A stretch of 64,000 bases of DNA from Rhodoferax potami (GTDB lineage Bacteria; Pseudomonadota; Gammaproteobacteria; Burkholderiales; Burkholderiaceae_C), in the NCBI RefSeq assembly GCF_032193765.1, contig NZ_JAVBIJ010000001.1:558001-622000 (forward strand), in the 5' to 3' direction. Below are positions 1-64,000 of the stretch, one piece after another. The first letter of the stretch is position 1. Each line of letters starts with the position of its first letter. The position numbers and the translations under genes were made by a program. The notes below the pieces were generated by a model that had not been told where the DNA came from, ran no database searches, and was given only the letters and a program-made list of their open reading frames with translations.

Positions 1-515
1 TCCACCCGGTTGTCGTCATTCAGCTTTTGTACCAGCGCATCGTATTCATCACCCCAGCTATAGCTGCGCACCAAGGCGCCGCGTAGTTTGGACCGCTCCA
101 CCAGCGAGCGGAGGTCTTTGGGAGGCAAGGGCGCAGTACTGAGCGTGATCAGGGTGGGCGTGAGGTTGACTAGGTGTACAAATTGCGCCTTTTGGTCCCG
201 CTCCTGGTTTTGTGAGGCCGGAATCAAAATGTCGGCCTGGTGGGAGACAAAGGTCATCGAATCCGCCCGAGCGCGCGGCACTACCGGAAACTGAAGCTGG
301 CAACCCGCTTTGCGACTGACCTCGCGCAGCCAGTCGGGGTAGACGCCGGAGACCCCTTCATCAGTCACCTTGACATTGAAGCCCGTCGGTGCCGCCGGCA
401 CCACGATGGCCCGCGAGCACACCGCGTGGCTCAGGCTTGCACCCAGGATCAAAGCTGCGCTCACTGCCATGCGCAGCCAACAGGTTCTTCCGCCGGGAAA
501 AAGTGTAGAGCCCAT
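1..515 (-). CDS. Periplasmic solute-binding protein, SBP_bac_3-like (3' end cut by window edge)
   Basis: The reading frame opens with ATG at 513-515 and runs off the left edge, so only the first 171 codons are seen. Residues 1 to about 33 form a secretion signal: arginines near the start, then a hydrophobic stretch around 'AVSAALILGASLSHA'. The mature part ('GFNVKVTDEGVSGVYPDWLREVSRKAG') resembles the first lobe of the polar amino-acid type extracytoplasmic binding proteins that work with ABC importers or act as sensor domains. trxC lies 36 bases upstream on the same strand, so co-transcription is possible. The ligand cannot be inferred and the C-terminus is missing, so a fused signalling domain is not excluded. 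Confidence 0.6.
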   Translation of the reverse strand, partial: MGSTLFPGGRTCWLRMAVSAALILGASLSHAVCSRAIVVPAAPTGFNVKVTDEGVSGVYPDWLREVSRKAGCQLQFPVVPRARADSMTFVSHQADILIPASQNQERDQKAQFVHLVNLTPTLITLSTAPLPPKDLRSLVERSKLRGALVRSYSWGDEYDALVQKLNDDNRV

Positions 516-551
516 ATCGGCCACTATACACAGCCTTGCCGGCGTGGCGGC

Positions 552-995
552 CTATTTCACCGGCAAGTGCATTTGAACCCAACGCACGATATCGGCCTGC
601 CCCATGGCCCCGGGTTGACGGGCGACTTCGCGGCCGTTCACAAACAGCGCAAGGGTGGGAATGCTGCGGATCTGGAATCGGGCGCCCAGCGCCTGCTCGG
701 CCTCGGTATCCACTTTGGCCACCCGGATGTGCGGCTCCAGCTGGCGGGCAGCAGCGGCATAGGCGGGCGCCATCTGCCGGCAGGGCCCGCACCACGGCGC
801 CCAAAAGTCCACTAGCAGTGGGATATGGCTGCGGTGCAAATGCTTGTCAAAAGAGGCGGTGCTCAAGCCGACCGGCTTGCCGGTGAACAACGGGGCCTTG
901 CAGCTGCCGCAGTCGGGCGCACTGGACATGTGGTCTGCCTTCACCCGGTTGGTGGTGTGGCAGTGGGGGCAAACGATATGGAGTGCTTCGGTCAT
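552..995 (-). CDS. trxC: Thioredoxin 2
   Basis: This 147-residue protein has the two-part layout of thioredoxin 2. An N-terminal zinc-binding segment with two CXXC pairs ('CPHC' and 'CGSC', residues 9-32) is followed by a thioredoxin fold carrying the active site 'WCGPC' and the cis-proline segment 'IRSIPTLALF'. It reduces protein disulfides in the cytosol and in relatives belongs to the oxidative-stress response. Length and zinc motif separate it from the 105-110 residue TrxA. It is transcribed divergently from the small gene at 1162, and the 166-base gap between them holds a palindromic promoter region. Confidence 0.93.
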   Translation of the reverse strand: MTEALHIVCPHCHTTNRVKADHMSSAPDCGSCKAPLFTGKPVGLSTASFDKHLHRSHIPLLVDFWAPWCGPCRQMAPAYAAAARQLEPHIRVAKVDTEAEQALGARFQIRSIPTLALFVNGREVARQPGAMGQADIVRWVQMHLPVK

Positions 996-1080
996 GCAGG
1001 CTAGCTGGCGGCGCCCGGCTGAAACTCAAGCGTCCGGGGCGCAGGGCTTAGGCGTTTCACCCTAAGAAACAACGAATACT

Positions 1081-1116
1081 AGGGTTAACCCTTGCATCAA
1101 GTCTAGGGTTAACCCT
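1081..1116. promoter_or_regulatory. Two identical 12-bp palindromes, operator-like
   Basis: The perfect palindrome AGGGTTAACCCT occurs at 1081-1092 and again at 1105-1116, with centres 24 bp apart, about two helical turns. The second copy lies between the -35 and -10 hexamers of the promoter proposed for the gene at 1162, and the first overlaps the -35. That placement is what a repressor or dimeric regulator would use. I cannot name the regulator. The site also sits upstream of divergent trxC. Confidence 0.5.
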
Positions 1117-1121
1117 ATACT
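1092..1121 (+). promoter_or_regulatory. Sigma-70-type promoter for the small gene at 1162
   Basis: A -35 hexamer TTGCAT (1092-1097) and a -10 hexamer TATACT (1116-1121) are separated by 18 bases, close to the vegetative sigma consensus. Transcription would start near 1128, giving a short leader before the strong ribosome site AAAGGAG and the ATG at 1162. The spacer contains one of the two AGGGTTAACCCT palindromes. Confidence 0.5.
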
Positions 1122-1161
1122 GCAGTGCAACATCACTTGTTTTTACTTAAAGGAGCCCACC

Positions 1162-1425
1162 ATGGCCAGCACGACTCTTCACAGCATTTCTCTGCCCCGC
1201 GACGCACAACCCACTGTGGGCGCCTCCTTGCAGGCGCTGTGGGTAGCCGGCAAAAACCTGGTGGTGGCTTTGAGCCAAGCCGCTTTTGGCCGCGCATCCG
1301 GTGCCGGCCAGACCCGCCTGGAGCAGGCGGAAGAGCTGCGCACTTTTGCGGCCAGCATCCAGAAGTCGGACCCCGACTTTGCGCTGGACCTGTTTGCTGC
1401 CGCAGACCGCCACGAAGGCCTGTAA
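1162..1425 (+). CDS. Small conserved-looking hypothetical protein (87 aa)
   Basis: An 87-residue soluble protein with no signal peptide or membrane segment. The start is well supported: AAAGGAG lies six bases before the ATG. The middle ('GASLQALWVAGKNLVVAL') is mildly hydrophobic, and the rest looks helical and charged ('RLEQAEELRTFAASIQ'). I do not recognise a family. The dedicated promoter with two operator-like palindromes suggests a strongly regulated small protein, and divergent trxC hints at a stress response, but that is inference only. Confidence 0.7.
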   Translation: MASTTLHSISLPRDAQPTVGASLQALWVAGKNLVVALSQAAFGRASGAGQTRLEQAEELRTFAASIQKSDPDFALDLFAAADRHEGL

Positions 1426-1475
1426 GCCTTCGCGGCCCACGCGCCCACCCCGGCTGTGCTGGCCGGGTGGCGCGC
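1414..1475 (+). terminator. Pair of hairpins between convergent genes (possible terminator)
   Basis: GAAGGC and GCCTTC pair around a six-base loop at 1414-1431, over the end of the small gene. A longer GC-rich imperfect hairpin follows at about 1441-1475 around the loop TGTGCT. Neither has a T-run, so rho-independent action is uncertain. The position between convergent genes favours a termination role. Confidence 0.3.
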
Positions 1476-1485
1476 AGGGTTCCCC

Positions 1486-2541
1486 TTACATCGTGGGGTA
1501 ATCGGTGTAGCCCTTGGCACCGGGCGTGTAGTAGGTGCTGCTGTCAGGCGTGTTCAACGCCGCACCGGCTTTCACGCGTTCCGGCAGGTCCGGGTTGGCA
1601 ATGTAGGCATTGCCGAAAGCCACCGCATCCAGCTTCCCGTCTTTGATCGCTTGCTCAGCCTCTTCCGCGCTGTAGCCCATATTGCCGATCAACACACCCT
1701 TGTAGTTCGCGCGCGCCACTGACATGACGTCGGCCTTTTGCACGCCGAAGAAATCCGCACGCATCATGTGCAGGTAGGCCAGCTTGAAGCTGTTGAGCTT
1801 GTCCGCCAAGAAGGTAGTCAGGCCCACAGGGTCGCTGTCGATCATGCTGTTGAAGCTGTTCAGGGGCGACAGGCGCACACCCACGCGGTCGGAGCCGATG
1901 GCATCGCTCACCGCAGTCAGCACTTCAAACAAGAAACGTGCACGGTTTTCTACCGAGCCGCCATACGCGTCGGTGCGCTGGTTGCAGCCGTCGCGCAAGA
2001 ACTGGTCGATCAGGTAGCCGTTGGCGCCGTGCACTTCCACACCGTCAAAACCGGCGGCCATTGCGTTTTTGGCGCCTTGGGCAAACGCTGCCACGATTTC
2101 TTTGATTTCTTCCACAGTCAGTGCGTGGGGCGCCACGTGGGGCACTTTGCCTTCAGGGGTGTGGATCTCGCCTTCAATGGCCAGCGCGCTGCTGGAGACG
2201 GTGCGCGCACCGCCATTGATGCCGGGGTGGGCGGCGCGACCTGCGTGCCAGATTTGCATGAAGATGCGGCCGCCTTTGGCGTGCACTGCGTCGGTGGTCT
2301 TCTTCCAGCCGGCGATTTGTTCGGCGGAGTACACACCGGGCTCGGCCACAAAGGCAGAGGTGCCCTCAGTCACCATGGTGCACTCGGTGATGAGCAGGCC
2401 GCCGCTGGCGCGCTGGGCGTAGTACTCGGCCATCAAATCATTGGGCAGGTGCTCCATGCCCGCGCGGGTGCGGGTCAGTGGCGCGAGGACGAAACGGTTG
2501 GGCAGTGTCAGCGCGCCGACTTGGAGGGGGGAGAAAAGCAT
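1486..2541 (-). CDS. Old Yellow Enzyme family alkene reductase (NemA-like)
   Basis: An FMN-binding TIM-barrel ene-reductase of 351 residues that reduces activated C=C bonds, and often nitro compounds, with NAD(P)H. Family marks include the N-terminal 'LPNRFVLAPLTRTRAG', the substrate-site motif 'HGANGYLIDQFL' and 'YGGSVENRARF'. The frame can be read 18 codons further upstream, but the family starts at 'MLFSPLQVGALTLPNR', so the ATG at 2539-2541 is chosen. No neighbour shares an obvious pathway. NemA and other xenobiotic reductases are this close in sequence, so the exact substrate is unknown. Confidence 0.9.
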   Translation of the reverse strand: MLFSPLQVGALTLPNRFVLAPLTRTRAGMEHLPNDLMAEYYAQRASGGLLITECTMVTEGTSAFVAEPGVYSAEQIAGWKKTTDAVHAKGGRIFMQIWHAGRAAHPGINGGARTVSSSALAIEGEIHTPEGKVPHVAPHALTVEEIKEIVAAFAQGAKNAMAAGFDGVEVHGANGYLIDQFLRDGCNQRTDAYGGSVENRARFLFEVLTAVSDAIGSDRVGVRLSPLNSFNSMIDSDPVGLTTFLADKLNSFKLAYLHMMRADFFGVQKADVMSVARANYKGVLIGNMGYSAEEAEQAIKDGKLDAVAFGNAYIANPDLPERVKAGAALNTPDSSTYYTPGAKGYTDYPTM

Positions 2542-2651
2542 GTTCAAAAACCTGTAAACGTAACAACAAGGGGCGCGAGTGTGGCACCGGGGCAATAAGC
2601 CCGATGCGGTGGGGTTACTCGGTTTCGGGGTAGCCCCGCGCCCGCGGGCCT

Positions 2652-3836
2652 TCAGGGGCAGCGCAGGGTGGCCAGGTTTTTACCCACGCCCACCACCACA
2701 GCCAGGTGGGCTTTAACGCACTCAGGTGCGTGCGCCGTGTAGGTGTAGGTCAAGGTCAGCGGGAATGCTCGGGTGCTGTCCCAGGTATCTGCATTGAGAT
2801 AGCCGGGGCCACCGGTCCAGGTGATGTTGTAGGTGGCGTTGTCGGCAGCGCTCTGGGTGTTGTTGCCACGCAGTTCCCACCAGCCGCAGTTGCCGGCGTC
2901 GTAGCGGCAGGTCACCGGGTTTTTGGCGTTTTCGAACCAGTTGTTTTCTATGAGCGCATAGCCCGCTTGGCGCACGTTGATGCCGGAGTCAGTAATGCCG
3001 CTGTACAGGTTGTTGTACAGGTGCGTCCAGCCACCGCGCTGCATTGGGAGGCGGGCATGCACATTGCGGTACAGGTTGTGGTGGTAGGTGATTTCGCGGC
3101 CACCGGCAATGTCGCTGCTGGACGAGCCATCGAGCCCCACCTTTTTGCTGTCGTGGATGTCGTTGTAAGACACCGTGATGCGGTGCGAGTCTTTTTTGAT
3201 GTCGATGGCGCTCTCAAATGTCAGGTCCCCGTCCGGTGAGCCCTTGCACTCGTTGTTGACCGCAAATAACTCGTTGTGGTCAATCCAGATGTTGGAAGAC
3301 GAGTCAATCCGCAGCATGTCGGCATCGTGGGCGGCACCGGCCAGTGCGCCTATCTTCATGTTGCGTACCACCACGTTGTCGCTGCGGATCAGGGTGATGC
3401 CAAAGTTGGCCGAAGAGCCGTTGGCCCCCAGAATCGTCAGCCCGTGCGAAAACTCTTTGATTTGCAGCTCGCGGTAGGGGGCGTGCCAGTGCGGGCGGGG
3501 GCAGTTTTGATAAGCATCCGCCGTGTGGTCTTGAGTGATCCGGGCAATCTGCGCATCTTCATTGCCCGTGTAGGTCAGCACCAGCGGCTTGCCTGCCGCT
3601 TTGGCGGCGGCCACTTCTTGGATCATGTCTTCCAGCGTGGCTGCGCTGCGCCGCCGGGCGCCGGGGATGTTGCCACCCGCTGTGGTGGCAAACCCGCCGG
3701 AGTGGGTGTCTGCAGCTTCCACCGGCCCCGCGACAAATATTTCCGGCAAAGGCGCCTCGCTGTGGGCCGGGCTACCGATAGCGCCCCAGCACGCCAGCAC
3801 AAACACCAGGGCCAGCCGGGGCACGGTGAGGGGCAT
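2652..3836 (-). CDS. Secreted pectate lyase, polysaccharide lyase family 1
   Basis: A 394-residue protein with a signal peptide ('LALVFVLACWGAIGSPAHS') followed by a parallel beta-helix. Family 1 marks include the calcium-site-like 'WIDHNEL', the acidic run 'ESAIDIKKDSHRITVSYN', and 'HHNLYRNVHARLPMQRGG' with the catalytic-type arginine. Pectate lyases cut polygalacturonate by beta-elimination outside the cell, pointing to use of plant or algal pectin. The ATG at 3836 is chosen because it follows the preceding gene's stop by four bases and starts the signal peptide directly. No other pectin genes are visible, so this is an isolated enzyme. Confidence 0.88.
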   Translation of the reverse strand: MPLTVPRLALVFVLACWGAIGSPAHSEAPLPEIFVAGPVEAADTHSGGFATTAGGNIPGARRRSAATLEDMIQEVAAAKAAGKPLVLTYTGNEDAQIARITQDHTADAYQNCPRPHWHAPYRELQIKEFSHGLTILGANGSSANFGITLIRSDNVVVRNMKIGALAGAAHDADMLRIDSSSNIWIDHNELFAVNNECKGSPDGDLTFESAIDIKKDSHRITVSYNDIHDSKKVGLDGSSSSDIAGGREITYHHNLYRNVHARLPMQRGGWTHLYNNLYSGITDSGINVRQAGYALIENNWFENAKNPVTCRYDAGNCGWWELRGNNTQSAADNATYNITWTGGPGYLNADTWDSTRAFPLTLTYTYTAHAPECVKAHLAVVVGVGKNLATLRCP

Positions 3837-3840
3837 CGGT

Positions 3841-4380
3841 TCAGCCAGCGGCCAGAGCCGCATCGCGCACGCGGGCCAGCAGCCGGTGCCGGATCAAGCC
3901 GCTTACCGGCCGTATCACGTACCAATAGGGGGTGAACCGCAGCAGGGCCGCACGGTCGGTGCACCACACCCGCGTTTCGGTCAGCAGCCAGGTGCCGCCG
4001 CCGGCATCGGGTTGGGTGCTGAAGTTCAGCAGCAGCTTGGCACATCCCGGCTTGGCAAATGCCGCAAACCCGTCGGCACCCGCCACTGGCAACTGGCCGT
4101 AGTCTGCCTGCCAAAACCGGCCTGTCAGGCCCAGCGCGACCTCAGTATCGCCATCACGCCCGAGCAGCGTGAAGTTGTCGATCCCGAAAGGGGGCTGGTC
4201 TTTCAAGCGGCTACTGCCGCCCAGGGCGCCCCGCAGCCGGTCGGGCAGCTCGCGTAGCTGGATGAATCGGCGTGCCCACGGGTCTTCGCTCACGCCGGGC
4301 TGCAGCACCGCATCCATCAGGGCAGCAGGGCTGGCCTGGGTGAGCAAGCGGTGTTTCTCGCTGAACTGGTAGTGCGGCAT
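3841..4380 (-). CDS. Hypothetical protein, about 179 aa
   Basis: A soluble protein without signal peptide or clear membrane segment. Central beta-rich stretches ('FTLLGRDGDTEVALGLTGRFW', 'TWLLTETRVWCTD') and the ending 'PYWYVIRPVSGLIRHRLL' look like a small helix-grip (SRPBCC-type) fold, but I cannot name a family. Three in-frame ATGs exist (4401, 4392, 4380). I chose 4380 because GGAG sits seven bases upstream and the others would nearly abut the glutathione transferase stop. It lies between gst and the pectate lyase in a same-strand run, four bases from the latter. Confidence 0.6.
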   Translation of the reverse strand: MPHYQFSEKHRLLTQASPAALMDAVLQPGVSEDPWARRFIQLRELPDRLRGALGGSSRLKDQPPFGIDNFTLLGRDGDTEVALGLTGRFWQADYGQLPVAGADGFAAFAKPGCAKLLLNFSTQPDAGGGTWLLTETRVWCTDRAALLRFTPYWYVIRPVSGLIRHRLLARVRDAALAAG

Positions 4381-4408
4381 GAGCCGCTCCATCAACTGCA
4401 TCCGACGC

Positions 4409-5032
4409 TTACTTGGCTGCAAACTGTGCGTAATAGGCCTTGATGGCCGGTGTCTCGCCAATGCGCTGCATGTGTGCGTTCAGCGCCGGGGCCACGCGCT
4501 CCACCAAATCGGTGGGCACATGGTCAAAGCGGCCGGAGTTGAGGGCGCGCACATCCACCCACACCTTCAGGTCTGCCACAGTCAGGCGGCCGTCGGCAAA
4601 AAACTCGCCGCCTTGGGCTTGCAGGCGCTGCTGCAACCAGCCCAGGTACACCGGCATGGAGCCGTTGACCAACGCCAGGCGGGCTGCCTTTTGCTCTTCA
4701 CCGCTCATGCGGAACGTGGGGCCCATCTTGACGCCGGCTTCTTCCACCACATAGGTCACTTCATCGCAGTACAAGGCTTGCAAGGGGTCGGTGGGGTATA
4801 GGCCGGCCAGCTTGCCCGCAAAGCGCAAGAGCGCATCGCTCTGGGTGAACAGAGTGCCATCCACATCCAAAGTGGGCACCTGGCCGAACGGGGTGGCTTT
4901 GCGGACCTCTGCAAACTCAGGGAAGGTAAAGCGATGGTCATCAAACGCCACACCACCGATGTGCAGGGCCAGGCGCACAGGTTCGGCGCGGCCACCGTGC
5001 ATATCGAAGTAGCTGAGTTTCAGTTGGGGCAT
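4409..5032 (-). CDS. Glutathione S-transferase
   Basis: A 207-residue cytosolic glutathione transferase. The N-terminal thioredoxin-like half opens 'LKLSYFDMHGGRAEPVRLAL', with the early tyrosine and 'GRAEPVRL' typical of alpha/mu/pi/sigma-like classes. It has the cis-proline glutathione-site segment 'GQVPTLDVDG' and 'QSDALLRF' with the gamma-glutamyl-binding serine. The C-terminal half is helical. It likely conjugates electrophiles or reduces peroxides. It is the first gene of the leftward run toward the pectate lyase, and a repeat element occupies its upstream region. Confidence 0.9.
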   Translation of the reverse strand: MPQLKLSYFDMHGGRAEPVRLALHIGGVAFDDHRFTFPEFAEVRKATPFGQVPTLDVDGTLFTQSDALLRFAGKLAGLYPTDPLQALYCDEVTYVVEEAGVKMGPTFRMSGEEQKAARLALVNGSMPVYLGWLQQRLQAQGGEFFADGRLTVADLKVWVDVRALNSGRFDHVPTDLVERVAPALNAHMQRIGETPAIKAYYAQFAAK

Positions 5033-5135
5033 GGTGTTGTCCTAGTAGGGGGTAAAAATTAGGGGGCTGCACAGTGGCAGTGCAGCGCACGGGGCATTCT
5101 ATGCAGGTGGCACTGCCACCTTCGGTTAGGGCATC

Positions 5136-5192
5136 AAAAAGCCCTCTAGCGCTCTAATAACCTGTGCTAGTAGCTATTAAAATCGTAGCAAA
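5136..5192 (+). repeat. Interspersed repeat, copy R1 (divergent intergenic region)
   Basis: A copy of the roughly 56-bp repeat found across the window. It contains CCCTCTAGCGC, a variable middle, and the end block TAGCTATTAAAATCGTAGCAA, interrupted by changes relative to other copies. The end forms the hairpin GCTA(T/C)-loop-GTAGC. It lies between divergent gst and the M14 peptidase, and a false upstream start for the peptidase (5164) falls inside it. Confidence 0.75.
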
Positions 5193-5217
5193 CAAGTTTT
5201 ACAGCCAAAGCATTGAC

Positions 5218-6153
5218 ATGACCCTCTCCCGTTTCTATCCCTTGGGTACCCCCGGCCAGCCTTGGGGCCCTGCCGAGGTGCAACAGTGGCGCGCCCGCCA
5301 GGTGCGCCAGCGCAGCTATGCCGACGACGTGTTGGCTGCGATAGAGCTGCTGCGCAACCAGTGGGATGTGGAGTGCTATGGCGAAGTGGTGTATGCCGAC
5401 GCCGCGCTGGGTGAAGAGCGGTTCCCCCTCATGGCCCTGCGCAGCCTTAGTTGGAGCAGTGCTCTGCCCACCGTGCTCGTCACTGGCGGGGTGCACGGTT
5501 ACGAGACCAGTGGTGTGCATGGTGCGTTGCGCTTTGCAGCAGACCACGCTGCGGCCTTTGCCGGCCGGGTGAACCTGCTGGTGGCGCCCTGCGTGAGCCC
5601 TTGGGCCTATGAGCGCATCCAGCGCTGGAACTTTGATGCGCTGGACCCCAACCGCAGCTTCCGTGCCGACAGCCCCGCCCAAGAGAGCGCGGCCCTGATG
5701 CGCCTGGTGGCGCCGCTGCTGGGGCAGTTTGCCGCCCATATCGACCTGCACGAAACCACCGACACCGACGAGAGCGAGTACCGCCCCGCCGTGGCCGCGC
5801 GGGATGGCAAAGCCTTTGAGCCGTGCGTGATTCCCGATGGGTTTTACTTAGTGGACGACACCGCCAACCCACAGCCCGCATTCCAGCAGGCCATCCTGCG
5901 CGCTGTGGAGCAGGTCACGCACATTGCGCCTGCCGACGCCGAGGGCGGCCTGATCGGCACCCCGCTGGAAGCGCCCGGCGTCATTGCTTATGACGTGAAA
6001 GGCTGGGGCCTGTGCACCGGCATCACCGGGGCGCGCTACACCAGCATCACCGAGGTCTACCCCGACAGCCCACGCGCCAACCCCGAGCAGTGCATTGCCG
6101 CGCAAGTGGCGGCGGTGGGGGCGGCGTTGGATTTTGTGATCGCGTCAAGCTAA
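5218..6153 (+). CDS. M14-family zinc carboxypeptidase-like protein
   Basis: A 311-residue cytosolic-looking enzyme of the M14 (succinylglutamate desuccinylase/carboxypeptidase) superfamily. The first zinc ligands are in 'TGGVHGYETSG' (His and Glu), the substrate-binding arginine region is 'DPNRSF', and the third zinc ligand is in 'HIDLHETTD'. A glutamate near 'SITEVYPD' fits the catalytic base. The open frame extends 18 codons upstream, but those codons come from repeat R1, so the ATG at 5218 is preferred. The substrate, probably a small peptide or N-acyl amino acid, cannot be read from the sequence. Confidence 0.82.
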   Translation: MTLSRFYPLGTPGQPWGPAEVQQWRARQVRQRSYADDVLAAIELLRNQWDVECYGEVVYADAALGEERFPLMALRSLSWSSALPTVLVTGGVHGYETSGVHGALRFAADHAAAFAGRVNLLVAPCVSPWAYERIQRWNFDALDPNRSFRADSPAQESAALMRLVAPLLGQFAAHIDLHETTDTDESEYRPAVAARDGKAFEPCVIPDGFYLVDDTANPQPAFQQAILRAVEQVTHIAPADAEGGLIGTPLEAPGVIAYDVKGWGLCTGITGARYTSITEVYPDSPRANPEQCIAAQVAAVGAALDFVIASS

Positions 6154-6188
6154 CCGGGCCGGGGCATCGCGCCCCAGCGTCTGCGCAT

Positions 6189-7304
6189 TCAGCCTCTGGT
6201 TAGCTCAAATGCCCCCAGCGGCTGGGCGCGGCCGTTGAGGATGGCGTCTACCCGGTGGTGGCCGGGGTAGTGTTTGCGGGTGGTCATGTCGGCCAGCGAT
6301 ATCTTTTTGCCCACCTTTTGGGTCTCGTGCGGGGCCAGGTCCAGCGTTTTGAGCTTGAACACTTTGGCGCGTGCCTGGCCATTGGCCTTGACGTAGTGCA
6401 CCGCAAAGTCCACCAGCACCTGCTGGGCTTGCCCGGTGGTGTTGGTCACGTCAAAGGTCACGTTCAGCGAACCGCCCATCACTGCCTGCGGCGGCGTGAT
6501 GGCGGGCTGGCTCACCACTGCGTTGGCCGTCTCTCCAAAGCCCAGTGCCGCCAGCGCACCGGCCTCGCCGCGTTTCACTGCTGATCGCAGCGCGTGCTGC
6601 ACGGTCCAGCTCCGCTCGGGTGTGGCGCCTTGCAGCCAAGAGCGGGCTGTGTCCGCTAACAGGGCCGGGTGGTCTTTGCCAATGTCGTTGAGGTTGTTGG
6701 CCACCGAGCGCCGCACGTACAGGGCAGGGTCGTCTTTCAATGGCTCCAGCAGGGCCAGCACCGGGGCAGGGTCACGTTGAAACGCCGGCAAGCGCGAGGC
6801 CCAGGGCAGCCGCGGCCGTGTGCCCTCCGACACCAGGCGGCGCACATGCTCGGAGGGGTCGCGCGTCCACTCCATCAGCCGCTCGAGGGTGGCCTCTTGG
6901 TGGTGTTGCAAATAGGGGCGGATGCTGAACTCTGCCGTAAAGCGCTGTGTGAGCGCGTGCTGCGCCTGCATCGACAACTCAAAATGCCCCAGCCCGAATT
7001 CCGCCACAAACGCCGTGTGGGGCAGGTACAAGAACGATGCCAGCGAAAGGCCCGGGTTGCGCCCGTGCGGCTGCTCAGCAGATGCCAGCAAAATCGGCAG
7101 CGCCTGCGCATAGTCCTGCGGCAAGTGCTGCTGCAGTGCTCTGGCAATGTGCTTGCCACGCGGCATCAAGGCTAGGGCCTCGTAGCCGCTCAGCGCGTCG
7201 TGTAAAAAGGCATCAGCGTCAAACCGCGGGTGCACCGCCCGGATCATGCGCGCAATGGCCTGCGGCACATCGGGGCCATATTGGGCAACCAGCGGCTCGG
7301 CCAT
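6189..7304 (-). CDS. DNA alkylation repair glycosylase, AlkC-like
   Basis: A 371-residue protein with two parts. Residues 1 to about 240 are helical HEAT-like repeats with the AlkC/AlkD-type stretch 'HVRRLVSEGTRPRLPW' and the repeat 'LYVRRSVANNLNDIGKD'. Residues from about 265 form an Ig-like beta-sandwich ('GGSLNVTFDVTNTTGQAQQV'). HEAT plus Ig-like is the known layout of AlkC enzymes, which excise 3-methyl-type alkylated bases from DNA without flipping the base out. It lies 11 bases downstream of udk on the same strand, so the two may share a transcript. Confidence 0.85.
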   Translation of the reverse strand: MAEPLVAQYGPDVPQAIARMIRAVHPRFDADAFLHDALSGYEALALMPRGKHIARALQQHLPQDYAQALPILLASAEQPHGRNPGLSLASFLYLPHTAFVAEFGLGHFELSMQAQHALTQRFTAEFSIRPYLQHHQEATLERLMEWTRDPSEHVRRLVSEGTRPRLPWASRLPAFQRDPAPVLALLEPLKDDPALYVRRSVANNLNDIGKDHPALLADTARSWLQGATPERSWTVQHALRSAVKRGEAGALAALGFGETANAVVSQPAITPPQAVMGGSLNVTFDVTNTTGQAQQVLVDFAVHYVKANGQARAKVFKLKTLDLAPHETQKVGKKISLADMTTRKHYPGHHRVDAILNGRAQPLGAFELTRG

Positions 7305-7314
7305 ATCGGGGCGC

Positions 7315-7959
7315 TTAGCCGCGGTCTAGCTCTTTGATCAGCGTCTTCACCTTGGTGGTGATGATGTCGACCGCCGGGTCGTTGGCGCCGTGGGGCAGGA
7401 TGACGTGGGCGTGCCGCTTGGTGGGCTCGATGAACTGCTTGTGCATCGGGCGCACGGTTTCCAAGTACTGGGCGATCACGCTCTCGGTGCTGCGGCCGCG
7501 CTCGGTAATGTCGCGCTGCAGGCGGCGAATAAAGCGCACATCGGCCGCCGTGTCCACAAATATCTTCAGCGACATCATCTTGCGCAGCTCGGGGTCAAAC
7601 AGCGCAAACAGCCCCTCAATCACGATCACCGGTGCCGGGTTCACCACCACGGTGCTGGGTGCGCGGTTGTGGGTCACAAAATCGTAGGTCGGCATGTCGA
7701 TGGCCTCACCGCGGCGCAGTGCCTGCATGTGCTGCACCATCAGGGGCCAATCGAAGGCGTCGGGGTGGTCGTAATTGGTTTTGACGCGCTCTTCAGGCGC
7801 CAGGTGGGTCTGGTCGCAGTAATAGTCGTCCTGGTAGACCACAGACGCCATGCCCGGCCCGATAGAGGCCAGCACCTCGCGTGTCACGGTAGATTTGCCG
7901 CTGCCACTGCCCCCGGCAACGCCGATCACGAATGGTTTGTTATTGGATTTTTGGGGCAT
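7315..7959 (-). CDS. udk: Uridine kinase
   Basis: A 214-residue nucleoside kinase that phosphorylates uridine and cytidine in pyrimidine salvage. The P-loop is 'GVAGGSGSGKST' near residue 15, followed by 'QDDYYCDQTHL', 'NYDHPDAFDW' and the lid region 'RRLQRDITERGR', all standard for Udk. Length matches the family. It is divergent from the diguanylate cyclase gene at 8140 and is followed closely by the alkC-like gene. Confidence 0.95.
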   Translation of the reverse strand: MPQKSNNKPFVIGVAGGSGSGKSTVTREVLASIGPGMASVVYQDDYYCDQTHLAPEERVKTNYDHPDAFDWPLMVQHMQALRRGEAIDMPTYDFVTHNRAPSTVVVNPAPVIVIEGLFALFDPELRKMMSLKIFVDTAADVRFIRRLQRDITERGRSTESVIAQYLETVRPMHKQFIEPTKRHAHVILPHGANDPAVDIITTKVKTLIKELDRG

Positions 7960-8139
7960 GATTTTTAGGGGTTCCGGACGACAAAGCGCGCTATTTTACG
8001 AGCCCGGCCCAGTTTGGCCCAACAGGCCCTAGCCGTAATCGGTTACATCCAAAAAGGATGGTTGTTTTGCAAACGCCTCCGTAGAATGGAATCCAGAAGC
8101 TGCACCCCGAATAGCCGCAAACCCACACCCACCCAGCCC

Positions 8140-9266
8140 ATGCAGCCCCTTCCCGATCTATCGGTCAGCGACCGTTTGGTGGTCAACCAAACCGGCTTTG
8201 CCTTGTGGGTGGCGTCGTTCCGCCAAACCCTGCACACCACGCCAGCCGGCTGGTTTGTGGCTGCCTGGATGGCATGGGGGCGTGTGCCCGACAAAAACCT
8301 GCTCCTCTGGCTAGTGCTTTTCTTTGTGGTGTGGATGATGGGCTTGCTCTCGATCGACCGCGCCCTCAAAGACGGATGCGACCAGCAGACCCACGGTCCA
8401 CGCCTGCGGGTCATGGCGGGGCTGGACGGCATTGCGTGGGGCTTGCTGGGCTGGTTGCTGGCGGGGCACGATGTGCTGTTGGACGCGATCATGGTCGCGC
8501 TGTTGTGCGGGGTGAGTGCCGTCAACGCGCAGGTGTATGTGTCTTACATCCGCGGCTACTACCTGCAAAGCGGGCTGATGTGGAGCATCTCGGTGCTGGG
8601 GCTGGCGCGCTACGCCAACCAGCAATACAGCGTGGACCTGATCGTGGCGTTCAGCGTGTTTCAGGTACTCATGTTTTATCACTCCAGCCGCATTTCTAAC
8701 CGTGTGCGGGAGGGCATTGCCTTGCAACTGTCCAATGCGGCGCTGGCCCAACAACTGCGCGGCTTGCTCACCAAAGTGCGCATCGATGCCGCCACCGACG
8801 CGCTCACCGGGCAGGGTAACCGCCGCGCGCTCGACGCATTGCTCAAACAACAATTGGAGTTCTCGGTCAGTACCGGCCAGCCTTTTTCTATCTTGATGCT
8901 GGACATCGATTTCTTCAAAAAAATCAACGACGTCCACGGCCACTTGGTCGGCGACGAAGCGCTGCGCTCCTTTGCACAGCGTGTCCGCGAGGGCCTGCGC
9001 CAAGGCGATGTGTGCACCCGCTACGGGGGGAAGAGTTTTTGATCGTGCTGCCCCTGACCCCCTTGCAGACTGCGTTGGAAGTGGCCGAGCGCCTGCGCCT
9101 CGCTGTAGAGGCCGAACCGCTGCCCACCACCCCGACTCTGGCTATAACGGTGTCTATTGGCGCCGCCACCTACAAGGCCGGGCAAACTGTTGATGCACTC
9201 ATGGCCGCTGCGGATGCAGCCTTGTACATGGCCAAACGAAGCGGGCGAAACCAGGTCCAGAGCTAA
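8140..9266 (+). pseudogene. Membrane diguanylate cyclase broken by a frameshift in its GGEEF motif
   Basis: The first frame (to a stop at 9040-9042) encodes an N-terminal domain with about five or six membrane segments, then a GGDEF domain with 'DALTGQGNRRALD', 'DIDFFKKINDVHGH' and the inhibitory-site-like 'RQGD'. It reads 'CTRYGGKSF' and stops. Another frame continues the domain perfectly from 'GEEFLIVLPL' to 'DAALYMAKRSGRNQ' and stops at 9266. Adding one base to the six-G run at 9025-9030 would restore 'YGGEEF'. This is either an inactivated cyclase or a sequencing or assembly error in the G-run. The start is unsure: ATG at 8140 or 8086, neither with a good ribosome site. Confidence 0.8.
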
Positions 9267-9286
9267 GGCCCGGTTGCCGCCGGCCG

Positions 9287-9589
9287 TTAGCCAGCCAGTA
9301 AGCGCGCGCTCACCTCGGCGGCATCGGGTGTTTGGAACTGCATGTTGTGCTGGTCAGTGAGCGGGCCACCACCGGGCTCCATGGCACCAGCTTCGTCGTA
9401 GCCCATGGCCTTGAACTTCCAGACCGCGCCAATCTTTTTGAGCGACCCCACATGCGCGCCATCGGCCGTGTGGACGGCCAGCACATCGGCGTTCACCGGC
9501 AGCAACTGCAGGGGGCTGGCAAGAGGGCCCGGCGGCACCAGGGTAAAGGTGGGCGTGAAATCGGGCGGCAGTGTGGGCGTGTGGGGCAT
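9287..9589 (-). CDS. Small hypothetical protein (100 aa)
   Basis: A 100-residue acidic soluble protein ('VLAVHTADGAHVGSLKKIGAVWKFKAMGYDEAG'). The frame stays open far upstream, but that part overlaps the methyltransferase gene and has the composition of a shadow frame, so the ATG at 9587-9589 is chosen. I do not recognise a family. The gene is convergent with the broken cyclase and follows the methyltransferase on the same strand. Confidence 0.6.
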   Translation of the reverse strand: MPHTPTLPPDFTPTFTLVPPGPLASPLQLLPVNADVLAVHTADGAHVGSLKKIGAVWKFKAMGYDEAGAMEPGGGPLTDQHNMQFQTPDAAEVSARLLAG

Positions 9590-9626
9590 GGCGCTGTTTG
9601 TATCGCAAAACGCGCAGCCCTTGTGG

Positions 9627-10250
9627 CTAGGCCGGCAGCGCCTCGCCCCAGTAATGAAAAGTGAAGGGCCGTGGGCCGGTGAGGTAGCGGGTTTGCAGGT
9701 CGGGCAGGGCAAAGCCTGCGGCACGCAGCAGGGCGGGTACATCGCGCCCCAAATGGCAGCCACCTGCCACCTTGCCCCACAGCGGCTGCAAACGCTCTTG
9801 CCAGCGCTGCACCGAGGCATCGGGCGCGCGCCCATGCTCGCAAAACAGCAGCTTCCCCGTGGGTGCCAGCACGCGGCGCATCTCCAGCAGGGCGGCGTGC
9901 GGGTCGGGAATGGTGCACAGCGTGTAGGTGATGAGCACGGTGTCAAAGCTGGCATCGGGCAGCGGAATCTGCTCAGTGGAGAGGCCGATCAAGTCCACCT
10001 GCAAGCCCGCGCGCTCTATGCGCTCCCGCGCCAGCGGGTGCATCTGCAGGGCCGGGTCCAGGCCGGTGATGTGGGTGACGCGGGCCTTGTCGTAGTAGCG
10101 CATGTTCAGCCCCGTGCCAATGCCCACCTCCAGCACCCGCCCTTGCGCGCGCTGCACCACATGCTGCCGCATGCGCCCGATCATGGGCATGCCACAGGCC
10201 ATGTCCAGCGCCGTGGGCAAGATGTGCCGCTCATACCAGTTGGGTTGCAT
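9627..10250 (-). CDS. Class I SAM-dependent methyltransferase
   Basis: A 207-residue methyltransferase with the SAM-binding motif I 'RVLEVGIGTGLNMRYY', an acidic residue after the second strand ('ITGLDPALQM'), and 'LPDASFDTVLITYTLCTI' for motifs II-III. It resembles the UbiE/METTL7-type small-molecule or lipid methyltransferases ('FCEHGRAPDASVQRWQ'). The frame is open 13 codons further, but the ATG at 10250 starts at 'MQPNWYERHILP', which fits relatives better. The substrate is unknown. Confidence 0.82.
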   Translation of the reverse strand: MQPNWYERHILPTALDMACGMPMIGRMRQHVVQRAQGRVLEVGIGTGLNMRYYDKARVTHITGLDPALQMHPLARERIERAGLQVDLIGLSTEQIPLPDASFDTVLITYTLCTIPDPHAALLEMRRVLAPTGKLLFCEHGRAPDASVQRWQERLQPLWGKVAGGCHLGRDVPALLRAAGFALPDLQTRYLTGPRPFTFHYWGEALPA

Positions 10251-10287
10251 GGCTTGCAGTGTAGCGGGGAGGGTGCGGATAGGCCTC

Positions 10288-10343
10288 AAATCGGCCTCTA
10301 GCGCCCGTTAAATATGCGCGAGTAGCTACTAAAAACGTAGCAA
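10288..10343 (+). repeat. Interspersed repeat, copy R2
   Basis: One of the most complete copies. CCTCTAGCGCCCG is followed by TATGCGCGAGTAGCTACTA and the closing CGTAGCAA. GCTAC and GTAGC can pair around a short A-rich loop. It lies between the upstream end of the methyltransferase gene and the 3' end of the GIY-YIG-like gene, both leftward. Confidence 0.85.
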
Positions 10344-10358
10344 GTGAACGATGGAGCC

Positions 10359-10685
10359 TCAGGCCTGCCAAACCCCGAACCCGGCGGATTGCAGGTCTAT
10401 GGCGACTTCGATTTCTTTGTCTACCGCGTCGTCGTAGCTCATGGGGTTGAAGCCTTCAAACAGGTCGGGCAGCAGGCGCAGGCCGTATTGCTGGGCGAAG
10501 CGGTTGGCCTGAATGCCGGCTTTGTGTTTGTCGAAGCGCACATCCGGGTCCAGCCCGGTCATGCCCACGTACACGCAGGGCTTGCCGTCCACATAGCCCG
10601 GATTGTTTTTGCGAAAGCGGGGCTCCAGCAGCACGTCTTTGTGCAACTCAATCACATACACGTGGTGGTGCTTGCGGCGGGCCAT
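10359..10685 (-). CDS. GIY-YIG-like small protein
   Basis: A 108-residue protein opening 'MARRKHHHVYVIELHKDVL', followed by 'PCVYVGMTGLDPDVRFDKHKAG'. This follows the order of a GIY-YIG nuclease fold: 'VYV' for GIY, 'VYVGMT' for YIG, then the Arg/His helix. The classical glutamate may be in 'DLFEGFNP' or later. Single-domain GIY-YIG proteins have been linked to DNA repair or have no known role. It sits 22 bases downstream of the gene at 10708 on the same strand. Assignment is by pattern only. Confidence 0.65.
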   Translation of the reverse strand: MARRKHHHVYVIELHKDVLLEPRFRKNNPGYVDGKPCVYVGMTGLDPDVRFDKHKAGIQANRFAQQYGLRLLPDLFEGFNPMSYDDAVDKEIEVAIDLQSAGFGVWQA

Positions 10686-10707
10686 GGGGCGGGTTGCCTT
10701 AGCGCGG

Positions 10708-11643
10708 TTACAGCGCCCAGTGCGTTTGCAGCATTTGGGCGGGGGTGCAGGGCTCGTCGGGGTCGGTCACCAGGGTGATCTGCCAGCCACCGTCTGCGGC
10801 TTGGGCGGCAATGCCTTCGACCTTGGGGGCGCCGGCCAGCAGCTGCAGCTTCACCTGCCCGTCGGGGGTGACGATACCAATGGCGGAGCCCACGCAGGCG
10901 CCGTCGTGGTAGCTGTCGTCGGTGCTTTCGGCTACGGCGCAAAAGGCCCAGGCGCCGCCGTCCAGGGGCGTGCCATCGGTCAGGCTCAGAGGCACACCGT
11001 CCACCTCGCCCAAGTCCATGGTCTGCACGTCGTGGGGGGCGGGCGGCTGGGGCTGCAGGCCTGCCAGCCAGGGGGCAATGTGGCTCCACTCGTAGCGAAT
11101 GCAGGCGCTCAAGGCGTTGCCCTTGTTGCCCCGCTGCAGCAAGAGCAACTTGTTGCCCAGCAGGAAAGCGCCTTCGATGTTCAGGTCTGCAAACCGCTCT
11201 CGTAGCGGCGCATACAGCGGCGCCAGATCGACGGTGTCCACTTGCCCAAGCGGAGTTCCCTGCGCATCCAGCGGCAGCAGCACAGCGGTTTTACGCTGTG
11301 GCTTGGAGCCAGACCCCAAGGCCAGCAAGGCCCCGTGGGCGTGGCCGGGGAGGAGCGGCAATAGGGCCAAGGTTTCGAGGTCGGGCTTGGCTTTTTTGCG
11401 CGCGCCCTTGTCGTGCGGCAAGTCGTCTTCCAGCAAGCGCAGCAGCGCGCCGGGTGCGTGCATGGCGCTACTGTCAAACACGCCCAGGTGCACCTCGTCG
11501 TCGGCCACCACATACAGGCGCTCGCCCACGCGCACCAAGCCGCTGGCCGCACTCAAATGCGCGACACCACGGGGGTGGTCAGCGGGGTTGAGCGTCAGCT
11601 GGCGCAGCAGCTGTGGGGTAAGGGTAGGGTGGGCTTGGGGCAT
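10708..11643 (-). CDS. Conserved hypothetical protein, beta-rich (311 aa)
   Basis: A 311-residue soluble protein with repeated beta-strand and turn patterns ('GLVRVGERLYVVADDEVHLGVF', 'GAFLLGNKLLLLQRGNKGN', 'GIVTPDGQVKLQLLAG', 'WQITLVTDPDEP') suggesting a propeller-like fold. I believe relatives in Comamonadaceae carry the label DUF6929, but I cannot confirm that here. No signal peptide is visible. It probably shares a transcript with the GIY-YIG-like gene downstream, and a repeat copy lies just upstream of its start. Confidence 0.72.
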   Translation of the reverse strand: MPQAHPTLTPQLLRQLTLNPADHPRGVAHLSAASGLVRVGERLYVVADDEVHLGVFDSSAMHAPGALLRLLEDDLPHDKGARKKAKPDLETLALLPLLPGHAHGALLALGSGSKPQRKTAVLLPLDAQGTPLGQVDTVDLAPLYAPLRERFADLNIEGAFLLGNKLLLLQRGNKGNALSACIRYEWSHIAPWLAGLQPQPPAPHDVQTMDLGEVDGVPLSLTDGTPLDGGAWAFCAVAESTDDSYHDGACVGSAIGIVTPDGQVKLQLLAGAPKVEGIAAQAADGGWQITLVTDPDEPCTPAQMLQTHWAL

Positions 11644-11680
11644 GCGGCAGTATAGAGCGCACGGTTGCCGGAGTTAAGCG

Positions 11681-11736
11681 AAATAGGCCACTAGCCCACG
11701 TGGAATATGCGTGATTAGCTACTAAAAGCGTAGCAA
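11681..11736 (+). repeat. Interspersed repeat, copy R3
   Basis: A near-full copy with AATAGGCCACTAGCCCACG, a variant middle (TATGCGTGATTAGCTACTA) and the closing GCGTAGCAA. It lies between the start of the gene at 10708 and the decayed HepT fragment. Confidence 0.85.
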
Positions 11737-11759
11737 GTAGCAGTCAAGAAATCAGGGTT

Positions 11760-11879
11760 TTAGGTAGCCCGTAAAACGTCCAGCTGGCTTTTCAAGGCAG
11801 GCAGTGCAGATTTGACGGTATCCCAAACCACTTCAAGGTTGATGTCGAAGTAGCCGTGCGCGATGCGGTTGCAATTGCG
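11760..11879 (-). pseudogene. HepT toxin remnant (C-terminal 39 codons only)
   Basis: Directly after the mntA stop, one frame reads 'RNCNRIAHGYFDINLEVVW' and on to 'LDVLRAT' and a stop at 11760. This is the end of a HepT (DUF86) toxin, including the catalytic 'RN...AHGYFD' motif (R-X4-6-H). The first roughly 75 residues of a normal HepT of about 110-115 residues are absent, and no start codon with a ribosome site is present. A deletion seems to have joined the end of mntA to the middle of hepT. The fragment should be non-functional. Confidence 0.75.
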
Positions 11880-11882
11880 TAG

Positions 11883-12173
11883 TTATAAGAGGCGCGCTTC
11901 CCGGGCCACTATGTCGCGGAATTTGATGGGCAGGTCCTTGAGCGTGAGCACATCTACCGATACGCCCAGCAGCTCTTGCAGTTCGTCTTGCAGGCCACCG
12001 AGATCGAATAAGGTGGTTCCCGGTAGTGGGTCCACCAACAAATCCAAGTCGCTGCCTTCGCGGTCATCGCCGTGCAGGGCCGAACCAAACACCCGTGGAT
12101 TAACCACGTGGTAACGCGCTGCGGTAAGGCAGACGGCATCACGGTGTTGGCGGAGGGCTTGGGAGGGGCTCAT
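11883..12173 (-). CDS. mntA: MntA-like antitoxin nucleotidyltransferase
   Basis: A 96-residue minimal nucleotidyltransferase with the motif 'FGSALHGDDREGSDLDLLVD' (GSx10DxD), followed by 'VDVLTLKDLP', in which the last aspartate is the third catalytic acid. MntA proteins neutralise HepT RNases by AMPylating a tyrosine in the toxin. Only three bases separate its stop from the HepT remnant, where an intact partner would start. With the toxin broken it is an orphan antitoxin, which may still have activity against related toxins. Confidence 0.85.
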   Translation of the reverse strand: MSPSQALRQHRDAVCLTAARYHVVNPRVFGSALHGDDREGSDLDLLVDPLPGTTLFDLGGLQDELQELLGVSVDVLTLKDLPIKFRDIVAREARLL

Positions 12174-12208
12174 GAGCTGGAGTTTACCGGAGCAGTCTTC
12201 TATGCGCC

Positions 12209-12264
12209 AAATAGGCGTCTTGCGCAGGTGGAATATGCGCGAGCAGCTACTAAAAGCGTAGCAA
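12209..12264 (+). repeat. Interspersed repeat, copy R4
   Basis: A copy with a diverged left part (AATAGGCGTCTTGCGCAGG) and a conserved right part (GAATATGCGCGAGCAGCTAC, then TAAAAGCGTAGCAA). It is intergenic, between mntA and the YHS-domain gene, both leftward. Confidence 0.8.
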
Positions 12265-12309
12265 AATTGCCTTTATCAAAGCAGACCAGAGCTCCGCACG
12301 CCTACACCT

Positions 12310-12786
12310 TTACCGCTTAGCGGCCAGTATTTCCTGCCACGCCTTGTCGGCTTGTTGGCGATAGGCTTTCCAGTCGCCATTGAGCCAGCGCTGGCGGCCG
12401 CGCTCGGCGTAAAACAAGTGCAGCTTGTTGTCAAAAAACTCCCACACCGAGCCGCTGGTGGGGATCAAGCCCTCGCCTAGCGACAGCCCGTTAGAGCAAT
12501 GCCCGTTGTACTGCGGCGCATAGGCCGCGGGGTTGGCTGCAAACTTGTCGGCGCTGGCCTTGGATGCAAAGCGCCACGGCACGCCCAGGTACTGCACGGT
12601 AAACGTGCTGCTGCCTTCCACCACCTGGTGGTTGGTTTTGGCCTCGGGTGCGTAATACGACACCGTATCTTTGCCACCTATGGCGGCACCATTCATCCAG
12701 CCAGTGCTCACTGGCTCGGCGGCATGGCCTATGGTGGCGAGGGCGGCCAGCAGCAATGCGGCGCAGCGGATAAGCAAGGTTTTCAT
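12310..12786 (-). CDS. Secreted YHS-domain protein
   Basis: A 158-residue exported protein: signal peptide 'LLIRCAALLLAALATIGHA', then a YHS-type domain ('AAIGGKDTVSYYAPEAK', 'WRFASKASADKFAANPAAY', 'QYNGHCSNGLSLGEG'). YHS domains often accompany metal handling or sit in periplasmic proteins of unknown role. The glycine-histidine-cysteine 'NGHCSNG' could bind metal. The frame is open further upstream, but that part antisenses the EamA gene, so the ATG at 12784-12786 is used. Confidence 0.82.
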   Translation of the reverse strand: MKTLLIRCAALLLAALATIGHAAEPVSTGWMNGAAIGGKDTVSYYAPEAKTNHQVVEGSSTFTVQYLGVPWRFASKASADKFAANPAAYAPQYNGHCSNGLSLGEGLIPTSGSVWEFFDNKLHLFYAERGRQRWLNGDWKAYRQQADKAWQEILAAKR

Positions 12787-12869
12787 GGGGGGCGGGCAAT
12801 GCGGTTGAAAGTGGTTTGTCTGCCTACGCGGCACATTCTTACAAGCCGCGGCGCAGCACCGCGCAGCGC

Positions 12870-13742
12870 TTAGGCCTTCTTCCAAATCACAAGGCCAATG
12901 CCGCCCAAGATGGCGCAGCCCGACAGCGCCATCGGCCAGGTAGCGGCCTCGCCCAACAGCACCACGCCACCCACAGCCGCAATCACCGGCACGCTGAGTT
13001 GCATCGTGGCGGCGTGGGTCGCTTGCAGGGTGGGCAACACCCGGTACCACACGGCATAGCCCACGCCCGATGTCAACGCGCCCGAGGCAAACGCAAACAC
13101 CAAGCCGCTGCTGGTGATGTGGAGCTGCGGCAGCGCCACCGCACTGAGCACCAGCGCCATGGGCACGGTGCGAATGAAGTTGCCTGCCGTTACCGCCGTA
13201 GGGTCAGCGCCACCGTGGGCGGGCTGGCGCCGGCCCAGCAGCGAATAAGCGCCCCAGGCCACCCCGGCACCCAGCATGGCCGCAGAGCCCACCAAGCCCG
13301 GCGCCGCTACGCCCGGCAACATCAGCACCACAAGCCCTGCAACCGCCAGCACAAAGCCGCCCATCTGTTGCGGGCTCAAGCGCTCCCCGCGGTACAGGCC
13401 CCAGGCGATCATTGTGGCCTGCACCGCACCAAACAGCAACAGCGCCCCTGTGGCCGCCGACATGCTGAGGTAGGCAAACGAGAACCCCGCCGCATACACA
13501 AATAGCGCCAGCGCCGACCAGCCATCACCCGGCAGCGCTGCGGTGCGCGCGCCCTGCGCGCTTGGTTTGCGCTGCAGCCACACCAAGGCGGCCAGCGTGA
13601 TTGCGCCAGACACCAAACGCACGGTGGTGAAACTGGCCGCATCCATGGCGCCGCCCTTGAGCGCCACGCGGCACAACAGAGAGTTGCCCGCAAAGGCCAG
13701 CATGGCAAGCGCCAGCAGAGACAGATTGAACAGAGAGCCCAT
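12870..13742 (-). CDS. EamA/DMT-family inner-membrane transporter
   Basis: A 290-residue protein with about ten hydrophobic helices in two EamA halves, starting 'MGSLFNLSLLALAMLAFAGN' and with 'FTTVRLVSGAITLAALVWL' in the first half. Drug/metabolite transporters of this type export amino acids or metabolites; the substrate is unknown. An upstream in-frame start (13790) would add residues that come from repeat R5, so the ATG at 13742 is preferred. Confidence 0.88.
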   Translation of the reverse strand: MGSLFNLSLLALAMLAFAGNSLLCRVALKGGAMDAASFTTVRLVSGAITLAALVWLQRKPSAQGARTAALPGDGWSALALFVYAAGFSFAYLSMSAATGALLLFGAVQATMIAWGLYRGERLSPQQMGGFVLAVAGLVVLMLPGVAAPGLVGSAAMLGAGVAWGAYSLLGRRQPAHGGADPTAVTAGNFIRTVPMALVLSAVALPQLHITSSGLVFAFASGALTSGVGYAVWYRVLPTLQATHAATMQLSVPVIAAVGGVVLLGEAATWPMALSGCAILGGIGLVIWKKA

Positions 13743-13779
13743 GGCGGAGCAGTGTACGCGTGGGGTGCAATTTAGAATG

Positions 13780-13835
13780 AAATTGGCCACTAGCCCACTT
13801 GGAATATGCGCGAGTAGCTACTAAAAACGTAGCAA
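13780..13835 (+). repeat. Interspersed repeat, copy R5 (left end of a duplicated segment)
   Basis: A near-identical partner of R6 (15999-16054): AATTGGCCACTAGCCCACTT, then GAATATGCGCGAGTAGCTAC, then TAAAAACGTAGCAA. It is followed by a decayed copy of the DUF924 3' end in the same arrangement as R6, so 13780-13992 and 15999-16210 form a diverged direct repeat. Confidence 0.85.
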
Positions 13836-13855
13836 AACCGCCGCCTAAAAACCTT

Positions 13856-13996
13856 GAACGAAGACCCTAGTTCGCTCAGATAAGCCAGCTCCTCGGGCGT
13901 GGTGGTGCGGCCCAGGAGGGCGTTGCGGTGGGGGTAGCGGTTTGAGCGGTCAACGATCTCTTTGTGGCGTAGCTCAAAGCGCAGGGTGTCTTGGGA
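13856..13996 (-). pseudogene. DUF924 gene fragment (3' third only)
   Basis: The frame reads 'SQDTLRFELRHKEIVDRSN', then 'RYPHRNALLGRTTTPEELAY' and 'LSELGSSF'. It matches the last 47 or so residues of the complete DUF924 protein at 16071-16610. The stop that follows 'GSSF' in the intact gene is changed to a lysine codon here, so the open frame runs on to 13790 through repeat R5. Upstream of 'SQDTL' the frame (open to 14059) no longer matches. This is a truncated duplicate, not a working gene. Confidence 0.75.
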
Positions 13997-14065
13997 TACA
14001 GGAGGCCATACGTCTAGTACTGAATGCTCAAAAAAATTAATGAGCAGAACCATCGGCAAGAGAAC

Positions 14066-15940
14066 TTACAAAGCAGCTTCAAACTGCGCTGCTACTACCT
14101 CTAGAGAGTTCTTCACACGGTCAACTACAAGGGAACTCCCTGCGGCAGTCAATACCAGCTTTTCTGTGGCTCGTGTCATGCCCACATAGAGCAGGCGTAA
14201 CTCTTCTTCCAATGGCTCGCCCATCCAAGGCATGCAGTCCAGTCCAGAGATGAATACCAATGGAAATTCCAAACCTTTGGCGCTGTGTAGCGTCACCAGC
14301 TTGACGCTGGGAGCCGTCCAGTCAAATGCCTTGAAGGCTGGGTTGTTCATAGATTGGCAGCCGATCTGGTGATGCAGTATTGCTTGCTCAATCAAGTCCA
14401 TGTGTTTTTTGATTCGGCACAGCACGGCGATGTCGCCCGGCGATGTGCCATCGGCGATTGCAGCTGCAATTCGTTCTGCAATCAGTAGCGCCTCTTGGCG
14501 ACCATGGGCAGCGGTAATTAATGTTGGCAGTGGGCCGCGTCGTCCAGCAGTAGTGGGCTGCACCGTTTGCATGTCGTCATCGGTGCCGGCTTTTTCATTC
14601 ACTATTCCCTGCGCGCATTGCATTGCCAACGCCAGCACTTCGGCAGTATTGCGGTAGTTCAGTCGGAAAATGCTGGTCGTCCCCACCGCTTTGATTCCAA
14701 GCTTTGCGAAGTTGAACTTGCGTCGCTTTTGCTGGTAAATGGATTGGGCATCGTCGTAAAGAACCAGAAGTGAATTGGTGGCTGGCGTCACCAGCTTGGC
14801 CGACATTTGCAGCCAGGCATCTTGAAAGTCGTGGGCTTCGTCTATCAGCAGTGCGGTGTATTGGCCGCTGGGAACCAAGCCAGTGTCTAGTGCCCGTTGA
14901 ACGGTGGCAGCGAGTTCTTCGTAATACGCATCCGTGTTGGGACGTGTCTGGGGACGGTCGAGCTGATAAGCCCGCACCATGTCCTGACACCAAGCGTGGA
15001 AGGTTCGTACCACCACCCGCTCATCCACGCCGCGCTCGCGCAACATGGCGTCTATGCGCTGAGACAACGCGCGGTTGTAGCAGAGCACCAAAATTGGTTG
15101 GTCGGCCCGTGCTGCCGCTGCAAGTTGCTGTGCCCTAAAAATCAAAATCATGGTTTTGCCAGAGCCAGCCGCGCCATGAATCACACGGTGCCCCTCACCA
15201 AGGGTGCGTGCAGTTTGCTCCTGCGTAAGATCCATGACCTGCATCAGACTCGGCAACGCCATCGGCTTCCCATCCGATTGCAAGTCCAGCGCCACTTGGG
15301 TCGACTGCATGCGAATTTCGGGGAACAGATGCCAGCGCACGCGATCACGCTGCGGCAGGCTCAGCGCGTAGGGGAAAGTAAGGGTGAACATGCCCCATAA
15401 GCGTTTTTCAAACTCATAGGCATCCACCCCATCGTCCAAGTCCTCTCGTAACAAGGTCTTATGACTCGGGAATAGCTGCTCAAAATCAGTGGATTCGACT
15501 TGCTTTTGTCGAATGTTGCTTAGTACACAGCCCCAACCATAGGGAACACGGCACTTCCCTTTGAAAGGGTCTTCTGTTTCTAACAACGCTGGGTCTTGCT
15601 GGAGTACGTTGTTGAGCTCAGTGGCGTAGTCACGAGCCTGACGCAACGGATGCGGAGAAGTGACCAACCCGTTGTTGGTGAGTAGCTCCACGCTGTCTTT
15701 CGTGATGCGCTGGTTCTCAACCGTGCCCCAAGACCAGTGTTTAACTTCCAAAATTAGCAATCCACGGCGTGGACTGAGGAGCACAAAATCAGGTTGCCTC
15801 GCCTTTGGCCCGATGGGAACATCGTGCCACACCATATATTCGTCTGACAGGCACCGTTTCAGCTGATGTAGTGTGTTGCGTTCACCGGCGTTCGCGCAGC
15901 GCTTATCGATGTTGGTGAGTCCTTGCGGAAAAATAGCCAT
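14066..15940 (-). CDS. NERD-domain nuclease-related UvrD/Rep-type helicase
   Basis: A 624-residue protein in two parts. Residues about 15-120 look like a NERD domain: '[20 protein letters not shown]' has the aspartate and E-V-K of a PD-(D/E)xK-like nuclease fold. From about residue 240 comes a superfamily 1 helicase with Walker A 'GAAGSGKT', Walker B 'LLIDEAHDF', 'YDDAQSIYQ', '[14 protein letters not shown]' (motif V) and '[15 protein letters not shown]' (motif VI). NERD-helicases occur sporadically and some act in phage defence. The gene is bracketed by two copies of [repeat + DUF924 3' end], a sign of acquisition. The role is inferred. Confidence 0.85.
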
Positions 15941-15998
15941 GGTTCATATCTGATGTGTGACCAGTCTATTCTGCCATGGTACAAGGGACAAATAAGGA

Positions 15999-16054
15999 AA
16001 ATAGGCCACTAGCCCACGTGGAATATGCGCGAGTAGCTACTAAAAACGTAGCAA
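15999..16054 (+). repeat. Interspersed repeat, copy R6 (right end of a duplicated segment)
   Basis: A complete copy: AATAGGCCACTAGCCCACG, then GAATATGCGCGAGTAGCTAC, then TAAAAACGTAGCAA. It lies just downstream of the intact DUF924 gene, as R5 lies downstream of the DUF924 fragment. The helicase gene is between them. Confidence 0.85.
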
Positions 16055-16070
16055 GCCTGCAGCCAAAAAT

Positions 16071-16610
16071 CTAGAACGAAGACCCCGGTTCGTTCAAGAA
16101 AGCCAGCTCTTCTGCAGTGGAGGTGCGGCCCAATATGGCATTGCGGTGGGGGTAGCGGCCGAAGCGGTCGATGATCTCTTTGTGGCGCAGATCAAAGTGC
16201 AGGGTGTCTTCCATGCCCGGCTGCGAAAACAAGGCCACGGCTTGCGTGTGCACTAGCGCGGACTCGCTGTGCATGTAGGGCATGTAGGCAAAGCTGCGCT
16301 GCGCCAGGGGCAGGCTACGGTCCTGCCCACTGGCCACCAGCTCTTGCGCCAGCACCAGGGCCAGCGCGTCCTGCGCAAAGGCGCGGGCGGTATCGCGGTA
16401 CACATTGCGCGAGAACTGGTCCAGCACCAACACCTCCGCCAGCCGCCCCTCGGGCGTAGCGCGCCAGGCAAACAGCTCACACCGCGCAGCAGCCTCCAGC
16501 GTGGCGCCGAAGCGGGTGCCGATGGCTTCGTCCAAGGCAGCGTCTTTGGCGAAGTGCTGCTTGGGAGTTAGCTCGGTGAACCAGAAGTGGAGGATGGGTT
16601 GGGGATACAT
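16071..16610 (-). CDS. DUF924 family protein
   Basis: A 179-residue helical, TPR-like protein with family signatures 'ILHFWFTELTPKQHFAKD', 'EVLVLDQFSRNVYRDTARAF', 'YMPYMHSESALVHTQ' and 'RHKEIIDRFGRYPHRNAILG'. DUF924 proteins are widespread, soluble and of unknown function. Length is normal for the family. A truncated, diverged copy of its last third lies at 13856-13996. The gene sits 18 bases downstream of the PIN-like gene on the same strand. Confidence 0.9.
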   Translation of the reverse strand: MYPQPILHFWFTELTPKQHFAKDAALDEAIGTRFGATLEAAARCELFAWRATPEGRLAEVLVLDQFSRNVYRDTARAFAQDALALVLAQELVASGQDRSLPLAQRSFAYMPYMHSESALVHTQAVALFSQPGMEDTLHFDLRHKEIIDRFGRYPHRNAILGRTSTAEELAFLNEPGSSF

Positions 16611-16628
16611 ATTGCGCAGCTCTGTGGG

Positions 16629-17204
16629 CTATCGACTCATTAAGCGATATTGCAATGCAGTCTCATAGGCCTCTTGAAAAAATTTAGTCAATGGCCTGCG
16701 CTCATGCTTTTCGTGTTCCTCAATGACGACGCTATGGTCTGCATCCACTAAGTGACGATGAAAATGGAGCCAACCATAGAGTTTTGGAGTTGTCTCGACC
16801 TTGAGGTGGAGTCTTTGCTCTGCATATTGGCGAGCCTTGCGTTCATCCGTCATAAACGCGAAGGACGTTGTCTTGTAAGCTGTAGCGATACAAGACAACT
16901 CCCCACTGCTAAGCGCTGCTGGCGCTCGGCGTGAAACTGCCAGTAGGTCGTCTAGATCGCAAGGCTGCTCGCTAAATTTGCCTTGTGCTCTCAATACCCT
17001 GAGCCTGCGGATTAGTTCAACTGACTCGGGTGTTGTTGTCTTCCTAGGCTTGTTTAGGCATTCATAAAGAACCATCGGAGTCACATAAAAATTAACCCGA
17101 GCTGAATTTGCAGCACGAAATATCGCGTTTGCTGAAAGAACATTCCAAACAGAGCAAGTGTCTGTGATGACCATAAAGCTGAAGTTGCTCGGATCAAAAG
17201 CCAT
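16629..17204 (-). CDS. PIN-like RNase-type toxin candidate
   Basis: A 191-residue protein with acidic residues ordered as in PIN-domain RNases: 'VITDTCSVWNVLSA' (first Asp), 'YECLNKPR' (Glu), 'SSGELSCIATAYKTTSFAFM' (Glu) and 'TDERKAR' (Asp). PIN proteins cut RNA and are frequent toxins. It overlaps the end of the XRE-ImmA gene by 11 bases, so the pair is translationally coupled. The ATG at 17204 is chosen; a start at 17234 would overlap more. Base composition is more AT-rich than the neighbours, suggesting transfer. No search was possible, so the family is by motif. Confidence 0.7.
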   Translation of the reverse strand: MAFDPSNFSFMVITDTCSVWNVLSANAIFRAANSARVNFYVTPMVLYECLNKPRKTTTPESVELIRRLRVLRAQGKFSEQPCDLDDLLAVSRRAPAALSSGELSCIATAYKTTSFAFMTDERKARQYAEQRLHLKVETTPKLYGWLHFHRHLVDADHSVVIEEHEKHERRPLTKFFQEAYETALQYRLMSR

Positions 17205-18342
17205 GATTGACAGTCCTTCCGAACAAGACAGCAATTTCCGGAAGGTCTGACTGACTTATTCGTAGTGCTTCAATTAGTCGCCCAGTGCTGATCAGTTCCT
17301 TGTAATGCGCCTCAAAACATAAATTTACGAAGTAGTCCGATAGACCCCTCTCAAGCAAAGATAGACGTCGTGCCCGTTGGCTATCAGTCAGGTTTTCTGG
17401 CGCCTCAGGATCTATCTTGGCAGAGGTCGGCACACGAATTGTCCGAAGCTTTGATGCAGTTCCCTGATTAATCAATTTCGCATCCTTCAATGCTTTAAGG
17501 AGTGCAGAAACGCTAACTCGAAACTTCTGTGCCCAAGGGGCGATGTTGGATTCGTCGAGTGTCCCGATTCGTTGCAGAAGGTGTACTGGCATCAAGTAGT
17601 TCGACGCAAAACTGTTTGCCCGTATTTCGATCAACTCCGCTTTGTTGTATTTTGAGCTGTGAGTTTCGTAGGTAAGCATCACGCGCTCAGACGAATCGAA
17701 TATCGAATGTGCAACTTCGTGACAGACCGAAAAGCGCTGTCGGTAAATATCCTCGTTGTAATTGATAAGTACACAATGACCCGCTAACGGATCTTGAATG
17801 TAAAGACCAGAGATATCGCTGTTGACTAGCCGTTGGCGCAGTATGTGAACACCAATGCTTCGGAAGTCCGCGTATATGTCGTGGGGTACTTCATTTTCTT
17901 TGTGACTTAAGTGAGATCGAAGCTTCTTCGCAGTAGCTTGTCCATCTCCTTTGTAGAAATTGCCCACCCTAGGCGCTGGAAATGGAGTCTTTTTGATACC
18001 CAGTAATCCTTCCAGGGAGGATTCAATCTGGCAGATATGCAAAAACTCCTGAATAGATCTGCGGTCAACTGCAGAAAACGTATTTCCGTATCGTCTGAAT
18101 AGGATGTCTGTCAATTCACCTGGCGGAGGTACTGAATCATCAATCAGGGAACGGAAATCACATTCGTAGAGACTTGCAAGAATCAGCACTTCATCACCAG
18201 TTGGCCGTGTTTGGGCCAACTCAATCTGAGTCAATCGTTCAATTGGCAGATCGATGGTTTTGCAGACATCCTCAATTGAGTACTCAAGCGTTTTTCGTAT
18301 TTGCTTAAGTCGCGTTGCTATTGTTTGAATATCCGCGGCCAT
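17194..18342 (-). CDS. XRE-type regulator with ImmA/IrrE metallopeptidase domain
   Basis: A 382-residue protein. Residues 1 to about 65 form a Cro/CI-type helix-turn-helix ('IATRLKQIRKTLEYSIEDV', 'LTQIELAQTRPTGDEV'). A domain around residues 150-280 has the zinc motif 'VCHEVAHSIF' (HExxH) of ImmA/IrrE peptidases plus 'ANSFASNYLMP' downstream. Such proteins cleave a repressor or act as antitoxins, and are known partners of toxin genes. The coupled PIN-like gene follows. The pair is AT-richer than flanking glnS, so it looks like an acquired toxin-antitoxin or defence module. The upstream gap to glnS is about 70 bases. Confidence 0.85.
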   Translation of the reverse strand: MAADIQTIATRLKQIRKTLEYSIEDVCKTIDLPIERLTQIELAQTRPTGDEVLILASLYECDFRSLIDDSVPPPGELTDILFRRYGNTFSAVDRRSIQEFLHICQIESSLEGLLGIKKTPFPAPRVGNFYKGDGQATAKKLRSHLSHKENEVPHDIYADFRSIGVHILRQRLVNSDISGLYIQDPLAGHCVLINYNEDIYRQRFSVCHEVAHSIFDSSERVMLTYETHSSKYNKAELIEIRANSFASNYLMPVHLLQRIGTLDESNIAPWAQKFRVSVSALLKALKDAKLINQGTASKLRTIRVPTSAKIDPEAPENLTDSQRARRLSLLERGLSDYFVNLCFEAHYKELISTGRLIEALRISQSDLPEIAVLFGRTVNHGF

Positions 18343-18411
18343 ATTAATTGCTGGTCAATCAGGTATAGATAAGGTGTTCCAGAATGAGGCCTAAAACCGA
18401 ACTCTGCGTTT

Positions 18412-20235
18412 TCACTTCCCCCAACTATCCTTCAACCCCACCGCCAAGTTAAACACCGGCTTGTCCGCCTTGTGGTCCATGCGGTCGGCCACAAAGTAGC
18501 CGTGGCGTTCAAACTGGAACTTCTGGTCGGGCTGCGCGTTGGCCAGTGACGGCTCCACGATGGCGGTCACCACCTTCAGGCTGTTGGGGTTCAGGCTTTC
18601 CAGGAAGTCTTTGCCGCCCGCGTCGGGCTGGGCGTCGCTGAACAGGCGGTCGTACATGCGCACTTGCGCCGACACGCCGTCGGCCACGCCCACCCAGGTG
18701 ATGGCAGCTTTCACCTTCACCAGGTCGGCGCCGGGGGTGCCGCTCTTGGTGTCGGGCACCACGGTGGCCAGCACTTCGGTAATGACGCCATTGGCATCTT
18801 TGGTGCAGCCGGTGCACTCGATCACGTGTCCGCCCTTCAGGCGCACCTTGTTGCCGGGGAACAGGCGCTTGTAGCCCTTGGGGGGCACTTCTTCAAAGTC
18901 TTCGCGCTCGATCCACACCTCTTTGCCGATGGTGAAGTGGCGCACCGGTGATTCGGTTCCCTCGGGCGGGTGGGGCAGGGCGGGCATGCTGCACGCGTCC
19001 AGATACGCGTCGCCACCTTGCTCTGCAAACACCTCGCCCCAGTTGGTCAGTACCAGCTTCACGGGGTTGAGCACGGCCATGCCACGGTGGGCAGTGTTCT
19101 CCAGGTCTTCGCGCAGGCAGCCTTCCAGGGTGCTGTAGTCGATCCAGCTGTCGCTCTTGGTCACGCCAATGCGCTCGGCAAACAGTTGGATGGCGGCAGG
19201 CGTGTAACCACGGCGGCGCAGGCCGACGATGGTAGGCATGCGCGGGTCGTCCCAGCCACTGACCTTGCCTTCATTCACCAGTGCGGCCAGCTTGCGTTTG
19301 CTGGTAATCACATAGGTGAGGTTCAGGCGGGCAAATTCATATTGCTTGGGCGCGGGGGCTGCCAGCAGGCCGGTATCAATGAGGCGGTCCATCAGCCAGT
19401 CGTAAAACGGGCGCTGGTCTTCAAACTCCAGCGTGCAGATGCTGTGGGTGATTTGCTCCAGTGCGTCCTCAATCGGGTGCGCAAAGGTGTACATGGGGTA
19501 AATGCACCATGTGTCGCCCGTGTTGTGGTGCGTGGCGCGGCGGATGCGGTAGATGGCCGGGTCGCGCATGTTGATGTTGGGGCTGGCCATGTCGATCTTG
19601 GCGCGCAGCACCATCGATCCATCGGCGTGTTTGCCATCGCGCATTTCGCGGAAGCGGGCCAGGTTCTCCGCAGGTGTGCGGGTGCGGAAAGGGCTGTCCA
19701 CGCCGGGCTTGCCGAAGTCGCCACGGTTCACGCGCATTTGCTCAGGCGTTTGCTCGTCCACATAGGCGTGGCCGGCTTCGATCAGCGCCTCGGCGGCGCG
19801 GTACATAAAGTCAAAGTAGTCGCTGGCCTGGTAGGGGGCCACGCTGTAGTCGCCCTGGCTGCCGTTCCAGTCAAAGCCCAGCCACTTCACCGCGTCGATG
19901 ATGCTGTTGACGTATTCGGTGTCTTCTTTTTCGGGGTTGGTGTCGTCAAAGCGCAGGTGGCACACGCCGCCGTAGTCGCGCGCCAGCCCGAAGTTGATGC
20001 AGATGCTCTTGGCGTGGCCTACGTGCAGGTAGCCGTTGGGCTCGGGGGGAAAGCGGGTGCGGATTTTGGCGGGGTCAGGCTCGCCAGCGGCGTGGTGCGC
20101 GGCGTCGCCGGGGGTGCCGGCCCAGCGGCGCTGGGCGTAGGTGCCTTTTTCGAGGTCAGATTCGATGATCTGGCGCAAAAAGTTGCTGGGCTTGACGGTG
20201 TCGGTAGCTGTGTTCGCGGGGGTGGGGGTGCTCAT
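18412..20235 (-). CDS. glnS: Glutaminyl-tRNA synthetase
   Basis: A 607-residue class I synthetase charging tRNA-Gln. The HIGH signature is 'GYLHVGHAKSICINFG', with 'FPPEPNGYL' before it. The KMSKS-like loop is 'VITSKRKLAALV'. The C-terminal beta-barrel anticodon domain begins about residue 370. Length matches bacterial GlnRS. The upstream 116 bases are shared with the divergent PAS-GGDEF gene. Its presence means glutaminylation is direct rather than through the Gat amidotransferase for this tRNA. Confidence 0.96.
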   Translation of the reverse strand: MSTPTPANTATDTVKPSNFLRQIIESDLEKGTYAQRRWAGTPGDAAHHAAGEPDPAKIRTRFPPEPNGYLHVGHAKSICINFGLARDYGGVCHLRFDDTNPEKEDTEYVNSIIDAVKWLGFDWNGSQGDYSVAPYQASDYFDFMYRAAEALIEAGHAYVDEQTPEQMRVNRGDFGKPGVDSPFRTRTPAENLARFREMRDGKHADGSMVLRAKIDMASPNINMRDPAIYRIRRATHHNTGDTWCIYPMYTFAHPIEDALEQITHSICTLEFEDQRPFYDWLMDRLIDTGLLAAPAPKQYEFARLNLTYVITSKRKLAALVNEGKVSGWDDPRMPTIVGLRRRGYTPAAIQLFAERIGVTKSDSWIDYSTLEGCLREDLENTAHRGMAVLNPVKLVLTNWGEVFAEQGGDAYLDACSMPALPHPPEGTESPVRHFTIGKEVWIEREDFEEVPPKGYKRLFPGNKVRLKGGHVIECTGCTKDANGVITEVLATVVPDTKSGTPGADLVKVKAAITWVGVADGVSAQVRMYDRLFSDAQPDAGGKDFLESLNPNSLKVVTAIVEPSLANAQPDQKFQFERHGYFVADRMDHKADKPVFNLAVGLKDSWGK

Positions 20236-20351
20236 TCGCAGATTTTAGACGCCGCATCTTGCGTCTCGCCCCGCGGGGGTGCCTGGCGGGCTTGTGTAAG
20301 CGGAGTTCGTTACTATGTGCTTGTTACATTTTTAACAATTTATAGGATCTG

Positions 20352-21278
20352 ATGGCTGACTCCAAAGGCATTGCTGTGAGCTCGTATTTCGCGGAAGACC
20401 TGGCTCGCCTGTACGAGCAGTCGCCCCTGCATGTGGTGTTGTACGACCCGCAAGACATGGTGCGCTACGCGAACCCGTCGCACTGCATTGACTTTGCCAT
20501 GGCGCGGGATGTGCCGATCTCGTGGTCCGACATGATGCGCCACAGCTATGCCAACAAGGTAGGCGCCGCTATCCAGACCGACGACATCGAGGCGTGGCTG
20601 ATCTCTGCCAAGGCGCGGCGGGGCAAGCTGCCGTTTCGCTGTTTTGAGGCCGACCTGCGCAGCGGCCAGTGGATGTACATCACCGAAACCATGGACGAGC
20701 AGGGCTGGATGTTGAGCGTGGGCTTTGACATTACGGCCCTGCGCACCAACGACCGCTCGTTGCGCCAGGCGCGCGATGGCGCTTTGCGGGCCGCCCAGGT
20801 GGACGCACTCACCGGCGTGAGCAGCCGTGCCCATGTGCTCGAGCAGCTTGATTTGCGGCTCAACCAGTTGCGCGGCAACCAGCAGCCTTGCGGTTTGGTG
20901 CTGCTGGACCTGGATTACTTTAAAAAAATCAACGACACCTATGGCCACAACGCGGGGGACGAGGTCTTGCAGCGCTTTGCCCGCCTGGTGGTGAGCTCGC
21001 TAGGGCGCAACGACGGGTTTGGCCGTATCGGGGGCGAGGAGTTTTTGCTGCTATTCCCCCAAGCCACCCCTGCTGAAATGGAGGCCAAGGTGCAAGCCAT
21101 CCTGGAGCTGGTGCGCGAGTCGTCGCCCTTGCCCGAGGTGCCGCGCTTTCACCACACCTGCTCTGCTGGCCTGACCATGCTGGACCCTGCCCTGAGCAGC
21201 ATTGAAAACATGCGCAATGCAGACCGCGCGCTCTACGCCGCCAAGGCCGCAGGCCGTGACCGGCTGATGTGGGCCTGA
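20352..21278 (+). CDS. PAS-GGDEF diguanylate cyclase
   Basis: A 308-residue soluble protein: an N-terminal PAS-like sensor (about residues 15-135, 'LYEQSPLHVVLYDPQDMVRY'), a short helical linker, then a GGDEF domain with 'VDALTGVSSRAHVLEQLDL', 'LDLDYFKKINDTYGHNAGDE' and the intact active site 'GRIGGEEF'. It should make cyclic-di-GMP. The product-inhibition RxxD is not at the usual place ('GRND' there), so feedback may be weak. Ribosome site AGGA precedes the ATG. No membrane segments, so the signal is probably cytosolic. Confidence 0.9.
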   Translation: MADSKGIAVSSYFAEDLARLYEQSPLHVVLYDPQDMVRYANPSHCIDFAMARDVPISWSDMMRHSYANKVGAAIQTDDIEAWLISAKARRGKLPFRCFEADLRSGQWMYITETMDEQGWMLSVGFDITALRTNDRSLRQARDGALRAAQVDALTGVSSRAHVLEQLDLRLNQLRGNQQPCGLVLLDLDYFKKINDTYGHNAGDEVLQRFARLVVSSLGRNDGFGRIGGEEFLLLFPQATPAEMEAKVQAILELVRESSPLPEVPRFHHTCSAGLTMLDPALSSIENMRNADRALYAAKAAGRDRLMWA

Positions 21279-21301
21279 GCCTTAGGCCAAAGCCTTTTTC
21301 T

Positions 21302-22231
21302 TCAGGTGTGGTTCCAGCCGGTGAGCTGCACCAAGCGCTCCAGTGCAAAAGCGCCCAGCACCGAGTTGCCTTTGGCGTCCAGCTCGGGCGCCCATACCGC
21401 CACCGTGCCCACTCCAGGGGCAATGGCCACAATGCCGCCGCCCACGCCGGTTTTGACCGGCAAGCCGATGCGGTAGGCAAAGTCGCCAGCGGCGTCATAG
21501 GCGCCGCAGGTGAGCAGCAGTGCGTTGACGCGGCGGGCCTCGTCGGGGCTTAAAAACTGCTCGTCCGGGCGGCCGTCGCGGCCGAGGTCACGGCCCGCGT
21601 TGGCTAAAAACATGGTGGCTTGGGCGAGCTGGGCGCAGTTCATCTCGGTGGCGCACTGGCGGCAGTAGTTGTCGAGCACCAGCTCGGGCGCGTTGGCAAA
21701 GTTGCCGTGGCTTTTCATGAAGTAGGCCATGGCCATGTTGCGGTGGGCGGTGTCGCGCTCGCTCTTGGCGACAGCTGCGTTCCAGCTCAGGTCGGGGTCG
21801 TCGGTCAGGCGGCGCAGAGCGCCCAAGAGTGCGTAGTCGAGGTGGGCGTAGCGGGTGGTGAGGATGTCGGTAATTACCAATGCGCCGGCATTGATAAAGG
21901 GGTTGCGCGGAATGCCGTGTTCGGTTTCCAGCTGCACCATCGAGTTAAACGCCGCGCCCGAAGGCTCGCGGCCTACGCGCTTCCACAGGTCTTCGCCGAT
22001 GGCCTTGAGCGCCAGCACAAAAGTAAACAGCTTGGTAATGCTCTGCAGCGAGAACGGGGTGTGCGCATCGCCCACATGAAACGTGCTGCCGTCTACCAGC
22101 GCCACCGCCATACCAAACTGCCGTGGCGGCACTTGGGCTAGCGCGGGAATGTAGTCGGCCACCTTGCCTTGGCCAAACAGGGCGCGGGCTTCGGTGTTGA
22201 TTTGGGCCAGGGCGGTGGTGAGGGTGTGCAT
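21302..22231 (-). CDS. glsA: Glutaminase
   Basis: A 309-residue serine-dependent glutaminase (beta-lactamase-like fold) hydrolysing glutamine to glutamate and ammonia. Signatures: 'GKVADYIPALAQVPPRQFG', the catalytic S-x-x-K in 'FSLQSITKLFTFVLAL', 'NPFINAGALV', 'YCRQCATEMNCAQLA' and 'GLPVKTGVGGGIVAI'. Length matches GlsA. It is convergent with the PAS-GGDEF gene with a 23-base gap. It belongs to cytosolic nitrogen and acid-stress metabolism. Confidence 0.96.
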   Translation of the reverse strand: MHTLTTALAQINTEARALFGQGKVADYIPALAQVPPRQFGMAVALVDGSTFHVGDAHTPFSLQSITKLFTFVLALKAIGEDLWKRVGREPSGAAFNSMVQLETEHGIPRNPFINAGALVITDILTTRYAHLDYALLGALRRLTDDPDLSWNAAVAKSERDTAHRNMAMAYFMKSHGNFANAPELVLDNYCRQCATEMNCAQLAQATMFLANAGRDLGRDGRPDEQFLSPDEARRVNALLLTCGAYDAAGDFAYRIGLPVKTGVGGGIVAIAPGVGTVAVWAPELDAKGNSVLGAFALERLVQLTGWNHT

Positions 22232-22292
22232 GGTTTCATTCTAGGAGTGGCCTTGTGGTACATATGCAGGCCAACCATAGGGGGGATGCGCA

Positions 22293-23426
22293 ATGCACAT
22301 CAAAGACGACACAGGCACGGCAGATTTACCGGTTGCGCTGCGCTTGCAAGATTTGACCGAGGCTGCCCGCGACGGCGTGATCACCGAGTCGCAGGCGCAG
22401 GCCTTGTGGCAGCGCTGGCACTATCGCGTGCAGCCGCACAGCGCTGCACAGCGCGAGCCGGGGCACGGGCTGCAGCCGGTGGCTGCGGGGCCGGGGTTCA
22501 GCTTTGTGAATGTGCTGTATTACTTTGGCGGTTTGCTGGCCATCGGGGCGATGTCGCTGTTCATGACCCTGGGCTTTCAGCAAATGGGGCCTATGGCCTT
22601 GCTGTTGCTGGGCGTGGCCTACTTGTGGGCGGCGCTCAAGGTGGCAGACCATTTCAAAGGCCGGGGCCTGATGGTGCCGGCAGGCCTGCTGGCCACGCTG
22701 GCAGTGTTTTTGGTGCCCTTGATTGTGTGGAGCGGGCAGCACCTGATGGGCTGGTGGCCGCCTGGGGGCTCGGACTCGCTGGCCAGCTACCACACGCGGA
22801 TTGACTGGCGCTGGCTGACCCTAGAGCTGGCCACCCTGGCAGCTGGTGTGGTGATGCTGTGGCGCTACCGCTTGCCCTTTATGGTGATGCCGTTGGCACT
22901 CACGCTGTGGTACCTGAGTATGGATGTGGCCAACATGCTGCTCCTGGACCATCGCTGGGAGTGGGAGTTCATGCGCGACATGTCGCTGGTGTTTGGCATT
23001 GGTACGGTGGCGGTGGCCCTGTGGGTGGATGTGCGGACCCGGCTCTCGCAGTCGGCCGAGTGGCGGCAGGACTTTGCGTTTTGGCTCTATATTTTTGGCA
23101 CCACCATGTTCTGGTGCGGCCTGAGCCTTAATGACTCGGGCTCCGAGCTGGCCAAGCTGGGTTATTGCGCGCTGAATGTGGCCTTGGTGCTGGTGGGGGC
23201 GGCCATTGGGCGGCGCGTGTTCACGGTGTACGGCGCCTTTGGGGTGCTGCTGTATTTGGGGCACCTGTCGCACAAGGTGTTTCAGGATAGTTTTATGTTT
23301 CCGTTTGCACTCACGGTGCTGGGCTTGGGGCTGGTGGCCTTGGGCGTTTGGTGGCAGCGCAACGAGGCTGCGATTGCCGCCCGGCTGAGCGCCTTTGTGC
23401 CGCGTGGTTTGCAACCCCGGTCTTGA
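22293..23426 (+). CDS. Multi-spanning membrane protein (DUF2157-like)
   Basis: A 377-residue inner-membrane protein. The first 70 residues are cytosolic and helical ('DLTEAARDGVITESQAQALW'), followed by about nine to ten hydrophobic helices. The N-terminal short helical segment plus a bundle of helices resembles DUF2157/DUF4401-type proteins, whose function is unknown. The ATG at 22293 is used; no strong ribosome site is seen. It is followed by a strong terminator and is divergent from glsA. Confidence 0.75.
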   Translation: MHIKDDTGTADLPVALRLQDLTEAARDGVITESQAQALWQRWHYRVQPHSAAQREPGHGLQPVAAGPGFSFVNVLYYFGGLLAIGAMSLFMTLGFQQMGPMALLLLGVAYLWAALKVADHFKGRGLMVPAGLLATLAVFLVPLIVWSGQHLMGWWPPGGSDSLASYHTRIDWRWLTLELATLAAGVVMLWRYRLPFMVMPLALTLWYLSMDVANMLLLDHRWEWEFMRDMSLVFGIGTVAVALWVDVRTRLSQSAEWRQDFAFWLYIFGTTMFWCGLSLNDSGSELAKLGYCALNVALVLVGAAIGRRVFTVYGAFGVLLYLGHLSHKVFQDSFMFPFALTVLGLGLVALGVWWQRNEAAIAARLSAFVPRGLQPRS

Positions 23427-23483
23427 GTGAACGTGTGCCGCGCTGGCACTGGCAGTAGCAGTGGCAGATTAGCGGGCACGCAT

Positions 23484-23515
23484 AAAAAAAGCGCACTGCA
23501 GGCAGTGCGCTTTTT
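23484..23515. terminator. Bidirectional rho-independent terminator
   Basis: GCGCACTGC (23491-23499) and GCAGTGCGC (23502-23510) form a perfect nine-pair stem with a two-base loop, flanked by A-run and T-run tails (AAAAAAA / TTTTT). It sits between convergent genes (membrane protein, then livK) and can stop transcription from both sides. Confidence 0.9.
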
Positions 23516-23557
23516 GCTGTGCATGGCAACTTGTGTTGCCATGAGACAGGTCCGTGA

Positions 23558-24694
23558 TTAGCGGATCACAGCGATTTCAGACAGCTTGCCGCCCTTGACG
23601 GTCTTCAGTGTCAAAGCGCCGTTCAGGATGTCGCCCTTGTTGTCAAAGGAGATGTTGCCTGTCACGCCCTTGTAGTCCTTGGTAGCTGCCAACACGGGCA
23701 GGTACTTGGCTGGGTCGGAAGAACCGGCCTTGACCATGGCGGCAACCATCAGGTTCACGCCGTCGTACACGTAGGGTGCGTACACCTGAACGTCTGTACC
23801 GAACTTGGCCTTGAATTTGGTCTTGAATGCGTCCATGCCGACCTTTTGCTGGCCTTCCACGCCACCGGCTTCCGCGCAGTAGACTTGGTTGTCAGCAATC
23901 GCGTCGCCACCCAACTTCACCAATTCGGTGGAGCAGATGCCGTCGCCGCCCATGAACTTAGCGTTGATGCCCAAGGACTTCATTTGACGCAGCATGGGGC
24001 CTGCAACAGCGTCCATACCGCCGAAGAACACGACGTCGGCTTTCTTGCCCTTGATAGTGGTCAGGATAGCGGAGAAGTCAGTGGCCTTGTCGGTCGTGAA
24101 TTCTTTAGCAACCACGGTGCCACCAGCAGCTTCAACAGCCTTGCTGAACTCTTGTGCAACGCCTTGGCCGTAAGCAGTACGGTCGTCGATCACGGCGATG
24201 GACTTGCCCTTCAGTTCTTTCACAGCGTAACGGCCCAGTGTGCCGCCCAGTTGTGCATCGTCAGCCACCAAACGGAAAGCTGTCTTGAAGCCTTGGCGTG
24301 TGTACTTGGGGTTGGTAGCGGAAGGAGAAACTTGGGGGATGCCAGCGTCAGAGTAGATGCTGGAAGCAGGGATGGTGGTGCCGGAGTTCAAGTGACCGAC
24401 CACGCCGGAAACCTTGGCATCAGCCAGCTTCTGGGCAACAGCAGTACCTTGCTTGGGATCAGCTGCGTCGTCTTCTGTCATCAAACGCAGAGTAACTTTT
24501 TTACCGCCGATGGTCACGCCAGCTGCGTTGAGTTCTTCAACGGCCAATTTGGCGCCGTTTTCGTTGTCCTTACCCAAGTGGGCGATCGCGCCGCTTGTAG
24601 GGCCAACGTGAGCGATAGTGACAACCGCGTTTTGTGCGAAAGCCATTCCGGTGGTCAAGGCGATGGCTGCGGCTGCAACAATTTTCAACTTCAT
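23558..24694 (-). CDS. Branched-chain amino-acid ABC transporter binding protein (LivK-type)
   Basis: A 378-residue periplasmic binding protein with signal peptide 'KIVAAAAIALTTGMAFAQ' and type I fold marks: 'VTIAHVGPTSGAIAHLGKDN', 'GVVGHLNSGTTIPASSIYSD', 'PQVSPSATNPKYTRQGF' and 'DDRTAYGQG'. It would deliver leucine, isoleucine, valine or a related amide to a Liv permease, none of which is in the window. Ribosome site GGAG lies before the ATG. A second, lipoprotein-type paralogue is at 25587. Many copies in this family bind other ligands such as amides or aromatic acids. Confidence 0.9.
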   Translation of the reverse strand: MKLKIVAAAAIALTTGMAFAQNAVVTIAHVGPTSGAIAHLGKDNENGAKLAVEELNAAGVTIGGKKVTLRLMTEDDAADPKQGTAVAQKLADAKVSGVVGHLNSGTTIPASSIYSDAGIPQVSPSATNPKYTRQGFKTAFRLVADDAQLGGTLGRYAVKELKGKSIAVIDDRTAYGQGVAQEFSKAVEAAGGTVVAKEFTTDKATDFSAILTTIKGKKADVVFFGGMDAVAGPMLRQMKSLGINAKFMGGDGICSTELVKLGGDAIADNQVYCAEAGGVEGQQKVGMDAFKTKFKAKFGTDVQVYAPYVYDGVNLMVAAMVKAGSSDPAKYLPVLAATKDYKGVTGNISFDNKGDILNGALTLKTVKGGKLSEIAVIR

Positions 24695-24891
24695 AAAAAC
24701 TCCAAATTAAAAAAGTGTGAATAAATTTCTCACCGGGGCGAACATTAGCGCAAGTCTTGAAAGGTGAGCATCAGGCTTGTACTGATATGGTACTAGTATT
24801 TAAATCTCTAATGGAGCATGAATTGATTTGCTCCCAAAACAGGGCTTCTCCCTCTGAAGCGAGGTTGCCTTTGGTGCCCCGGATGAACGAA

Positions 24892-24908
24892 TGCACAGTT
24901 TTGGTGCG
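24892..24908. promoter_or_regulatory. NtrC-like dyad upstream of the LivK-type gene (tentative)
   Basis: TGCACAGTTTTGGTGCG resembles the NtrC consensus TGCACC-N5-GGTGCA (10 of 12 positions), with the core GCAC-N7-GTGC intact. It lies about 200 bases upstream of the LivK-type start, a plausible enhancer distance. I did not find a convincing sigma-54 -24/-12 element downstream, so the call is weak. Confidence 0.2.
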
Positions 24909-24963
24909 AGTTGTGCGTTAGGGAAAGCCCCGGGGCGGAACCGGTTTTGGCATCCGGGCCTGA

Positions 24964-25554
24964 TTAGTCGATCAGGGTGCGGGCAAAGGTGTTGATGGCG
25001 TCCACATCGGCCGGCAGTGCGGTGAAGTGAATGCCTTCGGTCAGCAGCGTGGTGCGCAGGCCGCGGTCCACCTCGCGTGCCTGGTCTTCATCTTGGAAGC
25101 GGCCGGTGTGCACGTATTTTTTGTCACCGCGCTCCACCAGGATGTTGATGTTGTTGTGCTGGTGGTACCACTCCAGAATCTGGGCGCGGGTCTTGCCCAC
25201 GTCGCAAATGTTCTCGGGGTAGTGCTCGTTGTAGTACAGCACCTGGGGGAGCGAGCACTCGGTGATCAGGAACTGCACCTGCCCGTCGAGCAGGTTGAGC
25301 ATCTCGAACTGGCGCTGGGCAATGAAGTACTGGTTTTTCAGCACTTCAAAGTTTTGTTGCCAGACCAGTGACTTGGCGTAGTCGGGAATGGTCTCCACCG
25401 TTTTGTGGTGGAGGTTGAGAAACAGAATGATGGCTGCTGAGAACAGCGACTTGTCGCTACCCGGCCCCCCAATGATGTTGATGACCTTGGTGGGGTACAT
25501 GCGCATCTTGCTCTCGGGCAAGGTGTTGGGTACGGTGGTGTAGCGCAAAGTCAT
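24964..25554 (-). CDS. Phage-like P-loop (AAA/nucleotide-kinase-type) protein with altered Walker A
   Basis: A 196-residue soluble protein. Its layout follows a P-loop family I know mainly from tailed-phage genomes: 'VINIIGGPGSDKS' for the P-loop, 'VETIPDYAKSLVW' after it, a helical middle, 'VQFLITECSLPQVLYYNE', then a basic C-terminal lid. The usual P-loop reads GGPGSGKS; here the glycine before lysine is aspartate. The usual 'ITDSP' is 'ITECS'. Nucleotide binding may be weakened or changed. It sits between two LivK-type genes, 33 bases downstream of the second one, so co-transcription with 25587-26747 is likely. Function unknown. Confidence 0.65.
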   Translation of the reverse strand: MTLRYTTVPNTLPESKMRMYPTKVINIIGGPGSDKSLFSAAIILFLNLHHKTVETIPDYAKSLVWQQNFEVLKNQYFIAQRQFEMLNLLDGQVQFLITECSLPQVLYYNEHYPENICDVGKTRAQILEWYHQHNNINILVERGDKKYVHTGRFQDEDQAREVDRGLRTTLLTEGIHFTALPADVDAINTFARTLID

Positions 25555-25586
25555 GGTGTTCTCCTCAGTGTTCTTTGCGGTGGGGC

Positions 25587-26747
25587 TTACCAGCTGTCAG
25601 AGCGCATCTGGGATTCCCAGAGCCCGCCTTTGCCACTGTAAACCCCAATCACGCCGTAGCGCTGCTCGCCTTTGTCATCCCATTTCATGGAGCCGGTTAC
25701 CGGGGCATAGCCATCGAGCTTTTTGAGCATGGCAGTAATGTCCGCAGCCTTGCTCGACTCGGCGCGCCGGATCGCTGCGGCCAGCACGTGCATTGCGTCG
25801 TAGGTGTAGTGACCGGCGTAGGCGGGGTCTTTTTTGAACTTGGCGCGGTACTTGTCGAGGAAGGCGGCCCCGGCGGTGAATTCGCGGGCTTCCAGGATGG
25901 GCGAGGTCACAAACAAGCCCTTCATGCCGCCGCCGCCCTTGAGCATGTCTGGCGTTTTGGCTGTGTCTGCACCGAGGATGGTGATGCTGGTGTAGTCGAT
26001 TTTTTTCAGAGCTTCAATCAGGGCCACGACCTGGAAGTCGCTCACGGTGGTGACCAGTACCTGCACGTTTTCTGCCTTGAGCTTGGCGGCGAAGGCGTCG
26101 AAATCGACCGTCTTGTCGTCAAAGCTTTGTTTGAGCACGATCTCTTTTTTGGCGAGTTTGAGCTGGACCTCGGCTCCCTCGGCCAGCTCTTTGCCGTAGG
26201 TGGTGCTGTCGTCTTGCAAGGCGTAGCGGGTGCCTGAAATTTGCGATGCCGAGTAGCTGCCAATCGCCTTGGCCTGCAGCGTGTCGTTGGCCACCAGGCG
26301 GAAGGTGGTGTCCAGGCCGAGCTGGGTGAATTTGGGATTGGTGGAAATGGCCAACTGGGCGATGTTGCGGCCCGCATAAATGGGCGCTGCGGCGATGCTG
26401 ACCCCCGAGTTCAGGTGGCCGATGACGGCCACCACACCGGCGTCTACGAGTTGCTGAGCGACGGCCTTGCCGGTTTCGGCGTTGGCCTTGTCGTCGACAG
26501 CCACGATTTCAAAGGTCACGGTCTTGCCCTTGACTTTGTAGCCTTCCTTGTTGATTTCTTCTGCCGCGAGGTTCACACCATTGAGCAAGTCCTGGCCGAG
26601 TGCCGCGAGGTTGCCGCTCAAAGGCTGGGCGACGCCGATTTTGATAACCGCGGGCGTGGAGTCGCAGCCCGCCAACAGCCCGGATGAGGCTACAGCGGAC
26701 GCGGAAAGCAGGCGCAGTGTGCTGCGACGCGAGAGTTTCAATTGCAT
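25587..26747 (-). CDS. LivK-type ABC transporter binding lipoprotein
   Basis: A 386-residue paralogue of the protein at 23558 ('IKIGVAQPLSGNLAALGQD', 'AVIGHLNSGVSIAAAPIYAG'). Its export signal differs: 'SRRSTLRLLSASAVAS' has a twin arginine and ends in the lipobox 'LLAGC', so it is probably a lipoprotein, perhaps Tat-exported. The ATG at 26747 ('MQLKLSRRST') is preferred over one ten codons upstream. Ligand unknown; likely an amino acid or related solute. The P-loop protein gene follows at 33 bases. Confidence 0.88.
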   Translation of the reverse strand: MQLKLSRRSTLRLLSASAVASSGLLAGCDSTPAVIKIGVAQPLSGNLAALGQDLLNGVNLAAEEINKEGYKVKGKTVTFEIVAVDDKANAETGKAVAQQLVDAGVVAVIGHLNSGVSIAAAPIYAGRNIAQLAISTNPKFTQLGLDTTFRLVANDTLQAKAIGSYSASQISGTRYALQDDSTTYGKELAEGAEVQLKLAKKEIVLKQSFDDKTVDFDAFAAKLKAENVQVLVTTVSDFQVVALIEALKKIDYTSITILGADTAKTPDMLKGGGGMKGLFVTSPILEAREFTAGAAFLDKYRAKFKKDPAYAGHYTYDAMHVLAAAIRRAESSKAADITAMLKKLDGYAPVTGSMKWDDKGEQRYGVIGVYSGKGGLWESQMRSDSW

Positions 26748-26845
26748 GGAAGGGGTCCTAGGGAATCGATGGGGCATTGTAGGGAGCTATACCCAGCAAC
26801 ACCCATGCCACAGAGGGCTCGTTTACCCCAAGTAGAAGCCGCCCA

Positions 26846-27709
26846 CTACATGGCTTTGAAGCGGTGGGCGTAAAGGCGGCTGACCGGCAGTTTGTCATGG
26901 CGCTCGCGCAAGGTGAGCGAGAGCTTGCCCGCCTCGTCGCGGTGCACGAATGCAATTGCGCTGGCCCGCACCACAGTGCCGCGGTGGATCTGCCAGAACT
27001 CGTCCGGGTCGAGCTGGTTGAGCAGGTCTTTCAGGGGGGTGCGCAGCAGGTATTCGCGGTCGGCAGTCAGGACCCGCAGGTACTTGTCGGCCGCCTCGAA
27101 CACCAGCACCTCGCTCACCGAGACCATGTGAATCTGCTGCCCCACGCTGGCTTGCAGCACCTGCAGGCGGGGCAGAGCTGGCGTCGCGCCCATGCCGCTG
27201 CCGGTGACCCGGGCGCTGTGCTCCAGCAGGCCGCGCAGTTGGTGCAGCGTGGCGTCCAAGGTGGCATCAGGTACTGGATTTGCTATTGTTTCAGGAGCGG
27301 TATGCGCAGGTTTTATGAGGGCCTGCTGCAGTTTTGACACAGTTTTTTGTAAGCGCGCGGCTTGCACTGGCTTGAGCAGGTAGTCCATAGCCTGCGCTTC
27401 AAAGGCTTGCACTGCGTATTGGTCGTAGGCGGTCACAAACACCAGCGCAGGGAAGGGCTGGTGCGGCGCGTGGGCCGGGGGCCAGAGTTCGGCCAGCTCG
27501 AGGGCGGCGTCCAGCCCGCTCAGGCCGGGCATGCGGATGTCAAAAAACAGCACCTGGGGTGCCAGCTCCAGCGCAGCCCGAACGGCGGATGCGCCATCGC
27601 CCACGGTTCGCAGCACCTGCAGCCCGGGCCAGGCACGGGCCAGCTCGGCCTGCAGGGCCATGGCCAACAGGGGCTCGTCTTCAGCTATCAGTGCGGTCGC
27701 AACGGTCAT
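26846..27709 (-). CDS. LytTR-family response regulator
   Basis: A 287-residue regulator: receiver domain at residues 1 to about 120 (acidic pocket 'IAEDEP', phospho-acceptor 'LFFDIRMPGLSG', 'VFVTAYDQYAVQAFEA', then 'YLLKPV'), a linker, and a LytTR DNA-binding domain from about 190 ('ADKYLRVLTADREYLLRTPL', 'WQIHRGTVV'). The linker contains a copy of the window's repeat in frame. It is paired with the LytS-like kinase immediately upstream (6-base gap). It resembles AlgR-type regulators of surface behaviour; targets are unknown. Confidence 0.92.
   Translation of the reverse strand: MTVATALIAEDEPLLAMALQAELARAWPGLQVLRTVGDGASAVRAALELAPQVLFFDIRMPGLSGLDAALELAELWPPAHAPHQPFPALVFVTAYDQYAVQAFEAQAMDYLLKPVQAARLQKTVSKLQQALIKPAHTAPETIANPVPDATLDATLHQLRGLLEHSARVTGSGMGATPALPRLQVLQASVGQQIHMVSVSEVLVFEAADKYLRVLTADREYLLRTPLKDLLNQLDPDEFWQIHRGTVVRASAIAFVHRDEAGKLSLTLRERHDKLPVSRLYAHRFKAM
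27280..27324 (-). repeat. Repeat relative G1, in frame in the LytTR regulator linker
   Basis: TTGCTATTGTTTCAGGAGC, then TATGCGCAGG and GAGGGCCT match the reverse-oriented repeat blocks (TTGCTA, AGNAGC, TGCGCA, GGGCCT). It encodes roughly residues 128-143 of the regulator, between receiver and DNA-binding domains, without breaking the frame. Similarity is partial. Confidence 0.5.
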
Positions 27710-27715
27710 GAGGGC

Positions 27716-28774
27716 TCAGATCTTGAGGGGGAAAGTGACACTGGCGCTTATTCCGCCTTCGGGGGCTGCTACTAAAAGCATAGCGCCCTCGCTACCGAAG
27801 GTGGTGGCCAGTCGCTCGCGCACCTGTTGCAAGCCAAAGCCGTGGCCGGGTGAGGGCGTGGCTTGGCCTTGCAGGCGGGTCGGGTCTGCGCCCAAGCCGG
27901 TGTCTTGCACCTGCAAAGTTAAGCGCCCGTGGTCTGCGCTGGCGGCGATGCGGATGCGGCCGCCCTCCACCTTGGGCTCCAGGCCATGCTGGATGCTGTT
28001 TTCTACCAGGGGTTGCAGCAGCAGGGGCGGCACCGGCTGGTCGCGCAATGCATCGGGCAGGTCCAGGGTGAACTGCAGCCGTGGTCCCATGCGGATGGCC
28101 ATGAGCTCGAGGTAGTCGTGCAGGCGGGCAAACTCATCGGCCAGGGTGTGGCGGGTGCCGCCTGCCGGCGCGCGCGAGGCCGAGAGGGTGGCCCGCAAGT
28201 AGGCAATCATGTGATCCAGCATGGTTTGGGCCCGGGCCGGGTCGAGGCTGATCAGGGCGCGCAGGTTGGCCAGGGTGTTGAACAGCATGTGCGGCTCCAG
28301 CTGCGATTCGAGCAGCTTGAGCTGGGCCTCGCTGGCTTGGCGGCGGGCAATCTCGAGGTTTTGCCGCTCAGCGGCGAGTTGCTCCCGGCTCACAAATACC
28401 CAGCAAATCGTGCCGCCGGCCACCAGGCTCACAAACAACATGCCCCAGGCCATGCGGGGCGTCTGTTTCCAGTATTGAAACGAGGTGGTGCCCAGGATCA
28501 GGTCGGTCAGCAGATGGCCGCTCACATAGCCCAGCACCACCGACACCGGCACGATGAAGATCAGCCGGGACACATGCTTTTGCCAGTTGTCCACCAAGAA
28601 GTAGTTGGCACACTCGATGTAGCACCAGATGCAAATGCCTATGCAGTTCGAATACACCAGGTTGAGGCCGAACGAGTGGTTGTCAAACAGCGTGATGCCC
28701 AGCGCAATGACGGTGTTGAGGACCAGCACCTTGAGGCCGCGCAGGGCTAAAGCAGTAGGGGGCAGGGGGCGCAT
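27716..28774 (-). CDS. LytS/AlgZ-like membrane sensor histidine kinase
   Basis: A 352-residue kinase with four membrane helices in the first 130 residues, then a coiled linker ('LAAERQNLEIARRQASEAQ') and the His_kinase domain with 'LESQLEPHMLFNTLANL' (phospho-histidine in 'LEPHML'), an N-box 'LVENSIQHGLEPK' and G-boxes 'DTGLGADP' and 'GHGFGLQQV'. It should phosphorylate the LytTR regulator encoded just downstream. Its sensory input is through the membrane part and is unknown. Confidence 0.92.
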   Translation of the reverse strand: MRPLPPTALALRGLKVLVLNTVIALGITLFDNHSFGLNLVYSNCIGICIWCYIECANYFLVDNWQKHVSRLIFIVPVSVVLGYVSGHLLTDLILGTTSFQYWKQTPRMAWGMLFVSLVAGGTICWVFVSREQLAAERQNLEIARRQASEAQLKLLESQLEPHMLFNTLANLRALISLDPARAQTMLDHMIAYLRATLSASRAPAGGTRHTLADEFARLHDYLELMAIRMGPRLQFTLDLPDALRDQPVPPLLLQPLVENSIQHGLEPKVEGGRIRIAASADHGRLTLQVQDTGLGADPTRLQGQATPSPGHGFGLQQVRERLATTFGSEGAMLLVAAPEGGISASVTFPLKI

Positions 28775-28807
28775 AGGGCTCTGAGTATGCCGCCAAGCGT
28801 GGCGCGC

Positions 28808-29104
28808 TTACCAGGGGTCGCGCTGGGCTTGCAGGGCTTGGCGCTCACGCTCCAGCAGCGAGTGAAACAGGCCGACCCGTTGCAGGCGGATGAACACCAC
28901 CGCACCGTGTACCGCCAGGCCCAGTGCCCAGCCCGCAGCAGGGAACACGGCCCAGTGCAGGCCTTGCAAGGCTGCCAGCAGCATCAGCCCGGCGTTAACG
29001 AAAACAAACACCAGGGCGTGGATGTACCACCCCATTTTGGCGCCCGCCCGTTTGCGGGCCAGGCGCTCCAGGTCGGCGGGTGAGAGAGTGGTGAATGCGT
29101 TCAT
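28808..29104 (-). CDS. Small 2TM-domain membrane protein
   Basis: A 98-residue protein with two hydrophobic helices ('HALVFVFVNAGLMLLAAL' and 'WAVFPAAGWALGLAVHGAVV') between a basic N-terminal helix and a basic C-terminal tail, matching the 2TM domain often found near LytTR/LytS systems. It lies 33 bases upstream of the kinase gene on the same strand, so it is likely part of that operon. Frame starts further up are discounted because the family starts at 'MNAFTTLSPADLERLARKR'. Confidence 0.8.
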   Translation of the reverse strand: MNAFTTLSPADLERLARKRAGAKMGWYIHALVFVFVNAGLMLLAALQGLHWAVFPAAGWALGLAVHGAVVFIRLQRVGLFHSLLERERQALQAQRDPW

Positions 29105-29129
29105 AGCGATGGACTCCAAGCGGGGTGAA

Positions 29130-29543
29130 TTACAAAAGGCCGAACCATTGGCCCCAGACCAGCTGGCCGAGGTAGCGCCCGGGCAGCAACGTGAAGGCGC
29201 CCGCACCCAGGCAGGCACCGACATAAAGGCCCTGCATGATCTTGCGGTGGCGCGCAATATCGTGGAGCGCGAGCGCCCGGAACGCACCGAACAGGCCCGC
29301 CAGCGTGACCGGCACAAACAAGTGGATCCAGGTGTAGCCGGCCCAGTTGGGTAGCTGGTAGTCGCGGATAAACATGGCGCTGATGGCGGTAGCCAGCATC
29401 ATCGTGACCCAGGCGTAGCCGGCCGCGCGGTGCAAGCGGGTGCGCTGTGTGCTGCCGCGCCGGGCCCAGATGGCCAGCGGCCCGATCACCAGGGCGGCGA
29501 GTGCTGAGGTCAAATGAACAGCAATGACGGGTGTAAGTGGCAT
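29130..29543 (-). CDS. DUF2306-like membrane protein
   Basis: A 137-residue protein with four hydrophobic helices and conserved polar pieces 'RLHRAAGYAWVTMMLATAI', 'WIHLFVPVTL', 'HRKIMQGLYVG'. These histidine-bearing helices match small predicted membrane proteins of the DUF2306 type. Function unknown; it may bind heme through its histidines, which is inference. It is upstream of the 2TM gene, 25 bases apart. The ATG at 29541-29543 is used; the frame is open far upstream but that is the antisense of macA. Confidence 0.78.
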   Translation of the reverse strand: MPLTPVIAVHLTSALAALVIGPLAIWARRGSTQRTRLHRAAGYAWVTMMLATAISAMFIRDYQLPNWAGYTWIHLFVPVTLAGLFGAFRALALHDIARHRKIMQGLYVGACLGAGAFTLLPGRYLGQLVWGQWFGLL

Positions 29544-29741
29544 GGCGGCGGGGTTGTGGGCTGGCGATGGCGTGACTGTGACGCGTGCGCCATCACTTGC
29601 CCACCGGTTTGCGACGGAATGCAGCCCCGGCGGCGCGAGATGCAGCACCACGGCGCAAGTTGCACGTTCCCGCCCCGGAGCGGTCAAGGGCCTTTGGGTG
29701 GCTGACATGGGTTTGCCATGGCGGCTTTCTAAAATCAAGGC

Positions 29742-31019
29742 ATGAATACAAAACGCATAGGCGCCGCCGTGGCGCTGGTGGCTGCCTTGGGAGCGGGCGG
29801 CTGGTGGTGGGTGCAGCAACAAAATGGCGGCAAAGTCGAGTACCGCACGGCGACGGTGAGTCGCGGCAATCTGCAAGCCACCGTGGCGGCCAGTGGCGCC
29901 GTCAGCCCCGTGGCGCAGGTAAGTGTGGGCACCCAGGTGAGCGGCCAGATCCGCGACGTGCTGGTGGATTTCAATAGCGAAGTCAAAGCCGGCCAGCTGA
30001 TTGCCCAGATAGATCCCGAGACGTTTGAATACCGGGTGCGCAGCGCCCAAGCGGATGTGGATGCCGCTCGGGCCGCGGTGTTGACCGCCCAGGCCAACGC
30101 GCTGGCCGCACAAACCCAGGTGTCGCGCGCGCAGGTGGACTTGGACGAGGCCCGACGCGACTCCGACCGTAAAAAGAGCTTGGCCGACCAGCAGTTCATT
30201 GCCGCCAGCGAGGCCGATAAGGCCCGCGCTTTGGTGAACACCAGCCTGGAGGCCATGAAAAGCGTGCAAGCCCAGGTGGGCGTGGCCCAAGCCCAGGTCA
30301 AAACTGCACAGGCCAATGTGGCCCAGCGCGAGGCGGCACTGGCGCAGGCGCGTATCGATCTGGCCCGCACCCGCATTACTTCGCCGGTGAACGGCATTGT
30401 GATCAAGCGCACCATCGAGCGTGGCCAAACGGTGGCCAGCAGCCTGCAGGCGCCCGAGCTGTTTGTGATTGCCCAGAACCTGTCCGACATGCAGGTCGAA
30501 GCCGCGATTGACGAGAGCGATGTGGGCCGCCTCAAAACCGGCCAGAAAGCCAGCTTTACGGTGGATGCCTTTCCCGGCCAGACCTTTGAGGGCAGCATCC
30601 GCCAGGTGCGCAAGGCCGCCACCAATGTGGCCAATGTGGTGACCTATGTGGCCATCGTCGGTTTCAAAAACGAAGGCGGCAAACTGTTGCCCGGCATGAC
30701 GGCCAATGTGCGCATCATCACCGACCAGCGCGACAAAGCGCTCAAGGTGCCCAATGCCGCACTGCGCATGCGTATCGAGGGCGTGGACGCCCCGGCAGGC
30801 GGGCGCGGGCAGGGCCGGGGCCGGGTGTACACACTCGCCGCCGACGGCAAGCCGCAGGCGGTGGCGGTGCGCATCGGGGTGAGCGACGGCAGTGCCACCG
30901 AGGTGCTCGAAGGCGGCGAGGGATCTGCCGGTCTGGCGGAGGGCGCTGAGGTGATCACGGGTCTCAAAAACACATCCTCTGCCAAAGCCGGTGGCAGCGG
31001 CCCCCGGTCGCCGTTTTGA
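29742..31019 (+). CDS. macA: MacA-like periplasmic adaptor of a tripartite efflux system
   Basis: A 425-residue adaptor: N-terminal membrane anchor ('IGAAVALVAALGAGGWWWV'), lipoyl half-motifs ('VAQVSVGTQVSGQIRDVLVD' and 'TSPVNGIVIKRTIERGQTV'), and a long alpha-hairpin between them rich in alanine and glutamine. The beta-barrel and membrane-proximal domains follow. It would bridge MacB in the inner membrane to a TolC-type outer channel, exporting macrolides, peptides or lipid-linked compounds. The macB ATPase gene starts 11 bases downstream. No TolC gene is in the window. Confidence 0.9.
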   Translation: MNTKRIGAAVALVAALGAGGWWWVQQQNGGKVEYRTATVSRGNLQATVAASGAVSPVAQVSVGTQVSGQIRDVLVDFNSEVKAGQLIAQIDPETFEYRVRSAQADVDAARAAVLTAQANALAAQTQVSRAQVDLDEARRDSDRKKSLADQQFIAASEADKARALVNTSLEAMKSVQAQVGVAQAQVKTAQANVAQREAALAQARIDLARTRITSPVNGIVIKRTIERGQTVASSLQAPELFVIAQNLSDMQVEAAIDESDVGRLKTGQKASFTVDAFPGQTFEGSIRQVRKAATNVANVVTYVAIVGFKNEGGKLLPGMTANVRIITDQRDKALKVPNAALRMRIEGVDAPAGGRGQGRGRVYTLAADGKPQAVAVRIGVSDGSATEVLEGGEGSAGLAEGAEVITGLKNTSSAKAGGSGPRSPF

Positions 31020-31029
31020 GGGACGCCCG

Positions 31030-31806
31030 ATGCTGATATCGGCCCGCGAACTGACCAAGACCTACGCCATGGGCGACCAGACCGTGCACGCCCTGCGCGG
31101 CGTGTCGCTGGACATTGCCGAGGGCGAGATGGTGGCCATCATGGGCACCTCGGGGTCCGGCAAATCGACCTTGATGAATATTTTGGGTTGCCTGGACCAG
31201 CCCGGCAGCGGCAGCTATCTGCTGGCGGGCGAGGCGGTGCAAGACATGAGGCCCGACGCGCTGGCCTCGATCCGCAACCGGCGCATCGGCTTTGTGTTTC
31301 AGCAGTTCAACCTGCTGGCCCGCACCAGTGCGCTGGAAAACGTGGAGCTGCCCATGGTGTACGCCGGCGTCAAGGCGCCGGAGCGACATGCCCGCGCCCT
31401 GGAGGCGCTGCAGCGCGTGGGCTTGGGCGAGCGGGCCCATCACACGCCGGCCGAGCTGTCGGGCGGACAACAGCAGCGGGTGGCGATTGCGCGCGCGCTA
31501 GTGAACCGGCCGCAACTCATCTTGGCCGATGAGCCTACCGGCGCGCTGGACTCAGAAACGAGCGAAGACATCATGCGCCTGCTCACCGACCTGAACCGCC
31601 AGGGCATGACGGTGGTCCTGGTAACCCATGAACCCGACATCGCCGCCTGGGCCCGCCGCAAACTGGTCTTCAAAGACGGCCGCATGGTGGAAGACACCTT
31701 GCAAGCGGGGGCCAAGGGAGAGTCGAACGCCGCCGGGCCGACCCAAGGCGTGAGGGCCCCCGTGGGGGGCAGCGACCCGCAAAGCGGTGGAGCGTGGGGG
31801 CTATGA
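31030..31806 (+). CDS. macB: MacB-type ABC transporter ATPase
   Basis: A 258-residue ATPase: Walker A 'GTSGSGKST', Q-loop 'FVFQQFNLLARTSALENVEL', signature 'LSGGQQQRVAIARALVNRP', Walker B 'LILADEPTGALD', and the switch histidine 'VLVTHEPDIA'. In classical MacB this domain is fused to the permease; here the two are separate genes that overlap by ATGA. The last 30 or so residues are low-complexity and come from a GC-rich repeat. The ATG at 31030 is preferred over the frame's first start at 30991, which overlaps macA. Confidence 0.92.
   Translation: MLISARELTKTYAMGDQTVHALRGVSLDIAEGEMVAIMGTSGSGKSTLMNILGCLDQPGSGSYLLAGEAVQDMRPDALASIRNRRIGFVFQQFNLLARTSALENVELPMVYAGVKAPERHARALEALQRVGLGERAHHTPAELSGGQQQRVAIARALVNRPQLILADEPTGALDSETSEDIMRLLTDLNRQGMTVVLVTHEPDIAAWARRKLVFKDGRMVEDTLQAGAKGESNAAGPTQGVRAPVGGSDPQSGGAWGL
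31706..31801 (+). repeat. GC-rich repeat forming the ATPase C-terminal tail
   Basis: The stretch contains the near-palindrome GGGCCCCCGTGGGGGGC and the segment GCAAAGCGGTGGAGCGTGGG. Similar GC-rich intergenic palindromes are common in Comamonadaceae from memory. Here it is read as the final residues of the MacB ATPase, and the permease ATG follows at once. Confidence 0.45.
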
Positions 31807-33038
31807 ATTTTTTTGCGGCATTGCGCAGCGCATGGCGGTCGCTCGCGGCCAACACCTTGCGCAGTATCTTGACCATGCTGGGCATCATCATCGGGGTGGC
31901 GGCAGTGATCACCATGATTGCGGTCGGCCGGGGCGCGACTGACCGGGTGCAGGAGCAGATGAAGGGCCTGGGCTCCAACATCATGCTGGTGCTGCCCGGC
32001 GGTGTGTCGCAAGCCGGGGTGCGCCTAGGCGCACAGACCCGCCAGCGCCTGACCGAAGAGGACGCTGCGGCCATTGGCCTTGAAATTCCCGAAGTGCAGG
32101 TGGCCGCCCCCACCTCGCGTACCAGTGCCCAGCTGGTGTTTGGCAATACCAACTGGAGTTCGACCGTTTTTGGAGTGAACAACGACTACCTCGAGGCGCG
32201 CGACTGGCCCATGGCTGCCGGCCGCATGTTTGATGCCGGTGAACTGGCGGGCTCGGCCAAAGTGGCCTGGATCGGCAGCACCGTGGCCCGAGAGCTGTTC
32301 GGGGACCAGGACCCGATTGAGCAGGTGGTGCGGGTGCGCAATATCCCGATGACGGTGATCGGCGTTTTGGCGCCCAAGGGCCAGAACTCGATGGGGCAGG
32401 ACCAGGACGATGTGGTCATGGTGCCGCTGGGCACTTTGCGCAACCGCATCTGGGGTGGCGACGCGACCAGCCGGCTCAAGCGGGTGGGCAGCATCAGCGT
32501 GAAGGTGCGTGAAGGGCAGGACATGCGGGCGGTGGAAGACAGCATCAAAGACCTGTTGCGCCAGCGCTTTAAGGTGCAAGAGGGGATTGAAGACCCGTTT
32601 GTGGTGCGCAACCTGACCGAGATTTTGCAGGCCCAGGAGGAAAGCAGCCGTGTGATGACGCTGCTGTTGGCGGCGGTGGCGGGCATCAGCTTGCTGATTG
32701 GTGGCATTGGCATCATGAACATCATGCTGGTCAACGTGACCGAGCGCACCCGCGAGATCGGGCTGCGCATGGCGGTGGGGGCCCGGGGGCGGGACATCCT
32801 GGCCCAGTTCTTGATTGAAGCTGTCACGCTGAGCCTGTTGGGTGGCGCCATCGGGGTCGCGTTCGGGGCGCTGGCCACCTGGGGTGTGGGACACTTCGCG
32901 GGGTGGCAGGTGGCGTTGAGTGCAGGCTCGGTGCTGCTGGCGGTGGGGTTCTCGGCGGTGGTGGGTGTCTTTTTTGGCTACTACCCGGCGCGGCGCGCGG
33001 CCAAGCTGCTGCCGATCCAGGCCCTGCGCTACGAGTAG
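31803..33038 (+). CDS. macB: MacB-type ABC transporter permease
   Basis: A 411-residue protein with the MacB/FtsX layout: one helix near the N-terminus ('ILTMLGIIIGVAAVITMIAV'), a large periplasmic domain, then three helices ('LLAAVAGISLLIGGIGIMNI' and later). 'LVNVTERTREIGLRMAVGAR' is the conserved coupling region. ATG at 31803 overlaps the ATPase stop by ATGA. It acts with the ATPase and MacA to drive export by mechanotransmission. Its stop codon abuts repeat R7. Confidence 0.93.
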   Translation: MNFFAALRSAWRSLAANTLRSILTMLGIIIGVAAVITMIAVGRGATDRVQEQMKGLGSNIMLVLPGGVSQAGVRLGAQTRQRLTEEDAAAIGLEIPEVQVAAPTSRTSAQLVFGNTNWSSTVFGVNNDYLEARDWPMAAGRMFDAGELAGSAKVAWIGSTVARELFGDQDPIEQVVRVRNIPMTVIGVLAPKGQNSMGQDQDDVVMVPLGTLRNRIWGGDATSRLKRVGSISVKVREGQDMRAVEDSIKDLLRQRFKVQEGIEDPFVVRNLTEILQAQEESSRVMTLLLAAVAGISLLIGGIGIMNIMLVNVTERTREIGLRMAVGARGRDILAQFLIEAVTLSLLGGAIGVAFGALATWGVGHFAGWQVALSAGSVLLAVGFSAVVGVFFGYYPARRAAKLLPIQALRYE

Positions 33039-33094
33039 TTGCTATCAAAATGTGAGCTACTCGCGCATATAAAATGAGCGCCAGAGGCCAATTT
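33039..33094 (-). repeat. Interspersed repeat, copy R7 (reverse orientation)
   Basis: TTGCTATCAAAATGTGAGCT, then ACTCGCGCATATAAAATGAG and CGCCAGAGGCCAATTT. It is the reverse complement of the repeat and starts at the base after the macB permease stop codon. It lies in the macB-uppP gap, and a false start for uppP (33093) falls at its end. Confidence 0.85.
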
Positions 33095-33119
33095 GGCTTG
33101 TATTTCAGGGAGAGATTTT

Positions 33120-33953
33120 TTGGATATTACGTTGTTGATCAAGGCCGCCATCATGGGCGTGGTGGAAGGGCTGACCGAGTTTTTGCCGATTTCGAGCACC
33201 GGGCATCTGATTCTTGCGGGCTCGCTCTTGGGCTTTGTGGATGCCAAAGCCAAGGTGTTTGATATTGCGATCCAGACCGGTGCAATTTTTGCCGTGATTC
33301 TGGTCTATTGGCAAAAGATCCGCGACACCATCGTTGCCCTGCCGGCCGAGCGCTCGGCCCAGCGTTTTGCGCTGAATGTATTCATCGGTTTCTTCCCCGC
33401 TGTCATTCTCGGCCTGCTGTTTGGCAAGGCCATCAAGGCACATTTGTTCACGCCGGCGGTGGTGGCTACTACCTTCATTGTGGGCGGCTTCATCATTCTG
33501 TGGGCAGAGCGCCGTCAGAGCGCAGGCGGCACCGCAGTGCGGGTGCACAACGTGGACGACATGAGCCCGCTGGACGCCCTGAAAGTGGGGCTGGTGCAGT
33601 GTCTGGCCATGGTGCCCGGTACCAGCCGCAGCGGCGCCACCATCATTGGCGGCATGTTGCTGGGCTTGTCGCGCAAAGCAGCTACCGATTTTTCTTTCTT
33701 CCTCGCGATTCCGACCCTGATTGGTGCGGGTGCCTACAGCCTTTACAAAGAGCGTGGCCTGTTGTCGGTGGCGGATGTGCCGATGTTCAGCGTCGGCCTA
33801 GTGTTCTCATTCATCAGCGCGTGGTTGTGCGTGCGCTGGTTGCTCAAGTTCATCTCTACCCACAGCTTTGTCGGCTTCGCGTACTACCGGATTGTGTTCG
33901 GCATCGTGGTGCTGCTCACCTCCTGGAGTGGGCTGGTAGTCTGGGCCGAGTGA
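33120..33953 (+). CDS. uppP: Undecaprenyl-diphosphatase
   Basis: A 277-residue membrane enzyme that recycles undecaprenyl pyrophosphate to the monophosphate carrier for cell-wall synthesis. Signatures: '[17 protein letters not shown]' and '[19 protein letters not shown]' (PGTSRSG active-site loop), with about eight helices. The start is probably TTG at 33120 ('[13 protein letters not shown]', preceded by AGGGAGAG). The upstream TTG at 33093 is rejected because it lies in repeat R7 and has no ribosome site. Confidence 0.93.
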
Positions 33954-33981
33954 TCTGCGGGGTGCCTTGCCCCGGTTTGCC

Positions 33982-34006
33982 AAAGGCCACTGTGGTGGCC
34001 TTTTTT
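33982..34006 (+). terminator. Rho-independent terminator after uppP
   Basis: AAAGGCCAC and GTGGCC pair (loop TGTG), followed by six T at 34001-34006. It ends the uppP transcript and overlaps the last codon region of the convergent REC-GGDEF-EAL gene. Confidence 0.85.
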
Positions 34007-35726
34007 ACGCCGGTAGCGCGGTGTTTTGCAGCTCGGTAAAAAAGCGCTCGGCTTGCGGGGCGGGTACCGCAGGGCTGAACAAATAGCCTTGGGCGTCATC
34101 GCACCCCAGCTCGCGCAGATAAGCGAGCTGCTCGGGGGTCTCTACCCCTTCCGCCACCAGTGACAGGCCGAAGCTCTGTGCCATGGCCACGATGGCCCGG
34201 GTGATCGCCACATCGCCCAAGTCGTGGGGAATATTGCGCACAAAGGATTGGTCGATTTTGAGGGTGTCGAGCGGGTAGCGTTTCAGGTACGACAGGCTCG
34301 AGTAGCCGGTGCCGAAGTCGTCCATCGCAAGGTGCACGCCCAGGGCTTTGCACTCGTGCAGGGTAGCCAGGGTGTTGGCCACGTTGTGCAAGGCCAGGCT
34401 TTCGGTCACCTCCAGCTCCAGCGCGCTGGGCGGAATGCCGGTTTCTTTCAGAATCCGGCCCACCAATTCCGGCAGGTTTTGCCCGACAAACTGCCGCGCG
34501 GAGATGTTGACCGCAATCCGGAAGCCTTGGTGCCCCTGGGCTATCCAGCGCGCGGCTTGTTGCGCGGCGGTGCGCAACACCCATTCACCCACCTGCACAA
34601 TGATTCCGCTTTGCTCCGCAATCGGGATGAATTCGCTCGGCGGTATCGCACCCAAGGTGGCATGGTGCCAACGCAGCAGCGCCTCGAAGCCCACGACTTT
34701 GCCGGTCGCAATGCGGATCTGGGGCTGGTAGTACAGCTCCAGGTCACCGGCATGCAGGGCGCTGTGGAGCTCGTTGTGGATCAGCAAGGTGCGCGCGACC
34801 CGCCGGTTCATGGCGCTGTCAAAGTAGGCGTACATGCCCGGGCCGTCCGGCTTGGCGTGGTGGAGCGCGGACTCTGCGTTGAGCAGCAGCGCGTGCACGC
34901 TGTCGGCCTGTGCCGGGTAGGTGCTGCCACCGGCGCTGGCGGTCAGAAACAGGGTGTGTCCGGATACCCGGTAGGGCTGCGCCAAGGCGGTCAAGGCTAC
35001 CGTGGCAAAGCCAGCCAAAGAGCAGGCATCCGGCAAGCCGGTAACGCACACTGCGAACTGGTCTCCGCCGAGCCGGCCGACCACATCATGCGGGTGGCTG
35101 GACACCGAACCGCGGATGCACTGCTGCAGCCGTTTGCCCACCTCGCGCAAAACGAGATCGCCGACCCCGGTGCCCAAGGATTCGTTGATTTTTGAAAAAC
35201 CGTCCAGCCCGAAGCAGAGCAAGGCTACGGTTTCGCAAGTGCTGACCGCGTGGTCGAGCTGCTCTTCAAACAAGTCCCGCCCGGGGAGTCCTGTCAGGGT
35301 GTCGATTTGCATGGCCTGTTGGGCCTCGGTTTGCAGACGTTGCGCAGCCAGTTGCTGGATACGGCTACGCTCCAGGCGGGCGCTGATGGCGGCCAGTAGC
35401 TCTTCGCGGCGGCAGGGCTTGGTGAGGTAATCGTCTGCGCCGAGGTTCATGCCGGTGCGGGTGTCACTGCGGTCGGCGCGGGCCGTGAGCATGATCACCG
35501 GCAGGGTGGCTGTGGCCGGGTGGCTGCGCAATGCTTTGATGAGCCCGAAACCGTCGAGCTCCGGCATCATGACGTCGGTCAGCACCAGGTCGGGGCGATG
35601 GGCGAGGGCGGCCGTCAAGGCCACACGGCCATCCGCTGCGGCGGTGACTTCGTAGCCTTCCAGCTCGAGCATCCACTGCAGGTTTTCCCGCAGGGAGGGT
35701 TCGTCTTCCGCGATCAAGATGTGCAT
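34005..35726 (-). CDS. Response regulator with degenerate GGDEF and intact EAL domains
   Basis: A 573-residue protein: receiver (residues 1-120, phospho-acceptor in 'LVLTDVMMPELDG', 'YLTKPC'), GGDEF-like domain (about 150-310, active site reads 'GGDQF' instead of GGDEF) and EAL domain (about 320-570: 'FEALLRWHH', 'NISARQF', 'LEVTESLAL', '[14 protein letters not shown]', 'LKIDQSF'). All EAL catalytic residues look present, so it probably hydrolyses cyclic-di-GMP, with the GGDQF domain serving regulation. It overlaps the upstream kinase (TGATG), so it is the kinase's output partner. Confidence 0.93.
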   Translation of the reverse strand: MHILIAEDEPSLRENLQWMLELEGYEVTAAADGRVALTAALAHRPDLVLTDVMMPELDGFGLIKALRSHPATATLPVIMLTARADRSDTRTGMNLGADDYLTKPCRREELLAAISARLERSRIQQLAAQRLQTEAQQAMQIDTLTGLPGRDLFEEQLDHAVSTCETVALLCFGLDGFSKINESLGTGVGDLVLREVGKRLQQCIRGSVSSHPHDVVGRLGGDQFAVCVTGLPDACSLAGFATVALTALAQPYRVSGHTLFLTASAGGSTYPAQADSVHALLLNAESALHHAKPDGPGMYAYFDSAMNRRVARTLLIHNELHSALHAGDLELYYQPQIRIATGKVVGFEALLRWHHATLGAIPPSEFIPIAEQSGIIVQVGEWVLRTAAQQAARWIAQGHQGFRIAVNISARQFVGQNLPELVGRILKETGIPPSALELEVTESLALHNVANTLATLHECKALGVHLAMDDFGTGYSSLSYLKRYPLDTLKIDQSFVRNIPHDLGDVAITRAIVAMAQSFGLSLVAEGVETPEQLAYLRELGCDDAQGYLFSPAVPAPQAERFFTELQNTALPA

Positions 35727-37522
35727 CACGTATTCCCGGTGTCGGCTGGTGGGGCTTCGAGCATCACGGTGAAGCAACTGCCTTGCCCCGCCGCGCTGTG
35801 CAGACTGATGGTACCGCGGTGGCACTCCACCGCGTCCCTGACAATCGAGAGACCGAGGCCGGTTCCGGCGATGTTGCCGACATTGCTGGCGCGGTGAAAG
35901 CTTTCAAACAAATTGGGTTGGTCCGCGGGTGGTATGCCGATCCCCTGGTCGGACACCTCAATCAGCAGCTTGGTGGCTTGCACTGGCTTCACCCGCAAGG
36001 CGACTGTACCACCATCGGGCGAGTACTTGACCGCGTTGGACAACAGGTTGCCCACGATATTGCGGACCAGGCTTTCGTCTATCTCAAACCGCAAGCCCTC
36101 GTCCGGCAGGTCCAGTGTCATCTGGATGTTCTGAAAGGCATCCGGCATGGTGCTGCGGAGTTCGTCCACGAGGCTCCTGCAAAAGCTGGCAATCGCGGAG
36201 GCCTGAGGCTTGAATTGCAAACGCCCGGCTCCGGACTGGCCGATGACCAAGACGTTCTCCAGCATGTGCGCCATGCGTGCTACCGCGTCGTCAATTTTCT
36301 GCAGGGTGAGCCGCTTCTGCTCAGTGCTCATGCGGGCTTCGTAGTGGCTCAGCAACTCCACCGAGCCGTGGATGGTGGCCAGCGGTGTGCGGAATTCGTG
36401 CGACGCCACCGAAATGAACCGGCTTTTGAGGTCGTTCAGTTCAATTTGCTGCTGCAAAGCCCGCTTTTGGTCGGCCTCTGCGCGTACCCGTGCGGTGACA
36501 TCAACGACAAATAGCAAGGTTGCATCCCGTTGCCCCCACTGAATCAACACCGCGGACAGATCGAGGGTGCGCACCTCGCCCCGGGCGGTAATGACCCGGA
36601 AGCTGTAGTTTTCTTCCACCGGTTCGCCGCGCAGGCGCCGCTGGTGCCGCTCAACGACAGTGGGTACGTCTTCCGGGTGGATGCTGCCGGTGAAGGGCAT
36701 GGCCATCAGGGCCTCGGTGGTGTGACCCACGATCCGCTCCATGCTCGGGTTCACAAACACCATGTGACCGTTTTGCACGACGACCACCCCCACCCCGACG
36801 TTTTCAATCACCGAGCGGTAGCGCGCTTCTGATTTGCGCAGCTCTTCAATGGTCTGGTAGCGCTCGATGGCGGCACTGACGTGGTTCGCGAAAAACCCGA
36901 GAATCTCCACATCCTCGTCGTTGTAAATGACGTCGTCGCTGTAAGCCTGCACCACCAAGACACCGAAGGTCCGGCCGTGAATCTGCATCGGTACGCCGAG
37001 CCAGGAGGCGAAGGTCAAGTCTCCGCTGGAATCTGCCATGTGGCCCGCTTCACGCAGCGCTGCAAAGCGTGCTGCATCCAGCAGCAAGGGCTGTTGAAGC
37101 TCTAGCAAGTATTCCGTCATGCCTTTTTTGTAGGGCACGCCGTAGCGCTGCATTTCGTCGCCATCCCGCTCGTCCACGTAGTAAGGAAAGTCCACCACCC
37201 CAAGGTCGTGGTTGTGCAGTGCCACATAGAAGTTGTCGGCAAACATCAACTCGCGCAGCAGCTGGTGCACCACTTGCAGGAAATCGTGAAACGAGAGGCC
37301 GGCGGTTGCACGCTCTGCAATCCGGTAGAACACCCGCTGCATGGTCTCAGCCCGCTTTTGCTTCTCGTTGTCCTGCTGCATCTCTGTGGTGCGCCGGATC
37401 ATCCACTGGCGTGCCCCACTTAGCTGGGCAACCACTTGCTGTTGCAAGGATTCGTTTTCCGCACGCAGCGCGGCAATTTGTGCTTCCAGCGATTCCAGTA
37501 ACTTGGAGGCCGGAATGGTCAT
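35726..37522 (-). CDS. GAF-PAS sensor histidine kinase
   Basis: A 598-residue soluble-looking kinase. A coiled N-terminus ('LEAQIAALRAENESLQQQ') leads into a GAF domain (about 65-220), a PAS domain (about 230-345, 'ENVGVGVVVVQNGHMVFVNP'), a HisKA domain with 'VASHEFRTPLATIHGSVEL' and an ATPase domain ('NIVGNLLSNAVKYSPDGG', 'DQGIGIPP', 'GTGLGLSIV'). It would relay to the REC-GGDEF-EAL protein encoded next. The ATG at 37522 is chosen; the extra upstream 29 codons overlap the hydrolase gene. Confidence 0.92.
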   Translation of the reverse strand: MTIPASKLLESLEAQIAALRAENESLQQQVVAQLSGARQWMIRRTTEMQQDNEKQKRAETMQRVFYRIAERATAGLSFHDFLQVVHQLLRELMFADNFYVALHNHDLGVVDFPYYVDERDGDEMQRYGVPYKKGMTEYLLELQQPLLLDAARFAALREAGHMADSSGDLTFASWLGVPMQIHGRTFGVLVVQAYSDDVIYNDEDVEILGFFANHVSAAIERYQTIEELRKSEARYRSVIENVGVGVVVVQNGHMVFVNPSMERIVGHTTEALMAMPFTGSIHPEDVPTVVERHQRRLRGEPVEENYSFRVITARGEVRTLDLSAVLIQWGQRDATLLFVVDVTARVRAEADQKRALQQQIELNDLKSRFISVASHEFRTPLATIHGSVELLSHYEARMSTEQKRLTLQKIDDAVARMAHMLENVLVIGQSGAGRLQFKPQASAIASFCRSLVDELRSTMPDAFQNIQMTLDLPDEGLRFEIDESLVRNIVGNLLSNAVKYSPDGGTVALRVKPVQATKLLIEVSDQGIGIPPADQPNLFESFHRASNVGNIAGTGLGLSIVRDAVECHRGTISLHSAAGQGSCFTVMLEAPPADTGNT

Positions 37523-37526
37523 CTGC

Positions 37527-38330
37527 TCAGCCCCCGAGGTTGCGAAGGGCCGCTTCCAGCGCCGCCGCTGTCGCGAGGGGCTTTTCCATGGGGAAAAGAT
37601 GGGTGCCATCGAGCATCATGTTCCGTCCCTTGGTGATTTTGTTGGTCAGATCCATGCCGACTTGCTTCATCTCTGCGGACTGGTCTCCCCCGATGAAAGC
37701 CACAGGGCATTTCAGCGGATGACGGGCCAACAAGCGATCCAGGTTGTCGGGCAAGGTGTTGTAGAAAGCGGTTTCTACATCACGGTCGAAGGCTAGCACG
37801 CGTTTGCCTTCGCTGTCTTCAGGGAAATCGTGTACGTAATCCAGCAGGACTTGCGGGTCCCAGCGGGCAAAAGCCTTTTTGTGCTGGAAATGCGCAAGGG
37901 CCGCATCGGCGTCAGGCCAGCTGTTACGCCGTTTGCGGCTCACCGCGCCCGGCGATATCGACCCCACGAGTTGGGTGGTTTTGGCTAAGCCCACCATACG
38001 CGAGCGCCAGCCGCCCACCAAAGGGGAGTCGATCAACACCACACCTTTGGCCAGACCGGGCTGGCGCGCTGCCGCCATCACACTCAAGAAGCCCCCCAGC
38101 GAGTGGCCCACGAGCCAGACAGGCTCGCCGGCTTTTTCGACGATGGGGGTTGCAAAGTCCACCAGCTGTTGTACGACGTTCGGCCAGTTGTTGCTGACCG
38201 GGTAGCGTGGATCATGGCCGTATTTGTCAACGGCTTTGACGCTGTAGCCCCGGGCACGCAGGCTTTTGAAAAGCACTTTGTAGGTGGCGGCGGGAAAGCT
38301 GTTGGCGTGAGAGAAAACGATGGTCGACAT
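37527..38330 (-). CDS. Alpha/beta hydrolase
   Basis: A 267-residue alpha/beta hydrolase with oxyanion-hole start 'VFSHANSFPAATY', nucleophile elbow 'LVGHSLGGFLSV' (Ser), 'VVLIDSPLVGG', and a late 'DGTHLFPMEKP' giving the catalytic histidine. The substrate is unknown; such enzymes hydrolyse esters or thioesters. It stands four bases upstream of the kinase start and 10 bases downstream of the Anbu gene, in one leftward run. Confidence 0.88.
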   Translation of the reverse strand: MSTIVFSHANSFPAATYKVLFKSLRARGYSVKAVDKYGHDPRYPVSNNWPNVVQQLVDFATPIVEKAGEPVWLVGHSLGGFLSVMAAARQPGLAKGVVLIDSPLVGGWRSRMVGLAKTTQLVGSISPGAVSRKRRNSWPDADAALAHFQHKKAFARWDPQVLLDYVHDFPEDSEGKRVLAFDRDVETAFYNTLPDNLDRLLARHPLKCPVAFIGGDQSAEMKQVGMDLTNKITKGRNMMLDGTHLFPMEKPLATAAALEAALRNLGG

Positions 38331-38340
38331 GCGGGCGAGA

Positions 38341-39168
38341 CTAAATCAATTTCTCGTCAGGGGTGGTGATCTTCTTCAATGGCAGGCTGCGGGTGCTGGG
38401 TATCAACAGCGGCACATCGGTCTGGCCGCCGTTCCACATCGGGTCTTCAATGCTGTCGAACACTTCGCGCAGCTTCTGGCCCCAGCTGTTGTGCAGCATC
38501 TTGAAGTACGGGTTGTTCTCGTCGATGCATACCACCTTGTCGGTCTGGAAGCTGTTCGCTTCGTACACCACCATGTCCAGCGGCAGGCCCACCGACAGGT
38601 TGGACTTGAGGGTGGAGTCCATGGACACCAGCGCGCATTTGGCGGCCTCGTCCAGCGGGGTGTCGGGGGTGATCACGCGGTCTAGCACCGGCTTGCCGTA
38701 TTTGGATTCGCCCACCTGGAAGTAGGGCGTCTCGGGGGTGGCCTCGATGAAGTTGCCGGCCGAGTAGACCTGGAACAGGCGCATGCCTTCGCCCTGAATC
38801 TGACCACCGAAGATCAGCGACACGTTGAAGTCCACGCCCGCATTCTTGAGTGCAGCGCCGTCGCGCTCTTGTACCTTGCGGATGGCCGAGCCCAGCACGC
38901 GGGCAGCATCGAACATGCTCTTGGCGTTCCAGATGGTGATGCCTTCGTCGTCTTCGTGGTCCTTGAGCTTTTCGATCTGCAAGATCTCGCGGACTGATTG
39001 GGAGATGCTGAGGTTGCCGGCCGAGAGCAGGACCATGAAGCGGTCATTGGGCTTCTCGTACACGATCATTTTGCGGAAGGTGCTGATCTGGTCGAGTCCG
39101 GCGTTGGTGCGGGAGTCTGAGAGGAACACCAGGCCGGCGTTGAGTTTGATGGCGACGCAGTAGGTCAT
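38341..39168 (-). CDS. Anbu/proteasome-like N-terminal-nucleophile protease
   Basis: A 275-residue protein starting 'MTYCVAIKLNAGLVFLSDSR', so removal of Met would expose Thr-1 as nucleophile. 'TFRKMIVYEK' carries the conserved lysine region and 'LVSMDSTLKSNLSVGLPLDM' the later proteasome-family segment. This is the bacterial Anbu (ancestral beta-subunit) family, related to proteasome and HslV subunits. Anbu is usually in an operon with transglutaminase, alpha-E and ATP-grasp genes; none is visible here, so this copy is isolated. Substrates are unknown. Confidence 0.9.
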   Translation of the reverse strand: MTYCVAIKLNAGLVFLSDSRTNAGLDQISTFRKMIVYEKPNDRFMVLLSAGNLSISQSVREILQIEKLKDHEDDEGITIWNAKSMFDAARVLGSAIRKVQERDGAALKNAGVDFNVSLIFGGQIQGEGMRLFQVYSAGNFIEATPETPYFQVGESKYGKPVLDRVITPDTPLDEAAKCALVSMDSTLKSNLSVGLPLDMVVYEANSFQTDKVVCIDENNPYFKMLHNSWGQKLREVFDSIEDPMWNGGQTDVPLLIPSTRSLPLKKITTPDEKLI

Positions 39169-39213
39169 TTTTATTGTCGTTGAGGGCGAAACCTAGAGTG
39201 TATCGAGGCGAGA

Positions 39214-39735
39214 TCACTTACCGGTTTCGAGCAATGTCAAAAGAGCCTGCAAGGTCGCCACCGTAGTTCGGGCATCCTCCAGAACTGCTTTAGTGAAAAA
39301 GCGTGGATAAATTCTGGGCTCTGAGGCAGGGCCGCCAAAGGCTGCTTCGAAGGCTTGCTTCAATTGTTCAGTCGTTCTGTCTTGAATCGACTTTTTGTGG
39401 ATTTGTAGCAGCAGGCCCTCAAGACAAGGAGTGGACGCCAATACTTGAATTCGCTCTTTGCGGGCAATGCTTTCAGTCCTCTGGTCCCAGCCAACGTCTG
39501 TATCCAGCAACGCCACACGATGGTCGAAATCAGCATTTCTCGATTGCCGAATCACGACATTCACCACATGCGATGCACCCATGCCGCGTGCATTTTTCAC
39601 GTCGAATCGAAAGCCACAACCACGCTGGACATAGAGACCTACCAAGTGCTTCAGAAAATACTCTTCAGAATAGCCTTCCCCAACCACCAAAATTGTTCTG
39701 ACAACACTTCGTCGAGCAAGTTTGTGATTGCTCAT
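39214..39735 (-). CDS. rloB: RloB-like TOPRIM protein
   Basis: A 173-residue protein with a TOPRIM-like core: 'ILVVGEGYSEEYFLKHL' (acidic first motif), 'VALLDTDVGWDQRTES' (D-x-D) and 'LASTPCLEGLLLQIH'. It starts within the stop of the ATPase gene (ATGA), so the two are coupled. RloB proteins pair with RloA ATPases in restriction-linked loci and relate to the OLD/AbiLi/retron-Ec78-like ATPase plus nuclease idea. It is expected to cut or bind nucleic acid as part of phage defence; not tested in any relative I can name. Confidence 0.8.
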   Translation of the reverse strand: MSNHKLARRSVVRTILVVGEGYSEEYFLKHLVGLYVQRGCGFRFDVKNARGMGASHVVNVVIRQSRNADFDHRVALLDTDVGWDQRTESIARKERIQVLASTPCLEGLLLQIHKKSIQDRTTEQLKQAFEAAFGGPASEPRIYPRFFTKAVLEDARTTVATLQALLTLLETGK

Positions 39736-40916
39736 AGCTGCGGCACTGCCCCGTAGGCACCTGCCATGTACTTGGCATAGTGGTTATGGTCTGCGCGGAT
39801 GCCCTCTACGCTGTCAAGCCGCCAGGCACTGCTCTCGTTGAATTCGTTTTTCTCAACCAGCGTCACTTGCGATTTGTGGAGCAAATTCAGCACCTCCATG
39901 GCATGGCAAGTGAAAAGCAGTTGTGCCTTGTGCGGATTGGTTCGCGGATTGGCAAACAAATCCAAAATCGGTTCCAGCATGTGGGGGTGCAAGTCGTTCT
40001 CGAACTCATCAATGACTGCCAAGCCACCGGCCTCCAATACGGGTAGAAGCCGAGAAAGCAAAATGAACGCACCTTGGGTGCCGCTGGACTCTTGCGCAAA
40101 GTCCAGTGCAAAGCTGGAGCCATCGTGCATTTTGTGAAAGCCGTAGGGTCGCCACAACTTTTGTTGCGTGTTGTCGGGGCCAGTGACCTCAAATTCTTTC
40201 AATTGCACATCACTAAGCCCCAAATCCCATTGCGATAGCAGTTGGGTCATGGAGACTCGGTGCGCATCATGGTTAGCAAACAACTTGGCGGCAGCAATCA
40301 GTTGATTGCTGTCCTGAACTATCCGCCCGTATTGATGAATATTGCTCCACACATAGGGTGCAACCATGCGTAAGGCCAATGGCACCCCGTACTGAGCGGC
40401 AGTAGCAATCAGTGACGCGTTGGGCCGCACCTTCACGGCCTCTGAGGGGGCAAAGCCAAAATCTTGTTGTTTCACGGTGTAGGTCTGCCGTGCCTCATCC
40501 CAATTGCGGACAAACACGTAGCTCATGCGCTGACGTTTTACATAAAGGGCCTCATGCAGTACGCGTTGCTGTGTGGCACGCAGGGTGTACCGCCAGAGCT
40601 GCCCATCAAAGTCGATTTCTGCCTCAAACTCAGTGGCTTCATCAGCGCCTGCTGGGTGGGGGCTGAAAGGCAAAGGCGCAGATGGCTCCATTTGGAAGGA
40701 ATGAGCCATAAACCAGTGCACGAATACCACCGGCTTGAGCAAACCCGTCTTCCCACTGGCATTGGGGCCAATGACGGCCATGACTGTGCTCAGTCGCTCG
40801 CCCGTATCGGCGTCCATGGACCAAGCAGATGACGCATTGCGCTGATCAACTTGCCAAGAAACCTCAGTGCGTTCACGGAAAGACTGGAAATTGGAGAAGG
40901 CAAAACTATGTAGCAT
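39732..40916 (-). CDS. rloA: RloA-like AAA ATPase
   Basis: A 394-residue SMC/ABC-type ATPase: Walker A 'AVIGPNASGKTGLLKPV' near residue 50, signature-like region 'FAQESSGTQGAFILLSRLL', Walker B 'GGLAVIDEFENDLHPHMLEP', and 'LLFTCHAMEVLNL' for the switch histidine. This family (AAA_15/AAA_21) includes OLD-like and RloA defence ATPases. It is co-translated with rloB and lies 60 bases downstream of the MmeI-like gene. Role: likely senses phage infection and activates RloB; inference from context. Confidence 0.85.
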   Translation of the reverse strand: MLHSFAFSNFQSFRERTEVSWQVDQRNASSAWSMDADTGERLSTVMAVIGPNASGKTGLLKPVVFVHWFMAHSFQMEPSAPLPFSPHPAGADEATEFEAEIDFDGQLWRYTLRATQQRVLHEALYVKRQRMSYVFVRNWDEARQTYTVKQQDFGFAPSEAVKVRPNASLIATAAQYGVPLALRMVAPYVWSNIHQYGRIVQDSNQLIAAAKLFANHDAHRVSMTQLLSQWDLGLSDVQLKEFEVTGPDNTQQKLWRPYGFHKMHDGSSFALDFAQESSGTQGAFILLSRLLPVLEAGGLAVIDEFENDLHPHMLEPILDLFANPRTNPHKAQLLFTCHAMEVLNLLHKSQVTLVEKNEFNESSAWRLDSVEGIRADHNHYAKYMAGAYGAVPQL

Positions 40917-40932
40917 GCCCCTATTAAATCAC

Positions 40933-40956
40933 TTTTCGTACGAAAATTTGTACCAA
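40933..40956. promoter_or_regulatory. Two GTAC-centred palindromes upstream of rloA
   Basis: TTTTCGTACGAAAA (40933-40946) is a perfect 14-bp palindrome. A second imperfect dyad centred on GTAC (TTTGTACCAAA, 40947-40957) lies 12 bp away, about one helical turn. They fill the short gap between the MmeI-like stop and the rloA start, where a separate promoter and operator for rloAB could be. No repressor gene is adjacent. Confidence 0.4.
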
Positions 40957-40976
40957 AATTGATTTGATACCCTTTT

Positions 40977-43900
40977 TTAGGACTTCGAGCGTGCCAGGTT
41001 GAGAGCCAGTAGGCGTTTCAAAACCTCTTCGTCGGGCATGGCGGTGGTGTAGTCGGACCAGCCGTATGCGGCGGCCACGGCCTGGTCCAGTGCCTCATGG
41101 GCTGCCTGCAACCAAGCCGGGCGCTGGTTGTAAAGCTTGGTCAGAGTGCGCTGGGCTAAGTCTTTCTCAAATCCAAGCTTGGGCACGATGCGGTCGGGGT
41201 AGGGGCTGGTGGTCATGCCTAGCGGTACGACTTCAGGCAACCGTTCAGTCCACTCGGGCGGGTTGAGCCAGTTCTCCCGCAAGTCGTTGAGGCGCTTAGC
41301 GGCTTGGGCAATGCTGGTTGCTACAGTTTTCGTAGCTGCTTGCGCATATAAGGCGTGCGCTAGAGGCTGATTTGACTCGGAAAGCCCTGCCGGAATCAGC
41401 GCGCCACCGGCTACAAGCTCTGTGCGCTGGTGGGCAGTGTCGGCGGGCGTCAGGCCCTCGGGGAAGGGGAAGGTTTCGAAGCAGGTGGTGGGGGTGTAGC
41501 GAGGCCGATCTTCCAGCGATGTGCCCATACGCAGCGACCAGAGTTCGTGGAAGCGGCTGTGCAGGATGCCGAAGGTGGTGTCATCGGCGCGGGTTATTGC
41601 GACGACGGCGCTGTCTGGAAGCACTGCGCTGTTGAACCATGCGAATACTCGATGTTTAGAAACTCTGGGCGAGATGATCTGTCGCGGTATCTCTGCAAGC
41701 GCCAGCTTCATCGCTGGGCGTGGATCTCCATGACTCCACCAATGCAAGCGATGCCAGTCGCGTCGGAGTTCTAGGCGTGTCGGTTTGACATGCTGTGCAG
41801 CGTGAGCAAAAGGCAACTCGAAGAGGCTGGCATCTGCTTCGGACATCTTGTCGAAGTCAACAACCCACAAGTTCTCCGGGCGGCGGGTCACGCTCAGGCC
41901 ATTCGCCCAGGGCCGCACCACTTGCGCGTTCGATTGACCATGAGGATTAGGCTGCGCTAGCCAAGCTACGGCTGTTTCGCGGGGAACGTCAAACGGGCCG
42001 TTCTTCTGCGTGCCGATGAATGAGGCTTCGGCATTGGCAGACAACTTGGTAGCTGTCGTCAGGTCGCCACCACCTGCGGCATCTTGTGCGCTCAGGTCGG
42101 CAGCAATCAGCGCAACGGAAGTACTGTTTAAACAGGCTTCTTGGTCAGCATGGCCAAACGCCACCAAGGACACTCGGACTGCCGCGCCTTCATTCACCCA
42201 GCCTTCGTCACCCCAAGCTTCGTAAATGCGCGTGGTCGAGCAAATAGCTTCCAGAACTTTGCGATTGGCTCCGCCACGTATGGAGTTGGTCGACACCAAG
42301 CCGGCTGCGCCCAAACCATGGCTCTCGATAGCTTTGCGAGACTTTTCAAACCAATAGCACACCAAGTCGGCACCACCGGGGACGCGATCGGCATAGACCT
42401 TGCGCAGGGTGAGTGTGTAGGCCTCGCCTAACTCACGGATCATTTTTCGGTCGCCCAAAAACGGCGGATTCCCAATCACCACGCTGGCTTTGGGCCACTG
42501 GGCTTCTTCTACTGCGGGCGGTGCATCCGGATCGTCCTCCATTGGCACAAAGGTCAGCAGCGCATCGCGGCACTCAATATGATCCAGCGGCTCCAGCACG
42601 GGGTTGGTCTTGAAGTCGTAGCCATGCTCAATGCGCCACTGCAGTTCGCCAATCCACACCGTTACCCGCGCTAGTTCGGCGGCGTATTCGTTGAGCTCGA
42701 TGCCCAACACGTTGTGCGGGCCAGTGACCAAGTCGGCCTGCCGGTCGAGCCCTAGGTTGGCGGCATCGAGGTGGCTTTTGTGCTCTATATCTTTCAGGGC
42801 TTTGAGGCCAAGGAATAAAAAGTTACCGCTGCCGCAGGCCGGATCGAGCACGCGGTAGGCGTTGAGTTGCTCAAGCCAGTCGTGAAAAAGCCGCTCTGCT
42901 GCCTGAAACGAGGCATCACCTGCCGAAGCCCGGAAATGCCTGCCGCCCGCGGAATAGGCCGCTCGTCGCTTTTGCTTACTCTTAGCCATTAGCGTCCGTA
43001 TTTCCTGCGCTACTAGCTCCCATTTTTGTAGCAGTGGGCGGGTCAACACCGGCTCCACGATGCGCAGGATAGTGGCCGGGTCGGTGTAGTGGGCACCGAG
43101 CTGGCTGCGTTTGGCGGGGTCCAGGCCCCGTTCAAACAGGGTGCCGAAGATGGACACATCAATAGCCGACCAGTTCAGCGAGGCCGCGTTGCGCAACTCG
43201 GTCACTTCCATGATGGTGAGCATCGGCACTTTCACCTTCTTGAACAGCCCACCGTTGAACCACGGGATGTCGTCGTTGCCATACAGGCCGCCCTTGCGCA
43301 TCACCGTGAACAGGTTGGTAAGGCCCTGGCTGAGTCGGTCGGCGGTGAGTTGTTTGTTGTTGACCAGCCCTTCAAACATGCGACCGGGGAGCAGGCCCAC
43401 GTCTTCCGCAAAGAAGCAAAACAGGCACTGGGTAAGGAAGTGGGCGACTTCATCTGCGTGCTCGCTGGTGCCCGGGCCGCGTTTGCGCAGGCCTTCGGCC
43501 AGGGTGGCAAAGCTCTTGGCGGCGGCTTCGGTGATGTCACGGCTGGTTTTCTTGGGGCGAAAGCTCTCAGGGTCGGTCCACAAGCGGCGTAGCAAGGCTT
43601 GTTTTTCGGGCTGGGCCAGCTCGGCCAGCAACACGGTGTGCACCTCAGACGGATGGCCGTTGAATTGGGTGTGGATGCGGATGGTGAGCCGGTCGCACAC
43701 CACCAGCAGTGGCGGGTTGCTGAGCGCTAGGCTGTAGGTCAGCAGTTGCTTGAGCGCGGCATCCAAGTTGCGCCCAGGTGCTTTGTTTTCCCAAGCGAAG
43801 TGGTTGCGCTTGAACACGTCGGCATAGCCACGGGCTTCGCCCAGGATGAGTGTGTCTTGCTCAAACAGGTAGTCGCCATCGGTGCCGGGTGTGGGCACGC

Positions 43901-44009
43901 CCAGCAATTGGCACAGGTCCATAAAGTGTGGCTGTGCGCCTTGGCGCTCGTTCAGTTCATATGACGGGCCACCGGGGCCCCATTTAGCGATGAATTGCTG
44001 CGGCGTCAT
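40977..44009 (-). CDS. MmeI-like type IIL restriction-modification enzyme
   Basis: A 1010-residue single-chain enzyme. Near the N-terminus, D64 and 'FAWENKAPG' (E74, K76) give the spacing D-x9-E-x-K of the MmeI nuclease. The methyltransferase part has motif I 'LDPACGSGNFLFLGLKAL' (about residue 388) and motif IV 'VVIGNPPFLGDRKM' (about 512), then 'PGGADLVCYWFEKSRKAI' and 'LVSTNSIRGGANRKVLEAI', which are MmeI-type. A target-recognition domain follows. It would methylate one strand and cut about 20 bases away. It is near 90 residues longer than MmeI, partly through two repeat-derived segments. 19 bases separate it from mutS. Confidence 0.9.
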   Translation of the reverse strand: MTPQQFIAKWGPGGPSYELNERQGAQPHFMDLCQLLGVPTPGTDGDYLFEQDTLILGEARGYADVFKRNHFAWENKAPGRNLDAALKQLLTYSLALSNPPLLVVCDRLTIRIHTQFNGHPSEVHTVLLAELAQPEKQALLRRLWTDPESFRPKKTSRDITEAAAKSFATLAEGLRKRGPGTSEHADEVAHFLTQCLFCFFAEDVGLLPGRMFEGLVNNKQLTADRLSQGLTNLFTVMRKGGLYGNDDIPWFNGGLFKKVKVPMLTIMEVTELRNAASLNWSAIDVSIFGTLFERGLDPAKRSQLGAHYTDPATILRIVEPVLTRPLLQKWELVAQEIRTLMAKSKQKRRAAYSAGGRHFRASAGDASFQAAERLFHDWLEQLNAYRVLDPACGSGNFLFLGLKALKDIEHKSHLDAANLGLDRQADLVTGPHNVLGIELNEYAAELARVTVWIGELQWRIEHGYDFKTNPVLEPLDHIECRDALLTFVPMEDDPDAPPAVEEAQWPKASVVIGNPPFLGDRKMIRELGEAYTLTLRKVYADRVPGGADLVCYWFEKSRKAIESHGLGAAGLVSTNSIRGGANRKVLEAICSTTRIYEAWGDEGWVNEGAAVRVSLVAFGHADQEACLNSTSVALIAADLSAQDAAGGGDLTTATKLSANAEASFIGTQKNGPFDVPRETAVAWLAQPNPHGQSNAQVVRPWANGLSVTRRPENLWVVDFDKMSEADASLFELPFAHAAQHVKPTRLELRRDWHRLHWWSHGDPRPAMKLALAEIPRQIISPRVSKHRVFAWFNSAVLPDSAVVAITRADDTTFGILHSRFHELWSLRMGTSLEDRPRYTPTTCFETFPFPEGLTPADTAHQRTELVAGGALIPAGLSESNQPLAHALYAQAATKTVATSIAQAAKRLNDLRENWLNPPEWTERLPEVVPLGMTTSPYPDRIVPKLGFEKDLAQRTLTKLYNQRPAWLQAAHEALDQAVAAAYGWSDYTTAMPDEEVLKRLLALNLARSKS
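41318..41373 (-). repeat. Repeat copy G2, in frame in the MmeI-like enzyme
   Basis: TTGCTACAGTTTTCGTAGCT, then GCTTGCGCATATAAGGCG and TGCGCTAGAGGCTGATTT: a near-complete reverse-orientation copy. It encodes residues of about 879-897 ('QPLAHALYAQAATKTVA') in frame, between the target-recognition part and the closing helices 'AQAAKRLNDLRENWLNP'. Confidence 0.75.
42990..43033 (+). repeat. Repeat copy G3, in frame in the MmeI-like enzyme
   Basis: TAGCGTCCGTATTTCCTGCG, then CTACTAGCTCCCATTTTTGT and AGCA: same block order as the repeat (TAGCGcCCG, TGCG, AGCT, GTAGCA) in the opposite orientation to G2. It encodes 'LLQKWELVAQEIRTLMA' at about residues 325-340, between the helical linker and the methyltransferase domain. 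Similarity is partial. Confidence 0.5.
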
Positions 44010-44028
44010 GTTGTATCCCTGCTTGTTA

Positions 44029-46638
44029 TTAGTTTTTGCTCGCTAGAGCTTTTAGCTGATACAGCGCGTCCATCGCTTCCCTGGGGCTCAGTGCATCAGG
44101 ATTGATGGCCGAAAGCGCCGATTCCAGTGCGCTAGTCGCTACTACTTCTGTAGCGGGTGGCGCGGCGAAAAGGTCTACTTGGGTTTGGGATTCGCTGGCC
44201 TGGGCTTCCAGCGCGTCCAAAGTATGGCGGGCGTGGTTGAGCACGGCGGCGGGCATGCCGGCCAGGCGGGCCACTTGCACGCCGTAGCTTTTGCTGGCCG
44301 GGCCGGGCTCAATGGCGTGCAGGAACACAATGTCGCGGCCCGCTTCGGCAGCGCTCACATGCACATTCAGCGCCGCGTGGTGGGTGGCGGGGAACTCGGT
44401 GAGCTCGAAGTAGTGGGTGGCAAACAGGGTGAACGCCTGCGTTTTGTCGTGAAGCTGGGTGGCTATTGCCGAGGCCAAGGCTAGGCCGTCAAAAGTGCTG
44501 GTGCCGCGGCCGATTTCGTCCATCAGCACCAGGCTATGGGGTGTAGCGCTGTGCAGGATCTGCGCGGCCTCGGTCATCTCGAGCATGAAGGTGGACTGGG
44601 CGTTGGCCAAGTCGTCCGCCGCGCCGATGCGGGTGTGGATGGCGTCAATCGGCCCCAATCGGCATGCCTGCGCAGGCACGTAGCTGCCGATGCTGGCCAG
44701 CAGCACAATCAGGGCGACCTGGCGCATGTAAGTGGATTTACCGCCCATGTTGGGCCCGGTGATGATCTGCATGCGCTGCTTCACACCCAGTCGGGTGTCA
44801 TTGGCAATGAAGTTGCCACTGCTCAACTCGGCCAAGCGCGCCTGCACCACGGGGTGCCGGCCTTGGGTAATGTCGATGCAGGGCTCGGCCACAAATTGCG
44901 GGGCATTCCAGTCCAGCGTGAGCGAGCGCTCGGTCAGCGCGCACAAGGTGTCCAGCGCGGCGAGCGACTGGGCTACGGCCGTGAGCGCGGCGATGTGTGC
45001 CTGCAACTGGTCCAGCACCTGTTCAAACAACCATTTCTCGCGGGCCAGCGCGCGCTCCTGGGCGCTCAGGGCTTTGTCTTCAAAGGCTTTGAGCTCGGGG
45101 GTGATGAAGCGCTCGGCGTTTTTCAGGGTCTGGCGGCGGCGGTAGTCCTCGGGCACTTTGTCCACCTGGCCGGTGGTGACTTCGATGTAGAAGCCGTGCA
45201 CCTTGTTGAACTGCACCCGCAGGTTGGCAATGCCGGTGCGGGATTTCTCGCGGACTTCGAGGTCCAGCAAAAAGTCATCGCAGTTGGTTTGGATGGCACG
45301 CAGTTCGTCCAGCTCGGCGTCAAAGCCGTCGGCAATCACGCCACCGTCGCGCACCAGCGCTGCAGGTTCGGGGGCAATAGCGCGCCCCAGCAGGGCAATG
45401 GCCTCAGCAGGTGGCTGCAGGTGGCTGCAAATATGTGCCAAATAGCCCTCTAGCGACCGCAGGTTGTGCGCGAGAAGCTCTGTTTTTTGTAGCGTTTGCA
45501 CCAGCGCCACCAGCTCGCGTGGGCGCACTTGGCGCAGGGCAATGCGGGCAGTGATGCGTTCCACATCAGCACACCCTTTGAGCTGACCACGCAGGGTTTG
45601 CCACATGTTGTGGCGCAGCGTGCCAATGGCCAGCAGGCGGTGCTGCGCCTCGGTTCGGTCGCGCAAAGGCTCCAGCAGCCAGCGTTTGAGCAGGCGGCTG
45701 CCCATGCCGGTCATGCAGGTGTCGAGCAAGCTAAAGAGGGTGGGGCTGTCCTCGCCGCGCAGGGTCTGCACCAGTTCCAGGTTGCGGCGGGTGGTGGCGG
45801 GCAGGTCGATGAGCGCGTCGTCGCGCTGCACCTGCACGCTGTGGATGTGGGTCAGCGTGCGGCCTTGGGTGTGTTCGGCATAGCCGATCAGAGCGCCCGC
45901 TGCAGCATGGGCCAAGGCCAGCTCTTGGGCGTTCCAACTGCTAAGGCTGGCGGCTTGCAGCGCGTCCAGCAGTTTGCGCTGACCCAAGGCACTGTCGAAC
46001 TGCCATTCGGGGCGGGCAGTCAAATAGACGGCTGTGCCGTGGCGCAGGCGTTTGATTCGGTCTTCAAAGGTGGTGGTGCAGCCCGCGCTGTAAGCAAGTT
46101 CGCTGGGGGCGATGCGGCTCACCCAGTCGGGCACTTCGTCAGGCGTGCATTCGGCGAGAAACACCACGCCCTGGGTGACGGACAGCCATGCCAGGCCGCA
46201 GCGGTTGCGCGGGCCTTGGTGTACGGCCATCAGCATGGATTCTGTTTTTTCGGACAGCAGCTCGGCGTCGGTGAGCGTGCCGGGCGTGACCACGCGCACG
46301 ACCTTGCGCTCCACCGGGCCTTTGGTGGCCCCCACTTCGCCGGTTTGCTCGCAAATGGCTACCGACTCGCCGTGGCGGATCAGTTTGGCCAGATACCCTT
46401 CCATCGAGTGGAATGGCACACCGGCCATGACTACCGGTTGCCCGGCGGACTGACCACGGGTGGTGACGGTGATGTCCAGAATCCGGGCCGCCTTTTCGGC
46501 ATCGTCATAGAACATCTCATAAAAGTCACCCATGCGGTAGAAGAGCAGGGTGTCGGGATGGTCGGCTTTGAGCCCCAGATACTGCTGCATCATGGGGGTG
46601 TGCTGGTCGAGTGGAGCGGAGGCTGGGGGACGTGTCAC
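44029..46638 (-). CDS. mutS: DNA mismatch repair protein MutS
   Basis: An 869-residue mismatch-recognition ATPase. The N-terminal domain opens '[20 protein letters not shown]' and has the mismatch-probing motif '[14 protein letters not shown]' (F-x-E). The core, clamp and ATPase domains follow with Walker A '[15 protein letters not shown]', '[20 protein letters not shown]' and 'LFATHYFEL'. All key residues are present. The MmeI-like gene follows by 19 bases, and the first PAS-GGDEF-EAL gene is divergent. A stretch at 45439-45494 resembles the window's repeat. Confidence 0.96.
45439..45494 (+). repeat. Repeat relative G4, in frame inside mutS
   Basis: CCAAATAGCCCTCTAGCG, then TGTGCGCGAGAAGCT and TTGTAGCG match the repeat in order, about 35 of 56 positions without gaps by eye. 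It encodes residues of about 381-400 ('[19 protein letters not shown]') in the core lever region. The E. coli protein has nearly the same length here, so a replacement, rather than an added segment, or a chance match must be considered. Confidence 0.45.
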
Positions 46639-46739
46639 AGTAGGGGGAGAAGGTAGTCAGGCGAGGGCGTGCTGCACTTGGCGCAAGCCCGCTTCAGGCC
46701 CTATCATAAGGAGGTCACACATCAAAGATACCGCCTACA

Positions 46740-49667
46740 GTGCAACCTCCTCCGGAATCTTCATCGTTTGATCCCGATGCTTCGGCTGCTGCCGACCATC
46801 CACCGCCAGCCGGTGTGGGGGCGGGTGTGTTTCACATCATCTTCGAGTCCAGCCCGGAGGCCATTGCGCTGACACGGGTCCGCGATGGTGCCATCGTCCA
46901 GGTGAACCGCGAATGGGAGTCCATGACCGGGTATCGCCGCGAGGAGGTGGTGGGGCGCACCGCGCTGGCCTTGGGCCATTGGCTGCACCCTGAGCAGCGC
47001 ACATCGATCTTTGGTGATCTGAAGCCCGGTGGCCGAGTGATGGACGTCGACGTGTCCCTGGTCATGAAGGACGGCTCCCCACGCGTAGTGCGCCTGAATG
47101 CGACCATGCTGATGGAAGCGGGTGAGGCGTACATCCTGATTTACCTGCGCGATGTCACCGCTGACCTGTTGGCCCATGAGGCGCTAAGGTCGGGTGAACT
47201 GGCGCTGGCCCATGCCAACACGGCGATGAACCGGCAGGTCAAGCTGCATGAGCTCACCGAGTCAGTGGCGCAAGTGGGGCATTGGGTGAACTACCCCGGA
47301 GACAAGACCGTCTACCTCTCCCCCGGTTTGGCCCAGATTGCGGGCTTGGAGCAAGAGGCGGTTGTCACCATGGATATGTTGTGGGGGCGGGTGTTTCCGG
47401 AGGATCTGCCCGCGTTGCACCAAGCGCGCCATCGGATGGACGGCGAAGTGGTGGAGTTCCGCTCTTCGGGCCCCGGAGGGCGGACGCTGTGGGCGCGTTC
47501 CCGCATGCACCGCCAAGTGGTGGACGGACGGGTGTTGGCTGACTTCGGGGTGGTTCAAGAGTTCACGCATGAGCGCGAAGCGCGCGACAGCCTCCAGAAA
47601 CAGTTCGATTTCATTCACAAAATCACCAGTCGCGCGCCCGGCATGTTGTTTGAGTTCCAGCGTTTGCCGAACGGGCGGTTCAGCTTTCCGTTCGTCAGCG
47701 ATGCGGTCCGGCAATTCTTCGGTGTCACAGCAGAGCAAGCCCGTGCAGATTCCCGGCGCTTGATGTCGCGCATCCACCCACAGGATGTGAATCAGGTCAT
47801 CAATACCACCCTGCATGCGACACAGACCATGCAGCCTTGGCAATGCGAGTTCAGGGCGCAGGTGCCCGGCGCGCCGCTGCGCTGGTTGTTGGGGACCTCG
47901 ATTCCAGAAAAGCTGGCGGACGGCGCTGTGCTGTTCACCGGGTCTATCACCGACATCACTTCGCAAAAGCTGGCCCTCGAAAAGCTCCAGGAGAGCGAAG
48001 AGCGGTTTCGTAGCCTTTCCAGCTTGTCTTCAGACTGGTACTGGGAGCAGGACGCCGAGTTGCGCTTCACCCGCATTGATGGAAATGGCGCCAATACGGA
48101 CCGTTTGGCGCCGCAGTCGTCCATCGGTCATACCCGCTGGGATTCCGGGGCGCAAGGGGTCAGCCCTTCTCAATGGCGGGCCCATATGAAGGCGCTCGAA
48201 GCCCGCCAGACTTTTCAAGATTTCGAGATGCAACGGGAGTTGTCAAACGGGCAGCTGATGTGGATATCGATCAGCGGAGCCCCTGTTTTTGACAGTCAGG
48301 GCCGGTTTTGCGGCTATCGCGGCACAGGGCGGGACATCTCATCGAGAAAAGCCGCGGAGTCTGAAATCGAGCGCCTCGCTTTTTTTGATGCGCTCACAGG
48401 CCTGCCGAACCGGCGGATGCTCTTGGACCGGCTCGGGCTGGCCTTGTCGTCGAGCCACCGCAGCGGCCAGCACGGGGGCTTGCTGTTTATCGACCTCGAC
48501 AATTTCAAGGTACTCAACGACACCCTTGGCCACCACATGGGCGATTTGTTGCTCAAGCAAGTGGCCCAGCGTTTGCAAGAGTGTGTGCGCAGTGTCGATA
48601 CCGTGGCCCGCCTGGGCGGCGACGAGTTCGTGGTCATGTTGGAAGAACTGCACGCCGATGCCGCGATGGCGGCCACTGAGGCAGAAGCCGTCGCCAAGAA
48701 AGTGCTGCACACCCTGAACAAACAGTTTGCGCTGGGCAACCACAACATGCACAGCTCGCCCAGCATTGGAGTTGCCATGTTTTGCGGGCACGCAGAAGGT
48801 ATTGAGGAGCTGCTCAAGCGGGCTGATTTGGCCATGTACCAGGCCAAAAATGCAGGCCGCAACACCGTGCGGTTTTTCGATCCGGCTATGCAGTTAGCAG
48901 CCTCTGCCCGTGCAGAGATGGAAGTCGACCTGCGCAAGGCCTTGCAGGAAGAGCAGTTGGTGCTGTACTACCAACCGGTGGTGACCGCGAATGGGGCCAT
49001 TACCGGCGTAGAAGCCCTGGTGCGGTGGATGCACCCCGCTAAAGGCATGGTGTCTCCGGGTGAATTTATTCCGCTGGCAGAGCAGACAGGGCTCATACTC
49101 CCCTTGGGGCAATGGGTGCTGGAGGCAGCCTGTGCCCAGCTGGTGGCGTGGAGTGCGGATCCGCACACGCAGCGCCTGAGCGTGGCGGTGAACGTGAGCG
49201 CCAGACAGTTCCGGCATCCCGATTTCTCGACCCATATTCTCGATTTGTTGCGGACCAGCGGGGCAAATCCCTACCGCCTGAAGCTTGAACTCACTGAAAG
49301 CCTGCTCTTGACTGATTTTGAAGAAGCGGTTTTGAAGATGAGCGAACTCCGGTCGATCGGGGTGAGCTTTTCACTTGATGACTTTGGCACGGGCTATTCG
49401 TCCCTGGCGTATTTGAAACGGCTCCCCTTGGATCAACTAAAAATCGATCAGTCGTTCGTGCGCGATGTGTTGACCGACCCGAACGATGCCGCCATCGCGC
49501 GCACGATTTTGAGCCTTGCCAAAAGCATGGACCTCGGGGTGGTGGCGGAGGGCGTCGAAACAGCGGGGCAGCGCGACTTTTTGCTCGCGGCCGGGTGCCA
49601 CGCGTTTCAGGGTTACTTTTTCGGCCGGCCAGTGCCTGTTGAGCAACTGCAACTAAGGCCCTTGTAA
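46740..49667 (+). CDS. Multi-PAS GGDEF-EAL protein (first of tandem pair)
   Basis: A 975-residue soluble protein: about four PAS-type sensor segments (approx. 30-140, 180-285, 295-415, 415-545), a GGDEF domain (545-705, active site 'ARLGGDEF', with RxxD 'RSVD' five residues before) and an EAL domain (720-970: 'VEALVRWMHP', 'NVSARQF', 'LELTESLLL', '[14 protein letters not shown]', 'LKIDQSF'). Both catalytic sets look intact, so net direction depends on the PAS signals. The frame's first start is GTG at 46740; a strong ribosome site AAGGAGGT lies about 24 bases upstream, so the true start is unsure. Overlaps its paralogue by TAATG. Confidence 0.9.
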   Translation: MQPPPESSSFDPDASAAADHPPPAGVGAGVFHIIFESSPEAIALTRVRDGAIVQVNREWESMTGYRREEVVGRTALALGHWLHPEQRTSIFGDLKPGGRVMDVDVSLVMKDGSPRVVRLNATMLMEAGEAYILIYLRDVTADLLAHEALRSGELALAHANTAMNRQVKLHELTESVAQVGHWVNYPGDKTVYLSPGLAQIAGLEQEAVVTMDMLWGRVFPEDLPALHQARHRMDGEVVEFRSSGPGGRTLWARSRMHRQVVDGRVLADFGVVQEFTHEREARDSLQKQFDFIHKITSRAPGMLFEFQRLPNGRFSFPFVSDAVRQFFGVTAEQARADSRRLMSRIHPQDVNQVINTTLHATQTMQPWQCEFRAQVPGAPLRWLLGTSIPEKLADGAVLFTGSITDITSQKLALEKLQESEERFRSLSSLSSDWYWEQDAELRFTRIDGNGANTDRLAPQSSIGHTRWDSGAQGVSPSQWRAHMKALEARQTFQDFEMQRELSNGQLMWISISGAPVFDSQGRFCGYRGTGRDISSRKAAESEIERLAFFDALTGLPNRRMLLDRLGLALSSSHRSGQHGGLLFIDLDNFKVLNDTLGHHMGDLLLKQVAQRLQECVRSVDTVARLGGDEFVVMLEELHADAAMAATEAEAVAKKVLHTLNKQFALGNHNMHSSPSIGVAMFCGHAEGIEELLKRADLAMYQAKNAGRNTVRFFDPAMQLAASARAEMEVDLRKALQEEQLVLYYQPVVTANGAITGVEALVRWMHPAKGMVSPGEFIPLAEQTGLILPLGQWVLEAACAQLVAWSADPHTQRLSVAVNVSARQFRHPDFSTHILDLLRTSGANPYRLKLELTESLLLTDFEEAVLKMSELRSIGVSFSLDDFGTGYSSLAYLKRLPLDQLKIDQSFVRDVLTDPNDAAIARTILSLAKSMDLGVVAEGVETAGQRDFLLAAGCHAFQGYFFGRPVPVEQLQLRPL

Positions 49668-52606
49668 TGTCTGAAAACGCCGCCTCCGGTGATGCGGTCC
49701 CCCTGACTGAGCTGGACGGCTTGCGCACGGCCAATGCGTCGCTGGAGCGGGTGAACCGCCGCCAGTTCGATATGTTGCAGGCGCTTTTTTTGCACAGCCC
49801 GGCCGCCATTTCTTTGCAAAGTGTGGAAGATGGCCGGTTTGTGGATGTCAATATCCAATGGCAGCGGTTGACGGGCTACTCGTGGGAGCAAGCGACCTCA
49901 AGTACTTCACTGAGCTTGGGGTTCTGGCCGGATATCGAGTCCAGAAACCGCGCGCTGGCGGAGCTGGAGCAAGACCCCTCCCTCTCGGGCGTGGAAATCA
50001 ACTTCACCAACGCCCGCGGCGAAAACATGTTGCTGGAGTGGCGTGGCTCGGTCATGCAGATTGCGGGCGAGTCGTTCTTGCTGGCGTATTTGATCGACAT
50101 CACCGCGCAGCGAGTGGCCCAAGAGGCCGTGGTCGAGGGCGAGCATGCCTTGCAGGAGGCCAATGACGACTTGCGCGGACAGGTGGAGTTGTACGAAGAA
50201 ACCGAAAAACTGGCCCAAGCGGGCCATTGGATCGTGCCCCAGGGCCATTCCATACCGCGGTGGTCCCGGGGCCTGTTTCAGATGGCACGGATCCCATGGA
50301 CTGAAAAGATAGGCCCTGATGTTTGGGAAACTGGCCTGCACAAAGATGACCGGGCGAGCTACCTCGCAGCGCGTGAGGCCATGGATGGCCGGTTGGCAGA
50401 GTTCCGGTGGACTTGCCGCGACGGCGATGTGCGCTGGTGGCGCAGCCGCATGCACCGTTACCACCGTCAGGATGGAAGCTATGTGGATTTCGGTGTCGTC
50501 CAGGACTTCACCGAAGAGGCATTGGCCGAGCAGGTGCTGCAGCAGCGTTTGGATGTGATTCAGCGCTTGACCAGCCGTTTGCCAGAGATGGTCTTTCAGT
50601 TCGAGATGTTCACCCGCGACAGTGGTCGCTTTGTGTTTGTGAGCGATGCGTGCAGTGACATTTTTGGCGTGACTCCGGAGGAGGCGCGTGCCAACCCCGC
50701 CAGCGTGTTCCGATTGGTGCATAGCGATGACATCATCCAAACGCTGAAGTCCATGAACGCCGCGGCATCGGACGCGACCACTTGGGCCCAGGAGTTCCGT
50801 ATCCGCCGGCGGGATGGCACGGTGCGCAGCCTGTTCGGCAAAGCGATTGTTTTTCTGGAGCCCACGGGCCGCTTTAATGCGTATGGCTCTCTGACCGATG
50901 TGACTGAGCACAAGGCCTCGTTGGCGGTGCTTCAGGAGAGCGAGGCCCGGTTCCGAGCGCTGACGGAGCTCTCCTCCGATTGGTACTGGGAGCAGGATGC
51001 TGACCACCGCTTCATTCGTTTTGACGGCGCCTTACAGGCCGGCAAGACCAAAACAGGGGAGCGGAATATCGGGCTGACCCGATGGGATGCCGGTGCGATC
51101 AACATGACAGACGCTGATTGGCAAGCCCATCGCGCCCTGCTGGATGCAAGGTTGCCTTTCTATGAGCTGGAGCTGTGTGACCACGATGCGGACGGCGTCG
51201 TGTTTTGGATCTCTGTCAGCGGCGCTCCCATTTTTGACTCGCATGGCGTGTTCAAGGGCTACCGGGGCATCGGACGGAGCATTACCGAGCGCAAGGCGGA
51301 CGAAGCCAAGATTGAGCGGCTCGCTTTTTACGATGTGCTCACTGATCTGCCGAACCGCAGGTTGCTGCAAGACCACTTGCAGTACGCAGTGGCGGCCTGC
51401 GCCCGCGGGCGCCTGCACGGAGCATTGCTGTTCATTGACTTGGACAACTTCAAAGACCTCAATGACACCCGGGGGCACGATGTCGGCGACCGGCTGCTCA
51501 CCCTGGTTGCCAGACGCCTGCAAGCCTGCGTCCGTGAATCCGACACAGTGGCCCGCCTGGGTGGGGATGAGTTCATTGTTCTGTTGCAGGACCTCGATGG
51601 CACCGCAGCCCAGGCTGGCCTCCAAGCCGAAGCGGTGGGGCAAAAAATCCTGCTCCAGTTGAATGCCCCGTATGACCTGCCCGGCGGCCCGCACCACAGC
51701 ACCCCCAGTGTGGGCATTGTGCTGATTCATGGGCAGCGCCAGTCGGTGGATGAGCTGCTCAAGCAAGCCGACTTGGCAATGTACGAGGCCAAAGCGGCGG
51801 GTCGTAATACGCTGCGGTTTTTCGATCCGGCCATGCAGTTGATGGTGGCCCAGCGCGCCGAGCTGGAGTCGGACCTCCGCCTCGGGCTGAAGCGCGGTGA
51901 GTTGATGTTGTATTACCAGCCCGTGGTGGATGCAAACAGAGCTGTGGTGGGTGCTGAGGCGCTGTTGCGCTGGCTCCATCCGGGGCGCGGTCTGGTGTCG
52001 CCATTGGAGTTTGTGCCGCTGGCAGAGCAGACCGGCTTGATCATTCCGGTGGGTGTGTGGGTGTTGCAGACGGCGTGTGCGCAGCTGGCGCAATGGGCTT
52101 CAGACCCTCTGAGTGCCCACCTGACCGTTGCGGTGAATGTGAGCGCCCGTCAGTTCCGCCAAGATGAGTTTGTGTCTCAAGTGCAGGGTGCGCTCCAGCA
52201 AACCGGAGCCGACCCCAAACTACTCAAGCTCGAGCTGACGGAGAGCCTGCTGCTCACCGACACCCAGGATGCCATCATGAAAATGGCCGCCCTCAGGAGT
52301 CTGGGCGTGCGCTTTGCGCTGGATGATTTTGGAACCGGCTATTCATCGCTGTCGTATTTGAAAATGCTGCCCTTGCAGCAGCTCAAAATCGACCAGTCAT
52401 TTGTGCGGGATGTGCTCACCGACCACAACGATGCGGCCATTGCCCGCACGGTGCTCGCCTTGGGGCGAAGCCTCGGCTTTGATGTGGTGGCCGAGGGGGT
52501 GGAAACCGAGGGGCAGCGCCAGTTCCTGCTAGATCAGGGCTGCACCTTGTTCCAGGGTTATCTGTTCGGCCGACCGGTGCCGGTGGCCGAGTTTCGCTTC
52601 AATTAA
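49667..52606 (+). CDS. Multi-PAS GGDEF-EAL protein (second of tandem pair)
   Basis: A 979-residue paralogue of the preceding protein, same domain order, with shared blocks such as '[10 protein letters not shown]', '[20 protein letters not shown]', '[11 protein letters not shown]', '[16 protein letters not shown]', '[15 protein letters not shown]' and '[12 protein letters not shown]'. The N-terminal PAS segments diverge most, suggesting different signals. The start ATG overlaps the upstream stop (TAATG), so the pair is translationally coupled. RxxD inhibition site 'RESD' is present. Both cyclase and phosphodiesterase motifs are intact. It ends by overlapping the convergent suhB stop. Confidence 0.94.
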
Positions 52607-53517
52607 AAGGGGGCGTCTTCGCCGCTTGCAGCGGGTGCTGCTGGCTCAGGGGCGACCGGGTTGTCGGCTTCGATGGCAGCCTGACGTAGCGCCGCTTTTT
52701 CGCCGGCAGGGGCGAACTTGCTGTACTTGCCCAAAAGGCTGACCAACTGACCGTAGACGCGCGGGTTGCCGGCCAGGCACTCGTGCTGCTCCAGGAAATC
52801 AGCTTCACCGGTGAAGTTGCCTACCAGTCCACCGGCTTCGGTAACCAGCAAAGAGCCAGCTGCCACATCCCAAGGTTGCAGGCCGAGCTCAAAGAAGCCT
52901 TCGGTATAGCCGGCGGCCACATAGGCCAAATCGAGCGCAGCAGCGCCGGGGCGGCGCAGGCCAGCGGTGCGTTGCATCACATCGCCCATCATTTGCAGGT
53001 ATTGGTTGAAGTTGTCACCCTGGCGGAAGGGGAAGCCGGTGGAAATCAGCGACTCTTTGAGCTGGGTGCGCTTGGAGACGCGGATGCGGCGGTCGTTCAG
53101 GTAAGCGCCACGGCCCTTGGTGGCGGTAAACAGGTCGTTGCGGGTGGGGTCGTACACCACGGCTTGCTCGACCTTGCCGCGCACCGCCAGAGCAATGCTC
53201 ACGCAGTACACCGGCAGGCCGTGGATGAAGTTGGTGGTGCCGTCCAGCGGATCGATGATCCAGACGTATTCAGAGTCGCGGGCGCCGAATTCGCTGCCCG
53301 ATTCTTCGGCGAGGATGCCGTGGCCGGGGTAGGCCGTCAGCAGGGTTTCTATGATCGCTTGCTCTGCAGCCTTGTCCACTTCAGTGACAAAGTCGTTGGC
53401 TTTTTTCTGTGACACGCGAACGGATTCGATGTCCAGCGCAGCGCGGTTGATGATGGAACCGGCGGTGCGGGCGGCCTTGATGGCCACGTTGGCCATGGGG
53501 TGCAGATTGAGCGTCAT
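52603..53517 (-). CDS. suhB: Inositol-1-monophosphatase (SuhB)
   Basis: A 304-residue Mg-dependent phosphatase with the family motifs '[18 protein letters not shown]', '[10 protein letters not shown]' (metal Glu), '[17 protein letters not shown]' (metal Asp pair) and '[19 protein letters not shown]' (metal Asp). In relatives SuhB also joins the ribosomal-RNA antitermination complex. The ATG at 53515-53517 ('[18 protein letters not shown]') is used; the extra 41 upstream codons are rejected because the family starts here. The C-terminal tail rich in alanine and proline ('[18 protein letters not shown]') is an extension. Confidence 0.94.
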
Positions 53518-53649
53518 AAATTGTGGGGGAAGAACTGGAAGGACCGCTTGGCGATGCAGGCGGCGACAATAGGTGCATTTTAACGGTTCGGCTTTGGTTG
53601 CGCACCCTATCTTTGTGCGGTTGCAGCAATTTGGCCTCATTCAGTCTGC

Positions 53650-54489
53650 ATGCACACCCGATTTATCCTCATTAATACCAGCCACGCGGGCAATGTGGGC
53701 GCCGCTGCCCGCGCCATCAAAACGATGGGTTTCGACGATCTCGTGTTGGTCGCGCCCCGCTGGCCCAATGTGTTGCGCCGGGAAGAAACCATTCAGCGCG
53801 CCAGCGGCGCCTTGGATGTGCTGGACAAGTGCCGCATCGTTGACACTCTGGACGAGGCGCTGGATGGCATCACCCATTTGTGCGCCACGGCCATGACCCC
53901 GCGGGACTTCGGGCCGCCCACCACTACGCCACGAGAGCACTTTGAAGCGCTATCAAAAAAAGAGCTGCTCGCGCAGACGCCATCGGCGCCGGGCAATGAT
54001 TTGGCATCTGAACCTGCAGTGCAGGGGCAACAAGGCATCGGCTTTTTGTTCGGCTCCGAGCGCTTCGGCATGCGCAATGAAGACGTCTACCGCTGCCACG
54101 TCTGCCTGTCCATTCCCAGTAATCCGTCCTTCGGCTCCCTCAATATCGGCGCGGCCCTGCAGGTCATTGCCTATGAGTGGCGCTTGGCCTTGGGTGGTTT
54201 TGGAGTTCAGTCTCCTTTCGCTCCGTCACACCTGGCCGATGCAGCGCAGGTAACGGGCATGCTGACGCATCTGGAGCAGTCGCTCGTGCAGCTGGGGTTT
54301 CTCGATCCTGCGGCGCCCAAAAAACTGATGCCCCGGCTCAATGCCCTGTTCAACCGGGCGCAGGTCACGCAAGAGGAAATCCACATCCTGCGGGGCATTG
54401 CCAAGGCCATCCTGCAGCAAAACCCGCAATTGCCTGCCCGCAGTGCGGATTTGGTGGCGATAGACGGCAAGCCGGTCTTGAAGGGATAG
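53650..54489 (+). CDS. trmJ: tRNA 2'-O-methyltransferase TrmJ
   Basis: A 279-residue SPOUT-fold methyltransferase for position 32 of tRNA anticodon loops. Signatures: 'NTSHAGNVGAAARAIKTMGF', 'GFLFGSERFGMRNEDVYRC' and 'IPSNPSFGSLNIGAALQVIA'. The segment between 'TPRE' and 'IGFLFG' is about 33 residues against about 13 in E. coli TrmJ as I recall it, and its start (about residue 99-113) matches the window's repeat. Divergent from suhB with a 132-base gap. Confidence 0.92.
   Translation: MHTRFILINTSHAGNVGAAARAIKTMGFDDLVLVAPRWPNVLRREETIQRASGALDVLDKCRIVDTLDEALDGITHLCATAMTPRDFGPPTTTPREHFEALSKKELLAQTPSAPGNDLASEPAVQGQQGIGFLFGSERFGMRNEDVYRCHVCLSIPSNPSFGSLNIGAALQVIAYEWRLALGGFGVQSPFAPSHLADAAQVTGMLTHLEQSLVQLGFLDPAAPKKLMPRLNALFNRAQVTQEEIHILRGIAKAILQQNPQLPARSADLVAIDGKPVLKG
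53948..53990 (-). repeat. Repeat relative G5, in frame inside trmJ
   Basis: CGCTATCAAAAAAAGAGCTG, then CTCGCGCAGACGCCATCGGC and GCC match the reverse-oriented repeat in order (GCTATCAAAA, GAGCT, CTCGCGCA, GGCGC). Compare R7, which has GCTATCAAAA-TGTGAGCT-ACTCGCGCA. It encodes 'ALSKKELLAQTPSAPG' in the loop between the two SPOUT halves, where the protein is longer than E. coli TrmJ. Confidence 0.65.
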
Positions 54490-54498
54490 ACTGCCGCT

Positions 54499-55272
54499 AT
54501 GTTTGCCCGCATCCGATCCGACATCCAGTGCATCCTTGACCGTGACCCCGCTGCCCGCAGTACCTGGGAGGTCATCACCTGTTATCCCGGCCTGCACGCG
54601 GTGGTGTTGCACCGTCTTGCGCATTGGTTCTGGACCCACGGCCTGAAGTGGCTGGGGCGCTTTACTTCCCACATTGCCCGCTTTCTGACCGGGATTGAAA
54701 TTCACCCCGGGGCCAAGCTGGGTGAGCGCGTCTTTTTTGACCACGCCATGGGCGCGGTGGTGGGGGAGACGGCCGAGATCGGCGACGGTTGCACGATTTA
54801 TCAGGGCGTGACCTTGGGCGGCACCAGCCTGTACAAGGGCGCCAAGCGCCACCCCACACTGGGCAAAGACGTGGTGGTGAGTGCCGGTGCCAAAGTGCTG
54901 GGTGGTTTTGAAGTGGGTGACGGCGCCAAAATCGGCAGCAACGCCGTCGTCATCAAACCGGTGCCGGCAGGGGCGACAGCGGTGGGCATTCCGGCGCGCA
55001 TCATCCCCAGCAAAGAGGGTATGAGTGCGGATGTGACCACCCAAGACCGCAAGTTCACCGCCTATGGCATCACCCAGGACGACGACCCGGTGAGCCAGGC
55101 TCTGCGCGGCCTGGTGGACAGCGCCTCTGGCCAAGACCACCAGATAGCGATGTTGTGGAAAGCCGTCGAGCAACTGTCAGCGCGCCTGGCAGACAGCGAC
55201 TGCGTGCCCAAAGACGCGGCCCGCAAAGAGTGCTTTGAGGCCGCGAAAATCAACGAGCTCATCGGGAAATAA
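54499..55272 (+). CDS. cysE: Serine O-acetyltransferase
   Basis: A 257-residue left-handed beta-helix acetyltransferase making O-acetylserine for cysteine synthesis. Hexapeptide signatures: 'EIHPGAKLGERVFFDHAMGA', 'EIGDGCTIYQGVTLGGTSLY', 'KRHPTLGKDVVVSAGAKVLG' and 'IGSNAVVIKPVPAGATAVG'. The catalytic histidine and aspartate are in 'FFDHAMGAVVG' and nearby. It lies nine bases after trmJ, likely one operon. The tail after about residue 185 is longer than in compact forms. Confidence 0.93.
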   Translation: MFARIRSDIQCILDRDPAARSTWEVITCYPGLHAVVLHRLAHWFWTHGLKWLGRFTSHIARFLTGIEIHPGAKLGERVFFDHAMGAVVGETAEIGDGCTIYQGVTLGGTSLYKGAKRHPTLGKDVVVSAGAKVLGGFEVGDGAKIGSNAVVIKPVPAGATAVGIPARIIPSKEGMSADVTTQDRKFTAYGITQDDDPVSQALRGLVDSASGQDHQIAMLWKAVEQLSARLADSDCVPKDAARKECFEAAKINELIGK

Positions 55273-55280
55273 GGAACACC

Positions 55281-55356
55281 CCCGAGCGGCTTTGCCGCCT
55301 CCCCCTTGCAGGGGGCAACACCAGCAGGCTGGCGGAGCCAGACCTGCGGTGTTTTT
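55281..55356. terminator. Repeat-like triple hairpin, bidirectional terminator between cysE and mogA
   Basis: Three hairpins follow in a row: GCGGCTTTGCCGC, CCCCCTTGCAGGGGG, and a long one at 55317-55353 in which AACACC pairs with GGTGTT, GCAGG with CCTGC and CTGGC with GCCAG, closed by a T-run to 55356. It looks like a known type of GC-rich intergenic repeat in Comamonadaceae (from memory) and sits between convergent genes. Confidence 0.75.
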
Positions 55357-55388
55357 GGGTTAAGACACGCGCGCCGAATAGGTGGCGC

Positions 55389-55994
55389 TTACCGAAACGA
55401 AGAGCTTCCTAAGTCCTGCGTCGGGCGGATGGCGCTTTTGGGGCGGAAGGCCTTGCAGACGGTATCTACGGTGTCGATGTACGGGCCACCGATCAAGTCC
55501 ACGCAGTAAGGTACGGCAGCAAAGATGCCGGGTACCACTTGCTTGCCCTCGGCGTCCTTCACGCCTTCCAGGGTTTCTGCAATCGCCTTGGGTTGGCCGG
55601 GCAGGTTGATGATGAGTGTCTGGTCGCGGATGACGGCGACCTGGCGCGACAAAATCGCCGTGGGCACAAAGTTCAGGCTGATAGCGCGCATTTGCTCGCC
55701 AAAGCCCGGCATCTGCTTGTGTGCGACTGCCAGTGTGGCTTCCGGCGTAACGTCCCGCAGTGCAGGGCCAGTGCCGCCGGTGGTCAGCACCAGGGCGCAG
55801 CGCGCGTCCACCAGTGCGATCAAGGTGTCCTCGATCGTGCTTTGGTCGTCGGCAATCAAGCGGGTTTCAAACACCACCGGGTTCTGCACCGCGCGGCTGA
55901 TCCAGTCTTGCAGCGCCGGTATGCCCTTGTCCTCATAGACGCCAGCAGAGGCCCTGTCGCTGATAGATACCAAGCCGATGCGCACCTCATCCAT
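55389..55994 (-). CDS. mogA: Molybdopterin adenylyltransferase MogA
   Basis: A 201-residue enzyme activating molybdopterin with AMP for molybdenum insertion. Signatures: 'RIGLVSISDRASAGVYEDKG', 'LVLTTGGTGPALRDVTPEAT' and 'LIINLPGQPKAIAETL'. The ATG at 55994 matches other MogA starts. A TTG at 56009 has a better-spaced AAGGAG and overlaps the darP stop, so a five-residue-longer form is possible. It would serve the nitrate reductase encoded at the window's right end. Confidence 0.93.
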   Translation of the reverse strand: MDEVRIGLVSISDRASAGVYEDKGIPALQDWISRAVQNPVVFETRLIADDQSTIEDTLIALVDARCALVLTTGGTGPALRDVTPEATLAVAHKQMPGFGEQMRAISLNFVPTAILSRQVAVIRDQTLIINLPGQPKAIAETLEGVKDAEGKQVVPGIFAAVPYCVDLIGGPYIDTVDTVCKAFRPKSAIRPTQDLGSSSFR

Positions 55995-56005
55995 CGCGCG
56001 ACCGT

Positions 56006-56662
56006 TCAATCCTCATCTCCTTCGTCATCCTTGGCAGCCGCATCTTGCTTCGATGCTTCCTGGTGGGCCAGCAGGGACTCACGCACGAGTTGAAAAATTT
56101 CGCGGTACGAGCGGCCGTGGCGGATCGCTTCGCCGGGTTTTTCGGGTTTGGCGTCTTTGCGAGCCTGGCGGACCAGAGCCCGCAATTGCTGGCTGTCGGT
56201 GTCTGGGCTCAGATTGAGCCACTGGCCGACGGCATCGTCATCGGCAATCAGCCGGTCGCGCCATTGTTCGGCCTGGTGGAGCACCATGGTTTCTTGGACC
56301 GACGGCATGTGCTGTTCTTCGAGCGCTGCGCGGATCTGGTCCCATTTGGCCGGGTCGAGTTTGCGCATCAGCTTGCCGATGAACTGCATCTGGCGGCGTT
56401 TGCCCTCAAAGTTGGTGATGCGTTTGGCTTCCGCCACGCCTTCCACCAACCGGTCGGGCAGTTCTAGTTTGATCATCAATTCGGCGCGCATGTTCAGCAG
56501 GTCTTCACCCAGCTTTTGCAATGCGTCGCTTTCTTTTTTGAGGTCGGTGCGGGTCGGTTCATCCGTGCCCTTGAGTTCGCGCTTGTACTCCAGATCGAGT
56601 GCGCTGCCTTCGGCAACGAACAAGCCCCGGACGTAATAGCCCTTTTTTAGTTTGCGTGACAT
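56006..56662 (-). CDS. darP: Ribosome-associated protein DarP/YjgA
   Basis: A 218-residue DUF615 protein that in relatives takes part in late 50S assembly. Signatures: 'MSRKLKKGYYVRGLFV', 'DALQKLGEDLLNMRAELM', 'RLVEGVAEAKRITNFEGKRR', 'QMQFIGKLMRKLDPAKWDQI' and an acidic tail 'AAAKDDEGDED'. An in-frame ATG two codons upstream (56668) is equally possible. It lies upstream of mogA and is divergent from pmbA with a 23-base gap, so their promoters overlap. Confidence 0.93.
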   Translation of the reverse strand: MSRKLKKGYYVRGLFVAEGSALDLEYKRELKGTDEPTRTDLKKESDALQKLGEDLLNMRAELMIKLELPDRLVEGVAEAKRITNFEGKRRQMQFIGKLMRKLDPAKWDQIRAALEEQHMPSVQETMVLHQAEQWRDRLIADDDAVGQWLNLSPDTDSQQLRALVRQARKDAKPEKPGEAIRHGRSYREIFQLVRESLLAHQEASKQDAAAKDDEGDED

Positions 56663-56685
56663 AGCCAAGTATCATATCCGTCGCC

Positions 56686-58098
56686 ATGAAGAAACCCACC
56701 TCCGCCCGTCCCCAGCCCTCCACACCCTCCGTAAAACCCGCTGACAGCGGTTTCGCCTACACCCGCGCTTTTTTCGAAACCCGCGTGGATGCTGCGTTGG
56801 CCCACGCCAAAAAACTGGGTGCCAGCGATGCCGGGGCCGAGGTGTCGGAAGGTTGTGGCCTGAGCGTTTCCGTTCGCAATGGCGAACTCGAAAATGTGGA
56901 GCGCAACCGGGATAAGTCCTTGGGCGTCACGGTCTACCTCGGCAACCGCCGGGGTAACGCCAGCACCTCTGATTTTTCGGATGCGGCGATTGAGCAGACG
57001 GTGCGTGCCGCCTATGACATCGCCCGTTTTACGGCAGAAGACCCGTTTGCCAGCCTGCCCGATGCGGACGATATCGTGCCGGTCTCCGAGCGCGAACGCG
57101 AGTTGGATTTGTTTTTCCCATGGGCCGTGACCAGTGAGCAGGCTGCTGCCCTCGCGCTGGAATGCGAAGCCGCCGCACTGGGTGTGAGCAAGCGCATTAC
57201 CAATAGCGAAGGCGCGGCGGTATCTGCGCAGCAGTCGCATTTCTTCAGTGCACACACCCGCGGATTCCGGGGTGGCTATGCTTCTTCCCGCCATTCGTAT
57301 TCGGTCTCGCCGATTGCCGGCAAAGGCAAGGATATGCAGCGCGACGCATGGTTCAGCTCCATGCGCTCAGCGGACGAATTGGCATCGCCCCAAGCGGTGG
57401 GTCGCTATGCGGCAGAGCGCGCATTGAGCCGCTTGAAGGCCCGCAAGATCGCCACCGTAGAGTGCCCTGTGCTGTTTGAATCGCCGTTGGCAGCCGGTTT
57501 GTTGGGCGCTTTTGTCCAAGCTGTCAGTGGTGGAGCCCTTTACCGCAAGAGTACCTTTCTGCTCGACTCGTTGGGCAAGCAAGTGCTGCCCAAGCACATC
57601 GACATTCAGGAAGACCCGTTTGTGTTGCGCGGCAAGGGCAGCTCCCCATTCGACGACGAGGGTGTGCGTGTGCAGCCCCGTAAAGTGGTGGAAGCTGGCC
57701 GGGTGCAGGGCTACTTTTTAAGCAGCTACTCCGCCCGCAAACTGGGAATGCGCACCACTGGCAACTCCGGTGGCTCCCATAATTTGACCTTTACCTCCCG
57801 CTTGACCAAGGCGGGCGATGACCTCGATGCCATGCTGCAAAAGCTCGGTACCGGCCTGTTTGTCACGGAGTTGATGGGGCAAGGCGTGAACTACGTCACG
57901 GGCGATTACAGCCGTGGCGCCAGCGGTTTTTGGGTCGAGAACGGGCGCATTGCCTATCCGGTCCATGAAATCACCATCGCCGGCAATATGAAAGACATGC
58001 TCAAAGGCATTGAGGCAGTCGGCGCCGACGCCTACAACTACGGAGCCAAAACTGTGGGCTCTGTGCTGCTGAATCGCATGAAAGTGGCAGGTAGCTGA
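56686..58098 (+). CDS. pmbA: TldE/PmbA metalloprotease-like protein
   Basis: A 470-residue member of the TldD/TldE family, which in E. coli processes microcin B17 and the CcdA antitoxin. Signatures: 'VSEGCGLSVSVRNGELENVE', 'GVTVYLGNRRGNASTSDFSD', 'GTGLFVTELMGQGVNYVTGD' and 'GFWVENGRIAYPVHEITIAG'. The partner TldD is not in the window. The first 20 residues are an extra, proline-rich tail. Followed by a DUF4399 gene in 11 bases. Confidence 0.92.
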   Translation: MKKPTSARPQPSTPSVKPADSGFAYTRAFFETRVDAALAHAKKLGASDAGAEVSEGCGLSVSVRNGELENVERNRDKSLGVTVYLGNRRGNASTSDFSDAAIEQTVRAAYDIARFTAEDPFASLPDADDIVPVSERERELDLFFPWAVTSEQAAALALECEAAALGVSKRITNSEGAAVSAQQSHFFSAHTRGFRGGYASSRHSYSVSPIAGKGKDMQRDAWFSSMRSADELASPQAVGRYAAERALSRLKARKIATVECPVLFESPLAAGLLGAFVQAVSGGALYRKSTFLLDSLGKQVLPKHIDIQEDPFVLRGKGSSPFDDEGVRVQPRKVVEAGRVQGYFLSSYSARKLGMRTTGNSGGSHNLTFTSRLTKAGDDLDAMLQKLGTGLFVTELMGQGVNYVTGDYSRGASGFWVENGRIAYPVHEITIAGNMKDMLKGIEAVGADAYNYGAKTVGSVLLNRMKVAGS

Positions 58099-58108
58099 AA
58101 GGGTATTT

Positions 58109-58906
58109 ATGCGGCGATTTGCAGTCGGAGTAGGGGCCCTGGCGCTATTTGCCGGGCAACTGGCATGGTCTCAAACTCCAGCAAATACCACCCGCACCTT
58201 GCACCCGTGGCAAGCGCCCATGCCTGCCGGCAACGCAGAAGCGTATTTCACCAACCTCAAGTCCGGGGACCGGATTGAAACCCCTTATGTCTTGAAGTTC
58301 GGCTTGTCCGGTGGCTGGGGTCTGGCGCCTATCTCCAAGCCCATGGGGGGCAAAAGCGGCCACCACCATTTGCTGGTGAATCGTGATTTGCCACTGGATT
58401 TCAAGGCGGCGCTCCCCTTTAACGAGCAGTACATCCACTTTGGCAAAGGCCAAATGGAAACCGTGCTCACGCTGGCCCCGGGAACCTACACCTTGCGGAT
58501 GCTGTTGGCCGATGACAAGCATCTACCCCATTTCGTGTACAGCAAGCCGCTGAAGGTCACGATCACCAAGAAAAACGCCGTAGACCCCAAATCTTTGGTC
58601 AAGCCCGGGTTGGCATTGATGCTGTCTGAGGGGGAGCAAAAGCCGCCATTCCGGGTGCAGTTCCATGCTTCCGGCTTGAATGTCGGCCATGCCGCACAGC
58701 AGGAAAAAGACACGGGCCATTTCAAGCTCACCGTCACCAGCAAGACGGGCGCGGTGGCTGAAATGGACTTTGCGGAGGGACAAACCGAAGCATGGTTGGC
58801 CCCGCCCGCCGGGGATTACACCCTCAAGCTGGACTTCGTCGACAACCTGAATCCCCAGCAAGTGTTGACAGGGCCGGTCACGGCCACTGTCAAAGTGAAG
58901 CCTTAG
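58109..58906 (+). CDS. Secreted DUF4399 protein
   Basis: A 265-residue periplasmic protein with signal 'FAVGVGALALFAGQLAWS'. The two halves both look like beta-sandwiches; the first has the DUF4399 core 'LSGGWGLAPISKPMGGKSGH', then 'HHLLVNRDLPLDF' and 'TLAPGTYTLRMLLADDKHLP', the second resembles it less. Function unknown. The three histidines in 'GKSGHHHLLVN' might bind metal. It ends by overlapping the convergent yqeY stop (TAG/TAA, 58903-58906). Confidence 0.85.
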   Translation: MRRFAVGVGALALFAGQLAWSQTPANTTRTLHPWQAPMPAGNAEAYFTNLKSGDRIETPYVLKFGLSGGWGLAPISKPMGGKSGHHHLLVNRDLPLDFKAALPFNEQYIHFGKGQMETVLTLAPGTYTLRMLLADDKHLPHFVYSKPLKVTITKKNAVDPKSLVKPGLALMLSEGEQKPPFRVQFHASGLNVGHAAQQEKDTGHFKLTVTSKTGAVAEMDFAEGQTEAWLAPPAGDYTLKLDFVDNLNPQQVLTGPVTATVKVKP

Positions 58907-59349
58907 CCCGCCAGTGCGGCCTTGACGGCTGCGGACACGGTGCCCATTTCGGCCTTGCCGGCCAATTTGGTTTTGACTGCACCCATGACCTTGCCCATGT
59001 CGCCGGGGCCGGAGGCACCCAGTTCTGCCACGATGGCCTTGACTTCCGCCAGCACCTCGTCCGCGCTCATGCGCTGTGGCAAATAGGTTTGCAACACTTT
59101 CATTTCAGCCGCTTCTTTGTCAGCCAGCTCTTGGCGTTCCGCTTTCACGAAGGCCTCAATCGAGTCCTTGCGTTGCTTGATCAGTTTGTCGACGATGGCG
59201 ACCACCATGGCGTCGTCCAGCTCCACGCGCTCATCGACTTCCTTTTGTTTCAAGGCGGCCAGCAGCAGGCGGATAGTGCCCAGGCGCTCGCTGTCTTTGG
59301 CGCGCATGGCGGTTTTCATGTCTTCGGTGATCTGGTCTTTGAGGGACAT
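58903..59349 (-). CDS. YqeY/GatB-C-terminal-domain protein
   Basis: A 148-residue helical protein of the GatB/YqeY family: 'LKDQITEDMKTAMRAKDSER', 'LGTIRLLLAALKQKEVDER', 'FVKAERQELADKEAAEMKVL', 'YLPQRMSADEVLAEV' and 'GPGDMGKVMGAVKTKLAG'. It resembles the GatB tail that binds tRNA; free versions have no settled role. In proteobacteria it commonly follows rpsU, as here (terminator hairpin between). Confidence 0.92.
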   Translation of the reverse strand: MSLKDQITEDMKTAMRAKDSERLGTIRLLLAALKQKEVDERVELDDAMVVAIVDKLIKQRKDSIEAFVKAERQELADKEAAEMKVLQTYLPQRMSADEVLAEVKAIVAELGASGPGDMGKVMGAVKTKLAGKAEMGTVSAAVKAALAG

Positions 59350-59393
59350 AGCGGTGCTTCCTGAGAGTGAAACAAAAGGGGGGAATTCAAAAT

Positions 59394-59432
59394 GAAAAAA
59401 AGCCCGCCTGAGCGTCCCCGGGCGAGCTTTTG
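59394..59432 (-). terminator. Hairpin terminator after rpsU
   Basis: AAAAGCCCGCC (59397-59408) and GGGCGAGCTTTT (59419-59431) pair with one mismatch around GAGCGTCC. On the minus strand the stem ends in a run of T, between rpsU and yqeY. It probably attenuates transcription into yqeY. Confidence 0.75.
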
Positions 59433-59471
59433 TGGGCTGCGTAGCTCGTGAGAGCGACCAAGCCGCGAAGA

Positions 59472-59684
59472 TTAATACATCTTCTTAGGGAGTTGCATGC
59501 TGCGGATGCGCTTGTAGTTACGCTTTACTGCAGCTGCCTTCTTGCGCTTGCGCTCGGCAGTGGGCTTCTCGTAGAACTCGCGGGCGCGCAGGTCTGTCAG
59601 CAAACCCAATTTTTCGATGGTGCGCTTGAAGCGACGCAGTGCTACGTCAAAGGGCTCGTTTTCTTTTACACGGATCGTTGTCAT
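59472..59684 (-). CDS. rpsU: 30S ribosomal protein S21
   Basis: A 70-residue basic protein, '[20 protein letters not shown]' to '[19 protein letters not shown]', matching S21 in length and sequence. It binds the small-subunit platform near the anti-Shine-Dalgarno region and helps initiation. The order rpsU-yqeY is the common one. Confidence 0.97.
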
Positions 59685-59823
59685 TACGTAATGAATTCCA
59701 AAATATGCTGTTCGTTGGCATGAGGGAAGATCGGGCCCTGCACGTCTGAATCAGCGAAATGTCCCCATCTGTTATTGCTTAACTAGTATTGGCCGATGGG
59801 GGTTCTGCCAGAAGAGCCTGCGA

Positions 59824-61068
59824 TTATAGCGCCTTCAGGCGGGCTGCCAAGCCATGCGCACACGCAAAGCCGCTAGCCCAGGCCCATTGGAAGTTGTATC
59901 CGCCTAACCAGCCGGTGAGATCGGTCACTTCACCGATGAAAAACAGGCCCGGTTGTTGGCTCTCCAGAGTCTGGCTGGACAAGACTTTGGTGTCTACACC
60001 GCCCGCGGTGACCTCGGCTTTGCGATAGCCCTCGGTGCCGGTGGGCGTGAGTTCCCAGCGAGAAAGGCGCTCGGCCAGTGCGTTCAAGGCCTTGTCGCTG
60101 GCTTCATTCACGGGGCGTTGCCAATCATGCCCCCAGGTCGGGCCCTGGTTCACCCAGGTATCGGCAAGGCGGCTGGGCACCAGGCCTGCCAGCTCATTGG
60201 CCACCCGTTTGCGCGAGCTGCTTTTAGCCTGCGAGAGGTGTTGTGCCAAGTCCACAGTGGGCGCCAGGTTGAGGCGAATAGGCGTGCCCTCGGCCCAGTA
60301 ACTGGAGATTTGCAGCACCCCGGGGCCGGAAAGGCCGCGGTGGGTGAAGAGCAAATCTTCGCGGAACGACATGCTGCTTTTCTTGCTGCCGGTTGCAATA
60401 TCGACTGGCAGCGACAAGCCTGACAACTCGGCGAACGGGGCCCACGAGGTTTCGTCGAAAGTGAGCGGGACCAGCGCCGGGCGCGGGGTGATCAGCGGCA
60501 GGTTGAACTGTTTGGCGACCCGGTAGCCGAAATCGGTCGCGCCGATCTTGGGGATCGACAAGCCGCCGGTGGCAATTACCAGCGCTGCGCAGTGGATGGT
60601 GCCGCGGTCACTATCAATTTCATAGCTGCTTGCGCATTTTCCATGAGGGCTAGAGGCCGAAAAGCGTATGTTTTTGACGCTGCAGGGTTGCCAGCGCTCT
60701 ACACCACCTGCGGCGCACTCGGCCAGCAGCATGGCAATCAGGTCTTCGGCAGAGCGGTCGCAAAAGAGCTGGCCCTTGTGTTTCTCGTGGAAGGCGATGC
60801 CGTGTTTTTTAACAAGCGCCACAAAGTCTGCGGGGGTGTAGCGCGAAAGGGCGGATTTGGCGAAGCGCGGGTTCTCGCTGATGAAGTTGGCCGCACTCAC
60901 GTCCATGTTCGTGAAGTTGCTGCGCCCACCCCCCGAGATGCGAATTTTCTCGGCGACTTTCTCGCTGTGGTCGAGCACCAGCACCTTCAGCCCGAGCTGA
61001 CCCGCCACACCGGCGCAAAACAAACCGGCAGCCCCGGCACCCACGATCACCACGTCAAAACTATGCAT
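59824..61068 (-). CDS. HI0933/YhiN-family FAD-dependent oxidoreductase
   Basis: A 414-residue flavoprotein: dinucleotide motif 'DVVIVGAGAAGLFCAGVAGQ', 'LVLDHSEKVAEKIRISGGGR', 'ALVIATGGLSIPKIGATDFG', 'LSGPGVLQISSYW' and 'CLVGEVTDLTGWLGGYNFQW'-type end ('FFIGEVTDLTGWLGGYNFQ'). The family (TIGR00275 type) has unknown substrates. Residues about 136-153 come from a repeat insertion in frame and make the loop before the second nucleotide motif longer than usual. Confidence 0.9.
   Translation of the reverse strand: MHSFDVVIVGAGAAGLFCAGVAGQLGLKVLVLDHSEKVAEKIRISGGGRSNFTNMDVSAANFISENPRFAKSALSRYTPADFVALVKKHGIAFHEKHKGQLFCDRSAEDLIAMLLAECAAGGVERWQPCSVKNIRFSASSPHGKCASSYEIDSDRGTIHCAALVIATGGLSIPKIGATDFGYRVAKQFNLPLITPRPALVPLTFDETSWAPFAELSGLSLPVDIATGSKKSSMSFREDLLFTHRGLSGPGVLQISSYWAEGTPIRLNLAPTVDLAQHLSQAKSSSRKRVANELAGLVPSRLADTWVNQGPTWGHDWQRPVNEASDKALNALAERLSRWELTPTGTEGYRKAEVTAGGVDTKVLSSQTLESQQPGLFFIGEVTDLTGWLGGYNFQWAWASGFACAHGLAARLKAL
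60609..60660 (-). repeat. Repeat copy G6, in frame in the flavoprotein
   Basis: CACTATCAATTTCATAGCTG, then CTTGCGCATTTTCCATGAGG and GCTAGAGGCCGA: a good reverse-orientation copy, especially TGCGCAT and GGGCTAGAGGCC. It encodes 'SASSPHGKCASSYEIDS' at residues of about 136-153, in a loop between strands where relatives are several residues shorter. Confidence 0.75.
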
Positions 61069-61127
61069 AGGCGCGCAGTGTAGGCGACGGCAAGGGTCTA
61101 TGGGGGGCCGGAGATACGACCTTCGCG

Positions 61128-61808
61128 CTAGGCGTGCTGTGACTTGCGATCCGCCAGATGGATGGCCTTTTGGGTCAGTCTGTCGACCTCGGTGCTGATG
61201 CCCGAAAGCACATTGGCCACCACCGCAAACTCACGCCCTTTGTCGCCGGCACGCGCTGCAATGACTTGGGCATTGAAACTCACGATCTTGGCTTCCCGGG
61301 CAATGGTGTGGATGTCCGACACGATCCCGCTGAGCTCTTTGAACAGGTTGTCCGATTGGGCTTGGGCTATCGAGTCAAAGGTGCTGGTGGCTTTGTTGAG
61401 CGCATTCAGCACCGTGTCGTTGTCGGCCACCATGTCGGCCAAGAGGGTGCGGGCATCGCCCTTGCGGCTGATGGTTTCGAGGGTGCGGCGCATCCGGTCG
61501 ATGAAGGTTTCTATCGTCACTCCAATGCCTTGCGGCCCTTCGTACACCGCGCGCAACTGGCGGGCACTGAGCGGCTCGTAGTGGGTGAGGGTGGCAAGTA
61601 GTTTGGCCTCGCTGTCGCAAAACAGCTGAAATGTTTTCTGGGCGGCCTGCAGTTGGGTGGTGTCGCCGTGCGACGCCAATAAGGCTTGCATGATGACCCG
61701 CTGTGACAGCATGCGCTGGCGGGCTGCCAGGTTGAGGTCTGACAATGGCGCATTGGCACCCGGGGCGGGGGCAACGGCAGGAGCAAGCGTGGTTGCGGGG
61801 TGCGACAT
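61128..61808 (-). CDS. Soluble PilJ-N/MCP-like nitrate-locus sensor protein
   Basis: A 226-residue protein without membrane segments. Residues about 25-135 look like the PilJ N-terminal sensory bundle ('NLAARQRMLSQRVIMQALLA', similar to the nitrate-type P-box). The end resembles the chemoreceptor signalling hairpin: 'EAKIVSFNAQVIAARAGDKG', 'REFAVVANVLSGISTEVD'. Its place upstream of the siroheme and nitrate genes fits a nitrate or nitrite sensor of assimilation. The ATG at 61808 is chosen; a GTG ten codons upstream is possible. The signalling partner is unseen. Confidence 0.75.
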   Translation of the reverse strand: MSHPATTLAPAVAPAPGANAPLSDLNLAARQRMLSQRVIMQALLASHGDTTQLQAAQKTFQLFCDSEAKLLATLTHYEPLSARQLRAVYEGPQGIGVTIETFIDRMRRTLETISRKGDARTLLADMVADNDTVLNALNKATSTFDSIAQAQSDNLFKELSGIVSDIHTIAREAKIVSFNAQVIAARAGDKGREFAVVANVLSGISTEVDRLTQKAIHLADRKSQHA

Positions 61809-61862
61809 GGGCAACTTGTGCGTGGTGAGTGTGCCCACAACGCCGCAAGTTGCGTGCCGGTT

Positions 61863-62672
61863 TCAGTGGGCGCGTTGGGCGCCGGCAGAGGCGCCGGTAG
61901 TAGTGTCGGCTTGCGCAGCAGCCAACAAGCCGCTCATCACATCGCCCACCACGATCACGCTCGGGCTGGCCAAATGTTCGCGAACGATGGTGTCCTGCAG
62001 CTCGCCCAATGTGCAGACCGCGTGGCGCTGGTGCGGCAGGCTGGCGTTTTGAATGACGGCTACCGGTGTGCTGGATGCCAAGCCTAGTAGCAGTCCGGCC
62101 TGGATATCAGCTGCGCCGCTCACGCCCATGTAGATCACCAGCGTCAGTTTGGCCTGGCGGGAGGCTGTGGCCAGTGCGGGCCAGTCGGTGCCGCTGTCCC
62201 CGGGTTTGGCGTGGCCGGTCACAAACACCACGCCGTGGGCATGTTCGCGGTGGGTTAGCGGCACGTTGAGGGAGGTCACAGCCGCCAGTCCGGCGGTCAC
62301 CCCATTGACCACCGATACACGGATGCCGGCTTCTTCGAGGTGTTCCACCTCTTCGCCGCCACGGCCGAAGATGAAGGGGTCGCCGCCCTTGAGTCGCACC
62401 ACGTTTTCGCCCTCAAGGGCTGCGGTGATCATCAGGCGTTCAATGAATGACTGGGGGGTCGACTTGCAGCCGCCGCGCTTGCCCACATGAACGATGCGGG
62501 CCGCCGGGTTGGCGTGGGCCACTATGGCGTCGTTCACCAAGTCATCCACCAGCAGTACGGTGGCTTGCTGGATGGCTTTCAAGGCCTTGAGGGTGAGCAA
62601 CTCCGGGTCGCCGGGGCCGGCGCCCACTAGCGTGACATGGCCTGCGGCCGGCGTGTTCAGGGTGTTTGTCAT
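61863..62672 (-). CDS. cobA: Uroporphyrinogen-III C-methyltransferase
   Basis: A 269-residue methyltransferase making precorrin-2, the precursor of siroheme needed by nitrite and sulfite reductases. Signatures: 'VTLVGAGPGDPELLTLKALK', 'VLLVDDLVND', 'GGCKSTPQSFIERLMITAAL', 'VVRLKGGDPFIFGRGGEEVE', 'VVNGVTAGLAAVTSLNVPLT' and 'TLVIYMGVSGAADI'. Its start overlaps the ybiB stop (ATGA). It is in the nitrate-assimilation context. Confidence 0.95.
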   Translation of the reverse strand: MTNTLNTPAAGHVTLVGAGPGDPELLTLKALKAIQQATVLLVDDLVNDAIVAHANPAARIVHVGKRGGCKSTPQSFIERLMITAALEGENVVRLKGGDPFIFGRGGEEVEHLEEAGIRVSVVNGVTAGLAAVTSLNVPLTHREHAHGVVFVTGHAKPGDSGTDWPALATASRQAKLTLVIYMGVSGAADIQAGLLLGLASSTPVAVIQNASLPHQRHAVCTLGELQDTIVREHLASPSVIVVGDVMSGLLAAAQADTTTGASAGAQRAH

Positions 62673-63574
62673 AGTGCTTGGTGCAACTGCAAGATGTGCG
62701 CCACTTGCTCTGCAATCGGGGCAGGAACCGGGCTCTCTCCGTTCAATACCGATTGTATGTAGGTCGCGGTGCTGGCTGCATCGATCGCGGTGGGCAGCTC
62801 CGGCAGCGTTGTCAACGAGCCGGCTTGGTAGGCCCGCAGGTCCGTCGCCTTGCCGGCCAAGAAGGCTTGCATCTTGGGGGTGCGGCGGGCGTCGGCCACC
62901 GCTTCGCCCTCAGTGCCGCGGATCAGCAGGGCGTTGGCTTGCACCAGGGCAAACGTATCCGCCATAGACACTGCGTATTCGGGGTGGGTGTAGCTGCTCA
63001 CCAGCAGGGCGGGGCCGTCCACCGGGTTCATGAGCTTGACCAGGCTGTGCGCCGGGTTGCGCAGGTTCACCACGCGGCGCACATCCAGCAGGCGCTGTAG
63101 GCCGGGCAGTAGGGTGCCGGTAGGCACAAACGCCACGCTGCCGGTTGCTATTCTTTTGGTATCTGCTTGCGCATGTATTCCGAGCGCTGCGAGCACTTCA
63201 GACACAAAAACCCGCTTGTCCTCGGTGGCGGTGCCGTGGATCAGCACCGGGAGGCCCTCGCGCGCCAGCAGCAGGGCCAAAAGCGGGGTTAGTAAGGGCA
63301 GCTTGCGCGCACCGTTGTAGCTGGGGATAACGACGACCGGCACATCGCTGGCGGGCAGCAGGGCCATGCGGCTGCGCACGGCGTCCAGAAAACCGGCCAT
63401 TTCTTCCGCGGTTTCGCCTTTGATGCGCATGGCCAGGCAAAAGGCGCCCACTTCGAGGTCGGTGACGGTGCCGTCCAGCACTTGGCCCAGCAGGTCGGCC
63501 GCCTGCGTGCGGTTGAGCGCACGTGCGCCGTCTTTGCCGCGACCGATTTCTTTGATGTAGTTGCCAATAGCCAT
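62669..63574 (-). CDS. ybiB: YbiB/TrpD2-family DNA-binding glycosyltransferase-like protein
   Basis: A 301-residue protein of the anthranilate phosphoribosyltransferase fold: 'LNRTQAADLLGQVLDGTVTD', 'CLAMRIKGETAEEMAGFLDA', 'RRVVNLRNPAHSLVKLMNPV', 'LLVSSYTHPEYAVSMADTFA' and 'GTEGEAVADARRTPKMQAF'. YbiB binds nucleic acid rather than making tryptophan. It is common between nitrate reductase and cobA in these bacteria. Residues about 127-143 come from a repeat copy. Overlaps cobA by ATGA. Confidence 0.9.
   Translation of the reverse strand: MAIGNYIKEIGRGKDGARALNRTQAADLLGQVLDGTVTDLEVGAFCLAMRIKGETAEEMAGFLDAVRSRMALLPASDVPVVVIPSYNGARKLPLLTPLLALLLAREGLPVLIHGTATEDKRVFVSEVLAALGIHAQADTKRIATGSVAFVPTGTLLPGLQRLLDVRRVVNLRNPAHSLVKLMNPVDGPALLVSSYTHPEYAVSMADTFALVQANALLIRGTEGEAVADARRTPKMQAFLAGKATDLRAYQAGSLTTLPELPTAIDAASTATYIQSVLNGESPVPAPIAEQVAHILQLHQAL
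63145..63192 (-). repeat. Repeat copy G7, in frame in ybiB
   Basis: TTGCTATTCTTTTGGTATCT, then GCTTGCGCATGTATTCCGAG and CGCTGCGAG follow the reverse-orientation repeat (TTGCTA, GCTTGCGCAT, AGCGC). It encodes 'ALGIHAQADTKRIATG', in the loop preceding 'SVAFVPTGTLLPGLQRLL'. Confidence 0.65.
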
Positions 63575-63616
63575 GCCGCGATTGTCGGTGAAGCCTGATA
63601 ACTTTCGGCTATGTCC

Positions 63617-64000
63617 TTATGCCCCGGCCGGCACTGCCGCCATCGGCGTCGTCTTGACCATGCGCTGCAACTGCGGAATGCAGGAACCGCAGTTGGTGCC
63701 GCATTGCAGCGTCTTTTGCAGTTGGCCCAGGCGCTCGGCGTCGTTGCCGGTGCAGCGCGACAGTGTGTCGGTGATGGCGATGTCGCTCACTTGCAAGCAG
63801 GTGCAAACAGTTTTGCCTTTGCTGAGAACCGGCAGAGGTGGTTGGGCGCCGCCGGCCAGCAGGGCGCGGCCGTAGTTCTGGGCAGGTTGCTCTTCGCGCA
63901 GCAGGGCGGCCATCCAATCGCGGGCTTGGGTGTCGCCGCTGAGCAAAAAGCCTTCCAACGTGGCATTCACTGTGCTGCGCTGCAGCCGCACCACACGGCG
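63617..64000 (-). CDS. nasA: Assimilatory nitrate reductase, C-terminal part (5' end cut by window edge)
   Basis: The open frame runs in from the right edge with no start and ends at 63617. It shows the linker end 'TLEGFLLSGDTQARDWMAAL' and a Bfd-type iron-sulfur domain: 'KTVCTCLQVSDIAITDTLSR' and 'LQCGTNCGSCIPQLQRMV' hold the four cysteines (C-x-C and C-x4-C spacing). This two-part end is typical of the catalytic subunit of assimilatory nitrate reductase. It reduces nitrate to nitrite with a molybdenum cofactor, which agrees with mogA and cobA nearby. Confidence 0.85.
   Translation of the reverse strand, partial: RRVVRLQRSTVNATLEGFLLSGDTQARDWMAALLREEQPAQNYGRALLAGGAQPPLPVLSKGKTVCTCLQVSDIAITDTLSRCTGNDAERLGQLQKTLQCGTNCGSCIPQLQRMVKTTPMAAVPAGA

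Follow-up and report, generated by a model that had tools for sequence, protein, structure and literature searches.

The motif and its copies in the window

The window analysed here is a 64-kb stretch (64,000 nucleotides) of the Rhodoferax potami genome, and it holds 16 matches to an interspersed 55-bp DNA motif whose consensus in this genome is AAATCGGCCTCTAGCGCTCGTGGAATATGCGCGAGCAGCTATTAAATTGATAGCA. The matches comprise seven in-gene copies, seven good intergenic or gene-end copies (39.5-56.4 bits) and two weak ones, all scored with a 55-position HMM that was trained on the genome's own copies, the seven in-gene sites included:

5136..5190, + strand: gene-end or intergenic copy (39.5 bits), also in four relatives aligned there
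10288..10342, + strand: intergenic copy with the top score of the window (56.4 bits)
11681..11735, + strand: intergenic copy (45.3 bits)
12209..12263, + strand: intergenic copy (47.9 bits)
13780..13834, + strand: intergenic or gene-end copy (52.1 bits)
15999..16053, + strand: intergenic copy (53.4 bits)
27281..27335, - strand: in-gene copy in the linker of a LytTR response regulator (gene 26846-27709, - strand), sense frame (23.9 bits)
27740..27784, + strand: weak and decayed copy that overlaps ORF 27716-28774 at the end of the ORF (11.8 bits)
33040..33094, - strand: copy where two same-strand ORFs meet (46.2 bits)
41319..41373, - strand: in-gene copy in an MmeI-like enzyme (gene 40977-44009, - strand), sense frame, peptide NQPLAHALYAQAATKTVATS (49.8 bits)
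42984..43033, + strand: second in-gene copy of the MmeI-like gene, antisense (25.3 bits)
44108..44154, + strand: weak match within mutS, left out of the copy count (13.8 bits, E 0.039)
45440..45493, + strand: in-gene copy in mutS (gene 44029-46638, - strand), antisense, length-neutral (33.5 bits and orthologues)
53949..53990, - strand: in-gene copy in trmJ (gene 53650-54489, + strand), antisense, clean insertion (28.2 bits and orthologues)
60611..60660, - strand: in-gene copy in an HI0933-type flavoprotein (gene 59824-61068, - strand), another sense frame, partial insertion at most (50.0 bits and orthologues)
63146..63195, - strand: in-gene copy in ybiB (gene 62669-63574, - strand), sense frame, length-neutral within the genus (27.6 bits)

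The original prediction, that copies of one repeat lie in frame inside the genes for LytTR, the MmeI-like enzyme (two), MutS, TrmJ, the HI0933-type protein and YbiB, was borne out at all seven sites (23.9-50.0 bits). Its further claim that the copies encode similar peptides holds within one reading frame and not across frames, as the first MmeI site, YbiB and LytTR have an AQAATK-type sense frame in common, the HI0933 copy is read in another sense frame, and TrmJ, MutS and the second MmeI site share an antisense reading of the ELLA type. The LytTR copy occupies the same site in the genome of the window and in five same-genus relatives, and the place of the decayed copy at 27740 is taken by a good copy in G007, G059, G034 and G044. 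The motif family extends over Rhodoferax and its relatives, that is, part of the Comamonadaceae, and no description of it for this bacterial group was found in the open-licence PubMed Central literature.

Copy number, distribution and age

The genome of the window carries at least 150 copies, a count based on 150 scored candidates out of 2114, and the number per genome is probably several hundred. Across 400 kb that represent one syntenic region in five same-genus genomes, 68 matches of at least 15 bits were found. Well inside ORFs lie 41 of the 164 sampled copies of at least 20 bits, in a sample of which ORFs make up 662 of 885 kb, and the reading frames used by in-gene copies are mostly the stop-free ones. 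Both strands are used in every 0.5-Mb bin, unevenly in some (up to 15 to 6), on which ground a replication-oriented motif was rejected, and no close inverted pairs of copies were seen in this survey of the genome by 0.5-Mb bins.

The motif sites are old. Among ordered comparisons within a syntenic region that had both flanks alignable, a count that leaves out copies whose flanks failed to align, the copy was kept in 257 of 265; the eight comparisons without a partner copy all fall on one decayed copy, and no recent empty-versus-filled site was seen in the one region compared.

ComEC was found in 118 of 120 genomes, motif-bearing and motif-free alike. A dependence of the motif on ComEC was rejected as anecdotal only: G095, which has no ComEC, has 5 R2 matches where many of its clade mates have at least 47, G063, with ComEC in three frames, still has at least 47, and G066, with an intact ComEC, has 4 R2 matches and almost no motif.

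In-gene matches compared with chance

The original prediction was staked on in-gene matches being better than those in shuffled coding sequence, and this is what was observed. An 885-kb sample of the window genome, picked greedily around matches and hence denser than the genome average, holds 64 matches of at least 20 bits in coding sequence, whereas five synonymous re-encodings of the same coding sequence gave 1, 1, 0, 0 and 0 and three codon-order shuffles gave none, with a model that had been built without the in-gene copy set. Site by site, none of 300 same-peptide re-encodings equalled the motif match of the real DNA in 30 of 31 in-gene rows (two rows overlap at one place, and both MmeI sites were filtered out); in the remaining row, 1635394 (20.5 bits, with only 10 residues aligned), one of 300 did. 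A resemblance of ordinary coding sequence to the repeat, by chance or by convergence at the peptide level, is very improbable as the source of the in-gene matches. This reading can point to doubtful weakest rows such as 1635394 and to a single synonymous shuffle that produced a 36.1-bit match, but it is opposed by the contrast of 64 against 0 or 1 and by conservation that is specific to the motif register. As an account of the whole set, chance is refuted, and single weak sites may be chance matches.

Insertion and length-neutral sites

The motif enters genes in frame, at times as a whole inserted copy and at others without change of length. The expectation of a clean insertion relative to orthologues was confirmed for TrmJ, reached partial insertion at most for the HI0933-type protein, and did not hold for MutS, which has no insertion relative to its orthologues, or for YbiB, which has no gap in 30 of 30 same-genus rows. 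In TrmJ, a long loop (cut-off, at least 37 residues) is present in 43 of 80 relatives and missing in the Limnohabitans and Variovorax relatives, with many genera lacking it; eight loops of 32-35 residues have no motif score, and the copy in the window has lost much of the motif relative to G001. The insert region (residues 111-126) has a pLDDT below 50 in a moderate-quality structural model (mean pLDDT 72, pTM 0.57). Against 5hr4, the second MmeI site shows no gap, and the first element mostly falls between two separate alignments.

Other in-gene copies show the same range. Among 18 of them that had orthologues (the KefC-like and MIP-like copies yielded none), with net lengths measured over some 24 residues to either side, five have at least eight extra residues relative to every orthologue seen (GDPD, AcnA, MetG, DadA and YgiQ), the sampled GDPD copy being a clean insertion of 20 residues, and six are about length-neutral; the copies in alanine racemase and methylmalonyl-CoA mutase are among those without length change. 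ArgF shows a gap of 3 relative to the solved structure 4f2g, of 4 relative to 7x99 and none relative to 4oh7. Similar older sequence lies under the 3' half of the motif in HI0933 (GGCTATGAAATCGACA) and in ArgF (AGCTACAAG), and in KefC FALSALKVAG underlies YAQAAIKTIA.

DNA-level constraint and genome-specific spelling

The in-gene copies that were tested are maintained as DNA, with the synonymous positions that matter to the motif held while free columns drift. Variation at third codon positions (five in-gene copies, six same-genus genomes) was 0.106 in high-information columns, 0.413 in low-information columns and 0.294 in the flanks, a contrast that was matched in strength by none of 54 circular shifts and that persists without the window genome. 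Across 90 copies, all of at least 30 bits, column conservation is very uneven, with nine columns identical in 90 of 90 and four near random, and detection itself adds to this unevenness. Overall, copies diverge about as much as their flanks and not less, which counts against a reader of the DNA. In the closest genome pair the divergence is 0.100 for copies and 0.065 for flanks (7 copies), and in another pair 0.080 and 0.073 (13 copies).

Copies in unrelated genes also share the spelling of the other copies of their genome, on the copies tested. Similarity between copies is higher within than between genomes for TrmJ-MutS (p 1e-4), MutS-HI0933 (p 2e-4) and TrmJ-HI0933 (p 0.007), and shifted controls show that composition does not explain this. 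These tests reuse the same few genomes: in the best-supported clade alone TrmJ-MutS is significant (p 2e-4) and the other pairs are at 0.11 and 0.16, and without G086 and G090 the TrmJ-HI0933 value becomes 0.07. In-gene copies fit the other copies of their own genome better than in any of 5000 label shuffles (1 of 5000 was as good without G086 and G090), and 11 of 19 fit their own genome's model best, the other 8 fitting that of another genome, with some models built from 3 or 4 copies and the G117 model excluding the G117 HI0933 copy.

Likeness to known repeat systems

RPEs (Rickettsia palindromic elements), to which the in-gene copies had been likened in the original prediction, are described in two reports as short repeats in frame inside unrelated protein genes (PMC10969869, PMC2996958), and in one of them as palindromic elements of about 150 bp (PMC10969869). 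Like RPEs, the Comamonadaceae motif lies in frame inside unrelated protein genes, with some clean insertions (TrmJ, GDPD), and to this extent the comparison stands. It gives way where the motif, at 55 bp, is mostly found outside ORF interiors, has no covarying hairpin, and has several length-neutral in-gene copies (MutS and YbiB among them), constraint at the DNA level and genome dialects. The RPE element folds.

DUS/USS (DNA uptake sequences) of the Neisseriaceae and Pasteurellaceae, as portrayed in two sources, occur in many copies on both strands with genome-specific dialects, and are relatively scarce in genes, where they lie in tolerant regions (PMC3630211, PMC1939737). The motif resembles them in strand use and in being scarcer in genes yet present there, in tolerant regions, in its number, at least 150 copies in the window genome, intergenic and in genes, set beside hundreds to thousands for DUS, and in having dialects, which in DUS are species-specific. 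The clade-only test of the motif's dialects is weaker. Unlike DUS, which have a free-standing core of about 9-12 bp, the unit is 55 bp long with its conserved columns spread, and the core does not occur alone. DUS arise by point mutation, which fits the length-neutral sites of the motif but not TrmJ, GDPD and AcnA.

Candidate explanations

The DNA-level upkeep of in-gene copies and their own-genome spelling suggest that something in the cell reads the motif, and this is most likely a factor acting in trans. A putative trans-acting DNA-binding factor would recognise the motif, which would be restored time and again through biased recombination or through selection; by analogy with DNA uptake sequences, preferred uptake of motif-bearing DNA could push copies into those parts of genes that tolerate them. 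Taken together, that the motif is kept as DNA in genes and its copies are restored by such a putative reader is a proposition on which we stand evenly divided. In its favour are also the advantage of in-gene copies over synonymous re-encodings, the uneven column conservation, the use of both strands and the age of the sites; against it weigh the occurrence of ComEC in genomes with and without the motif, the lack of a core standing alone, the weaker dialect signal within the best-supported clade, the eight in-gene copies that fit another genome's model best, and the loss of much of the motif from the window's TrmJ copy. The involvement of uptake itself, argued from analogy, is the least certain step, to which we give about one chance in three. 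Known uptake sequences are much shorter than this motif, and a drive by point mutation alone is hard to square with copies that went in whole and cleanly, as in TrmJ and GDPD. We tentatively propose, while leaning against it, a new DNA-marking system of Comamonadaceae, with a 55-bp recognition sequence in genus-level dialects that is driven into and kept in housekeeping coding sequence, would probably serve as the tag of a selective uptake or recombination machinery, and would shape loops such as that of TrmJ.

A selfish element of the RPE type, a small mobile repeat that inserted in frame, survived in loops and has been decaying since, would account for the clean in-frame insertions and the large net gains in AcnA, MetG, DadA and YgiQ, for the use of mostly stop-free frames and for the depletion within genes, and the low pLDDT of the modelled TrmJ insert is as would be expected of a tolerated loop. 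It is nevertheless rather unlikely, as MutS, YbiB, alanine racemase, methylmalonyl-CoA mutase and others carry copies without length change, DNA-level constraint and dialects are not predicted by a one-off selfish insertion, and neither a recent empty-versus-filled site in the syntenic region compared nor a covarying hairpin was found. Pasting of copies over partly similar DNA, by gene conversion or short-patch illegitimate recombination, predicts net length changes from zero to the full element, as the graded changes observed show, and would also homogenise copies within a genome; the older sequence often seen under the 3' half (HI0933, ArgF, KefC) and the slightly faster divergence of copies than of flanks point the same way. 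Such templated replacement is still improbable, since the resemblance of targets is a handful of examples without statistics, and conversion alone leaves the fixed and free columns and their synonymous constraint unexplained.

If the motif is indeed read as DNA, the genes of housekeeping enzymes in part of a family contain a non-protein signal whose spelling shifts from genus to genus together with the genome's other sites. In that case the unusual loops of TrmJ, aconitase, PurL and other proteins would be explained, and a further group beside the Neisseriaceae and Pasteurellaceae would be available to study motif spread and reader co-evolution. Should only the RPE-like account be true, the motif would remain a case of an in-frame repeat of the RPE kind outside obligate intracellular life, in free-living bacteria.

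Rejected identities

A structured RNA or DNA hairpin was rejected on the lack of an Rfam match and of covariation, which was seen at none of 19 proposed pairs in 90 copies, several paired columns being invariant and hence uninformative. The commonest state of the proposed pair 42-50 is C-A, and fold z-scores of six copies range from +0.30 to -1.71. REP sequences with RAYT transposases and MITEs are also small interspersed repeats in many copies, and differ from the Comamonadaceae motif in that its copies occur in genes too; neither terminal inverted repeats nor target duplications caught the eye at the motif copies in unsystematic inspection. A REP/RAYT system, in which the RAYT gene is flanked by repeats, was rejected, as the genome has one Y1_Tnp (PF01797) match with no good copy beside it, the best motif match in the 3.3-kb locus around this gene reaching 13.5 bits. 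An uptake sequence with a short core was likewise rejected, as no short k-mer dominates in Rhodoferax and the core is not free-standing: 117 of the 121 core matches in the sample fall in or beside an HMM match, and all 20 core matches of G090 lie in copies recognisable by eye.

Distribution of the Motif

A profile scan with the 55-bp motif returned 16 matches in the window, including all seven in-gene sites of the original prediction:

seven in-gene sites: LytTR regulator, MmeI-like enzyme (two), MutS, TrmJ, HI0933-type flavoprotein and YbiB
seven good copies between genes or at the ends of genes
two weak matches

At least 150 copies were found by a first covariance model in the 4.0-Mb Rhodoferax genome carrying the window, whose TrmJ shares 99% identity with that of Rhodoferax sp. 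UBA4409. A region syntenic in five genomes of the genus holds 68 matches of at least 15 bits in 400 kb, from which, although the region is perhaps atypical, we infer several hundred copies per genome. An 885-kb sample of the window's own genome (48 pieces, chosen around motif matches) gave 164 matches of at least 20 bits, with 70 outside called ORFs, 53 across an ORF end and only 41 well within an ORF, although ORFs make up 662 of the 885 kb. Copy orientation showed no consistent strand polarity genome-wide. When the syntenic region was compared across six genomes of the genus, the copy lay at the same place in 257 of the 265 ordered comparisons in which both flanks could be aligned; the five in-gene window copies other than those of MmeI are present in all six genomes, and of the six regions compared only that of the window's genome has the MmeI-like gene (window 40977-44009).

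At 27740-27784 the window has a decayed copy, as does the same-genus relative G001, and four others (G007, G059, G034, G044) have a good copy there. At 11737-15992, the 4.2 kb separating two direct copies are absent from G001, G007, G059 and G034; these genomes have a single copy at the junction, probably as a result of recombination between copies. Separately, two ORFs next to each other at 46740-52606, 975 and 979 residues long, have long diverged DNA repeats in common and look like tandem paralogues.

Chance Matches and Reading Frames

In-gene matches were better than in shuffled coding sequence: the coding part of the 885-kb sample holds 64 matches of at least 20 bits, as against 1, 1, 0, 0 and 0 after five synonymous re-encodings and 0, 0 and 0 after three shuffles of codon order, with one chance match at 36.1 bits. 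A weight matrix built on 90 copies that do not belong to the in-gene set ranked the real DNA above every one of its 300 re-encodings for 30 of the 31 in-gene rows. Within ORFs, copies are read largely in the frames that are stop-free in the 70 copies outside ORFs. Sense frame 1 is open in one of those 70 and is unused by in-gene copies, and six in-gene copies are read in an antisense frame open in none of the 70.

Length Changes at In-Gene Copies

The expectation of a clean insertion relative to orthologues without the repeat held for TrmJ and GDPD but not generally. TrmJ is the clean case of in-frame insertion: its alignment shows a loop that in many genera is about 17-25 residues longer (type LLKxELLAxxxxALEADLA), and other genera have none of this addition. 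Matches in the 120 family genomes drawn were often split at the insert, which is a low-confidence region in an AlphaFold model of moderate quality. The Rhodoferax motif model gave at least 10 bits in 16 of 53 TrmJ stretches. Of the 533 relatives retrieved from genome_contigs, the best 80 include 43 with loops of at least 37 residues (Rhodoferax, Curvibacter, Acidovorax, Comamonas, Diaphorobacter, Simplicispira, Ramlibacter, Polaromonas and Giesbergeria records), and with a multi-dialect model 28 of these score at least 10 bits and 15 below; none of the 37 shorter loops (Limnohabitans and Variovorax records, several Rhodoferax, Diaphorobacter caeni and one Comamonas metagenome bin) has a match. 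Of the 20 insert-bearing genomes, 16 fall in one well-supported clade of the MutS tree, and five insert changes are needed on the tree as drawn, one being forced by well-supported branches.

The HI0933 stretch is mostly 114 nt in motif-bearing genomes versus 90-105 nt in motif-free ones (one 117), the motif itself spanning about 55, whereas that of MutS is 114 nt with the motif and mostly without it too (159 in G086), and YbiB showed a gap in none of 30 same-genus rows. In G086, another family genome (L146, L174), MutS and HI0933 are both about 15 residues longer beside the motif than in most relatives. Motif-free genomes provided between one and three orthologues for 18 of 20 further in-gene copies. 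Five of the 18 gained at least 8 residues against every orthologue and four were mixed:

GDPD, +20 residues
AcnA, +14/15
MetG, +12/21
DadA, +8
YgiQ, +25 to +31
PurL (two copies), +3 to +13, mixed
acyl-CoA ligase, 0 to +12, mixed
HAD hydrolase, +6/10, mixed

Three gained 3-4 residues (ArgF, an outer-membrane efflux protein and a flavoprotein), and six changed by near 0 (-2 to +4; SelO, alanine racemase, methylmalonyl-CoA mutase, a Mur-ligase-type protein, biotin carboxylase and GST). Against solved structures, the gap is 7 for PurL (1t3t), 3 in all for KefC (8bxg), and 3, 4 or none for ArgF. This gradient of length changes would suit patch replacement over similar DNA, which would fit as an alternative. 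HI0933 of G095 and G078 (L187-L190) has a different in-frame insert at another site (PHAPPLRGS..PEGA..LGRPG), apparently from a second coding-repeat family.

DNA-Level Constraint and Dialects

Nine of the 55 columns are invariant in 90 of 90 copies, preselected at 30 bits or more, and several are near random. In the five in-gene window copies other than those of MmeI, across six same-genus genomes, the mean pairwise difference at third codon positions is 0.106 at high-information columns (n = 46) versus 0.413 at low-information columns (n = 31; p = 6e-6) and 0.294 in the flanks (n = 260). The true register outdoes all 54 circular shifts, the direction is the same in all five genes (weakest in LytTR), and excluding the window's genome, which takes away bias from the copies having been found there, leaves 0.107 versus 0.397 (p = 1e-5). 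However, overall divergence of the copies is not below that of their flanks, which counts against DNA-level constraint.

The mid-motif spelling differs between genera:

TATGCGC, Rhodoferax
CAAGCGC, group including G171 and G156
CTGCTCAAG, G090
TTATTGCCTAA, G086

Across 10 or 11 genomes, copies resemble each other more within a genome than from one genome to another for TrmJ-MutS (p = 1e-4), MutS-HI0933 (2e-4) and TrmJ-HI0933 (0.007), or 2.5e-4, 0.006 and 0.07 without G086 and G090. Since this likeness vanishes when one copy is offset (z = 4.4, 3.2 and 3.1 true versus -2.1 to 2.6 shifted), composition is not its explanation. In-gene copies also match models from their own genome's other copies (a fit equalled in 0 of 5000 label shuffles, and in 1 of 5000 when G086 and G090 are left out), the own genome being the best-fitting model for 11 of 19. 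Inside one well-supported clade only TrmJ-MutS is significant (p = 2e-4; other pairs 0.11 and 0.16), hence separate later insertions may have occurred in outlying genomes.

Possible Origin and Upkeep

The comparison with Rickettsia palindromic elements is apt for the arrival of some copies, but not for their upkeep and genome-by-genome respelling, which look like DNA recognition. We put at even chances the reading that some cell factor recognises the motif DNA, which would keep the copies and respell them in each genome. That this factor is an uptake-sequence-like drive is a tentative proposal: copy number, scarcity in genes, stable sites, tolerated loops and dialects fit it, whereas motif length, whole-copy insertions and a loose link to ComEC do not. 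Uptake sequences are described as short in PMC3630211 and PMC1939737, and unlike those the motif has no free-standing core, as 117 of 121 core matches in the sample lie within or beside a motif match. ComEC occurs in 118 of 120 genomes, the search finding none in G095 and G091. Any motif match occurs in 45 of the 120, of which 28 have 45-47 matches, 47 being the scoring cap.

A repeat of the REP/RAYT type was rejected, as the genome's one Y1_Tnp match has no good copy adjoining. Folding of the copies was unremarkable, and the two hairpins discerned by eye showed no covariation. In the family genome G063, ComEC is split over three frames (C1:1836740-1837544), and stretches L234-L236 of G090 have a further over-represented repeat, TGTGCTTTGTGCTTTG.
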